A stretch of DNA of 42,038 nucleotides from positions 153,258 to 195,295 of IMG/VR virus record IMGVR_UViG_3300045921_000484, one strand, 5' to 3'. The notes under the pieces are model-generated. The model made no database searches. It was not told where the DNA came from and was given only the letters and a program-made list of their open reading frames with translations. The translations under genes were made by a program, and so were the position numbers. This DNA comes from a virus. Position 1 is the stretch's first letter. Every line of letters starts with the position of its first letter. Positions 1 to 42,038 of the stretch are shown here, piece after piece.

Positions 1-1
1 T

Positions 2-2200
2 AATAAAGGATTTATAGGTGGTTCTGGTAGTTATTGGTTAAATCCAAGTAGTCCTCCTGAAAATAAATTAATTTTCGGTGATGGATTGAAATTAGAGTGG
101 GATAGTTTATTCATAAACACGTTTGTTGATATTACTTTACATGGCGCCTCGTCATCATATATTACTGAAAAGTTATTAATCATTAATAAATATGAGTCTA
201 CATTTGCTGGTCAAAAGGGATATGTTATTGAATTTCATAAATCGCTTAATTATCCTTTAAATGTTAATATTGAGTATATATCTATTGTATCAAGAAGGTT
301 CTTATGGCAAATAAGTGAAGATTTAAAAGAGTTAAATAACATTCAAAGACCAAACTCCGTTGTTAAGGAAATTCAATTCGGATATACATATTCGAATTAT
401 GAAAGCGAATTGAACTTTAAGTTTCCAACTGATTCATATGCTAAACTTTTACTATCCGATAGTGATATTGTTAGTAGTTTAAGTGCTATTATATACACTG
501 ATTATAAAAATGAGTTAGCGATGAATATTACCAGATTGGATAGAGAAATTGAGGTTCCTATTATATCAACAACTAACTTTGCGACTGGATCAAATAACTA
601 CCTATATATATCATGTTCTGAAAAGCATGGATTGGTTGAGGGTGATGGTGTTCTACTTGAGTTTAATGGCGGTACTGGTTCTTCACAAACTATTAATCCT
701 CAGTATTTTGGATTTCACACGGTTGGTATTATACCAAGCAATGAATATGACTTCTTTGTATATACCCAGTTTGGATCAGCTTCTATGGTATCTGGAGACC
801 CAGGAATTGTTAAATATGTGAGAAGAGATCCTTTTCTTAATTACCAACCAATTGATTTAATTGATCTTGGTGTTGATAAGAAGACCAAAATAGCTGTTGA
901 TTTGAGGCCAAATAATACTAATTTAGAAGGTTCTATTTATAAATTAGTTGATGTTAATACTAAAAAGTATAAGTTTAAGTTATTTGATGGATTGACATTG
1001 GATATTATTAGCAATCTGTATCCTTGGTTATTAGAGGCTGAGATATCAGATGCTCTAATTGGAATGGATGCAAATCAAAATTTGATTTGGTATAGTGGTA
1101 TTTGGTACTGTGGTAGATGGTTTGGATCATCTAATGGTAAAACAGCTACTTGGGTATCCGGTATTTGGATATCTGGTGATTGGTATGGTGGTATTTGGAA
1201 ATCAAATTCGATAGAAGATAAACTTATTTCAATATCAATTAATAATGAATCTAATAGAACTAATTCTATATGGTTTGATGGTAGATGGTATGATGGTACT
1301 TGGGAAAATGGCACCTGGTACAATGGTAGATGGTATGATGGTACTTGGAAGAACGGAGACTGGTTTAATGGTATATGGAATGATGGTCATTGGTTAGATG
1401 GTAGGTTTATTGGAGGTATTTGGGTTCTTGGTACTTGGTATAATGGTATATTTAACACAGATAATAAGCCTTCATATTGGATTGATGGTAATTGGAATGG
1501 TGGAGACTTTGAGAATGGTATTTGGTACAATGGTGTTTGGGATCAAAAGAATGGTAAGAAGTCCAGATTCGGTGTTAAATCATATAATAGTAGAACATCC
1601 ACTTGGCATGCTGGTAAATGGATTGTTGGTGATTTCCACTCAAGATTAAATTTAAATGATAATGGTCAACCGGATGTTGCTGATGATCATAAACTTTCTA
1701 TATGGAGAACTGGGTTATGGTTATCTGGTAACTGGTATGGTGGTATTGCCTACAATATTGATTTTAGGTCAGGTAACTGGTATGGTGGTATATTGGATGA
1801 TATACAAGTTGTTGGTATTGATACGATTAATAATACAATTGATGTTAATGGTGTATTTAAATTCAATATTGGTGATGAGATATCTATTATTGACAACAAT
1901 ATTGGCAATACATTCTCAATTTATGGAAGCAATGATAACCCATATACATATAAGGTTTTGTATCAAGTTGAAGATCTAATTACTAATTATACAACCCTTT
2001 ATGTAAATAGAGATCTAAGTAATATCGGCACATATTCGTTAACATACTCTCTTAGTGGATATGATTTAGGATTGAGAGTTGTTAGTAAATTTAAGGGATC
2101 TAATTGGGAGTCTGGTATATGGACTAATGGTATTTTTGAAAATGGTAATTGGAACGGTGGTATCTGGTACAATGGTGTATTTAATGGTACTTGGGGATAA
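2..2200 (+). CDS. Fibre-like virion protein with tryptophan/glycine pentapeptide repeats, 5' end outside window
   Basis: The reading frame is open to the left edge (a TTG codon at 86 is only an internal leucine codon), so the gene is 5' truncated. The visible part is about 730 residues. After about 330 mixed beta-type residues it enters blocks of a strict five-residue repeat x-W-x-[DN]-G, such as RWYDG TWENG TWYNG; twelve pentads run without a gap at 1268-1447. Further blocks lie near 1087-1200, 1480-1540, 1602-1640, 1700-1800 and at the extreme C-terminus (2104-2197). Such regular aromatic/glycine repeats suggest an elongated solenoid or beta-stack, as in tail appendages. I do not recognise a named family; MORN repeats are similar in composition but have a longer period. 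A virion role is inferred from the neighbouring fibre genes on the same strand. Confidence 0.75.
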   Translation, partial: NKGFIGGSGSYWLNPSSPPENKLIFGDGLKLEWDSLFINTFVDITLHGASSSYITEKLLIINKYESTFAGQKGYVIEFHKSLNYPLNVNIEYISIVSRRFLWQISEDLKELNNIQRPNSVVKEIQFGYTYSNYESELNFKFPTDSYAKLLLSDSDIVSSLSAIIYTDYKNELAMNITRLDREIEVPIISTTNFATGSNNYLYISCSEKHGLVEGDGVLLEFNGGTGSSQTINPQYFGFHTVGIIPSNEYDFFVYTQFGSASMVSGDPGIVKYVRRDPFLNYQPIDLIDLGVDKKTKIAVDLRPNNTNLEGSIYKLVDVNTKKYKFKLFDGLTLDIISNLYPWLLEAEISDALIGMDANQNLIWYSGIWYCGRWFGSSNGKTATWVSGIWISGDWYGGIWKSNSIEDKLISISINNESNRTNSIWFDGRWYDGTWENGTWYNGRWYDGTWKNGDWFNGIWNDGHWLDGRFIGGIWVLGTWYNGIFNTDNKPSYWIDGNWNGGDFENGIWYNGVWDQKNGKKSRFGVKSYNSRTSTWHAGKWIVGDFHSRLNLNDNGQPDVADDHKLSIWRTGLWLSGNWYGGIAYNIDFRSGNWYGGILDDIQVVGIDTINNTIDVNGVFKFNIGDEISIIDNNIGNTFSIYGSNDNPYTYKVLYQVEDLITNYTTLYVNRDLSNIGTYSLTYSLSGYDLGLRVVSKFKGSNWESGIWTNGIFENGNWNGGIWYNGVFNGTWG

Positions 2201-2214
2201 AATTAGATTATGAA

Positions 2215-2225
2215 TTTAATATATA
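2215..2225 (+). promoter_or_regulatory. TTTAATATATA element, 4 bases before ATG
   Basis: A perfect copy of the element that recurs before genes in this window. It is followed by GATT and then the ATG at 2230. It is read as a phage late-type promoter or a start-site element, inferred from recurrence only. Confidence 0.6.
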
Positions 2226-2229
2226 GATT

Positions 2230-2616
2230 ATGTTAAAGAGATATTCACAATTTATAAAAGAGGCTGATGAGACGGTAGAGAATAAAACTACTGATTCTAA
2301 TAAATTTACTGAATTCAAAGAGGAATTGAAATCTATGATTGAGAAAACTATTGAGAAATCAGGTGGTGAGTATAAATCATTTTTAGAATCATTTATAAAA
2401 AACCCAACAGATGTTAAAATTGAGGGATTGATAAATGACTCAGATATCTATGATTTTTACCTTAAATGGAGAAATGATATAGATGAAATATTAAATGATT
2501 CTAAATTCTTTGATGAGGTTCCGAGTGAGATTAACTCATTTGGATTATATGACTATATGATAAAAGGAACTCAGAGAGCTATTGAGGAAGCTGTTAAGAT
2601 GTTATCCTCTGTTTGA
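2230..2616 (+). CDS. Small acidic protein with capsid-targeting-like leader
   Basis: A 128-residue protein, mostly charged and helical, of unknown function. Its first residues, MLKRYSQFIKEADE, are very close to the T4 internal-protein targeting sequence (MKTYQEFIAEA), with an I-K-E that could be cut by a gp21-type protease. The same kind of leader starts about nine other proteins here. The gene has its own TTTAATATATA element exactly four bases upstream. Its 3' end overlaps the convergent P-loop gene by 15 bases. Inference: possibly an internal head protein injected with the DNA. No enzymatic motif is visible. Confidence 0.8.
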   Translation: MLKRYSQFIKEADETVENKTTDSNKFTEFKEELKSMIEKTIEKSGGEYKSFLESFIKNPTDVKIEGLINDSDIYDFYLKWRNDIDEILNDSKFFDEVPSEINSFGLYDYMIKGTQRAIEEAVKMLSSV

Positions 2617-3069
2617 TGATTCTCTTTTTACTGTAAATTTTTTACTTTTCTTAGAAGTTGCCAACATTTTCATTTTTGTTCCTTTACAAGCATCTATAAG
2701 TATTTTTGATGAAACATCAACCATTCTTAATGTATTATAGATTGCAATAACTTCAACTTTATAAAACAATTCAATATAGTCAAGGCTTCTGATTATATCT
2801 TTAAGACTATTTGATTTTATCCAATTTATTGAGTCTATAACAATAAATGATGTGTCTTCCTCAATTGCGAACTCGATATCGAGCATTATAGGTGAAGTGA
2901 TGTATTTATATTTTATTTTTGGACAAGAAAGTATTTTTCTTTCTAGCGACTTATCGTTATCTAGTGCAAAATATATAACTTTTTTATTTTTTAATGATGT
3001 CTGTTTTTTTGCTATCTCTAAAGCTAAAGATGATTTACCTGAACATCCTTCACCGAAAATTATAGTCAT
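2602..3069 (-). CDS. Small RecA-like P-loop ATPase
   Basis: A 155-residue protein with a Walker A motif GEGCSGKSS (residues 6-14) and a Walker B strand FIVIDS (75-80). The N-terminal strand-P-loop-helix order and the hydrophobic strand ending in Asp match the RecA/KaiC/DnaB-type ATPase core, here in a minimal form. The C-terminus is lysine and serine rich. The ATG overlaps the stop of the upstream membrane-protein gene as ATGA, so the two are probably translationally coupled. Whether it works in DNA replication, recombination or packaging cannot be told. It is shorter than RecA or UvsX, so it is not one of those. Confidence 0.75.
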   Translation of the reverse strand: MTIIFGEGCSGKSSLALEIAKKQTSLKNKKVIYFALDNDKSLERKILSCPKIKYKYITSPIMLDIEFAIEEDTSFIVIDSINWIKSNSLKDIIRSLDYIELFYKVEVIAIYNTLRMVDVSSKILIDACKGTKMKMLATSKKSKKFTVKRESSNRG

Positions 3070-3503
3070 ATGTATGATTTAATAATACTTAAAGTATCGT
3101 AATGTAAATGAAAATGATTTATTATTAAATACAAATATACTAAAAATTTCAGTATTATAAAATGAAGTATTGCTATCTTACCAAATGAAGTAAACTTTAT
3201 AGGTCTTATTAAAAATCCTATTATTATAGAGTAAATAAAAAGAAATAAGAAAATATACCAACTACCTGTTAGTAATCCACCAAGAGCCCACATAAATTCT
3301 ATAAAATTTAGAACAGATATACCTAAGAAAAGATTTAATTCTTCTTTTGATCTATAATCTTCTTTTTGAGGATCTTTTCCGGTTACATTTTTGAATTTCT
3401 CAACCCATTCACTTATAGATTGTATCTTTTTGAATCTTGATATATATGATATTATAGATATTAAAATGAACAGACCTATAGCGTAGTATATGTGACCTAA
3501 CAT
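3066..3503 (-). CDS. Multi-pass membrane protein of unknown function
   Basis: A 145-residue protein with hydrophobic segments at about residues 4-22, 60-77, 79-100 and 107-128 and a charged loop between the first and second (FKKIQSIS through YRSKEE). This predicts three or four transmembrane helices. No lysozyme or classical holin signature is seen. It is first in a two-gene leftward unit with the P-loop ATPase (ATGA overlap). A holin-like or membrane-anchor role is possible, but nothing in the sequence decides it. Confidence 0.7.
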   Translation of the reverse strand: MLGHIYYAIGLFILISIISYISRFKKIQSISEWVEKFKNVTGKDPQKEDYRSKEELNLFLGISVLNFIEFMWALGGLLTGSWYIFLFLFIYSIIIGFLIRPIKFTSFGKIAILHFIILKFLVYLYLIINHFHLHYDTLSIIKSYI

Positions 3504-3583
3504 TTTTTATTATTATTATTTTTTTTTATATGTGAAAACTTGACTTTGTTTAATCCTTTTTATTACAAACAGAAGTTGTGAAT

Positions 3584-3594
3584 AATTATATATA
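3584..3594 (+). promoter_or_regulatory. Degenerate TTTAATATATA-like element
   Basis: AATTATATATA lies 25 bases before the ATG at 3620, in the divergent gap between the leftward membrane-protein gene and the rightward structural genes. It is weaker than the other copies but sits in the second preferred distance class. Confidence 0.4.
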
Positions 3595-3619
3595 GTTAAT
3601 AAAATCTAATTAAAAATAA

Positions 3620-6403
3620 ATGGCCTCTACACCTCTGTATAAGTTTTTAAAGTCAAATGGTACATCATTTTATGCTTTTCCAGGAGCGGCTGAAGATATA
3701 TCTGCAGCATATCAGAATGAAAATTACAAAATGTATTTTTCAAAATATATATTGTTGAATTTTCCAAAACAACAACTTATTAATCTCGGTGGTACACAAG
3801 CAACTCCAATATATTGGAACTTTGATAATTTTAAGAAATCAAAAAATGCAACGCCTCCAACTAACTATTCTGAACAACTAATTGAGTCATTAAGAAACTA
3901 TGTTGCTAATCAAGAAGTGGTTATAAAAGAATCTAGATTAAATAATAGTGAATATTATTACGATAATAATGAACCTTATACACCAACCGAGAAAATATTT
4001 TGGAAGTGGTGTAAAAAGTTAAATCTTATAGATTTTGAACCAGCAACACCTGAAGATGAGTACTTTTCAAATCTTGCTGAATTTGCTAGTAGAAACCCAT
4101 TAGATGATACTTATTTTCCAGAATATCTTTGGAGAGAAAGAGAAGTATTTCCTTGGCCTATATACTCTTTCTATGAAAGTAATGTTATATCACAGAAGTT
4201 AGAGGTTCAATTTTTCTCAACAACTAATTTTAGAGTAGGTGATATTGTTAAATTCTCAAATGTTAGTAATGTGACTAATTATGAGATTCCTGGGATTGAG
4301 GAAGGTACATTACAAATGCAAGTTTTAAAAGTGATACCTGCTGGTGCTACACAAGGTCAAAAAGTTATTTTTGACCTTGATAGTGGTGATGGTGATTTTA
4401 TTTTAACTTCTGAGATATTAGAAACTACTGGTACTGCTGAATTGGTATATCATAGATTAGTTCAATATATTGGTGAGGTTAATGGTATTAATAATGTTCA
4501 GGAGGCTAATAGATCATATACTGAGGTATATGCTTTGATTCCTGACCATACTGGTAGAACGCCAGATGTACTATTTAGAATACATTCTGATAATAACTAT
4601 AAGCCAAATTTAGTATTTCCTATTATACCTAGTCAATATCAACCAGAGATTATAGGAGCCGAGTTATTTACATCACCAATAGTTAATACACCTCAAAATT
4701 ATCCAGGTAGTTATTTTGGTCATTTTGATACGGAAGACTATACATATGAATTATCTACCGGTGATATGATAAGAAGAAGCGGTGATTATTATGGTATAAA
4801 TGGTGATATAAATGCCCCTATTATAGACGGGTCGACAATTGATGGTGTTATAGTTGATTTTAACACAAATCACTATGTTAAAATGAATATTAATGGTGGA
4901 GTTTTAAGGACATTTGATCAATTTAATGCTCTTGAAGTTAATAATGAGCCACCAAAGGATTTTGATTTTAATGCTATATTATGGTATTATACAATAGAGG
5001 ATATTAACGGAAATGTTTCAACTAACCTTTATGGTATATCTTTCTTGGATCACCCAGATAACAACCCAGTTAATGAAGAAACTTCAATAAGACTTCCACT
5101 TTTCAAGAAGTTAGTTACTAATGGAATGCAAGATGGTACATCTTATGCGTTTAGTTTAAATCTGAGTTTCAACATTATCAATGAGAATCCACAGGATTCT
5201 TATAATCCTGAGGCTATTAATACTCTTTATAGCATGAATAACTTTAATGATGCTATGGCGAGATTAGCATCTATTAATGATAGCTTTCTTAATATACTCG
5301 CTGAACAAATTACAATAAAAGAAGAGATCGAGAATATAAGACAACTGTTATATACTCAAACTGATATTAATACATTAAATGCTAGAATGAAATATCTTGA
5401 AGGGTTACTTCAACTGTATAAAACAAATCAGATTCAAGATTCCGATAGTATAAAAGTTATTGTTGAACAATTACCAGACTTCTCATCATTGAAATTGGAA
5501 AACATAGATACTTCATATAAGCAGATTATTAAAATAAATACAACTGATTTATATACTACTCAAGGTATTATACCTATGAACATCAATGTTCCTGAGAATA
5601 AGAATTTTCTTATTCAAGTTACGAATAATGATGAAGTTGATATTACATTGCCTAATGAGGATAAATTAACAATCGTATTGGATAGAGATTTGGATTATAG
5701 ACAATCTTGTTACATTTTAGTTGATTCAAATGCTTTATCAACACAAAATAAAAAACTGGATATATATATTAAGTATATGGTTGATAGCTCAACACCGGAA
5801 GATGTGGAGAATGCTGGTTCAAATATTCAATCAAATGTTCCGGTTATTAATCCATTAGATAACTTACCAGTTGAAACACCTATTATTACTGATATAGATT
5901 TGCCAATATTTTATAATAGTGTTACTCAACAGCCTAATTTATCAAGTATAAGTAATAAGTTTAACTTTGACATTAATTTAAATCAACCTATAATATTAAA
6001 TGCAGGTAATATATTGGAGGTTCCTTTAAATGCTCATTATATGTTAGTAAATAACTCTATTAAACAGGGTGATACTTTAATGCTAAATGACTTCCAGGTT
6101 GGTACTACTTCAGTATTTAACTTCTCAGGTCAATATAGGGTTGATAGTGTTGGTGTTACCAATTCATATTTATACTTAGACATTAGTTCTAATTCTCAAT
6201 TAGTAGCTTATGGCGCAAGTGCTACACTTCCTAAATATATACATGACCCTATTGGTTATTATGGTACATATTCAACAGAGTTATCAAATATACCATATTT
6301 CACACTTAATAAGGGTTATAGATTTAAGATAACTAGAGTTGATGAGTCTAATAGTTCATCAATTGAGAATAGATATCTAATAGAAACCGAATATCTTATA
6401 TGA
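3620..6403 (+). CDS. Large virion structural protein, probably baseplate or tail
   Basis: A 927-residue protein with no recognised domain. The N-terminal third is rich in aromatic residues (YNYSEQL, WKWCKKLNLIDFEP, EYLWREREVFPWPIYSFYE), typical of large myovirus baseplate or neck proteins. A charged helical stretch at about residues 557-603 could form a coiled coil for trimerisation. The rest is beta-rich and Asn/Thr rich. It starts a rightward block of four virion-type genes ending in a tail fibre at 10430, which is the main reason for the structural call. No signal peptide or membrane segment is seen. Assignment to a particular T4 gene is not possible by eye. Confidence 0.7.
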   Translation: MASTPLYKFLKSNGTSFYAFPGAAEDISAAYQNENYKMYFSKYILLNFPKQQLINLGGTQATPIYWNFDNFKKSKNATPPTNYSEQLIESLRNYVANQEVVIKESRLNNSEYYYDNNEPYTPTEKIFWKWCKKLNLIDFEPATPEDEYFSNLAEFASRNPLDDTYFPEYLWREREVFPWPIYSFYESNVISQKLEVQFFSTTNFRVGDIVKFSNVSNVTNYEIPGIEEGTLQMQVLKVIPAGATQGQKVIFDLDSGDGDFILTSEILETTGTAELVYHRLVQYIGEVNGINNVQEANRSYTEVYALIPDHTGRTPDVLFRIHSDNNYKPNLVFPIIPSQYQPEIIGAELFTSPIVNTPQNYPGSYFGHFDTEDYTYELSTGDMIRRSGDYYGINGDINAPIIDGSTIDGVIVDFNTNHYVKMNINGGVLRTFDQFNALEVNNEPPKDFDFNAILWYYTIEDINGNVSTNLYGISFLDHPDNNPVNEETSIRLPLFKKLVTNGMQDGTSYAFSLNLSFNIINENPQDSYNPEAINTLYSMNNFNDAMARLASINDSFLNILAEQITIKEEIENIRQLLYTQTDINTLNARMKYLEGLLQLYKTNQIQDSDSIKVIVEQLPDFSSLKLENIDTSYKQIIKINTTDLYTTQGIIPMNINVPENKNFLIQVTNNDEVDITLPNEDKLTIVLDRDLDYRQSCYILVDSNALSTQNKKLDIYIKYMVDSSTPEDVENAGSNIQSNVPVINPLDNLPVETPIITDIDLPIFYNSVTQQPNLSSISNKFNFDINLNQPIILNAGNILEVPLNAHYMLVNNSIKQGDTLMLNDFQVGTTSVFNFSGQYRVDSVGVTNSYLYLDISSNSQLVAYGASATLPKYIHDPIGYYGTYSTELSNIPYFTLNKGYRFKITRVDESNSSSIENRYLIETEYLI

Positions 6404-6425
6404 ATCACACATTAGATTATAAAAT

Positions 6426-6465
6426 GACTATTTATTTTTAATATATAAATTAAAATTAAATAGTC
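6426..6465 (+). promoter_or_regulatory. Inverted repeat enclosing a TTTAATATATA element
   Basis: The arms GACTATTTA (6426-6434) and TAAATAGTC (6457-6465) are a perfect 9-base inverted repeat. The 22-base loop contains TTTAATATATA (6437-6447), which lies 22 bases before the ATG at 6470. It could be an operator, a leader hairpin, or the terminator of the preceding gene fused to the promoter of the next. Confidence 0.55.
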
Positions 6466-6469
6466 GTTT

Positions 6470-7609
6470 ATGTCAACAATAGGATGTGGTGGTAATTCCT
6501 TATTTGGACCTAGTAGTCAATATATAAAAACTAACGGTGGCGACTTCATTTCAATTGAAGGAGCTAATATAAGAGAGAGGCTTATACTATCGGACTTGAG
6601 GATTCCATATAAGCAGATTTTAAAAAGTAGAATAATACTAAAAGCCGGTCAGGTTAATTACTTACTAAACCATTTAGGTTTGGGTGATAATGCAACATTT
6701 TTAGCAATAAAAGCCACCTATGATGCTAAATCAGTTATTGAAGCTGATAATTATGTTATTTGGAACTATTACAACGACTTTTATAGAAACTATTACTTTG
6801 CGCAGATGATGGTATTAACCGGTAATTCTACAAACAGAGTTCAACAGATTTATCTATCTAACCCAAATACTAAATATCCGGTATATCTTGATGTGATGGT
6901 TGCAGTTATTGATGATAACTATTCATTCTTCACAGATACAATAAATCAATCAGGTAGATCATTTGTTGGTCTTGAATATACTGATATTAAAACACATATT
7001 ATTGGTGAGTCTATCGTTATAAATGATAAGAGTAATCCTCCAAGACCATTGGTTTACATAATGTTGGTCAATATACAATCTATTGAGAGAGTAGGTAATA
7101 TTTTAACAATATATGATTCAAGTTTGGGACCTATCTTCTTACAGTTTTTGACAGAGTTTGATGCTGTACAGGCTCAATCATTAATTAATTATGTATTAGA
7201 AAATCCAAGTGTTGATATAGATGATATAGATCCACTTGAAGATTTAGTTCCACCTATTATATTCTTTAACTCAACATTCAATCCTTATGGTGATTTTATT
7301 GCATTAAATGGCGCAACATATGGTGTTCCTTATAATAGTTCACAAGGTGTTACATTTAGTACAAGCACATCATTATATAGTTATGGTGGAATTATTAATA
7401 AGACTGATATACTAAATGGACTTATTGATATTGTAACAGATAATAGAGATGGTGCTATAACATTAACATCATCAAGTGTTGTTATAACCGATAATTTAAA
7501 CAATAATTATAATACTATAACAGCAACAGGATCATACATTATTACATTTAACTTTAGTGATATAGCAACTAATAGTCCTAATGTATTAGTTAATATTAAT
7601 GTTATATAA
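6470..7609 (+). CDS. Virion protein with C-terminal Ig-like domain
   Basis: A 379-residue protein. Residues about 1-245 are unrecognised and rich in Tyr/Asn. The last 110 residues (from about PPIIFFNSTFNPYG) look like a bacterial Ig-like domain of the DUF5011/HYR type: a tripartite pattern of TDNRDGAITLTSSS, then GSYIITFNFSDIATNS, then a final hydrophobic strand. Such domains decorate phage fibres and capsids and often aid weak binding to surface carbohydrate. The gene sits between two other virion-type genes on the same strand and has its own promoter-like element. The N-terminal MSTIGCGGNSLFG is unusual in having a Cys-Gly motif; its role is unknown. Confidence 0.68.
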   Translation: MSTIGCGGNSLFGPSSQYIKTNGGDFISIEGANIRERLILSDLRIPYKQILKSRIILKAGQVNYLLNHLGLGDNATFLAIKATYDAKSVIEADNYVIWNYYNDFYRNYYFAQMMVLTGNSTNRVQQIYLSNPNTKYPVYLDVMVAVIDDNYSFFTDTINQSGRSFVGLEYTDIKTHIIGESIVINDKSNPPRPLVYIMLVNIQSIERVGNILTIYDSSLGPIFLQFLTEFDAVQAQSLINYVLENPSVDIDDIDPLEDLVPPIIFFNSTFNPYGDFIALNGATYGVPYNSSQGVTFSTSTSLYSYGGIINKTDILNGLIDIVTDNRDGAITLTSSSVVITDNLNNNYNTITATGSYIITFNFSDIATNSPNVLVNINVI

Positions 7610-7626
7610 AAATTATATTTTATTAG

Positions 7627-8586
7627 ATGAATTTTAGTTTGGATAAGTTTTTAAAGCCATTGTCGGATTCAGATAGAAATATACAGATCTACAACAATAA
7701 TGATGTAGTTCAATTTACTATTAATCCATTTTCTGTAACAAGACTTAATATATCTAATAATCTTTTGAGAATAAATTTAAAGTATAATAAGGTTCACTCA
7801 TTAGACTTTAGAACAATCAATGAAGCTAAAGCGGCTTTAATTAAATTACAGGAACAATTAGATATTTTAAGGACTAAGGTTCCTTACTCTATTGATAAGC
7901 AGATTCAGAACTATATTGACTTCAATAATAATGTTATTAGTCAACAAAATACAGGTAGTAGAAAAGGTGATATATTAATTGAAGATCTATGGGTTGAATC
8001 TAATTTAATACCAACAGATATAAATGATGCTTTATCATCCACAATAGTTGCATCATCATCTGCAACTATGAGTTGGGTTCAGAATAGTTATTCATTTGTG
8101 ATCGATCCAAACCAAAAGACAAGAGTTGTTCCGGATGATTATGGTGATTTTTATCAACCATTATTATTCTCATCAGTTGACATGACACCTATATCAGCGA
8201 CAAGTATTCCATATTGGAAAATATCAGGAGATGTAATTACATTCTATGGTGGATTTCCATCTACTCCCGTTGTTACTCCAACTAATCCACCAATTATTAA
8301 ATATTTCAAATATACTGGTAGATTAGGTAGTTTTAATTTTGTTGGTGGATTAACGAATATAATTGAGACAACAGGAACATCTAATATAATACCACTAACT
8401 TCTAATATAAGAAGAGATAATATAATATCGGTTACTATAAATGGTATATTGATTTATAGATGGACATATAATTCACTTAATGAATTGATTATTGATGAGG
8501 CGTCACTTGGTTATCAAGTTGAACCAACTGACCTTATAAGAATAGAAACTAACACTGAACCAGGTGGTAGTTTTTCAGTGATATAG
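7627..8586 (+). CDS. Putative tail or baseplate protein
   Basis: A 319-residue protein that starts 17 bases after the previous stop, probably on the same transcript. Residues 55-110 contain a charged helix (EAKAALIKLQEQLDILRTK). The C-terminal 90 residues are beta-rich, with a pattern of ISVTINGILIYRW then LIRIETN, like phage fibre tips or connector domains. No family is recognised. The structural role is inferred from composition and from its position directly before the tail fibre gene. Confidence 0.62.
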   Translation: MNFSLDKFLKPLSDSDRNIQIYNNNDVVQFTINPFSVTRLNISNNLLRINLKYNKVHSLDFRTINEAKAALIKLQEQLDILRTKVPYSIDKQIQNYIDFNNNVISQQNTGSRKGDILIEDLWVESNLIPTDINDALSSTIVASSSATMSWVQNSYSFVIDPNQKTRVVPDDYGDFYQPLLFSSVDMTPISATSIPYWKISGDVITFYGGFPSTPVVTPTNPPIIKYFKYTGRLGSFNFVGGLTNIIETTGTSNIIPLTSNIRRDNIISVTINGILIYRWTYNSLNELIIDEASLGYQVEPTDLIRIETNTEPGGSFSVI

Positions 8587-8604
8587 GAAAAAAATTAATA
8601 ATTT

Positions 8605-8617
8605 TAAATAATATATA
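8605..8617 (+). promoter_or_regulatory. TAAATAATATATA element
   Basis: A variant of the recurrent element (core TAATATATA at 8609-8617), 22 bases before the fibre-gene ATG at 8640. This falls in the 20-25 base distance class. Confidence 0.5.
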
Positions 8618-8639
8618 GAATAGAAAAAAACACTACGAT

Positions 8640-10430
8640 ATGAACGGTAAAATTCACGGTAAACAAATTAGAGATACATCGATAGATTTATTAAAATTGG
8701 ATATTTCTGGCGGTCAAGGTGCCTACCTTTTTGGCACAGGATCATATTTAGGGACATATGAAGTTCCTAATATTCCACAGGCTTTCGTCACAAAACAATA
8801 TGTTGATTCACTTTCTTCTGGGTTAGATCCAAAAGAATCTGTTTATTTAGTATCAGTTAATAATATTCCATCATTATCTGGTATACAAATCATAGATGGC
8901 GTAACAGCATCTGTTGGATCAAGAGTATTATTAGTTGGTCAATCAAGCGCGGTAGATAATGGTATCTATGTTGTTGGTGTTACTGCTTGGTCAAGAGCTG
9001 ATGATTCAGATGGTGATCCAGGAAATGAAGTTTCTTTAGGAAATTATACATTTGTTGAGAGAGGTGTAACATATAGTCAGACAGGTTGGATTCTATATGA
9101 CACAGATGCTCCAGGTTCTACGGTTTCTGTTGGTGTTAACACTCAATATTGGACGCAGTTTAATGGAGCTGGCTCATTTACATGGGGTGAGGGTTTATCA
9201 AATACTGGAAACAATATATTCGTTGACTTAGATCCTAATTCTGGTTTAACTTTCTCAACGAGTAAATTAAAAATTGCCGATTATGTTGCTGGTAATGGTT
9301 TGACAATTAATAATGGTATTTTATCGGTTGGTTCCGGTAATGGTATAATAGTTAATCCCAATACTGTTGATATTAATTATGTCCAAGTATCTGAAGGTCT
9401 TGAAGGAAATGGGTTAACTGCATCTGGTGGTAAATTAAATGTTAATACATCAAACGGATTAACAATAATAAATGACTCAGTTCAGATATCCGATACTGTT
9501 GCTGGGGATGGTTTAACATTCTCATCGGGAGTTATTAATATAACTGGTTCTACGGCTATCGGAGTTAATTCAGATAGTATATATGTTAAATATGACCCAA
9601 CAACAATCTCTATTGATGGTAACGGAGCACTAACTGTTATAAGTGCTGGTGATGCTATACTTGATATAGTTGCTGGTAGAGGTATTAGTGGTAATCAATT
9701 AAGTGGTCCTACTGCTTCACTTGATGTCGAATTGACAGATAACGGTGGTTTAACGTTCTCAGGTAGTGGTACTGGTTCTACTGTACAAGTAGATTATTCA
9801 ATTGTTGCTCTTCAATTAGAAGGGAGTGGTTTAACTGCATCCGGTGGTAAATTAAACGTTAATACAGCAAATGGTCTAACAATAAACAATGATAATGTTG
9901 AGGTGGCATCCTCAATAGCTGGAAATGGCTTATCATTTACAGCGGGAGTAATCGATATAAATGTTATAAAAGGTGTTACTTTTAGTGGCGATGCTTTATT
10001 TGCGGACGCTGATACAATATTAACAACATCTAATTTACCTACTATATCAGTAGCTACTAATTCAACAATTCAATCAGCTTTAACAGCTATTGATAATAAA
10101 TTATCTACTGTTGGTGCGCAAGAGAACATAGCTATAATGAATGTGCCAACTGGAACATTTCCTAAGAATATAAACTTACCACAAAATGTCTTAGGTTATA
10201 CATTCTCAATTCCATCTGATGGAATTGCACAAATTTTTATAAATGGGGCATTTGTTTTACCGACAACTGCTACACTATCAGCAGCGGCTTACTTCTCTAC
10301 TGATAATGGGGCTAGTGGTACAATTACTGTTGAAAATGGTTCAGTTTTATATATAAATCCAAATGTATTGGATTATACAATAGATAATACAGATGTTATA
10401 ACAGTTCACTACTTAACAAGAGTTTCTTAA
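8640..10430 (+). CDS. Repetitive tail fibre protein
   Basis: A 596-residue protein. The N-terminus (MNGKIHGKQIRDTSI) resembles the start of the opposite-strand fibre at 17077 and may be a shared docking segment. Residues about 60-180 carry the widespread phage tail-fibre domain with the pattern DPKESVYLVSVNN, ASVGSRVLLVGQSSAVDNGIYVV, then WSRADD. Residues about 190-450 are low-complexity repeats of the type GNGLTINNGILSV, including a duplicated block (near 9400-9540 and 9820-9960). This is typical of trimeric beta-helical fibre shafts. The last 110 residues form a different, beta-rich tip that may bind the receptor or start trimerisation. Confidence 0.85.
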   Translation: MNGKIHGKQIRDTSIDLLKLDISGGQGAYLFGTGSYLGTYEVPNIPQAFVTKQYVDSLSSGLDPKESVYLVSVNNIPSLSGIQIIDGVTASVGSRVLLVGQSSAVDNGIYVVGVTAWSRADDSDGDPGNEVSLGNYTFVERGVTYSQTGWILYDTDAPGSTVSVGVNTQYWTQFNGAGSFTWGEGLSNTGNNIFVDLDPNSGLTFSTSKLKIADYVAGNGLTINNGILSVGSGNGIIVNPNTVDINYVQVSEGLEGNGLTASGGKLNVNTSNGLTIINDSVQISDTVAGDGLTFSSGVINITGSTAIGVNSDSIYVKYDPTTISIDGNGALTVISAGDAILDIVAGRGISGNQLSGPTASLDVELTDNGGLTFSGSGTGSTVQVDYSIVALQLEGSGLTASGGKLNVNTANGLTINNDNVEVASSIAGNGLSFTAGVIDINVIKGVTFSGDALFADADTILTTSNLPTISVATNSTIQSALTAIDNKLSTVGAQENIAIMNVPTGTFPKNINLPQNVLGYTFSIPSDGIAQIFINGAFVLPTTATLSAAAYFSTDNGASGTITVENGSVLYINPNVLDYTIDNTDVITVHYLTRVS

Positions 10431-10450
10431 TAAGGATATAAAAAAACCTC

Positions 10451-10810
10451 TCAAATTTTGAATCTTTTTTTCTTTTCGAAGTATTTTTCTCTTAATTCTT
10501 TTTTTGCCTTTGTATAAAGCCAGGCATCTATGGCATGTTGTTTTTGTCCAAAAAAGAAGTTTAATAGTTTACTGAATATTTTACCAGTCTTGTTTAATTT
10601 TCCTCTTATTTCTAAATCACCAGTTGTTGCTGAAACTGAAATATTCTTTTCTGTGAAGTGTGTTTTCTCTTCAGCTGTTATTATATCTTCTATAATTTCA
10701 CCATTTACATTCCATGCTAAATCCAATGCGTAGGCTAATTCAAATAGTGCATGTCCAATAGCTGCTGAGAATCCATCAATTAGTCTCCACCAAAAAGTGA
10801 AAAAAAGCAT
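10451..10810 (-). CDS. C-terminal part of a phage membrane protein, probably frame-split
   Basis: A 119-codon frame. It begins with a hydrophobic segment (FFTFWWRLIDGFSAAIGHALFE), followed by an acidic soluble stretch (GEIIEDIITAEEKT) and a basic C-terminus. The frame directly upstream (10776-10940) encodes the missing hydrophobic N-terminus. Removing one base from the seven-base A/T run at 10800-10806 joins the two into a single continuous protein of about 163 residues. That run could be a real frame break, a slippage site or a sequence error. The likely whole is a small anchored membrane protein of a type common in large phages. Function unknown. Confidence 0.6.
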   Translation of the reverse strand: MLFFTFWWRLIDGFSAAIGHALFELAYALDLAWNVNGEIIEDIITAEEKTHFTEKNISVSATTGDLEIRGKLNKTGKIFSKLLNFFFGQKQHAIDAWLYTKAKKELREKYFEKKKRFKI

Positions 10811-10940
10811 ACCATTTTTTTAGTGATATTGATAACCATATCGAATATCCTAGTGAATATAAAGTTCCAATGCTAAATACCAATATACTCACCATAATTG
10901 CCCATATAAGAGCCCATAATCCTTGAAATAGTTCTTTCAT
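10776..10940 (-). CDS. N-terminal part of the same membrane protein
   Basis: A 54-codon frame starting at ATG 10940 (MKELFQGLWALIWAIMVSIL). Residues about 6-28 are a clear transmembrane helix, followed by a second hydrophobic stretch. It overlaps the 10451-10810 frame by 35 bases in another frame. The junction is the seven-base poly-T run (coding strand) at 10800-10806. The two frames most likely formed or form one gene. Confidence 0.5.
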   Translation of the reverse strand: MKELFQGLWALIWAIMVSILVFSIGTLYSLGYSIWLSISLKKWYAFFHFLVETN

Positions 10941-10977
10941 CTTTTAGATTTATTTTTTAGTAATTTCCATTATAACA

Positions 10978-11676
10978 TTAAGTTATTTTTATAATTATCA
11001 TAGATCCATTATTAAATATCCTACTTATTCCAGCAGTTGTGTACTTACCTCTAATATCAACAATTTGAGTACCTGTTATTGTAATAAATCCTTGTGTATG
11101 CACGGATCCTATCCAATCATTTGATCCATTAGAAGCAATTGTTCCAAATTCTCTATATGTATATCCATTTGTTGATCCAACTTCGGTGTTGTCAACAAAC
11201 ATGGTAATTGATGCTTGTGCATTTCCAGATAGTGTGAAATTTCCACTAAAGTTCACAACATATGTTCCTGTTGATAATGAAGCACTCATGTTTGTTAATG
11301 TGGTATATGATACACCTATTGATTGTGGTGATGTATTGGTGTATTGTACTACTATCATTGCTGGCCATGTTGATCCGGTAGCACCTTCTGATCCTGTTGA
11401 ATCAGATGATACTGATATTGATTGAAATTCAGATGAATTTGAAATAACTGAACCATTATAAGAAGCAGTAAGATAATTATTAAGTGCTAAATTGAATGAA
11501 TCCGAATCTAATAACTCATTATGCTTAAATTCTTGACTAAAAAGTAAGCCATAATCAATATTTCCTTCTTCTGTACGAGGTAAAATATTTTCATCTATGT
11601 CAAAAACTTCATTTTTACCGTTATCTTCTAAATCACCTATAGCTACTATTTTATTATTGATTATTTGTACTTTCAT
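10978..11676 (-). CDS. Tail fibre tip protein with jelly-roll-like C-terminus
   Basis: A 232-residue protein. Residues 1-95 are a mixed stalk or adaptor region beginning MKVQIINNKIVAIGD. A short collagen-like GSEGATGST is followed by about 130 beta-rich residues (SASLSTGTYVVNFSGNF, ASITMFVDNTEVGS, IDIRGKY, SMIIIKI). This looks like the C1q/TNF-like jelly-roll fold used as a receptor-binding tip in many phage fibres. It is the last gene of a leftward tail-gene cluster (17077 to 10978) in which stops and starts are 0-26 bases apart. Fold assignment is by pattern only. Confidence 0.7.
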   Translation of the reverse strand: MKVQIINNKIVAIGDLEDNGKNEVFDIDENILPRTEEGNIDYGLLFSQEFKHNELLDSDSFNLALNNYLTASYNGSVISNSSEFQSISVSSDSTGSEGATGSTWPAMIVVQYTNTSPQSIGVSYTTLTNMSASLSTGTYVVNFSGNFTLSGNAQASITMFVDNTEVGSTNGYTYREFGTIASNGSNDWIGSVHTQGFITITGTQIVDIRGKYTTAGISRIFNNGSMIIIKIT

Positions 11677-11690
11677 AGCATTTTAATTTT

Positions 11691-13196
11691 TTATCTAAAA
11701 TCATATCTTAAAATATGTCTAACAGTTGCAACACCAGCAGGACCAATATAATAATAATATTCAAGTTGTTTATTAAAATATCTTAATTGTGAAAACATCG
11801 TTATGTTAATCACAACAGATTCGCCTGTTATAACATTAATAAAATAAGCTATACCTAATGGATTATTATTAGCTGCAAATAAAGCCCAATCAGGGTTACT
11901 TGCATCGTATAAAACTTGATAAGCATTATTTGGGGCAGTTATTGAATTTCCTATTGTTAATACTGCTGTAGGTTCTCCTGTTGATTGGTTTATTTCAAGA
12001 ATTCTTAAACTACCAAAATTACTTTGTGAAAAAATTACATAAGTTTTTCCATTACTTGCATAAACAGGTTGTATATAATAAGAATTATTTCCAAAATAAG
12101 GCATATTATACGTACCAATCAATGCGTATGTATTAATATTATACACCCTAAAACTATTAGCAGCATTTGTACTTGTACATATAAATCCATTTACCTCATC
12201 AAACCACCAAACCATATATGTAAATCCAGATCCTGTAGTTTGATCTATTAATAATGTTGTTGTAAGAGTAATAGAATCTATTTCATATAATCTAAAAAAA
12301 GAAGAAGTTGATTGAAACGATGCATAGTATAAACGATTATTTCTAACTATGTAATTTCCCCCAGATAGAGTACCACTATATGTGCTTGTAAATGTTCCAA
12401 TAATAGTATTAGTAACAGCATTTATTCTTGTTATTGTTAAAGTACCAGCTACATTATTATTAATAGCCCAATATTCATTGTTTATATAAACTACTCTCAT
12501 AACATCGTGACCACAGTTAATACCTGTAATACCTGTGTATATTTCATTAACATTAGGTCTGGTAAATATTATTACGTTATCAGTATTGGGTCCGCCTGCT
12601 ATTACATACTTATCATTTACTTCATCATATAACCAATTTTGTAATCCTAATAAACCATTACCATTATTTATATTGCCAGGATTTAAGGTCATGTATTTTA
12701 ATGAGAAGGTACTAAATGGATTTAGTTTATCCACTTTCTCAGGATCAGTAAAAGGTGTTTCGCCAGCATTCAATGTAAATCCATTTCTAACCACATAAAT
12801 TATCCAATTATTAGTCGCCGCTTGCCATGCAAACTTCTGCCCTTCTGTAAATGTAGAAGTAGGCGTCCAGGTATATAAAGCACCTAAGGATTCAGGTGTT
12901 GGGTACCATGATGCACCATCATATATTAATATGTCTCCTATACTAGGAGTGGCTGATGATATAGTAAATCCTTTAATACTTGTTGCGTCTATTAAATTAT
13001 TACCTGATGATAGTATAATCTTATTATAGATTGTTTGAGGTTTATTAGAAAGTATAAATGTCTCACCATTTGATGCTGTTGGTAAAAATAAATTTACATT
13101 ATTTGATAATGTTGTACCATATATATAATACGAATATGTTCCAGCGTTTAACGCTAGACTATTATTTATTTCTATATCATATATACTAAATGTCAT
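11691..13196 (-). CDS. Tail protein with beta-propeller-like body
   Basis: A 501-residue protein. The N-terminal 100 residues resemble short fibre or adaptor regions (ILSSGNNLIDATSIKGFT, SIGDILIYDGASWYP). Residues about 170-500 contain repeated blocks of four short strands with aromatic-rich turns (YEIDSITLTTTLLIDQT, VYNINTYALIGTYNMP, LEINQSTGEPTAVLTIG), suggesting a beta-propeller of about six blades. It is probably an adhesin-type tail component. No catalytic motif is visible. A promoter-like element with the core TAATATATA lies just upstream at 13204-13216. Confidence 0.65.
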   Translation of the reverse strand: MTFSIYDIEINNSLALNAGTYSYYIYGTTLSNNVNLFLPTASNGETFILSNKPQTIYNKIILSSGNNLIDATSIKGFTISSATPSIGDILIYDGASWYPTPESLGALYTWTPTSTFTEGQKFAWQAATNNWIIYVVRNGFTLNAGETPFTDPEKVDKLNPFSTFSLKYMTLNPGNINNGNGLLGLQNWLYDEVNDKYVIAGGPNTDNVIIFTRPNVNEIYTGITGINCGHDVMRVVYINNEYWAINNNVAGTLTITRINAVTNTIIGTFTSTYSGTLSGGNYIVRNNRLYYASFQSTSSFFRLYEIDSITLTTTLLIDQTTGSGFTYMVWWFDEVNGFICTSTNAANSFRVYNINTYALIGTYNMPYFGNNSYYIQPVYASNGKTYVIFSQSNFGSLRILEINQSTGEPTAVLTIGNSITAPNNAYQVLYDASNPDWALFAANNNPLGIAYFINVITGESVVINITMFSQLRYFNKQLEYYYYIGPAGVATVRHILRYDFR

Positions 13197-13203
13197 TCCT
13201 ATC

Positions 13204-13216
13204 TATATATTATTTT
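13204..13216 (-). promoter_or_regulatory. AAAATAATATATA element
   Basis: Leftward variant of the recurrent element, seven bases before the ATG at 13196. The intervening GATAGGA contains an AGGA, but it is too close to the start to be a normal Shine-Dalgarno site. Confidence 0.4.
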
Positions 13217-13221
13217 ATTAT

Positions 13222-13950
13222 TTAGAATGTTAACTCTTCAATCAACATTGCCTTAATATTTGAATTTAAGTATGGTTTTGTTGATGAATTAATAGCATCT
13301 CTAAGTGGTTGTGTATAGCCTTCTTCAAAATATTTTATCTGTACCGATAGTGTAGTTAATAAGTCAAAAGCATAAATTTGGTTAGTTGGTGATCCTACTA
13401 ACAAATTCAACTCTCTTAATAGAACTGTTTTTGCCAAAGCTAACATATTCTTTCTTCTTGATATACCCTCATTAATGGCTTCTTCTGGTGAATAATATTT
13501 TCTCCAAGACTTTGTAGCACCAACACTATTATCTGTTAGATACCACTCAATTAGTACGTCTCTATATATGATAATACCAATCTCATTTCTTGTATATGTT
13601 CTACTCTCCCTAATTAATAGATCGCTATATGACACACCATCAAAATTTCTGTAATATTCTATTGATGTTAATTCTCCTTTAACTATTGTTCTTTTTTTAT
13701 GAAACCCTAATATATCATAGTCAACTATAAGCGGATCATTAACTCCAATTTTAAATTTCAAGTTATTAACAGGTTCGGATAGATAATCATATCCATTTTG
13801 TATGAAAAATGCTTGATAACTATAAATTGGTATTTCTGGGTTATTCGAATTACATACCTGAACTAGATCTGTATCATTATAATCACCACCCTCATAAACA
13901 ACATATTGAGGATTACTTAAAACTTTTTGACCTTTTGTTAAGTGTATCAT
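13222..13950 (-). CDS. Putative tail structural protein
   Basis: A 242-residue protein with no recognised family. The N-terminal half is beta-rich (YVVYEGGDYNDTDLVQV). The C-terminal half is helical and carries a charged stretch (EEAINEGISRRKNMLALAKTVLLREL). It lies in the leftward fibre cluster, five bases after the stop of a 54-codon gene. A possible role is a chaperone or connector for the fibres beside it; this is inference from position. Confidence 0.6.
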   Translation of the reverse strand: MIHLTKGQKVLSNPQYVVYEGGDYNDTDLVQVCNSNNPEIPIYSYQAFFIQNGYDYLSEPVNNLKFKIGVNDPLIVDYDILGFHKKRTIVKGELTSIEYYRNFDGVSYSDLLIRESRTYTRNEIGIIIYRDVLIEWYLTDNSVGATKSWRKYYSPEEAINEGISRRKNMLALAKTVLLRELNLLVGSPTNQIYAFDLLTTLSVQIKYFEEGYTQPLRDAINSSTKPYLNSNIKAMLIEELTF

Positions 13951-13955
13951 AATCT

Positions 13956-14120
13956 TTAATTTATTATTATTGATATTGCTTCTCCACTTGCAATATAATC
14001 ATATGATGATCCATCCAGTGAGTATGAAGATATTACACCACTAATAGTTGGTGGTGTTTCTAGTATAAAGTTACATGTGTCACCAGATGCTGTACTTCCA
14101 AAAATTATATCATCTATCAT
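13956..14120 (-). CDS. Small tail-cluster protein, 54 residues
   Basis: A 54-codon frame starting at ATG 14120 (MIDDIIFGSTASGDTCNFIL) and ending five bases before the next start. It is beta-rich with a Ser/Gly composition like its neighbours, and fits exactly between two tail genes with short spacers (15 and 5 bases). It may be a fibre-tip or adaptor module. No family is recognised. Confidence 0.62.
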   Translation of the reverse strand: MIDDIIFGSTASGDTCNFILETPPTISGVISSYSLDGSSYDYIASGEAISIIIN

Positions 14121-14135
14121 AATATCAATTTATTT

Positions 14136-16250
14136 TTATGCTTGAGTTAACAAAGCTTTTATTCTTGTACCACCAGGTAATGAATTTGCTGTGTATCTAA
14201 TATAATTACCAACAACATCCTGTGTATTATCCCAAGCATTCCAGGATGTTCCATTATTTGATGAATACTCCCAAGTTCCATAAGCAGATGATGTAATATC
14301 ATCATCTAGTATTAAGTTATTTGTTGATGCATTATACAATCTTATTCTCATATTTGGTATATTTGAGTTCCATAAAATAGATTGCCTATACGCAAATACA
14401 TTTGTTGTGATATTTGAATTAGCAACAGATGGTTGATAATGACCATCTGTTGAGTTATCTTCGTATATAAGACTAAATCCCATCAATCTAGCTGGAATGC
14501 AAGTAGTTCCTATTACCTTAAATGAAAAAGCAAATTGTATTTCTGTTCCGGTTACTCCAGATAAATCACCACTATCATCTAGTAGATTCCAAGTTCCGCT
14601 ATTATCGGATATACCAGATGTTCTATAATAAATTCTGCATGGTTCAGTTGGCAATGAAAATGCATCTGTTCCTAGTTTTTCAATTTTATTTACATATATA
14701 TTATATAACCTACTTGATTCAGATATGTCTAATTTTGGAGTTATTAATAACTGACTATTTTGAATTGCATAATTCAAGTGAGCTCCTATTGGTAGAGTAT
14801 ATAATTGATTGGTTGCAGCAGTTGTGCCAACTCTAGCTAGATATAATATTCCTCCTTCTATCCAGAAAGAAAATGGCAATGATAATATAGCAGGATGTGG
14901 AACACTTCCTGAATCCGCTGATGATTGATCTAGTTGTTTATCATCATTTAGAAATATGTGGTCAAATGGATCTGAAATTGTATTATATTTAGTAATATAG
15001 CTTCTAGCACCAGCCGCACCAGATGTGGATATAACCAATCTATCAATATCTGATGATATTTCACATGAAGTCATTACGCTAGTAGGTGAGTATGTATTTG
15101 TTCCACCTGGTGGTATCTCAACCATTGCATCAGATTGCCAAGTAGTACTACCATTTGTTATTCCGGTTAATGCGCATCTATAAACACGAGTTGTTGTTAC
15201 AAAATATAAAGATGGTATTCCAGATCCAGGTCCATGTGAAAGTGTACCAATTCTGCCATTATTTGTTTGTGATATGGTACCTGTCACCGTTTGATTACCC
15301 GTTTGTATCGTATTTGTTGTTGTGTCTCTACCGGCAGTTAATGTTAGTGGGGCTCGAAAGTTATAACAATATACTCTAGGTCCTGTTGCGTTTAATACAT
15401 AAACCAATTGGTTTACCCAGTTTGTTCTTGAATTAAGTGCCGATCCACATGGTGTAGTATTTGTTACTGTGGGTGCATCAGCTAACCAATAAACCGCTCT
15501 TATATTATCAACTGTTGTAGCTGCTGGTATTGTTGTTCCAGTTGATGTAAATATTTCTGGTCTAATACCTTTTGCTATAAATAGACCACCATTTGTAGCA
15601 GTCACATTTAAATTTGCTGTTATTAATATAATATCTTCTATTACATATGGTGTACCGGGAGATATTGTCCCCGCATTAGATGTTAGTGTTATTGAGTTTT
15701 CTCCAGCTATGTTTGATATTTCGTACCAAGTTGATATTAAACTTGGATCAGTTGATCCAAAACCAATTCTACAACCAACCGACATTCTATCACTTAACCA
15801 AGATGTTCCTGATCCAGTAACCGTCGTTCCCGATACACCAACTGTTCCAGTTGTATATAATTCTCTACTTACACTAAACCCTCTTATTGTATGAGCTGTT
15901 GCAGTGGGATATGTTAATGTTATAAACCCTTTCCAGTTAAATATAGATGTTTCTTTATTATATTCATATAGAATAATTCTTCTTGTGGATGCTGCATTTG
16001 AGTTATCTGCTAGAAAAACCCAATCAATAGTTGATGAGAATGGTATAACATGAGGATATATTCCTGGTATAGGAGTGGATTGCTCCATTGGTCTTGCTAA
16101 TCCAATTTTAGCAGGTCCTATAAATTTATCAGTTGGTAAAGGTCCTGTATATTTCTTTATTAAACTTCCTAAATTTATCTTAGTTTCATCATAAGATGAT
16201 ATAGGAGTTGTGGTGCCTGTGAATTTAAAATTTAAAGCTTTTGTTGCCAT
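14136..16250 (-). CDS. Large tail protein, beta-rich adhesin type
   Basis: A 704-residue protein, Thr/Ser/Asn rich and almost entirely beta. Residues about 130-220 contain a glycine-threonine block (TGTVGVSGTTVTGSGTSW) like phage fibre modules. The central region has repeats suggestive of a propeller (VNQLVYVLNATGPRVYCY, GIPSLYFVTTTRVYRCA). The C-terminal 110 residues (RLYNASTNNLILDDDITSS to GTRIKALLTQ) look like a separate beta-sandwich. Start and upstream stop share one base (TAATG with the gene at 16250-17077), so the two are co-translated. The receptor-binding or tail-appendage role is inferred. Confidence 0.7.
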   Translation of the reverse strand: MATKALNFKFTGTTTPISSYDETKINLGSLIKKYTGPLPTDKFIGPAKIGLARPMEQSTPIPGIYPHVIPFSSTIDWVFLADNSNAASTRRIILYEYNKETSIFNWKGFITLTYPTATAHTIRGFSVSRELYTTGTVGVSGTTVTGSGTSWLSDRMSVGCRIGFGSTDPSLISTWYEISNIAGENSITLTSNAGTISPGTPYVIEDIILITANLNVTATNGGLFIAKGIRPEIFTSTGTTIPAATTVDNIRAVYWLADAPTVTNTTPCGSALNSRTNWVNQLVYVLNATGPRVYCYNFRAPLTLTAGRDTTTNTIQTGNQTVTGTISQTNNGRIGTLSHGPGSGIPSLYFVTTTRVYRCALTGITNGSTTWQSDAMVEIPPGGTNTYSPTSVMTSCEISSDIDRLVISTSGAAGARSYITKYNTISDPFDHIFLNDDKQLDQSSADSGSVPHPAILSLPFSFWIEGGILYLARVGTTAATNQLYTLPIGAHLNYAIQNSQLLITPKLDISESSRLYNIYVNKIEKLGTDAFSLPTEPCRIYYRTSGISDNSGTWNLLDDSGDLSGVTGTEIQFAFSFKVIGTTCIPARLMGFSLIYEDNSTDGHYQPSVANSNITTNVFAYRQSILWNSNIPNMRIRLYNASTNNLILDDDITSSAYGTWEYSSNNGTSWNAWDNTQDVVGNYIRYTANSLPGGTRIKALLTQA

Positions 16251-17077
16251 TATGTTTTATTTATTTTTAATGTTAAAGTAACTTGTGTAACTATTGACGC
16301 TGACTCAACATTGAATGCAATTATATCACCTTCTGTTATTGTTGTAGACCAAGCGGTTAATATATTATTATTATTTTTTATCTGAGATGATAATGTTGGT
16401 TTATCATTGCCACATATACTATCAGATAATGTTGGTGGGTAATTATCATATGTGTCCTTCCAAACATCAACTACAATACTACCAGTAGCGTTTCCAAGTA
16501 TTTCCCATCCTGTTATTATACCTGAATAAGGAACTGTTAAGTATGCTTTTACTCCAGTTGTTATTACATATCCATTTCCATTTAATGCTACACCCAACTG
16601 ACCTTTATTAGCTGAACTAGATTCTCCATTATTTATACACATCCAATACACATTTCCAGTGATAGCCGCATTAGAATTTGATAGAATTCTAAATCCATTT
16701 ACTGTTTGATTTGATATAGACCATGATCTTGATACATTTCCTATTATAGAAGTTGAATAGCTAGGTCCGCTAAATGGGGTATCAAATGTTACATCGTAAT
16801 ATCTTTGTGGTGGTGAACTAAATGATGATCCCGCTACATAACCAGCTTTTGTTCCTTGATTAATAATTTTATTTTCAATATAAGATATTATCTTATCAGC
16901 TGTCCATATATCACTAGACGCTGTTCCGAAATCATTGAACTTATAACCTGATGAAACAAGTGATGCAGTTGATGCTATAACTATTTGACTTTGTGTAAAA
17001 GTCGAGTTATTTGTTCCACCATTTTCAATTGATACTAGTCCATTTAATTGTTTCGTATTAATTCTACCATTTGACAT
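16250..17077 (-). CDS. Tail fibre protein with conserved C-terminal phage tip domain
   Basis: A 275-residue protein and the first gene of the leftward fibre cluster. The N-terminus MSNGRINTKQLNG resembles that of the fibre at 8640 (MNGKIHGKQI). The C-terminal 115 residues match a domain seen at the end of many phage fibres: ITTGVKAYLTVPYSGIITGW, then GSIVVDVWKDTYDNYPPT, then a final TLKINKT. A perfect TTTAATATATA lies exactly four bases before the ATG. The protein is probably a short fibre that sits on the baseplate or a larger fibre. Confidence 0.8.
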   Translation of the reverse strand: MSNGRINTKQLNGLVSIENGGTNNSTFTQSQIVIASTASLVSSGYKFNDFGTASSDIWTADKIISYIENKIINQGTKAGYVAGSSFSSPPQRYYDVTFDTPFSGPSYSTSIIGNVSRSWSISNQTVNGFRILSNSNAAITGNVYWMCINNGESSSANKGQLGVALNGNGYVITTGVKAYLTVPYSGIITGWEILGNATGSIVVDVWKDTYDNYPPTLSDSICGNDKPTLSSQIKNNNNILTAWSTTITEGDIIAFNVESASIVTQVTLTLKINKT

Positions 17078-17081
17078 AAAT

Positions 17082-17092
17082 TATATATTAAA
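17082..17092 (-). promoter_or_regulatory. TTTAATATATA element, 4 bases before ATG (leftward)
   Basis: Perfect copy reading left, followed by ATTT and the ATG at 17077. It is the leftward half of a back-to-back pair with 17108-17118. Confidence 0.62.
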
Positions 17093-17107
17093 ATATAAAT
17101 CCGCTAT

Positions 17108-17118
17108 TTTAATATATA
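17108..17118 (+). promoter_or_regulatory. TTTAATATATA element, 4 bases before ATG (rightward)
   Basis: Perfect copy reading right, followed by AGTT and the ATG at 17123. With 17082-17092 it forms a compact divergent control region only 45 bases long. Confidence 0.62.
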
Positions 17119-17122
17119 AGTT

Positions 17123-18082
17123 ATGAAATTGAAAAAATATATTGACTTTATATCAGAGTCTGAGAAATTTAACTCATTGGGTGAATGGGTTGAGTCTTTA
17201 ATTGAAGATGATTATGTGAAAAACATAGTTGGTAGATACACAAAAGATATTAATCCTGGTATAGATCTATCAAATGCTATTAATATTCTTGATAAAAGAA
17301 CTCAATCTGAAATAAAATCACAAATTGAAGAATATCTACAAAATGGTATTAAAGACAAAGATCCTAATATAATTGTCTCAACTAATATAGAAGAATTAAC
17401 AGAGTCCGAAATCACAATGGCTGGTAAAGGAATATTTAGTTCATTCTTGAAGTCATTAACGGCTCTTGGTCAAAAAATGATCAATGCTAATTGGGAAAAA
17501 TGTCCTGATAATTTCCTTTTGTTTTATTATTATCCAAACTTGAATTCTATTGATGTTAAAAGTATATTTAATAGATTTAAGTCTTTATCGAGATATTCCG
17601 ATATGATTGATTACGGTAAAAATGAAGTTAACTTATACTATGGTGTTAGATGTGATGGCATTTTTGAATATGGTATAATTTATGATGATAAAACATCACC
17701 AATCGGAGAATTTAAGTTATCATCATCATCTATAAAATGGATAACAACATTAGAATCACAATCAGCTCACTCTCTTAAAAAAGAATTAGTGAATCTAACA
17801 TTATCTGATATAATTACTCTTGGTAGAATAAAAACAGATATGAAAGATTTTAATCCTGGATATCATGAAAAGAAATTAGCTCCTATTTTAAAGGATAAGG
17901 TTATTTCATTTGGATATTATGGTGTTGGTAGATGGGATAATGGTAAGTTAGATGAGGGTGAGTTTATTAATATTAAAACAAATTTTACCAATTGGTTACT
18001 TTCTAAAAGGTGGGGTAGTAAAGTTTTAATAAGTGTTAAACCACAATCATTTTGGTTATACATACATATTAAATTAAAATAA
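17123..18082 (+). CDS. Unknown protein with capsid-targeting-like leader
   Basis: A 319-residue protein. It begins MKLKKYIDFISESEKF, matching the shared leader, with an I-S-E where a T4 gp21-type protease could cut. The rest is unrecognised: a helical region (to about residue 110), a hydrophobic/Gly stretch (MAGKGIFSSFLKSLTALGQK), then a mixed alpha/beta region. The promoter-like element is exactly four bases before the start. It heads a rightward run of small unknown genes reaching to 21607. It is possibly an injected internal protein; no catalytic motif is recognised. Confidence 0.75.
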   Translation: MKLKKYIDFISESEKFNSLGEWVESLIEDDYVKNIVGRYTKDINPGIDLSNAINILDKRTQSEIKSQIEEYLQNGIKDKDPNIIVSTNIEELTESEITMAGKGIFSSFLKSLTALGQKMINANWEKCPDNFLLFYYYPNLNSIDVKSIFNRFKSLSRYSDMIDYGKNEVNLYYGVRCDGIFEYGIIYDDKTSPIGEFKLSSSSIKWITTLESQSAHSLKKELVNLTLSDIITLGRIKTDMKDFNPGYHEKKLAPILKDKVISFGYYGVGRWDNGKLDEGEFINIKTNFTNWLLSKRWGSKVLISVKPQSFWLYIHIKLK

Positions 18083-18099
18083 AAAAAAATAGTAAAAAA

Positions 18100-18272
18100 A
18101 TGAATAAGATAAGAAGATTTAATGAGTCTAACGAGTCTAATAACGAATCTTTAAAATTACAGGCTTATAAATATATTGAAAATAAATCTTGGGTTAATCA
18201 TCTTTAGAAGGTGGTAATCAAAGTTATAAAGAAATATATACAGAATTTCCTAAAACAAATAAAAAAAAATAA
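18100..18272 (+). pseudogene. Small leader-bearing gene with apparent -1 frame break
   Basis: ATG 18100 encodes MNKIRRFNESNESNNES, a member of the leader family, and stops at TAG 18205-18207 after 35 codons. The -1 frame continues from the same point (reading LEGGNQSYKEIYTEFPK) to TAA 18270-18272, eight bases before the next gene's ATG. Adding one T to the CTTTAG run would restore a single frame of about 57 codons. It may be a decayed gene, a recoding site or a one-base sequence error. Confidence 0.5.
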
Positions 18273-18279
18273 TTGGAAT

Positions 18280-18834
18280 ATGAAATATTTAAGAAAATTT
18301 AATGAGAATTATTCTGACTTGGAAAAGGAAGAACAAGAAAAGGCTAAAAAAACTGCTATTTCTAACTCACCTTATTTACAGAAAAAAGAAGCTGAGAAAA
18401 GAAAAAATAGATTAGAAAAATCATATAAGGAAGATCCTGATGGTATGTATCCAAGAGATACCGATGACAAAATAGATGATATTACATCAAGAGGTTGGCA
18501 AAATGGAATGGGCGAACCACCTTGGTTAAGTGAGTCTAATGTAGAATTTGACGTTGAATTTGCTATAACTAAAATAAAAGATAAATTTAGCGAGGATGAG
18601 GTAAACATCTTATTTGATAACGAGTTACTTGAATGGGTCGATCCAGATTGGTCAGACGAGTATGATTCCGAATATGATTGGTATGTTGAACATAACAATG
18701 GAGAAGCCCAAGATGTTGTTATTGATCAACTAATTGATTGGTATATGAAAGAATATGGTGAAATATCAGTTGATGAACAAATTGAGTTAAAGGATCGAAT
18801 TAAAAAAGAATATGATGTTTTAAACTATTATTAA
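18280..18834 (+). CDS. Acidic unknown protein with short leader
   Basis: ATG 18280 is chosen over a GTG at 18211 because it gives the leader-type N-terminus MKYLRKFNENYSDLEKE and because the upstream codons overlap the end of the preceding small gene. The protein has 184 residues: a Lys/Glu-rich helical first part, then a very acidic, Trp/Tyr-rich second part (EWVDPDWSDEYDSEYDWY). No family is recognised. The acidic composition could mimic DNA or bind a basic protein, but this is a guess. Confidence 0.72.
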   Translation: MKYLRKFNENYSDLEKEEQEKAKKTAISNSPYLQKKEAEKRKNRLEKSYKEDPDGMYPRDTDDKIDDITSRGWQNGMGEPPWLSESNVEFDVEFAITKIKDKFSEDEVNILFDNELLEWVDPDWSDEYDSEYDWYVEHNNGEAQDVVIDQLIDWYMKEYGEISVDEQIELKDRIKKEYDVLNYY

Positions 18835-18866
18835 TCTTTTTCTTATAAAAAGAAAAAAAGATTAAT
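18832..18866 (+). repeat. AT-rich imperfect hairpin between genes
   Basis: TTAATCTTTTTCTT is followed after ATAA by an A-rich complementary arm ending in GATTAA. It begins at the stop codon of the preceding gene and ends just before the ATG at 18870. It could be a weak terminator or processing site. Confidence 0.35.
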
Positions 18867-18869
18867 TAG

Positions 18870-19328
18870 ATGACCCAAAGTGCAGATGACTTTAAGAAAC
18901 AAGCTTTAGATAAATGGGTACACATACTTAATTCGATGGGTGTTACTGGTAGTAAATCTGATTGGATGTCTCAATATGTTAATGAAGATTTCCTAAAACA
19001 ACCACAACAAGAATTTCCTTCAATTTTACCAATGTCTATGTCTATTGCAATGGATTTAGTTTCAGTTCAACCTATGAAAGGATCGGGTGGTACCTCAAAA
19101 GAAGAAATGGAAAGAATTAAAGCAGAAATAAAGGCAGAAAATCGTGATAGTAAAATAGACTCTATTATCGAAGATACTGACTATACGGAGAAGAAAATAG
19201 AAGAACATCCTGATTATAAAGGTCCTGAAATGTTATTCTATTTTGATTATAGATACGAAAATTCTACATCATCTTCTATTGATAATGAGGATAATTCAAT
19301 ACTTGGTAAATTAGGTAGAGGATTATGA
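18870..19328 (+). CDS. Unknown soluble protein
   Basis: A 152-residue protein. The N-terminal 45 residues are helical (ADDFKKQALDKWVHILNSMGVTG). The middle has a Met/Ser-rich segment (PMSMSIAMDLVSVQPMKGSGG), followed by a charged Lys/Glu helix and an acidic C-terminus. No recognised domain. It belongs to the rightward small-gene run. The last codons overlap a possible 30-codon frame as ATGA. Confidence 0.68.
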   Translation: MTQSADDFKKQALDKWVHILNSMGVTGSKSDWMSQYVNEDFLKQPQQEFPSILPMSMSIAMDLVSVQPMKGSGGTSKEEMERIKAEIKAENRDSKIDSIIEDTDYTEKKIEEHPDYKGPEMLFYFDYRYENSTSSSIDNEDNSILGKLGRGL

Positions 19329-19417
19329 TTGGTATTTTTAGAATTTATACAAAAAGGTTCATATTTCTATTTTTTATATTTCAAAAAAAACAAATTAGAA
19401 AAGGTAAAATAAATTGA
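19325..19417 (+). CDS. Possible tiny basic membrane peptide
   Basis: A 30-codon frame starting at the ATGA overlap with the preceding stop. It has one strongly hydrophobic aromatic stretch (FIFLFFIF) flanked by Lys/Arg. The overlap is the main support; it could be chance in this AT-rich DNA. Confidence 0.28.
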   Translation: MIGIFRIYTKRFIFLFFIFQKKQIRKGKIN

Positions 19418-19480
19418 ATTTTTTTGGCATAAATAAAAATATTGATACAATAAATAAATACTATAAAAATATGTTTGGGG

Positions 19481-19511
19481 AATCATTTGGTATAATATAT
19501 ACCAAATGATT
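19481..19511 (+). promoter_or_regulatory. 14-base perfect inverted repeat over the GIY-YIG start codon
   Basis: The arms AATCATTTGGTATA and TATACCAAATGATT flank the loop ATA. The element contains a TATAATATATA promoter-like copy (19491-19501), and the ATG at 19506 lies in the right arm, four bases after that copy. In RNA it would sequester the start codon; as DNA it could be an operator. Confidence 0.65.
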
Positions 19512-19841
19512 AATGTTTATTTAATTTGTGCTGAAATAGATAATAGGAAATTATATAAGATAGGATATACTAGGAGATCAATTGATGATAGAATAAGAGA
19601 GTTTAAAACTGGCAATGCCTCATCTTTTTATGTTATAGATACTTTTCAATCAAAGTGGGGAACAAAAATTGAAGCGAGATTAAAAAAGATATTTAAACAA
19701 AAAAAGATTAATGGTGAGTGGTTTGATTTAAATGATGATGATATAAAGGAGTTTAGAAAATTATCACAATCAATAAATGATATTTTAGAGTTAATATCAT
19801 CAACTAATACTTATGTTTTAGATAGAGGTGGTAGATTTTAA
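19506..19841 (+). CDS. GIY-YIG superfamily protein (T5orf172/MUG113 type)
   Basis: A 111-residue single-domain protein. The GIY-YIG core is visible as VYLI (4-7) and YKIGYT (17-22), followed by arginines (R23/R24, R29) and a helix carrying a likely catalytic glutamate in KIEARLKKIF (E56), then GEWFDL. This arrangement matches the T5orf172/Mug113 branch, which are small predicted nucleases. There is no separate DNA-binding domain, so it is unlike I-TevI in size. It could be a free-standing homing-type or defence/competition nuclease. A 14-base inverted repeat over its start suggests tight, perhaps self-regulated, expression. Confidence 0.8.
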   Translation: MINVYLICAEIDNRKLYKIGYTRRSIDDRIREFKTGNASSFYVIDTFQSKWGTKIEARLKKIFKQKKINGEWFDLNDDDIKEFRKLSQSINDILELISSTNTYVLDRGGRF

Positions 19842-19904
19842 ATAATAAAATAAAAAATAAAATATAATGTATGTGTGAATGAAATTAGTAATAATCAAGT
19901 AAGA

Positions 19905-20033
19905 ATGAAATTTATTATACCTATTGGTAAAAATACTAATAAAAAAGAGGCGGAAATAATCGCTGAATTAATGGATAAGTATAAAGAAGATAATAAAGAT
20001 GGTAAGATAGAAAAAATTAATAAAAATATATGA
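19905..20033 (+). CDS. Small charged protein, 42 residues
   Basis: ATG 19905 gives MKFIIPIGKNTNKKEAEIIA and a Lys/Glu-rich helical remainder. The stop overlaps the next ATG as ATGA (20030-20033), strong support for translation. An in-frame GTG at 19875 could add ten residues. Function unknown. Confidence 0.55.
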   Translation: MKFIIPIGKNTNKKEAEIIAELMDKYKEDNKDGKIEKINKNI

Positions 20034-20302
20034 GTTCAATGAAAGAAATGGCTATTAGGCAATATATCTCTAATATCGACTTCAATTCTGATGATTGGAA
20101 GTTATCAAAAATAAAAGAGGATATGAGAAGATTCTTAGGTGAAGAGCCTGGAATTGAAGTGGTCTATAAAAAAGATGTTATGATTAATGAGTTTTCAGGT
20201 GAGGCGAAAGAGTTTGTTGGTGTTGAAAAAGTTCAGATAGTCTTTACTGATACTGATGATAAATTCAAAAAAGTTGAATTTATTATAGGAGATAAAATTT
20301 AA
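20030..20302 (+). CDS. Unknown 90-residue protein
   Basis: Begins MSSMKEMAIRQYISNIDF. Helical N-terminus, then a two- or three-strand sheet (IEVVYKKDVMINEF, VEKVQIVFTDTDD, KVEFIIGDKI). It overlaps the preceding gene as ATGA and ends eight bases before the next ATG, so it is probably co-translated. No family is recognised. Confidence 0.65.
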   Translation: MSSMKEMAIRQYISNIDFNSDDWKLSKIKEDMRRFLGEEPGIEVVYKKDVMINEFSGEAKEFVGVEKVQIVFTDTDDKFKKVEFIIGDKI

Positions 20303-20310
20303 ATTTAAAT

Positions 20311-20526
20311 ATGAACTTTGGTAATTATTTTTTAGACTTGAAAAAGATATTAGATATAGAATCAAAAAGTGAAAGAAAAATTATTCACAACTATTATACA
20401 GAAATGATGATTGCTTTCCAAGAAGGAAGAGAAGGGATGGGTAAGTCTATAATGAATACACTAATTAACGCTGGATATTTGATTGATAATAGAGATGATA
20501 AAATTGATAAGATATTAGATGAGTAA
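20311..20526 (+). CDS. Unknown 71-residue helical protein
   Basis: Begins MNFGNYFLDLKKILDIES. Predominantly helical, with KSERKIIHNYYTEMMIAFQEG in the middle and an acidic end. Its stop lies inside the start of the next small frame (ATG 20519). Unrecognised. Confidence 0.62.
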   Translation: MNFGNYFLDLKKILDIESKSERKIIHNYYTEMMIAFQEGREGMGKSIMNTLINAGYLIDNRDDKIDKILDE

Positions 20527-20677
20527 TTGTGAAATAGTTAAAGGAATTGACATAGGTAATAGAGAAAGTTATCTATTATACCTACGAATTGAGACTATAA
20601 AAAAGATATACAATTCTCTCTATATTCCGGATAAATCATATGGTGGTTATAGAAATAGTAAATTCTATGTATTGTAG
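20519..20677 (+). CDS. Unknown 52-residue protein
   Basis: ATG 20519 overlaps the end of the previous gene by eight bases. The product starts MSNCEIVKGIDIGNRESYLL and ends in a Gly/Tyr-rich stretch. The tight overlap and normal amino-acid mix support it. The following 158 bases (20678-20835) hold no further gene or clear element that I can support. Confidence 0.5.
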   Translation: MSNCEIVKGIDIGNRESYLLYLRIETIKKIYNSLYIPDKSYGGYRNSKFYVL

Positions 20678-20835
20678 GAATTAAATATTCTTAATACTTA
20701 GCAGATTTTTTAGATAAAAATATTTAATATTTGGAGTATCTTTCGAGGTTTATATCTGAAGTAATCGATAATAGATTATTCAACATATTTAGCTGATAAG
20801 ATAGATAACTCTATCATAACTTACAATAAATCACA

Positions 20836-21195
20836 ATGGAAATAAAAGTATCAATATTAGATTATTTAGGTAAAATAGAAAAGGGTATACTTGTTCTTGT
20901 TTCTTTTGTTTATCAAGAGAAGTATTACGAGGGTATGTTTTTTTATACCGATGAACAAATACTACTTAATGTTGATGATGATTTTGAAAAAGCTATTGGT
21001 TCTAAAATAGAACAACACAAAGAATATAAAGAAATTCTTAAATATCTAATTAGGAATGTTGTTCCTTGGAGCGAGATGATAACAAGAATTGATGAATTAG
21101 ATTTATCTATTTTTGACCCGAAAACATCCGAGACTGTTTACCTAGCAGGAGATGTTGATTCAGATGATATTACTTTTGGTGGTACTCAATCTTAG
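20836..21195 (+). CDS. Unknown 119-residue protein
   Basis: Begins MEIKVSILDYLGKIEKGILV. An N-terminal beta sheet (ILVLVSFVYQEKYYEGMFFY) is followed by an acidic helical part and a C-terminal tail rich in Asp/Gly. No family is recognised. A promoter-like element for the next gene lies ten bases after the stop. Confidence 0.68.
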   Translation: MEIKVSILDYLGKIEKGILVLVSFVYQEKYYEGMFFYTDEQILLNVDDDFEKAIGSKIEQHKEYKEILKYLIRNVVPWSEMITRIDELDLSIFDPKTSETVYLAGDVDSDDITFGGTQS

Positions 21196-21204
21196 TTTTT
21201 ATTT

Positions 21205-21215
21205 TTTAATATATA
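21205..21215 (+). promoter_or_regulatory. TTTAATATATA element, 20 bases before ATG
   Basis: Perfect copy. It decides the start of the next gene: transcription from it would exclude an upstream CTG/ATG-type start at 21152. Confidence 0.6.
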
Positions 21216-21235
21216 ATTCAAATATAATTTATCAT

Positions 21236-21607
21236 ATGAGGTATATTAAAAATTTTTCAGTTTTTGAGTCAAATAAAATTTATGCAAATATCTTAAAAAA
21301 GATAATATCAAATTATGCAAAAGATAAGCCTCTTGACGTTGAGGATGAATCATCGTTATTGGCTATATGTAAAAAGCTGGGAATTGAGCCAACCGATGTT
21401 TATAAAAATAAAATGGTTCCAAAATTTAAAGGAGTTAGCGAATCAAAAGAATCAGGATTATCCAGAAGAACTAAAAATTTCTTAAATAAGATAATTTGTG
21501 ACTATCTTAATGTTGATGAATTTGTGAAAGATAAAGACAAAATAGAAGAATTATTATCGAAATTAGGATTAAATTTTAATGAGGTTGTTGATAAATGTTA
21601 TACTTAG
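21236..21607 (+). CDS. Small leader-bearing protein of unknown function
   Basis: A longer frame opens at 21152, but ATG 21236 is preferred: it gives the leader-type start MRYIKNFSVFESNKIYA, lies 20 bases after a perfect TTTAATATATA, and avoids a hydrophobic stretch overlapping the previous gene in another frame. The resulting 123-residue protein is Lys-rich and helical, with two similar acidic segments (LDVEDESSLLAICKKLGIEP and the region around LNVDEFVKDKDKIEELLSKLG) that look like a duplicated helical unit. A possible cleavage site follows V-F-E. Function unknown; possible internal head protein. Confidence 0.72.
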   Translation: MRYIKNFSVFESNKIYANILKKIISNYAKDKPLDVEDESSLLAICKKLGIEPTDVYKNKMVPKFKGVSESKESGLSRRTKNFLNKIICDYLNVDEFVKDKDKIEELLSKLGLNFNEVVDKCYT

Positions 21608-21679
21608 TTTTTTAGAATATCACTATCTGTTTTTTTTACCTTTATTTATCAAAATAAAAATAAGCCTTATCACTAAATC

Positions 21680-21861
21680 CTAATTTCCAATATCATAATC
21701 TTTAATCATCATTATGATGTATTTACTCAATTGGTTTATTTGTGGTTGAATATTAACTTTTAGTCCTAAAGAGATATTTCTCTAAGTATCAATTTTAGTT
21801 TAATCTTCCGGTCCTTTTTATTTTTAAATGATTCGTTAAATTTTACCAAATTTTTAATCAT
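21680..21861 (-). pseudogene. Leftward leader-bearing small gene with apparent -1 frame break
   Basis: ATG 21861 encodes MIKNLVKFNESFKNKKD and stops at TAG (21768-21766) after 31 codons. The -1 frame carries on from the same place (LGLKVNIQPQINQLSKYI) to a stop at 21682-21680, giving about 60 codons in all. The break is at TCTTTAG, the same seven bases as in the small gene at 18100. A perfect TTTAATATATA stands four bases before the ATG. The rest of the 21608-21922 gap holds only AT-rich sequence. Confidence 0.5.
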
Positions 21862-21865
21862 ATTC

Positions 21866-21876
21866 TATATATTAAA
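21866..21876 (-). promoter_or_regulatory. TTTAATATATA element, 4 bases before ATG (leftward)
   Basis: Perfect copy, followed by GAAT and the ATG at 21861. It is the main evidence that the broken small gene is or was expressed. Confidence 0.58.
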
Positions 21877-21922
21877 CTTACAAATAAAAAATGAATATAA
21901 AATAAAAAAATAATAATTATCA

Positions 21923-23668
21923 ATGCTTATAAGTGAATTGGGAATTCGAGGATTTAAATCATATGGGAATAATGAACAAATATTAAGACTAAATACAGAA
22001 AGAGGAGAACTTATTCTTCTTGTTGGAAATAATGGTGCTGGTAAATCATCATTATTAGACTCATTTGATTACACACTTTATGGTAAAGTAAGAGGTCGTA
22101 AGAAAAGATGGGCTACCCTATCAACACTTCCAAACCGAATTAATGGTGAACTACTTAACAGAATTAAATTTACATCAAACGGCACCGAGGTTGAGGTTCG
22201 TAGAGGCATTTCACCTAATGTATTAGAACTAATAGAAAACGGTATCACAAACGAAAGATCTGGTAAATCAAACATCGATGAAAAAATAGAAAAATATATT
22301 GGTATGGATATTGAAACATTCAAATCATTTATATCAATGTCTATAAATGATTTCAAAAACTTTATATCTCTTTCTAATGATGAGAAACAATTGCTATTAG
22401 ATAAACTATTTAATCTTGAAGTTATCAATATATTAAATGGTATTCTTAAAGATATCAATAAGAATAATAAAATAAGAATGGCTTCTCTTGATTCTGAAAT
22501 AAAAACATTAGATGAATCTATTGAATCAATTCAAAGATCTATTGATAAAGCAATTGAAAGAGAAAAGGAAGAAGCTAGATTGGCACTTGAAAGAGAGAAA
22601 GAAGATATACAAGCTGAGATTGACAGATTAACAGAAGAGATGAATTCTAAAAAAGATGAGTATAAGTCTTTGAAGGAGAAAATGGAGAAGATAAAAGAGA
22701 AAGATAATGAATTATCTGATGAACTTGAAAAGGAAAAGAAACAATATATCAATACTCAAAATGATATTAAAAATGTTCAAAAAGAAATTGATCTATATGA
22801 TTCTGGTAAATGTCCAACATGTAAGACTGATTTTACCAATTCAGAGCACTTTGCCAATTTAAGAAGTGCTCTTGTTCAAAAGAGAGACGGATTTAATGCT
22901 ATTAAGTTAGAAATTGAAGAAAATATAAAAAGAGTTAAGGAGAAACAAACTAAGTTAAAAACGATGTCTGAAAAAATTACAGCATCTTTTAATGATTTAA
23001 GTTATTTATTGAAAAATTATAAATCTCAAATTGAGAAACTAATTCAAAAAAAGTCAACCGAGTCAGTTCCGGTTGTTACTAAAACATCGGCTAATATTCA
23101 AGAGTTTCAGAAAACAATTGAAGAGTTGAAAGAGAAGAAAAATTTTAGTTCTGATAATATTGCGCTATGTAAAGATAAAGAACTTTATTACAAAGAACTG
23201 AATAAGATATTTGGTGAAGATGGCGTTAAAAAGTCTATTATTGCTGGTATAATTAAGCCAATTAATCACTTTATCAGCGAAAACATCAAGAAGATGGGAT
23301 TATCATTTGATGTTAGATTGGATGAAACATTCACCGCCGAAATCAGACAATTAGGTTCTGTTATTGAACATGATTCACTTAGCACCGGTGAACAAAAACT
23401 AACAAATATATCAATTCTAATAGCTTATTTGAAGCTTATCAGGACCAAGAAACATATTAATATTTTATTTTTAGATGAGGTATTTTCAAGTGTTGATATT
23501 GATAATATACAACGCATATTGATGTTATTAAAGTCATTCTCTAATGATTATAACATTAATATATTTGTTGTGCATCATGCCGTTCTTAATCAAGAGATGT
23601 TTGATAGAATTTTACTAATTGAGAAAAATGTATTTTCAAGTATATCAGAAGTCAATATGGGGGGTTAA
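21923..23668 (+). CDS. 46: Recombination endonuclease ATPase subunit, T4 gp46/Rad50/SbcC family
   Basis: A 581-residue SMC-like ATPase. Walker A GNNGAGKSS (residues 35-43) follows an N-terminal strand. A long coiled coil (about 190-440) is interrupted by a zinc hook CPTC (about 296-299). The ABC signature LSTGEQKL (about 486), Walker B NILFLDEVFSSVD (about 512-524) and H-loop VVHHAV (about 549) complete the head. Length is close to T4 gp46 (560). It works with a gp47/Mre11-type nuclease (not in this window) to resect DNA ends for recombination-dependent replication. The Q-loop region (FISMSINDFKNFISL) seems to lack the usual glutamine. The start at 21923 gives the normal N-terminal strand. 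Confidence 0.93.
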   Translation: MLISELGIRGFKSYGNNEQILRLNTERGELILLVGNNGAGKSSLLDSFDYTLYGKVRGRKKRWATLSTLPNRINGELLNRIKFTSNGTEVEVRRGISPNVLELIENGITNERSGKSNIDEKIEKYIGMDIETFKSFISMSINDFKNFISLSNDEKQLLLDKLFNLEVINILNGILKDINKNNKIRMASLDSEIKTLDESIESIQRSIDKAIEREKEEARLALEREKEDIQAEIDRLTEEMNSKKDEYKSLKEKMEKIKEKDNELSDELEKEKKQYINTQNDIKNVQKEIDLYDSGKCPTCKTDFTNSEHFANLRSALVQKRDGFNAIKLEIEENIKRVKEKQTKLKTMSEKITASFNDLSYLLKNYKSQIEKLIQKKSTESVPVVTKTSANIQEFQKTIEELKEKKNFSSDNIALCKDKELYYKELNKIFGEDGVKKSIIAGIIKPINHFISENIKKMGLSFDVRLDETFTAEIRQLGSVIEHDSLSTGEQKLTNISILIAYLKLIRTKKHINILFLDEVFSSVDIDNIQRILMLLKSFSNDYNINIFVVHHAVLNQEMFDRILLIEKNVFSSISEVNMGG

Positions 23669-23719
23669 GTAACTACGTGTTTTTAATCTATTTCTAAATG
23701 TAAAAAAAAAACTTTTTTA

Positions 23720-24805
23720 TTAAACGATAAATCTATAATCCTTAATTAAACCTCTTAATTCTTCTTCACTTTTAGGCTTGCCTATTTGGTCTAGAAAATA
23801 GATTAATCTATCAAGAATAATGGAATCCCCTTGAATAATATCCATATCATTAAATAATTCTATTTTATCTTTATCCCTGAATAAATTCCATATTTGATAG
23901 ACTAAATTATTACTACAGTAGAAATCTCCAACAATTGATTCCGGAGCACCTTCTAGTGAAGTTAGGTTGTTATTAGAACACCAGAATTCACTACCAACCC
24001 ATTTAGGACTGCCTTCTAGTGAAGTTAGGTTGTTATAGCAACAGTCAAAATCACCACCAACCGATTTAGGACTGCCTTCTAGTGAAGTTAGGTTGTTATA
24101 GGAACACTCGAAATTACCACTAACCGATTCAGGGCCGCCTTCTAGTGAAGTTAGGTTGTTATTGGAACAGATGAAATCACCACCAACCGATTTAGGGCTC
24201 CCTTCTAGTGAAGTTAGGTTGTTATTGTTGCAGTAGAAATTACCACCAACCGATTTGGGACTGCCTTCTAGTGAAGTTAGATTGTTATTGGAACAGTCGA
24301 AATAATCACCAATTGATTCGGGTGAACCTTCTAGTGAAGTTAGATTGTTATTGGAACAGTCGAAATAACCACCAATCCATTCTGGACTCCCTTCTAGTGA
24401 AATTAGATTGTTATTACGACACTCGAAATAACCACCAACCGATTTAGGACAACCTTCTAGTGAAGTTAGGTTGTTATTGTAACAGTTGAAATCTCCACCA
24501 ACCGATTTAGGACTGCCTTCTAGAGAGGTTAGTTTGTTATTGTCACAGTAGAAATTCCCACCAACCGATTCAGGACATCCTTCTAGAGAGGTTAATTTGT
24601 TATTGTGACAGATGAAATTACCGATAACATTTCTAAATTTAATGGGTAGTTTATCTAATCCTTTACCGGATAGATTGACATCACCATCTACATCAATAGA
24701 TCCATCACTATTTATAGTACAGTTCTCTATACCATATTCCTTACATATCAACTCAATATCTCCCCCGGTAGATTCAAATAATCTATATTGAATTAGGTGT
24801 TTCAT
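23720..24805 (-). CDS. Leucine-rich-repeat protein with 11 repeats and leader
   Basis: ATG 24805 is preferred over 24808 because it places the start exactly four bases after TTAATATATA and gives the leader MKHLIQYRLFES. After an adaptor region (DGSIDVDGDVNLSGKGL), eleven 21-residue repeats of the form LTSLEGSPKSVGGDFxCxNNN follow, then a 60-residue helical cap (IWNLFRDKDKIELF to GLIKDYRFIV). The repeats would form a curved solenoid with one cysteine per turn in line. The next gene upstream is a five-repeat copy with nearly the same ends. LRR proteins of this kind bind other proteins; the target is unknown. The leader suggests packaging in the head. Confidence 0.85.
   Translation of the reverse strand: MKHLIQYRLFESTGGDIELICKEYGIENCTINSDGSIDVDGDVNLSGKGLDKLPIKFRNVIGNFICHNNKLTSLEGCPESVGGNFYCDNNKLTSLEGSPKSVGGDFNCYNNNLTSLEGCPKSVGGYFECRNNNLISLEGSPEWIGGYFDCSNNNLTSLEGSPESIGDYFDCSNNNLTSLEGSPKSVGGNFYCNNNNLTSLEGSPKSVGGDFICSNNNLTSLEGGPESVSGNFECSYNNLTSLEGSPKSVGGDFDCCYNNLTSLEGSPKWVGSEFWCSNNNLTSLEGAPESIVGDFYCSNNLVYQIWNLFRDKDKIELFNDMDIIQGDSIILDRLIYFLDQIGKPKSEEELRGLIKDYRFIV
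23906..24595 (-). repeat. Eleven tandem 63-base repeats coding LRR units
   Basis: The DNA repeats as well as the protein: a block reading CTTCTAGTGAAGTTAG (plus strand) recurs every 63 bases with few changes. Such units can expand or contract by recombination. Confidence 0.85.
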
Positions 24806-24809
24806 CATC

Positions 24810-24820
24810 TATATATTAAG
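24810..24820 (-). promoter_or_regulatory. CTTAATATATA element inside the upstream gene's stop
   Basis: The element contains the TAA stop of the upstream LRR paralogue and is followed by GATG and the preferred ATG 24805. It allows the second LRR gene its own start signal although the genes are only a few bases apart. Confidence 0.55.
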
Positions 24821-25520
24821 TTACAAATCTATAACCCTTAATAACCCTTCTTAATTCTTCTTCACTTTTAGGCTTGCCTATTTGGTCTAGAAAATCGATT
24901 AATCTATCAAGAACAATTGAATCCCCTTGGATAATATCCATATCATTAAATAATTCTATTTTATCTTTATCTCTAAATAAATTCCATATCTGTTCTACTG
25001 GATTATATTGACAGTAGAAATCTCCGCCGATTAATTCCGGAGCACCTTCTAGTGAAGTTAGTTTGTTATTGAAACATTTGAAATCTCCACCAACCCATTT
25101 AGGACCACCTTTTAGTGAAGTTAGGTTGTTATTGTAACAGTAGAAATTACCACCAACCGATTTAGGACTCCCTTTTAGTGAAGTTAGGTTGTTATTGTAA
25201 CAGTCGAAATAACCACCAATTGATTCCGGTGCGCCTTCTAGTGAAGTTAGATTGTTATTGGAACAGTAGAAACCATCACCGACACATTTAGGACTGCCTT
25301 CTAGAGAAATTAGTTTGTTATTGTAACAGTCGAAATTACCACTTACGTTTTTAAATTTAAGAGGTAGTTTATATAATTCTTTACCGGATAGATCAACATT
25401 ACCATCCACATCAATAGATCCAGCTTCATTTATAGTAAAATTTTGTATACTATATTTCTCACAGATAGATTCAATATCCTGATTAGACTCAAATAATCTA
25501 TATTTAATTAGGTGTTTCAT
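24816..25520 (-). CDS. Leucine-rich-repeat protein with 5 repeats and leader
   Basis: Paralogue of the gene directly downstream. ATG 25520 gives MKHLIKYRLFESNQD, four bases after a perfect element. The adaptor and the C-terminal cap (IWNLFRDKDKIELFNDMD onward) are nearly identical to the neighbour, but only five 21-residue repeats lie between. Two repeats read LTSLKG instead of LTSLEG, and one Cys-bearing turn reads SPKCVGDG. It probably arose by tandem duplication followed by repeat loss or gain. Confidence 0.85.
   Translation of the reverse strand: MKHLIKYRLFESNQDIESICEKYSIQNFTINEAGSIDVDGNVDLSGKELYKLPLKFKNVSGNFDCYNNKLISLEGSPKCVGDGFYCSNNNLTSLEGAPESIGGYFDCYNNNLTSLKGSPKSVGGNFYCYNNNLTSLKGGPKWVGGDFKCFNNKLTSLEGAPELIGGDFYCQYNPVEQIWNLFRDKDKIELFNDMDIIQGDSIVLDRLIDFLDQIGKPKSEEELRRVIKGYRFVT
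24999..25313 (-). repeat. Five tandem 63-base LRR repeats
   Basis: Same 63-base unit as at 23906-24595, five copies. The high identity between the two arrays makes this segment prone to unequal recombination. Confidence 0.85.
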
Positions 25521-25524
25521 CATC

Positions 25525-25535
25525 TATATATTAAA
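25525..25535 (-). promoter_or_regulatory. TTTAATATATA element before the first LRR gene
   Basis: Perfect copy with GATG before the preferred ATG 25520. A palindromic TTTAATATATATTAAA also lies just upstream at 25545-25560. Confidence 0.6.
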
Positions 25536-25565
25536 TACCAATAATTTAATATATATTAAATAGTC

Positions 25566-25610
25566 TTTATTAAAAATCCATTGAGACTTTCTCAATGGAT
25601 TTTTAATAAA
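25566..25610 (-). terminator. Strong 20-base hairpin, likely bidirectional terminator
   Basis: Perfect 20-base arms (core AAAAATCCATTGAG and CTCAATGGATTTTT) around the loop ACTTT. It lies just after the S1 gene stop and before the LRR promoter. U-rich flanks on both strands fit an intrinsic terminator that separates the S1 unit from the LRR unit. Confidence 0.82.
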
Positions 25611-25625
25611 TTATTAATTTTCTTT

Positions 25626-26720
25626 CTAAACAACGGTTAAGAAGATTTTTCTATTCATTCTATCTACTGATAGAACTTTCACTTTAATCTCTTGACCAGG
25701 TGTGAATTTTTTATTTAATTTCTCCATTTCCGAAGTGTGAATAAGACCAACAGTTTCATCATCAAGATTAACTAGAGTTCCAAATTGTTTTATTTCTCTA
25801 ACAACACCTTTAAGTATTTGATTATTCTTGATGTTATCCCAAAGAGTTTCTCTTAGAACTTGAGTAAGGATAATTTTATCCTTAATAACTTCTTTAATGT
25901 AGAATTCAATATTGAATCCTGGTTTAATAGAAGTTAATTTTTCTTGCCACTCTGGATTCACATTAGCTTTGTGAATCATACCAGTTAAACACTCGTTGAA
26001 TTCAACGAATATACCGAAAGGTGTTGTACCAGTAACGTGACCACTGTAAACTTCACCATATTTTAACTGATTAATAGCAGATGGAATAAGGCTTTGAAGA
26101 TACTTACGTCTACTAACAATATAAGTTCCTTCTTGTTCAGCAAATGACTCAATCATAACTTCAAATGTTTTTCCAACAATTGAATTAGGGTCATAAAGTT
26201 TATTGATGCCGGCTAAGGTGTTTGGCATAAATCCGGGAAGTGTTACACCACCATAAGACAATTCAACATCATATCCAGCTGGGTTAATTGATTTAATAAA
26301 AGCTTCTACTGATTGTCCCTCTTCAAGAGATTTAAGATTTTGATGAGCTCTTGACTCGTATAGTTCAGCAATGCTTCCTCTGATAAAGAAGTTTTGTTGG
26401 TTTATTTTAGATATCAATACATCAATAAAATCACCAACATTTGAGTTTTTAAGGTATTTTGCCTCAGAAGCTTTGTTGTCTACTCGGATGTCATCTTTGA
26501 ATCCTTCCACGCTAAATACAAATGAACCTCCTGATAGTCCTTCGTATTTAGCGGAAATTACTTCACCTTCAACTGGAACTCTAACAGAGTATAAGTTGTA
26601 AAGCTTTAGTAGATCTTCTTTCTCTTTGCTTTCAAAAGAGGTTCCTTTTTTTACTTTTTTAGAATAATCTTCGCTTTCAAAAGCGAAAGCTGATTCTGGG
26701 TTTCCGATTGTTTCTGTCAT
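25626..26720 (-). CDS. Ribosomal protein S1-like RNA-binding protein, four S1 domains
   Basis: A 364-residue protein with four OB-fold S1 modules at about 48-115, 128-206, 222-287 and 300-364. The third (GHVTGTTPFGIFVEFNECLTGMIHKANV) and fourth (GVVREIKQFGTLVNLDDETVGLIHTSEM) show the classic S1 pattern; the first two are diverged. Bacterial S1 has up to six domains and helps load mRNAs that lack a good Shine-Dalgarno sequence. A phage copy could favour viral mRNAs or replace host S1. It is preceded by a small hairpin and ends at a strong terminator. No nuclease domain (as in RNase E or PNPase) is attached. Confidence 0.88.
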   Translation of the reverse strand: MTETIGNPESAFAFESEDYSKKVKKGTSFESKEKEDLLKLYNLYSVRVPVEGEVISAKYEGLSGGSFVFSVEGFKDDIRVDNKASEAKYLKNSNVGDFIDVLISKINQQNFFIRGSIAELYESRAHQNLKSLEEGQSVEAFIKSINPAGYDVELSYGGVTLPGFMPNTLAGINKLYDPNSIVGKTFEVMIESFAEQEGTYIVSRRKYLQSLIPSAINQLKYGEVYSGHVTGTTPFGIFVEFNECLTGMIHKANVNPEWQEKLTSIKPGFNIEFYIKEVIKDKIILTQVLRETLWDNIKNNQILKGVVREIKQFGTLVNLDDETVGLIHTSEMEKLNKKFTPGQEIKVKVLSVDRMNRKIFLTVV

Positions 26721-26737
26721 ATTTATATTTTTTTAGA

Positions 26738-26757
26738 AGTTACAAGATGTTGTAATT
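26738..26757 (-). promoter_or_regulatory. Small hairpin upstream of the S1-like gene
   Basis: TTACAA-GATG-TTGTAA (26740-26755) can extend by an A-T and a G-U pair. It lies about 20 bases before the S1 ATG. Bacterial S1 controls its own mRNA; this could be such a target, but the stem is short. Confidence 0.35.
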
Positions 26758-26783
26758 GAAAAAAATTAGAAGTTTAAGGTTAA

Positions 26784-27185
26784 TTAAAAATTATTATTAA
26801 TTCTTTTAATACCATTTCTAAGCATATAATCTCTTATACGAGCAGCATCTTCATATTTTTCATTTTTGATGCAGTCATTAAGTTTTTCATTTAGATCTTT
26901 AGTGATATCTTCTATACTTTTTTCTTTTGATATTTGTTTTATATCATCTATAAATGATTTGTAAAATTCATCCATTTGAGATATATCAACAAAATATACA
27001 GGAACAACAGATGATGAATTCTCATCTGATAGCTCTTTCAGCTTATCACTCTTTAGTATCTTTTTAATAAAATCCTGATTCAAAGCCGAATTATCGATAA
27101 GATACTTAGCTAAGTGATATGGTCTATTCTTAAACATTTTAAGAAGTAAAACCAAGCTACGATTTAGTTCTTCGTTGTTTTCCAT
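26784..27185 (-). CDS. Small protein with C-terminal UVR motif
   Basis: A 133-residue helical protein. Residues about 103-131 (LNEKLNDCIKNEKYEDAARI with RDYMLRNG) match the UVR motif that mediates UvrB-UvrC contact and also occurs in McsA and Clp-associated proteins. The N-terminal 100 residues are unrecognised, so it is not UvrB or UvrC. It may be an adaptor that contacts a host repair or protease factor. It sits between the baseplate-type genes and the S1 gene on the same strand. Confidence 0.72.
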   Translation of the reverse strand: MENNEELNRSLVLLLKMFKNRPYHLAKYLIDNSALNQDFIKKILKSDKLKELSDENSSSVVPVYFVDISQMDEFYKSFIDDIKQISKEKSIEDITKDLNEKLNDCIKNEKYEDAARIRDYMLRNGIKRINNNF

Positions 27186-27215
27186 AAATGTTTTATTAAA
27201 AAAATAAAACTAAGT

Positions 27216-27905
27216 TTATATCTTTTCGAATAAAATATTAAAATAGTAATCAAATGAATATTTAGAACTTGGTTTTTCTTGATTAAAAAGAACTCTAACA
27301 TTTGAATAATTATAAGATGTCTCAGTTTGTAATCTTTTAACTAGATTACTATCTGATATTATTTTGTTATTCCAATTGTTTTTATATCTTAAAACATATT
27401 GACTTCTTAGGTCATTATATCTCAAATATAAGTCTATTTTAGAATACTTATATCTGTTAAGAACATTAGTGGTCACATATTCATTCATAGCTACTGTGAT
27501 ATCATTATAGATCGTCATATTGTTCTTAACACCTTCAAATGTTCTTGCTTGTTTTAGTGATGCAAAAATATAATTAGTTAATATAGCAGATAGATTGATA
27601 TTAATTATCCATCTAGTTTGATTATCCCTTTGATATTGATTTTGAGAATCATCAATTATAAGAGTATGATTAGACTTTTTATCATTGCTAGCATTATATA
27701 TAATGGGTTGAAATGAACTCTCAATTAAAAAGTCTAATTGCTCATTCTCCAAGTTCTGATAATATATAATATTATTGTCACTTATATAAATACTATCTTC
27801 TATATCTAACATCTTGGATCCAAAGAATGTACTTTGCTCAGTCATATTATATGTACCAAACACATTCTTATATGTAAATTCTGGTGATATGTAGTTTTTT
27901 CTCAT
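27216..27905 (-). CDS. Tail or baseplate protein
   Basis: A 229-residue protein with very high Asn/Tyr content and no recognised domain. Its ATG overlaps the stop of the 1,439-residue gene (ATGA), so the two are co-translated and probably act together in the tail. A central helix (LTNYIFASLKQARTFEGVKN) lies between beta-type regions. Confidence 0.65.
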   Translation of the reverse strand: MRKNYISPEFTYKNVFGTYNMTEQSTFFGSKMLDIEDSIYISDNNIIYYQNLENEQLDFLIESSFQPIIYNASNDKKSNHTLIIDDSQNQYQRDNQTRWIININLSAILTNYIFASLKQARTFEGVKNNMTIYNDITVAMNEYVTTNVLNRYKYSKIDLYLRYNDLRSQYVLRYKNNWNNKIISDSNLVKRLQTETSYNYSNVRVLFNQEKPSSKYSFDYYFNILFEKI

Positions 27906-30900
27906 TGTTCTATACTTAAATTATTATTTCCTATACTATTAGTATTAATATTATCAGAGCATTCAATATGATATTTATAATCCCAAGTGGATTTGAATAT
28001 AAAGAAATCTATAATAGCGTATCCAAATTCATCTAACATGGGGTATATTGATTTGTAGTCTTTTCTATCCTTTAGCTTCATTATATTTTTATTAGGATTA
28101 ACTTTAGATATAATTCTTTGTTTTATTTTTCCAAAATTTGTAAGTGATGTATCGAATTTATAATTACCATATAATGATGTTGTTAATCCTGGCCTTTCAA
28201 ATAATTCAATTTCATAAAATATTGGCATATAATATCCACTGTGTCTATAAACATTATTATAAACCGTATTGACTAACCCATGTGTGTTTTTAACTAATAC
28301 CCTTTGTGGTTCTTTATCTGACACTCTAAACTCTTCTTTCCTTGAAATTTTATAAGATAGTGGTAATCCGTTATAATAGTTTAGATTATCAATATTATCA
28401 ATAATTCCTCCCTTTAATTGTTTATTAGATTTTAGTAAATTATTCGGAACCTCAACAACTTCATGTTTTAGTGAATCAACTCTAACATTAAATTCATCAG
28501 GAAAGTCACATTTTATTAAATGTGGTAATCCAACCATATTTTGATAGTTATATGTATTAATAGACCCATCTTCATTTATTATTACATAGTTTAGATAATC
28601 GGTGAATCCATATCTATTAGTTATGTCATTTATACAGTTTATTAGATTAACAGCTGTTAATTTAGAATTAATTGGACTCTTTAATCCATTTTTTGTATAT
28701 TTAAGATTCCTCTGATATAAAGCGAATCCATATAAGTCATCTCTATCAGCTCCAGATATATTCTTTATTGTATTGTCATTTATCGCTATATTAATAAGTA
28801 TATTTTTCCACTTTTTATTTATGTAGATATTTATACCATTTTCAAGTGTTGATCTTGTCTCATTACTTTTTATTATGTAATATTTATCATTTAGTAATAT
28901 TACTGGATTAGTATCCGAATCATAAACTATATTAGTATCTGGATCTATTGAACAAACTCTTGACCAATATAATGTATTTGTTGGTAAGTAATTTACCGAT
29001 GTTGTAATACATCTATAAACGGTATTATTATAAACAACAATATCACCAAAAATATATGTTTTATTAAAGTTCCAGAGTGATACTATTTTCCATCTAGACA
29101 TGGATTCATATCCAGATGTCTTTTCCCAATACTGATTGAAGTAATTAGATGTTGTATCAATGTCTGTCATTCTACTTGTTACAGTAGAAGGTCTATGTGT
29201 GTTATTACCAACTTTGGATATCCAATACTCACCTTTATAGATAACAACACTATTTGTAGCATATGTAGAATATGGATTCCATAAGGATACTGTGCCTGAT
29301 GAATCATACTTATAATATTCGCCAGAATTGTATATTACATATCCGTCTGTATATGACGCATCATAGTTTGGATTCCAAAGTATTGAAGATGTTGGTGATA
29401 CAAATTGACTAGGTGACCATACACTTGTGTATGAATAAGGAGCAAGTATATTATTTGATATGGAATTTATTGGACCATGTGCTGTAGCAGCAACATATAA
29501 TATATCATCATGTACTACTATTGAGTTTGATTCATATGATTGTCTTGAATCCCAATTATCAACAATTAGCCAATTCATTTTATTTGAAAGACTTGTATTT
29601 GATACACAAACATTACCCGAACATGAAGAAGTTATTGATATAGGATTTTCATCTTCATCCATTAGACTTATAAGTAAACTATTTCCTAATTGGTATGTAC
29701 TTCCTACATAAACATTTGATAGAGAAATACAAGAGGATGTTATTGACAATAAATCACCAACTAAAATTTTATCTGAGTCACCGTTATTTATTTCAAAAAT
29801 ATACTCAGATGTTAAAGCTAATGGTGGATTAGTTAGATCCTCTACAAGTTGATCTCTCCATCCACCCGGAATATATGTTTGAAAACTATAGCAAGTTGTT
29901 GTTACGGAAGGCTTTTTATTATCTGATAATAATATAGATAATTTGTAATCCTCAAACTTATTTGAAGTTACTAGGTTTATATTGGTTATTTTGCCATCCT
30001 CATATTTAATATTTTCTATATCAAATATTGAGAATTTAATTCCTCTGAAAAGAGAAATATTCGGAGTATCAAAATCACCTCTATTGAATGTAGAATACTT
30101 TTTAGTATTCTTAATCACTTTACCATTTTGAAATTTTGTCTTCTTACTAAAGAAGTATGAAAAATAGTCCGAACTATATGTCATAGATTGTGTGCCAACC
30201 GAATATGTTGATGTATTTAGATATAATCCCAAGTCAAACCTAAATGATGTGTTAATATAATCACCGATATGATCCTCTACATGCAAAGAGTGGTGAGAAT
30301 ATGATGATGTTGATGAGTTTATAGTATAGAAATAATCAAGATTTCTTTCTATTCTTGAAGGAATAGGTTGAAATGGATTTACGGTTCTATTATATTCCTC
30401 AAAGATATTCGAATTATTCAATAAGTATGGATAATCATTTGCTGATAAAGAGTTTTGAAATCCCCATCTACAATAAATTGGATTCTTCCTCCATATTTCA
30501 GAAAGATCATTACTCACAATCCTGAATGTTTCAAGATTTGCTGTATATTCAGATGATACTGGAATATTTGTAACTTCACCTTTATAAACATAATCATCTA
30601 AATCATACGGGAAGCTATTGGTTCTTAAATCCGGAAGATACATTTTTGTCTCATCGGTCTTAGTCAATTCATCAACTTTTTCGTACTCATATTTAGAGAA
30701 TTCCGTATCAACAATTGATGTGTCAAAGTCTTTAATATCTGTGAAGTTAATTCTATAAATTTTAAATTTCTTAGGAGCATTGTCTTTATCAACTAATAGA
30801 CTAACAGTAGTTGTATATGATTTATCTGGTTGATTTATGTAATAACTATACTTATCGATTAAAAAATCAAATCCATAATCAGTATTTACTTTTAATTTAT

Positions 30901-32221
30901 CATCTTCTTTAACTATATTGTGATATTTACCATCAATTTCTATTAGCCAAACATCGGCTTTGTCAAAGTCAGGTATACTAAAATATGAGTAATCACTATA
31001 TCTTATAATATAATTGTCTTTGTCAAAAAGACAGATATTTTTATTCAGATAGGATTCTTTACCAGATAAGCTTATATCACTTACTATTCTATATCTATAA
31101 ATATCTGTAGTTATAAACTCTTCAGATGATACAGTACTTTTTCGATTGATTGATGTATTTACTTTACCAATAGTTCTAGGTTGAGTTTCTTTATATTGCT
31201 CAATTTTATAAAAATCACCTAAATATTCAACATAGTATTCTTTTTTTGAAAAATCAAGGTCTGATTTATTATCATCAAATGGATAGTTAGAGGTGTGTGA
31301 TTTTAATGTATTAGTAGAATCTATATATACGTCACTCTTTAATTTAACTGTTAAGTATGGTGATATTGATGTTACTAAATCCATATCATCTAAATAAAAA
31401 CCATAATATCTATTTATGCTCCATTTTCTAAGTGATGTCTTAGTTGCTGGAGTATCATCAAAAAGGAAAGACATATTTAATATATTTGGAAACACTACTC
31501 TATTTTTAGCGTATCCATCAAATATAAACTTCTCTAAATCGAAAATGGCATTCTCATATTCAAATACATCATTCATAAAGAATGATTTATATGTATATCC
31601 ACCTGTATCATAATCGATACCAAACCATTTAGTAAACTCATCTTTTCTATAATCTACCTCTAATGGTGTATCAGGGAAAAGATCATTTCTAAGGAAGTTC
31701 TTTTCTATCCATTCTCCTAATGGTGAATTCTTTGTTAGGTCAAATATTTTAACACACTTCAATTTATTAATTATTTCACTTTTAAAGTTATCCTTAGTTA
31801 GATCAATTAAACCAGGACCATCTACTCGGAATATTGCAAAATATTTTGGAAAAGATCCTTTTGCAAAGTAAATAGGAGCGAAGAATTCATATTCCTCTTT
31901 ATAGTTTTTATTATCAATAATATTCCTAGCACCCATTAAATACATATCATCATATTGTTCATTATAATTAGAAAACATGTTATCATTATCATTATTGTAT
32001 CTAATGGAAAAAGCTATCTCAGTTGGTAGATTTTTGAAAAAATAAGGAACCATTTCATCAAAATAGTTCTCTTTATTAAACCTAACTTTTTTAAATTTAT
32101 TAGATGATAGTTCTGGAGCAGAGTCAATACTATCCATGAATAGATCATAGTTACTACCAACCACTATTTTCATATTGGTTGTTAATCCAGTATTTGTCCT
32201 TAGTATTGAGAATGATTTCAT
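27902..32221 (-). CDS. Giant tail/baseplate protein with CBM5/12-like repeats
   Basis: A 1,439-residue protein. The N-terminal 870 residues and C-terminal 340 residues are unrecognised, Tyr/Asn/Asp-rich and mainly beta. Between them (about residues 878-1092, bases 28945-29585) lie about four copies of a chitin-binding type module: W-x-x-x-x-x-Y-x-x-x-x-x-V-x-Y-x-x-x-x-Y, then P and a final W, best seen in LWNFNKTYIFGDIVVYNN. These match carbohydrate-binding family 5/12 and would let the tail tip grip cell-surface glycans. It is the middle gene of a three-gene unit with single-base or four-base overlaps on both sides. Confidence 0.75.
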   Translation of the reverse strand: MKSFSILRTNTGLTTNMKIVVGSNYDLFMDSIDSAPELSSNKFKKVRFNKENYFDEMVPYFFKNLPTEIAFSIRYNNDNDNMFSNYNEQYDDMYLMGARNIIDNKNYKEEYEFFAPIYFAKGSFPKYFAIFRVDGPGLIDLTKDNFKSEIINKLKCVKIFDLTKNSPLGEWIEKNFLRNDLFPDTPLEVDYRKDEFTKWFGIDYDTGGYTYKSFFMNDVFEYENAIFDLEKFIFDGYAKNRVVFPNILNMSFLFDDTPATKTSLRKWSINRYYGFYLDDMDLVTSISPYLTVKLKSDVYIDSTNTLKSHTSNYPFDDNKSDLDFSKKEYYVEYLGDFYKIEQYKETQPRTIGKVNTSINRKSTVSSEEFITTDIYRYRIVSDISLSGKESYLNKNICLFDKDNYIIRYSDYSYFSIPDFDKADVWLIEIDGKYHNIVKEDDKLKVNTDYGFDFLIDKYSYYINQPDKSYTTTVSLLVDKDNAPKKFKIYRINFTDIKDFDTSIVDTEFSKYEYEKVDELTKTDETKMYLPDLRTNSFPYDLDDYVYKGEVTNIPVSSEYTANLETFRIVSNDLSEIWRKNPIYCRWGFQNSLSANDYPYLLNNSNIFEEYNRTVNPFQPIPSRIERNLDYFYTINSSTSSYSHHSLHVEDHIGDYINTSFRFDLGLYLNTSTYSVGTQSMTYSSDYFSYFFSKKTKFQNGKVIKNTKKYSTFNRGDFDTPNISLFRGIKFSIFDIENIKYEDGKITNINLVTSNKFEDYKLSILLSDNKKPSVTTTCYSFQTYIPGGWRDQLVEDLTNPPLALTSEYIFEINNGDSDKILVGDLLSITSSCISLSNVYVGSTYQLGNSLLISLMDEDENPISITSSCSGNVCVSNTSLSNKMNWLIVDNWDSRQSYESNSIVVHDDILYVAATAHGPINSISNNILAPYSYTSVWSPSQFVSPTSSILWNPNYDASYTDGYVIYNSGEYYKYDSSGTVSLWNPYSTYATNSVVIYKGEYWISKVGNNTHRPSTVTSRMTDIDTTSNYFNQYWEKTSGYESMSRWKIVSLWNFNKTYIFGDIVVYNNTVYRCITTSVNYLPTNTLYWSRVCSIDPDTNIVYDSDTNPVILLNDKYYIIKSNETRSTLENGINIYINKKWKNILINIAINDNTIKNISGADRDDLYGFALYQRNLKYTKNGLKSPINSKLTAVNLINCINDITNRYGFTDYLNYVIINEDGSINTYNYQNMVGLPHLIKCDFPDEFNVRVDSLKHEVVEVPNNLLKSNKQLKGGIIDNIDNLNYYNGLPLSYKISRKEEFRVSDKEPQRVLVKNTHGLVNTVYNNVYRHSGYYMPIFYEIELFERPGLTTSLYGNYKFDTSLTNFGKIKQRIISKVNPNKNIMKLKDRKDYKSIYPMLDEFGYAIIDFFIFKSTWDYKYHIECSDNINTNSIGNNNLSIEQ

Positions 32222-35200
32222 TATGTAATTGACATGTTTATTGGTGTAGCTACTTTTTTAAGTACTACTTTGCTTCTATTTATATTAAACTTAATTGAGA
32301 ATTGAAAAGGTTTGTTTTCAGATTCATTTTCAACAAAGAATTTAAGTTTCTTTATATGTTTAATGGTACTTGTAGATGAGTTCAAATCAATATATTCATA
32401 ATTTAATCCACCTTGACTTGGATCAAGCGCATTCATTTTGAAGTAGATATTTATAGGTATTACAATCGATTTATCATCACCTCCATTTAAAACTTTTATT
32501 TTATCAGCATTTGTTTCTGTTATATCCTCTAAATTTGGAACAACAGGATGAATTGTGGTTAATAGTTTAGATGTTGAAGCAACACTCACTGTTGTATCAA
32601 TCCATTTCTTAGTATCTAATAGTGATTTATTATTACCAACAAAAGATAATATAGATGTTTCATTATATCCAATATTAAACTCGTTGGATGCTAATACCGA
32701 AGTTATTGAGTTATTATTATTTGCTATAAAATTATTATTTATATTTTCAGATAACTTAGTTACAACAGTATCAGTTACACTTTCGAAGTTAACACTCCAT
32801 ATAAATTGATTATTCAACTGAGTTCTTGTCTGACCAGTTGATGAAGATGATAATAATTCATCCTTGTCATTTACCCAGAATACTTGTGGTGCACCAGCAT
32901 TATAAATATCAGAATTTGAATTATAAGTCCTATTTGATAATAAACCTAGTGGTGAATCAACAGACTTATTTCTAATCTTTAATACAAAGTCTTTTATTAC
33001 ATAAATATTGTTTGCATAAATTCTACCCGCTTGAACTTGTCTAGTGTTAGCAGAACCTATAAATCTTTCTAAGTAATCTTCACATTCTATATTGAATGAT
33101 AATTCAGATCCATTTTGAACAACAAATTCTTGGTTATTCCTAAGTACAATAATTTCAAGCTCACCTTTAGCTCTTTTAATTTTCTCCTCAAGTGATATTA
33201 TTCTGTCTTGAAGACTTTTCAAATAATCAAATAAACTAAGAGATACACCATTAGCATCTTTGAATCCTGATAGAATCTTTGTTGTATCATGATGATAAGT
33301 TACATTATTAACAACTATCGTTCCTGATAAGTGGTTGTCTAAACCTTTAGCTGATAACTCTTGATTCATTCTAACTTTTAGCTCTTCTTTAGTGGCTTCT
33401 TGTAAAATAAAGTCATTTTCATTAACAACATTATTAAGATCATCTGGAAATTCAACTGTAAGAATCTCTGACCAATCAGATTCAACCGGTGATTCTGGCC
33501 AACCAACTTCTGAAATAGATTTAATTCTTATCTCAATTTTTTCATTTGGCTGTATTGGTATATCCAATTGATTGATATTTGGAGTGTCTGCATTTTCAAT
33601 ATCCTCAATCTCCCAAGTATATGTTCCAGTAGATGGATTAAATGTTCTCTTTCTAGCATCAGTTTTGAATTCTATCCAGTTAGAATATGCTGCGTTTTGA
33701 CTAGTTCCTTGATTATTAGAAACTCTGAATGTTTCAGTTGGTGTTTCTCTACCATCTTTAGACAAATATCTATATTGTATTCTAAACTGAACAATCTCTT
33801 GAGGAAATGTACCTCTTGTTACAATAGCTTCAGGCATTGGCCAGAAACCTCTAACTCTAAACTTAGGCTCAACTTTAGTTAGACCAGGTCTTTTAGAGAT
33901 ATCAATTATCTCTTGAGTTATAGATGCTAGTAATTTCGATTTACTTTCTCTCTTTTTACTAAGAGATTCTATTTCTAAGTTGATCTGTTTTTTGTCAGCT
34001 TCGGAAGTGAATCTTAAAACTTTATCCTTTTTATTCTTTGACTCAATAGCATCATTTATCTGAGTAATTTCAGATTTTAATGAATTCATTAAGTTATGCT
34101 TTGTCTTAATTAAATTAGCATCGGGTGTATCAGTTAAATGCTTATTAATCTGGACAACTTTGAAGTTTGATATATTTAAAGTTGGTGGTGTTGGAGTACC
34201 CGCTAATTTATTAGGTGTCTTCTTAGCAACAAGGTCTTTTAAAACTTCACCATAATCATATACATAATCGATATAGTACTGTTCCATAGTTAGACCATTA
34301 TCGTTACTACTAGATGATAATCTAAGATCATTTGTCCAATATCCTGTACCTAAGCTCCAATTTTTAGCAACCAAATGATTATCAGCATTTATTGGTTTGA
34401 TGAAAAGGACATTTCTCTCATTATAACCTATACTAACTCTTATTTTCTTAGTATAAACGATTGGAGAATACATTTTAATAGTACCTATTCCAATTGGAAT
34501 TGGTTGATTACCTTCTATTCTCTCGAATCTAACTCTGTAATTTGATTCAACTGTTGATACCTCAATTACTTTATATCTTGTGCTAGATATTTCAGCATTT
34601 AACATCACTTCATCACCTTGTGATAATTGTCTAACTTCATTTGTTTCAGTTACAAGATAATCAAGTGTATTTAAGTGATACCATAGTTTTCTATTAAGTC
34701 TATCTTCTTCTGTTTTTAAAACAGAGAATACCCCATCATATAATAAAGAATTTGGTTCCAAGTCAAATACTTGTTCGTCATAATTAGGATTTAATGGTTC
34801 AACAACACCAGGTGTTGTTCTGTGCCAAATAACAAAATCATCAATGTTGATGTTTGCTTTTCCTCTAAATTCTTGATTGAAGCTATTTAGAGCTGACTGA
34901 CCAAGTGGTGTTAAATTTCCTGCCTCATCTTTTGCAAAATCAACGATATATCTTCTTACTAAACACTTTCTAACATTGTTTTCTATTTTACCAGTTAGAT
35001 CCAATTCAATAGACAATAGTGGATTTAATAATCCATCAAATATCCAGTTTTTACTTGATTTAAAGCTATCTACAATTTGAAGTTCATTTAGACTAGCAGG
35101 TTCTTTATTCAAATCAACAGTAACAACTTTCTTAAACTTATTAATACCAGCCGCAGTTTGTATAAGAGCTCCATTGCTATTATCAATATTATAAATGGAG

Positions 35201-35418
35201 TTAACATTATTATTTAATCTATCAATTTCATTCTTTAAGAAATTAAATGATGGAAGTGTATATTGTTTCAAAACACCTTCCTCATCAATGATTGATACGT
35301 TTACAGTTGACTCTGTTGTTGTAGAAAGAGTGTTTATTTTAGATAAAATTTCTACTAAATTTTTATTAAATGTTATTATTTGTTCTGCTACTGATGGAAA
35401 TGAGCTTCTTGCTGGCAT
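32221..35418 (-). CDS. Large baseplate-type protein with Fn3-like domain and coiled coils
   Basis: A 1,065-residue protein. A coiled coil at about residues 426-506 (Lys/Glu-rich, with SLSKKRESKSKLLASITQE) is followed by a fibronectin type III-like region (about 510-640: IQYRYLSKDGRETPTETF, then a WIEF strand and IEIRIKSISEVGWPESP). A second short coil is at about 729-757. The rest is beta-rich and unrecognised. Size, Fn3 and coils fit a baseplate hub, wedge or tail-fibre network protein. Its stop shares one base with the next start (TAATG). A TTTAATATATA element lies 21 bases before the ATG. Confidence 0.72.
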   Translation of the reverse strand: MPARSSFPSVAEQIITFNKNLVEILSKINTLSTTTESTVNVSIIDEEGVLKQYTLPSFNFLKNEIDRLNNNVNSIYNIDNSNGALIQTAAGINKFKKVVTVDLNKEPASLNELQIVDSFKSSKNWIFDGLLNPLLSIELDLTGKIENNVRKCLVRRYIVDFAKDEAGNLTPLGQSALNSFNQEFRGKANINIDDFVIWHRTTPGVVEPLNPNYDEQVFDLEPNSLLYDGVFSVLKTEEDRLNRKLWYHLNTLDYLVTETNEVRQLSQGDEVMLNAEISSTRYKVIEVSTVESNYRVRFERIEGNQPIPIGIGTIKMYSPIVYTKKIRVSIGYNERNVLFIKPINADNHLVAKNWSLGTGYWTNDLRLSSSSNDNGLTMEQYYIDYVYDYGEVLKDLVAKKTPNKLAGTPTPPTLNISNFKVVQINKHLTDTPDANLIKTKHNLMNSLKSEITQINDAIESKNKKDKVLRFTSEADKKQINLEIESLSKKRESKSKLLASITQEIIDISKRPGLTKVEPKFRVRGFWPMPEAIVTRGTFPQEIVQFRIQYRYLSKDGRETPTETFRVSNNQGTSQNAAYSNWIEFKTDARKRTFNPSTGTYTWEIEDIENADTPNINQLDIPIQPNEKIEIRIKSISEVGWPESPVESDWSEILTVEFPDDLNNVVNENDFILQEATKEELKVRMNQELSAKGLDNHLSGTIVVNNVTYHHDTTKILSGFKDANGVSLSLFDYLKSLQDRIISLEEKIKRAKGELEIIVLRNNQEFVVQNGSELSFNIECEDYLERFIGSANTRQVQAGRIYANNIYVIKDFVLKIRNKSVDSPLGLLSNRTYNSNSDIYNAGAPQVFWVNDKDELLSSSSTGQTRTQLNNQFIWSVNFESVTDTVVTKLSENINNNFIANNNNSITSVLASNEFNIGYNETSILSFVGNNKSLLDTKKWIDTTVSVASTSKLLTTIHPVVPNLEDITETNADKIKVLNGGDDKSIVIPINIYFKMNALDPSQGGLNYEYIDLNSSTSTIKHIKKLKFFVENESENKPFQFSIKFNINRSKVVLKKVATPINMSIT

Positions 35419-35439
35419 AGTTTAGCTATTAATTTTTCT

Positions 35440-35450
35440 TATATATTAAA
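35440..35450 (-). promoter_or_regulatory. TTTAATATATA element, 21 bases before ATG (leftward)
   Basis: Perfect copy that would drive the three large tail genes and probably the UVR and S1 genes beyond. Confidence 0.62.
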
Positions 35451-35513
35451 TTCTACTCATTTCTTTAGTATTTGTTTTTTTTTATTTTTATATAGGATTG
35501 CTTTCTAATAAAT

Positions 35514-35546
35514 AAAAAAACCCTCAAATTTCTCTGAGGGGTTTTA
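35514..35546 (-). terminator. Intrinsic terminator with T-run
   Basis: CCCTCA (35521-35526) pairs with TGAGGG (35535-35540). On the minus strand the stem is followed by a run of seven T. It overlaps the stop codon of the gene at 35544 and closes that transcript before the tail-gene promoter. Confidence 0.85.
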
Positions 35547-36017
35547 TGATTCTACTTCAACTACATATTGACCGTGGTAAGTTTTGAAATCCGGTTTTCT
35601 CATAACTGTTATAACAGTTAATTTAAACTCATTATCACCCGGTTCTAATTGACAAACAACATTTATATTATTTGTCTTATTCTTTATAACAAATCTGTTT
35701 GGTTCACCAGCTTTAACGCCCTTTGTTGGATAATCATCTTCATTCTGATAAATATCAAATTTATTCTGCATTAAAGCTATTGTGATTTCTTCTATTGCTA
35801 ATTCTATCGTTTCAATTATATCATTATCTGATATAACTTCATCTTTCATACCACCATGTCTAAATTGTCTATCAGTAGCATGTTGTATCTTTTCAATATC
35901 TATTCTTATCTCAACAGGCTCTTTAAGATATCCAATACTCTTAGGAGCTTTAAATGACATAGCTTTTCTATCAATATACCCACGAGTGAATCTTTCAAAT
36001 GTTCTTAGATGATTCAT
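35544..36017 (-). CDS. Unknown protein with leader-like start
   Basis: The frame can be extended to a TTG at 36032, but ATG 36017 is preferred, giving MNHLRTFERFTRGYIDRK, close to the shared leader. The 157-residue protein has a His/Arg-bearing segment (IQHATDRQFRHGG), a helix (NDIIETIELAIEEITIALMQ), then four or five beta strands ending VITVMRK. This order is loosely like phage-associated BECR-fold (barnase/RelE-like) proteins, but I would not call it so without a structure search. It ends in a strong terminator. Confidence 0.68.
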   Translation of the reverse strand: MNHLRTFERFTRGYIDRKAMSFKAPKSIGYLKEPVEIRIDIEKIQHATDRQFRHGGMKDEVISDNDIIETIELAIEEITIALMQNKFDIYQNEDDYPTKGVKAGEPNRFVIKNKTNNINVVCQLEPGDNEFKLTVITVMRKPDFKTYHGQYVVEVES

Positions 36018-36147
36018 TAGTAAATTTTCCAATTTTTATATGTATAACATTAGAGATATTTATTATGGTCTTATCGCAAACCTCAACTTTGAGTTCTAAA
36101 ACCTCAGGTTAATTAAACCTGAATTCTTCATATAATTTATATCTCAT
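35995..36147 (-). pseudogene. Leader-bearing small gene interrupted by an in-frame stop
   Basis: ATG 36147 starts MRYKLYEEFRFN and meets TAA at 36111-36109. The same frame then stays open for 37 codons (PEVLELKVEVCDKTIINISN onward) and ends at TGA inside the start of the 36017 gene. A promoter-like TTAATATATA lies five bases upstream. The internal stop sits in a hairpin (TCAGGTT-TAATT-AACCTGA). It may be a nonsense-inactivated gene or a short upstream peptide. Confidence 0.42.
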
Positions 36148-36152
36148 TATAT

Positions 36153-36162
36153 TATATATTAA
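36153..36162 (-). promoter_or_regulatory. TTAATATATA element (leftward)
   Basis: Ten-base match, five bases before ATG 36147. It may serve both the interrupted frame and the 36017 gene. Confidence 0.45.
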
Positions 36163-36172
36163 TAATATAATC

Positions 36173-36244
36173 TTAGATTTTATATGAATTCGGATAAAGA
36201 AAACACAGACATGCAAATGAAATAAGACCAATTAATGTTGGCAT
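36173..36244 (-). CDS. Possible 23-residue hydrophobic peptide
   Basis: ATG 36244 encodes MPTLIGLISFACLCFLYPNS and three more residues. It would be a single membrane-spanning peptide. Its start lies in the loop and arm of an imperfect hairpin (36224-36254). No overlap or promoter supports it strongly. Confidence 0.25.
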   Translation of the reverse strand: MPTLIGLISFACLCFLYPNSYKI

Positions 36245-36274
36245 AATTAGTCTTTATCTAACGTGTATTTCATA

Positions 36275-37015
36275 TTAAGAGAGAATTTTTACAACAACTT
36301 CCTCAACAAACTCTTTCATATCCTTTGGATCAATTGTTGATACAGTATCTTTACTGCTGTGACAGTTAAATAACATAGAGAAATCTAAGTAATTATCACC
36401 ATATTTAACACTTGTTTTTTTATCAGTAGGGGGAATCGGGTTTATAACACAAGAATCAATTCCATTTTGTCTGAATATAACTGAGTCATTAAATGGTGTA
36501 TTAACAATCGGTGCATCAGGGAATAATGATTTAATCTTGTCTTGTAGTTTACCTGGGTAATTACCAATAAAGAAATACTTACCACCTTTACCAGTAAGTT
36601 CTAAGTTAAGTACCCATTCAATATCTCCGAAATACCCATCATTTATTTTATCAGATATAGCTTTTGAACCCTTACCTCCAAATTCTTCACCATCTAAAAG
36701 AACAACATGAATATGTGGCATTAGTTTCTTAACCATAATTGCATTGATTACAGAACAAGAATTATCATTAGCATTATCAATATTTGGATTATTAATATCG
36801 TGATGAGCAACAACCATCTTATTGGATGAACCTTTTAGAATAAGGTTATATAGTGTTGTCTCTCCTATTTTGGATTTATCTAATTCATATTTAATTCCTT
36901 CCGAATCAAGTAAAGACATTAAGAATTTAACTCTTGGAGTTGGTTCATTCGGATCATTCTCATAAACTGTTCCAAGGTTTCTTACTTTACAGAAGTCATA
37001 TATCTTTGAATACAT
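36275..37015 (-). CDS. M28-family zinc metallopeptidase
   Basis: A 246-residue protein. The co-catalytic zinc site of the M28 aminopeptidase family is visible: AHHD (residues 70-73), the bridging Asp in NANDNS (D84), GEEFGGKGS (E110/E111), LNLELTG (E139) and a late His in FNCHSSKDT. There is no signal peptide, so it would act in the cytoplasm or within the virion. Possible roles are peptide processing during head maturation, or degradation of host peptides. It is downstream of the CoaE-like kinase on the same strand. Confidence 0.82.
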   Translation of the reverse strand: MYSKIYDFCKVRNLGTVYENDPNEPTPRVKFLMSLLDSEGIKYELDKSKIGETTLYNLILKGSSNKMVVAHHDINNPNIDNANDNSCSVINAIMVKKLMPHIHVVLLDGEEFGGKGSKAISDKINDGYFGDIEWVLNLELTGKGGKYFFIGNYPGKLQDKIKSLFPDAPIVNTPFNDSVIFRQNGIDSCVINPIPPTDKKTSVKYGDNYLDFSMLFNCHSSKDTVSTIDPKDMKEFVEEVVVKILS

Positions 37016-37064
37016 ATATTAATCTAAAAAATGTTTTTAAACATCGAATGAGATAAACATCTAA

Positions 37065-37085
37065 AATGATTTTAGTAAAATCATT
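37065..37085 (-). repeat. 9-base perfect hairpin at the kinase gene stop
   Basis: AATGATTTT-AGT-AAAATCATT overlaps the stop codon of the CoaE-like gene. It is AT-rich and may attenuate read-through into the M28 gene. Confidence 0.4.
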
Positions 37086-37704
37086 ATTTATATTTATGCT
37101 CTTCTATTAAATATTTATCAATTATTTTTTGGTCAATTTTATTAACCTGTGTTAGTAAGTCACCAAACACTTTTTTATCAACGTCCTCATAATTGTGAAT
37201 TATATAATCAGCTTTTTGATTTTTATCTAAATCAACCATTTCAACAGACATATTTTGATATATATCAGAAATAAGCATATCAGGATTTAGATATTTACAT
37301 CTTTCCATTCTCTCGGTAGGAGGCGAAAAGACATTTATATTATAATCCATTTTCTTATCCCATCCTCTTTCAAATAAAATTGATGAATGAAATATAGTAT
37401 AGATTGAATGTTTATTTTTAAGTCGAAACTTCTCATATGCCTTGAATAACTCAAATTCTGCTTGATCAACTATTTTATCGAAAGCGCCATATAGAGCTAT
37501 CATTTTTTCATCTAAAAAACCATCATTTTTGAAAATACCTGTACCGATTTTGTTTTTTAGTATATGTCGAATTTCAAAGTTATGATTGATTATAAACTTT
37601 AATATAATATCGGCATGAAATACAGGAATACTAATTTGTTGGAATATCTTAGAAACTCTATCCTTACCTGAATATCTATTACCGGTGAGACCTATTTTTA
37701 CCAT
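37084..37704 (-). CDS. CoaE-like P-loop kinase (dephospho-CoA kinase or dNMP kinase type)
   Basis: A 206-residue protein. The N-terminus MVKIGLTGNRYSGKDRVSKI carries the P-loop GxxxxGK (residues 5-15), followed by IPVFHADIILKFI, which matches the switch after the P-loop in dephospho-CoA kinases (normally DADxI). A lid-like Arg-rich segment (PPTERMERCKY) and a late ADYIIHNYE (typical xxDxVIxNxG position) support the CoaE/dNMP-kinase group. Phages often use such folds as deoxynucleoside monophosphate kinases, so the substrate is uncertain. A Bacteroidota-type promoter candidate lies just upstream. Confidence 0.75.
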   Translation of the reverse strand: MVKIGLTGNRYSGKDRVSKIFQQISIPVFHADIILKFIINHNFEIRHILKNKIGTGIFKNDGFLDEKMIALYGAFDKIVDQAEFELFKAYEKFRLKNKHSIYTIFHSSILFERGWDKKMDYNINVFSPPTERMERCKYLNPDMLISDIYQNMSVEMVDLDKNQKADYIIHNYEDVDKKVFGDLLTQVNKIDQKIIDKYLIEEHKYK

Positions 37705-37709
37705 ATATA

Positions 37710-37741
37710 CAAATATATAAAGAATATTTTAACAAAACAAA
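37710..37741 (-). promoter_or_regulatory. Bacteroidota-type promoter candidate TTTG-N20-TATATTTG
   Basis: Minus strand: TTTG (37741-37738), 20-base spacer, TATATTTG (37717-37710). It fits the known Bacteroides sigma-factor consensus TTTG / TAnnTTTG. The expected start point falls at or next to the ATG at 37704. Confidence 0.5.
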
Positions 37742-38015
37742 TTTGAAAAATTATAATTTTTATTTACACAAATTGTTTATCATATCAGGTTATAAAAAAT
37801 AAACTATCTAAAATAATAATATTTGTTGATAATGATGAACCGCTTCTATAATAAGAAATTTATTTAATCATTTCAGAAATATCTTAATAGTAAATTTGCT
37901 GAACATTACTTTCAAAAGAAGAAGATATAGAAGGTTAAACATAACGATTAAAAGTAATTAACTTCATTAATAAAAATAATTAATAATTGTGTCCTCAACA
38001 GGGACACAATTTAAG
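37742..38015 (+). other. Gene-poor AT-rich stretch with one GC-containing hairpin
   Basis: No frame that I can support. The only clear structure is AATTGTGTCC (37985-37994) pairing with GGACACAATT (38002-38011) around the loop TCAACAG, directly before the YhcG remnant. Confidence 0.4.
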
Positions 38016-38138
38016 ATGTGGAATATCAAACAAACTGTATTAACCGAACTGAGCTGGGCACATCACCGAACTATTTTTTCAAGATGCCAAAGTATTGAGG
38101 AAAAATATTTTACATTTAAAATAGGAAATTTTAATTAA
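38016..38138 (+). pseudogene. Remnant of a YhcG/DUF1016-type nuclease gene
   Basis: A 40-codon frame whose product contains LTELSWAHHRTIFSRCQSIE followed by EKYF. This matches the conserved centre of the DUF1016_N part of YhcG-like PDDEXK proteins (pattern LSW-H-x-x-I-x-x-x-x-x-S-x-E-E-x-x-F), normally inside a protein of about 340 residues. Nothing before or after it belongs to that family, and it is more GC-rich than its surroundings. It is probably a fragment from a horizontally acquired gene. Confidence 0.55.
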
Positions 38139-38144
38139 TATATA
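38135..38144 (+). promoter_or_regulatory. TTAATATATA element, 24 bases before ATG
   Basis: Ten-base match just after the YhcG remnant, serving the small gene at 38169. Confidence 0.5.
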
Positions 38145-38168
38145 CTAAAAAAAATTAACCACGATAAA

Positions 38169-38321
38169 ATGAGAAAACAGCCTCTTTACAACGATAGCGA
38201 TATTGGATATTGCGATCCAGAATGGATGGAAATTGAAAAAGTAATTTCACAAGAAATTATTGAAGAATTAAAATCCATCAATAAAGAGATAATTAAAGAA
38301 GAAAATGTAAAAGATGAATAA
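38169..38321 (+). CDS. Small acidic protein, 50 residues, may continue by -1 frame
   Basis: Begins MRKQPLYNDSDIGYCDPEWM and continues as a Glu/Lys-rich helix to a stop at 38319. From 38318 the -1 frame continues with a protein-like stretch (INESRTIYNNKPINIEIYQI onward) to TAG 38402-38404, so the gene may originally have been about 78 codons long. The upstream promoter-like element supports expression. Function unknown. Confidence 0.55.
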   Translation: MRKQPLYNDSDIGYCDPEWMEIEKVISQEIIEELKSINKEIIKEENVKDE

Positions 38322-38404
38322 ATGAAAGTAGAACTATCTATAATAATAAACCTATTAATATAGAAATCTATCAGATAGATTATTTACAACCTGATGAAAC
38401 TTAG

Positions 38405-38614
38405 TAATTGTTTCATACTAACATTGATTTTCTCGTTTTTTTTTGATTGACCAAATGATATTTTGATATTATTTCTTTTGAAATTTTTGGTTAAACAGCA
38501 ACCATCGTTTATATAAATATCTAATTTAATAATAGATGAATATAATCACTTTTTTGTTAAAATATAAACTTAATTTTATAAAATTATATAACCATTAAAC
38601 TCTAAAAGATTAAA
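38405..38614 (+). other. Intergenic AT-rich region, no supported feature
   Basis: No frame, hairpin or TTTAATATATA copy that I can support. It must hold the control signals of the M16 peptidase gene. Confidence 0.4.
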
Positions 38615-39727
38615 ATGATAGTTAACTTAAAATCACAAACGGATCTTTCTGGATTCTATGTTGTATATGAAGGATCTACAAACCTTGAAAAAAAAGGATG
38701 GTATGGTATATCACATTTAATGGAACACTTAATGTGTAAAAATTTTGAACATCTTCAAGAAGACTTCGATAAAGATGGAATCGATTGGAATGCTTACACA
38801 TCATCAAATGAGATTGTATTTTATATACAAGGTCTTGATGAAAAAGTAAACAAGTGGAAAGGTGAGTTTATGAACCTGCTAGGTCAATTTAATGTAACCA
38901 AAGAACAATTTGAGAACGAAAGAAATATAGTTCTTGAAGAATATATGGATTGTTTCAATGACCAAACACAATCACACATGTTAAATCTTCATCGTAAATT
39001 ATTTAATGACTATGATCCAATTGGATTAAGACAAGATTTAGAAAATCTAAAATATATGGACTGTTTGAGGTATTTCGAATTGCAGTACGCTAATCCTTCT
39101 AAAATTATCAATGTTTCTAAAAATAAGAAATATAAGAATAATAGTATTGACTTTGTAGAAAGAAAATTTGATAAAAAATTAGAGTTTGGAAATCACAAAG
39201 TAACACTTGAGTTAAATAACGATTTCAAAGATAAAACATCAGTTGTTATTTTATCTCCAGTTATTAATGAAGATTTCGCATATGTTCACTTCATAAATGC
39301 TATGTTATCTCTTGGATTGAAATCTCCTTTATATCAGGAAATTCGTGAGAAAAGAGGATTAGTATATTATATACACTGCTACCAATCGAGAATGTGCAAT
39401 CAAGGTATCAATACAATTGCAACACAAACATCTAATAAGAATTATGATGCAGTTATTGAATCAGTGAAGGAAGTGATAACAAATCCTGATAAGTATTTAA
39501 CAAAAGAAAGATTCAATCTTGTTAAAGATTACTATAAGGTAAGAATGAAGAAGGATGAAATACTTCGATATAAAAATGTAAATCAGTGGATTAATCCTCC
39601 TAAATGGGGAGTCTATGATATTATAGACGAAGTTAGCCTTAAAAAGGTAAAGGAAGTTTATAGTAAATACTATGACTTCGATAAATTTTATATATCAAAT
39701 GATAAGAAGGAATTTAAATCTAAATAA
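38615..39727 (+). CDS. M16-family (pitrilysin/insulinase) zinc peptidase
   Basis: A 370-residue protein. The inverted zinc motif HLMEH (H34, E37, H38) and the third ligand in NIVLEEY (E108/E109), about 70 residues later, are diagnostic of M16. The C-terminal half-domain keeps the substrate-binding Arg/Tyr region (LYQEIREKRGLVYYIHCY). Length fits a single two-domain M16 unit, shorter than most bacterial members. There is no signal peptide. Possible roles are processing of leader peptides or head proteins, or degradation of host peptides. It is followed five bases later by the histone-like gene. Confidence 0.85.
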   Translation: MIVNLKSQTDLSGFYVVYEGSTNLEKKGWYGISHLMEHLMCKNFEHLQEDFDKDGIDWNAYTSSNEIVFYIQGLDEKVNKWKGEFMNLLGQFNVTKEQFENERNIVLEEYMDCFNDQTQSHMLNLHRKLFNDYDPIGLRQDLENLKYMDCLRYFELQYANPSKIINVSKNKKYKNNSIDFVERKFDKKLEFGNHKVTLELNNDFKDKTSVVILSPVINEDFAYVHFINAMLSLGLKSPLYQEIREKRGLVYYIHCYQSRMCNQGINTIATQTSNKNYDAVIESVKEVITNPDKYLTKERFNLVKDYYKVRMKKDEILRYKNVNQWINPPKWGVYDIIDEVSLKKVKEVYSKYYDFDKFYISNDKKEFKSK

Positions 39728-39732
39728 AAGTT

Positions 39733-39972
39733 ATGGAAACAAAAAAAACAAAAAAACCAGTAGTTAAGAAGAATCAGGCTAAAACCGAAACAAAAACTAC
39801 TAAAGCTAGTCAGAGTAAAGTTAAAAAAACAAAAGTTCGGCTAAATGTGCTATCTGAACTCAACAAAATCGCTGAGGCTTACGGTCAAGCGATTGATGGT
39901 AAAATCAAATTTAGAAAGGTGAAAGAAATGTTCATCAAATTACACAAGGATTTAAAGAAAACATCTGAGTAA
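39733..39972 (+). CDS. Lysine-rich histone-like protein
   Basis: A 79-residue protein. The first 36 residues are a Lys/Thr-rich tail (KKTKKPVVKKNQAKTETKTT), then a short two-helix region (SELNKIAEAYGQAIDGKIKF, then VKEMFIKLHKDLKK). It resembles histone H1/Hc1-type basic tails in composition. It probably binds nucleic acid and may condense DNA in the head. It starts five bases after the M16 peptidase stop. Confidence 0.65.
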   Translation: METKKTKKPVVKKNQAKTETKTTKASQSKVKKTKVRLNVLSELNKIAEAYGQAIDGKIKFRKVKEMFIKLHKDLKKTSE

Positions 39973-39975
39973 TTT

Positions 39976-39986
39976 TTTAATATATA
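39976..39986 (+). promoter_or_regulatory. TTTAATATATA element, 7 bases before ATG
   Basis: Perfect copy between the histone-like gene and the methylase gene at 39994. Confidence 0.55.
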
Positions 39987-39993
39987 GTGAACG

Positions 39994-40716
39994 ATGCTAA
40001 TACCCTATTTAGGAGAAAAATCAAAGTTTGCTAATTTTATAATACCAAATATTCCCAAAGATATTTCTACTTATGTAGAACCATTCGGAGGAATGTTTGG
40101 TATTTTTTTCTCATTAGATTTTACAAAATATAAAAACGTTAATTTTATCTACAATGACGCTAATGAGTTGAACTATATTTTATTCAAAAGTTTAAAGTCT
40201 AATGATTTTATAGAACTAGTCAAATCAAAAAAAGTGACCAAGGAAGACTATTTAGATTCACTTAAAAATCTTTTCACTGAAAAAGATGAGCATCTTATTG
40301 CCTTAAATTGGTTAATCATACTGACTTGTTCTTCACCTTATGAGATAGGAAAGGATTCCTGGAGAAACAATAGTGAGTTCGAGATATTTAAGATGAAACA
40401 TAGAGCTTATAAATATCACATTGACAAAATATCAGAGATCCTTAATATGGATTATAAAGAAGTGATTAATAAATATGACTCACCTTCAACATTTTTCTAT
40501 ATTGATCCGCCATATATGGGTAAGGAGGAATACTATATCAATCATAATTTCACTAAAGAATCACACTATGAACTAGCAGATATATTAAATAATATACAAG
40601 GTAAGTTCTTATTGAGTTATTATTACTTTGATGGACTAGAAGATCTTTATAAGAACTGCCAAATGGATTCAAAGATTACTCTTATGGGTACAGAATATAT
40701 TATAATGAATTATTAG
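39994..40716 (+). CDS. D12-class DNA N6-adenine methyltransferase
   Basis: A 240-residue Dam-type enzyme. The N-terminal PYLGEKSK binds cofactor, EPFGGMFG is motif I (a variant of FxGxG with the second Gly changed), NDAN follows, and the catalytic motif IV is DPPY (about residues 170-173). It would methylate adenine in a short target, for protection from restriction or for control. No restriction partner is nearby, so it is an orphan phage methylase. The start is supported by the element seven bases upstream. Confidence 0.88.
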   Translation: MLIPYLGEKSKFANFIIPNIPKDISTYVEPFGGMFGIFFSLDFTKYKNVNFIYNDANELNYILFKSLKSNDFIELVKSKKVTKEDYLDSLKNLFTEKDEHLIALNWLIILTCSSPYEIGKDSWRNNSEFEIFKMKHRAYKYHIDKISEILNMDYKEVINKYDSPSTFFYIDPPYMGKEEYYINHNFTKESHYELADILNNIQGKFLLSYYYFDGLEDLYKNCQMDSKITLMGTEYIIMNY

Positions 40717-40756
40717 ATTTTGAAAATTATAAGAGTAGGTAAGAGTTTTATCACTA

Positions 40757-41320
40757 CTATTTATATATTTCCTTTACATACTTTATTAGCTTTAATAGAT
40801 TATCGGTGTTATCAACATATTTATCTAATAATGATTCTAGAAATTTTAGTCTACCAACACGGTATGTTTCTTTACCATATGATTTGTATTCGGCATAGAT
40901 TCCTCTCTCCCATTCTAAAAGTTCTTCAAAATCTCTTTCAACAATATTCATATCATATTGATTAAACTTTTTAGATAGCATTGTTTTTGAATGATGATTT
41001 TTTGTATCAAGTATCATTTGTTTAATTTCAAGGATATCAGGATTTGATTTATCGGAACAACACTCCATAAAGAAGTCTGCACTTTTATCTTCATTATCAG
41101 TTTTCATTGGATCATAAACACAGTCATGAAATAAAGCGGTAATTAATAACTTCTCATATTCTTTTTCTGAATATTTTGACTTATCATCATTAATCTGAGA
41201 TATTAAGTCATTAAGGTGATTTAGATTATGGTAATGTCTATGTGATTCATTCCACATAGCTAGTAATGTATTAATATCACATTTGATATTCCACTTATTA
41301 AGAAGTTCTTGTAAATTCAT
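40757..41320 (-). CDS. HD-domain metal-dependent phosphohydrolase
   Basis: A 187-residue protein with RHYHNLNHL (residues 28-36), then FHDCVYDP (H65-D66) and NEDKSA. This is the pattern of the COG4339 group of predicted HD hydrolases. The substrate is unknown; phage HD proteins can act on nucleotides or signalling molecules. It has a TTTAATATATA element 20 bases upstream. Confidence 0.82.
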   Translation of the reverse strand: MNLQELLNKWNIKCDINTLLAMWNESHRHYHNLNHLNDLISQINDDKSKYSEKEYEKLLITALFHDCVYDPMKTDNEDKSADFFMECCSDKSNPDILEIKQMILDTKNHHSKTMLSKKFNQYDMNIVERDFEELLEWERGIYAEYKSYGKETYRVGRLKFLESLLDKYVDNTDNLLKLIKYVKEIYK

Positions 41321-41340
41321 AAAATTATTTCAACTTTAGT

Positions 41341-41351
41341 TATATATTAAA
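41341..41351 (-). promoter_or_regulatory. TTTAATATATA element, 20 bases before ATG (leftward)
   Basis: Perfect copy between the broken gene ending at 41391 and the HD gene start at 41320. Confidence 0.6.
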
Positions 41352-41390
41352 AATTCTTTCAATTATTTTCTTTCTATCAGAAACTCTAAC

Positions 41391-42038
41391 TTATTTTAGA
41401 TACTCTTTTTGCCATTTGAACATATTTAGACTAATTGACGAATATCCGGATCTTCGAGACTTTAATAAAACAATGTTAGTTTGTTTCATTGTGTAATCAA
41501 CATAAATAATGTTAGTGGAAGGTAAATCTAAACTTTCCAATTGGATTATAAAAATTTTCTTTATCCATTTAATATCTCATTTAAAATGTATTCTCTTCTA
41601 TTTGAAGTTACTTGACTAATTAGTAGTTCATTTAATTGACTATCTTGGATAGATGTAGAATTTTTTGCAAACTTAGCCAATTTATTCTTAAATCTATTAA
41701 GAAGGAGTTGTCTAAAAAGACAAGTTGAGTCACTCATCTGAAAGTAATTATTTTCCCATTTTTTAACACCATATTTATATTTATGTTCAGATATATACAA
41801 TTTCCCAAAAAAGACATCTCCTGAATTTATAATATACAAAGTATCTTTATCCTTAAAGGATCGAAAACATAATATTGAATAGAAACAAAATCTTTACCCT
41901 CGTTTATTACTGCATACATTTTATCAAAATCGTATTTTAATGGCTTACCATTAATATCTAATGTACCTTCAGGCAAGGGTTTATTATAGGCTTTTATTGT
42001 TTTTTTATTTCCTAACAAATCTGTAACAGTTAAATCAA
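41391..42038 (-). pseudogene. Unknown gene with two apparent -1 frame breaks, 5' end outside window
   Basis: The first frame is open to the right edge (a TTG at 42018 is internal) and ends at 41827. The second frame (41561 to about 41850) follows on if one T is added at CCTTTAAGG (41851-41859). The third (from about 41568 down to TAA 41393-41391) follows if one A is added at the AAA run near 41568-41570; it reads IIQLESLDLPSTNIIYVDYT and ends WQKEYLK. Together they give about 215 residues of normal-looking alpha/beta protein. No family is recognised. Confidence 0.5.

What the first reader, a model, noticed from the sequence alone, without database searches (positions are those of the whole stretch)
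2230..36147. A shared N-terminal leader on about ten unrelated proteins resembles the T4 capsid-targeting sequence
The starts at 2230, 17123, 18100, 18280, 21236, 21861(-), 24805(-), 25520(-), 36017(-) and 36147(-) all begin with a short basic/aromatic leader (for example MLKRYSQFIKEADE, MKLKKYIDFISES, MKHLIQYRLFES, MRYIKNFSVFES, MIKNLVKFNES), while the rest of the proteins are unrelated. T4 internal proteins begin MKTYQEFIAEA, target the scaffold core and are cut by gp21 at [IL]-x-E. Most leaders here offer I-K-E, I-S-E, L-F-E, V-F-E or F-N-E at the same place. Hypothesis: a modular set of head-packaged, injected effector proteins, including LRR proteins.
Basis: partly seen in the sequence, partly recalled or inferred. 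Interest (0 to 1): 0.88.

Follow-up and report, generated by a model that had tools for sequence, protein, structure and literature searches.

The report
Capsid-address leaders on phage proteins
A huge uncultured phage puts the same short, probably cut-off 'pack me into the head' tag on about one gene in ten, so its particles may carry on the order of a hundred different proteins into the bacterium, roughly ten times the number known for phage T4.

Summary
All ten coordinates carry the leader. Seven are real genes (two are paralogous LRR genes); three are 12-35-codon remnants. The window is the last 42 kb of a 195-kb fragment of a huge T4-like phage (MCP 77% identical to a 642-kb genome). A profile trained on the ten window leaders alone finds 24/191 genes elsewhere in the fragment (internal-Met control 1.0%) and 101/1002 in the 642-kb relative (control 0.55%; p=2e-43). 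The relative's 103 leader proteins have 88 unrelated bodies.

Four lines support a T4-type capsid-targeting propeptide. (1) The genome encodes a gp21-type protease fused to a scaffold with about 11 YSEY[IL]AE repeats that resemble the leader. (2) Orthologs keep [ILV]-x-E while x varies; the 17123 family has a second such site in a loop modelled with low confidence, 9 of 9. (3) Leader genes share the upstream box of MCP, protease, portal and sheath genes (p=5e-8; replicated p=5e-13). (4) The leader is a separable, unfolded 9-14-residue tail that one ortholog clade lacks exactly.

Only about half of the leaders fit [IL]-x-E strictly. Packaging, cleavage and injection were not tested; 'effector' is inference. 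New variant of a known kind.

The parts
2230..2616 (+). leader gene, MLKRYSQFIKE|ADETVENK..., 128 aa
   Evidence: Orthologs have IKE in the window, the relative and 3 of 4 IMG/VR loci, LTE in the fourth; indel-rich linker follows
2217..2225 (+). late-type box TAATATATA at -13
   Evidence: box statistics; conserved in orthologs
17123..18082 (+). leader gene, MKLKKYIDFISE|SEKFN..., 319 aa; second candidate cleavage site LTE|S at residues 92-95
   Evidence: AF2 residues 1-14 and 77-99 pLDDT<50; both [IL]xE sites in 9/9 orthologs
17110..17118 (+). late-type box TAATATATA at -13
18100..18207 (+). leader remnant, MNKIRRFNE|SNESNN..., 35 codons
18280..18834 (+). leader gene, MKYLRKFNE|NYSDLEK..., 184 aa
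   Evidence: ortholog in LR756502 MKYLRRYNE|D
21236..21607 (+). leader gene, MRYIKNFSVFE|SNKIYAN..., 123 aa
21207..21215 (+). late-type box TAATATATA at -29
21766..21861 (-). leader remnant, MIKNLVKFNE|SFKNKK..., 31 codons, with box
21866..21874 (-). late-type box TAATATATA at -13 of the 31-codon remnant
23720..24805 (-). leader gene, MKHLIQYRLFE|STGGD..., 361 aa, leucine-rich repeats
   Evidence: (LRR)
24810..24818 (-). late-type box TAATATATA at -13
24816..25520 (-). leader gene, MKHLIKYRLFE|SNQD..., 234 aa, leucine-rich-repeat paralog
25525..25533 (-). late-type box TAATATATA at -13
35544..36017 (-). leader gene, MNHLRTFE|RFTRGY..., 157 aa (weaker: P1' is R)
36109..36147 (-). leader remnant, MRYKLYE|EFRFN, 12 codons, with box
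36153..36161 (-). late-type box TAATATATA at -14 of the 12-codon remnant

Best explanation
The leader is a capsid-targeting propeptide of the T4 kind. Proteins made late carry a 9-14-residue basic/aromatic tail, which docks on the scaffold core of the growing prohead. The phage's gp21-type protease, itself fused to a scaffold with YSEY[IL]AE repeats, cuts after the Glu that ends the leader, leaving the mature cargo inside the head to be delivered with the DNA. Cargo bodies are exchangeable; on current counts about 10% of the genes of this phage clade (about 100 in a 642-kb genome) carry the address. Shown by computation: a discrete leader, its enrichment, its modularity, conservation of the [ILV]-x-E pattern, the presence of the protease and scaffold repeats, and the shared upstream box. 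Inferred: docking, cleavage, presence in the virion, injection, and effector function.
For: Enrichment and hold-out test. Protease-scaffold and MCP with [IL]xE-type sites. The [YFW]xx[FYW][ILFV]xE motif sits at 10 N-termini (0.9 expected) and in 11 scaffold repeats of one protein, other internal copies 22. Orthologs keep P3 and P1 with P2 free, and a second site in the 17123 family. Leader genes share the box of MCP, protease, portal and sheath genes (replicated). Leader is an unfolded tail and is lost exactly in one ortholog clade. P1' is Ser in 39% against 8% background, not selected for; information is near zero from +3; synonymous codons close to the genome average. T4 IPII/IPIII MKTYQEFIAEA are of the same form; that leader type is common in IMG/VR on 66 body families, against 1 hit for the permuted control.
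Against: About 20% of leaders in the relative are x-[FY]-E without a hydrophobic P3, which is outside the T4 consensus. MA9V-2, which has a protease-scaffold fusion, shows few leaders in the 50 kb sampled, and PTm1, which has a T4-type MCP, shows few in its first 50 kb, so the leader repertoire is a clade property. No virion proteomics exists for this clade as far as I found.
Confidence: 0.8

Rival explanations
1. The leaders are prohead-protease propeptides of head-core or scaffold proteins. Most leader proteins are assembly parts that are cut and stay in or leave the head, and are not injected effectors.
For: Two leader genes flank the portal/MCP cluster (1947 and 10997); the scaffold repeats look like the leader.
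Against: 88 unrelated bodies for 103 leaders, including enzymes (RNA ligase 1, SET, DHH, GNAT, GH16); tandem arrays of small variable genes; only 19 of 103 bodies have a homolog in the 195-kb fragment. That is accessory-gene behaviour.
Confidence: 0.1
2. The leader is a localisation signal for something else, such as a short amphipathic membrane anchor or entry to a replication compartment, and the terminal Glu is only its end.
For: The leader is basic and amphipathic; AF2 gives a low-confidence helix at residues 2-11 in 17123.
Against: Conserved [ILV]-x-E with free P2, Ser at P1' and a second internal [IL]-x-E-[SN] site are what a protease needs, not a membrane helix.
Confidence: 0.06
3. The shared 5' end is a by-product of a duplicated promoter/start cassette, so the peptide has no function of its own.
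For: Leader and TAATATATA box travel together; in one family a clade without the leader also has another promoter type; eroded leader+box remnants occur.
Against: Synonymous codons in leaders are close to the genome average, P2 changes while P3 and P1 stay, and about half of leader genes in the relative lack the box.
Confidence: 0.03
4. Chance: AT-rich genomes often give M-K-rich starts.
For: Genome is 29% GC.
Against: Internal-Met controls, codon-permuted DNA patterns and other phages including crAss001 and phi14:2.
Confidence: 0.01

Closest known systems
T4 capsid-targeting sequence of internal proteins IPI-III and Alt, cut by gp21
   Same: Short N-terminal leader shared by unrelated late proteins; [IL]-x-E at its end; gp21-type protease, gp23-type MCP and gp20-type portal in the genome; T-even Ips share only this leader (PMC12373910, PMC3012670)
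   Different: About 100 leader genes in a 642-kb relative against 3 Ips in T4 and at least 10 reported in T-evens; several sub-types (F[IVL]xE, [ILV]FE, FNE, xFE); cargo includes enzymes and LRR; scaffold is fused to the protease and repeats the motif
Propeptides of giant phages phiKZ / SPN3US / 201phi2-1
   Same: N-terminal propeptides cut after Glu by an S77 protease; 201phi2-1 is cut at TFE (PMC5694885), like the x-F-E sub-type here
   Different: Those are mostly more than 100 residues long and on few proteins, with [AS]-x-E sites
Phage P1 DarB N-terminal packaging signal
   Same: N-terminal residues direct a protein into the head (PMC9024508)
   Different: 30 residues, described for one protein; not compared by sequence here

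Membership tests
T4-type capsid-targeting sequence (CTS) | Same short N-terminal leader on otherwise unrelated proteins | tested here: met
   88 body clusters for 103 leaders; information near zero from +3
T4-type capsid-targeting sequence (CTS) | Leader ends in a gp21-type site [IL]-x-E | tested here: inconclusive
   I/L/V-x-E in 49/103; F/Y/M-x-E in 32; x-[FY]-E in 20. In families 17123 and 2230, I/L and E are invariant with P2 free
T4-type capsid-targeting sequence (CTS) | Phage encodes a gp21-type prohead protease and T4-type head | tested here: met
   phrog_207 head maturation protease 1.6e-29, phrog_138 major head protein 1.5e-27, phrog_213 portal 3.4e-60
T4-type capsid-targeting sequence (CTS) | Made at the time of head assembly | tested here: inconclusive
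   Indirect support only: same upstream box as MCP, protease, portal and sheath genes, 32/48 leader against 45/192 other genes, p=5e-8; relative 50/103 against 141/899. No expression data
T4-type capsid-targeting sequence (CTS) | Protein found in the mature virion with the leader removed | not testable with these tools
   Needs virion mass spectrometry
T4-type capsid-targeting sequence (CTS) | Leader sufficient to bring a foreign protein into the head | not testable with these tools
   Needs a fusion experiment
T4-type internal (injected) proteins | Injected and active against host defence early in infection | not testable with these tools
   Inferred from cargo types only

The most novel reading that the evidence does not exclude
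Huge T4-like phages use a head-address code on about a tenth of their genes and pre-load each particle with of the order of 100 different, freely exchangeable effectors (RNA ligase, SET, DHH, GNAT, LRR and many unknown folds), a secretion-system-scale arsenal delivered with the DNA. The sub-types of the leader may sort cargo by protease site or core position.
Probability: 0.45. Interest if true: 0.9.

Novelty: new variant of a known kind. Interest (0 to 1): 0.78.

Why it matters
Most genes of huge phages have no assigned function. If the leader is a head address, a 10-residue profile predicts from sequence alone which of those proteins enter the cell with the DNA. It would supply hundreds of candidate early counter-defence proteins, give a portable tag for loading proteins into phage heads, and make the question of what huge phages inject directly testable. 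The T4-like form is common in environmental viruses, so the rule may reach far beyond this clade.

Tried and rejected
Pfam PF03420 search of the own genome gave nothing, but also nothing in 14 control genomes, so it was uninformative; PHROGs gave the protease. Pfam finds few domains in leader proteins. One high-scoring leader hit in the relative (450156-451064) looks like the conserved start of a glycosyltransferase-17 protein and is probably false; about 3-6 false hits per 1000 genes are expected. Fold search of the two modelled proteins gave no convincing PDB match; the 10997 model has one viral match of unknown function. Leader presence on the 10997 family needs only one change on its tree, so repeated swapping of leaders on one body is not shown. 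Paper searches found no description of such leaders in huge phages, within an open-access library only. The profile made from this genome scores near control on the T4 stretch, so it does not by itself recognise T4 leaders; the link to T4 rests on the F-I-x-E sub-type, the protease and the site pattern.

Full report
WHERE IT IS. The window is G000:C1:153258-195295, the last 42 kb of a 195,295-base virus record. Genome coordinates below are window + 153257. The major capsid protein (4622-6313, minus) is 77% identical to LR756502 (642 kb), 76% to LR745206 and 52% to LR756501 (735 kb), all uncultured huge phages, and about 28% to Lak and Tenacibaculum phages. The head is T4-like: head maturation protease phrog_207 1.6e-29 and major head protein phrog_138 1.5e-27, portal phrog_213 3.4e-60 and tail sheath.

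THE OBSERVATION. All ten listed starts have the leader. Seven are genes of 123-361 aa; 18100, 21861- and 36147- are ORFs of 35, 31 and 12 codons, two of them still with the upstream box, so probably eroded genes. The two LRR genes are paralogs (for LRR).

MORE THAN CHANCE. Crude rule: 43/240 genes against 11/813 internal Met. Profile trained on the ten window leaders only: 24/191 genes in the rest of the fragment (control 7/679, p=3e-11), 101/1002 in LR756502 (15/2720, p=2e-43), 6/58 in 50 kb of LR756501 (2/258); Lak-B1, T4, crAss001, phi14:2 and MA9V-2 stretches near control, PTm1 2/58 against 0/213. With the larger profile LR756502 has 103 leaders (10.3%, control 0.33%), median length 157 aa, in 88 body clusters; 19 of the 103 bodies have a homolog in the own fragment. 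In IMG/VR the exact DNA pattern for MKH-L/I-K/R-x-FNE-S/T gives 87 stretches (98 sites, 45 body clusters) and the same codons permuted give 1; in 257 Gb of prokaryote genomes 7 matches, most of them in very short frames or internal to a longer frame, none convincingly the start of a leader gene.

ANATOMY. Anchored on Glu (P1), information is high at -8 to -1, moderate at P1' (Ser 40/103, background 8%; P1' was not used for selection) and near zero from +3. Synonymous codons are close to the genome average, so the peptide is what is kept. Four sub-types: F-[IVL]-x-E (MLKRYSQFIKE, MKLKKYIDFISE), [ILV]-F-E (MKHLIKYRLFE), F-N-E (MKYLRKFNE), x-[FY]-E (MNHLRTFE). In the relative 49/103 have I/L/V at P3 (background 24%), 32 F/Y/M (12%), 20 only an aromatic P2.

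EVOLUTION SAYS CLEAVAGE SITE. In the 17123 family the window sequence, all 8 IMG/VR orthologs and the LR756502 ortholog keep I at P3 and E at P1 while P2 is S, K or N; indels begin right after; all 12 IMG/VR orthologs of 17123 and 2230 have the TAATATATA box. The 2230 family has IKE or LTE. Pairs between the own fragment and LR756502 read ILE/ISE, VNE/LNE, LNE/LTE, IKE/INE, VNE/INE, ISE/IKE. In 17123, AF2 leaves residues 1-14 and 77-99 below pLDDT 50 (model from a 9-sequence alignment, mean pLDDT 77), and every one of the 9 sequences has a second [IL]-x-E-[SN] in that loop (LTES x3, INES, LLES x2, LGES x2, LLEN; 0.05 expected per 25 residues). These orthologs are related, so the count is not of independent events; the change of P2 under fixed P3/P1 is the point.

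PROTEASE AND SCAFFOLD. Gene 6396-8474 (minus, outside the window) is a 692-aa fusion of the protease with a tail of about 11 YSEY[IL]AENLDKNI repeats, kept in 88 relatives. The motif [YFW]xx[FYW][ILFV]xE occurs at 10 N-termini of the proteome (0.9 expected) and 11 times in this one protein; the other internal copies number 22 against 13.5 expected for all internal positions. I read this as leader and scaffold repeat sharing a docking/cleavage motif; that is inference. The MCP has INE|N at residues 41-44 (inferred site). MA9V-2 of Chryseobacterium has a 1207-aa fusion rich in [IFL]NES and leaders MKTFTYFINEA and MKNFFSFINEA on two genes near it.

TIMING. TAATATATA or TTATATATA lies within 70 b upstream of 32/48 leader genes and 45/192 others (p=5e-8); the others include MCP, protease, portal and sheath. 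The leader list here was curated by eye. Replicated with the profile in LR756502: 50/103 against 141/899, p=5e-13. That this box is a late promoter is inferred from the genes it precedes.

MODULARITY. 42 orthologs of 10997-11473 (next to the portal) come in two forms: M[KR]H[LI]RKFEEL-xYSTY with a TAATATATA box, or starting exactly at residue 10 (M[NKR]YSTY) with a TAnnTTTG-type promoter. The tree needs one change; phages without the leader on this gene carry it on others. AF2 of a leadered ortholog: residues 1-7 below 50, body about 90.

CARGO. In the own fragment: LRR, ankyrin, GNAT; by reading, HAD-like (IFDFDDTL right after the leader) and isochorismatase-like proteins, not confirmed by Pfam. 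In LR756502: T4 RNA ligase 1, SET, DHH, GH16, methyltransferase, GNAT, HNH and PPK2 among the 108 scanned. PADLOC matches are few and weak apart from one mad2. The HAD-like pair keeps the leader in both genomes. Established knowledge: T-even internal proteins share only their leader, and Ip1-3 inhibit GmrSD enzymes (PMC12373910); T4 RNA ligase 1 repairs tRNA cut by a host anticodon nuclease (own knowledge).

KNOWN KIND OR NOT. The T4 leader MKTYQEFIAEA is present on IPII and IPIII of the T4 record. So T4-type leaders are common, and the leaders in this window are a divergent, strongly expanded form. Giant-phage literature: cutting after Glu, with TFE used in 201phi2-1 (PMC5694885). At least 10 T-even Ips are reported (PMC12373910); about 100 per genome here is the new part. 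I found no earlier description in the open library.

LIMITS. Genes were called by a simple ORF rule. Other phages were sampled by 50-kb stretches except LR756502. The fragment is incomplete. No experiment bears on packaging, cleavage or injection.

Noticed in passing
18870-19328 (+): 152-aa protein similar to the N-terminal arm of the phage's own major capsid protein (BLAST E 1e-8) but lacking the shell domain; sits right after leader gene 18280.
   Followed up: partly
boxes at 2217-2225, 17110-17118, 21866-21874, 24810-24818, 25525-25533: TAATATATA box only 13 b before the start codon in many genes (others at about -30): if it is a -10-type element the mRNA would be nearly leaderless.
   Followed up: partly
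genome 6396-8474 (-), outside the window; relatives L009-L088: Head protease fused to a repeat scaffold (YSEY[IL]AENLDKNI), conserved in 88 relatives; a similar fusion in Chryseobacterium phage MA9V-2 with [IFL]NES sites.
   Followed up: yes
L045, L052, L061 and others (orthologs of genome gene 10997): One ortholog clade has lost or never had both the leader and the TAATATATA box, with a Bacteroidota-type TAnnTTTG promoter instead.
   Followed up: partly
L090 (LR756502 1-50000): Runs of neighbouring small genes, each with its own leader (MKHLKKYNES, MKYLKKYKIFES, MKHLKTYE) and different bodies: an accessory-gene island.
   Followed up: partly
86-2200 (+): End of a long protein (gene starts before the window) full of GxWYNGxW-type repeats, MORN-like by eye.
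   Followed up: no
25626-26720 (-): Protein that looks like several S1 RNA-binding domains, like ribosomal protein S1; by eye only.
   Followed up: no
38615-39727 (+): HLMEH motif near the N-terminus, like M16 (insulinase-type) peptidases; by eye only.
   Followed up: no
L216-L335: T4-form leaders MKT[FY]xxFIxE[AS] on 66 unrelated body families across IMG/VR contigs, including a HAD-like protein in L232 by eye.
   Followed up: partly
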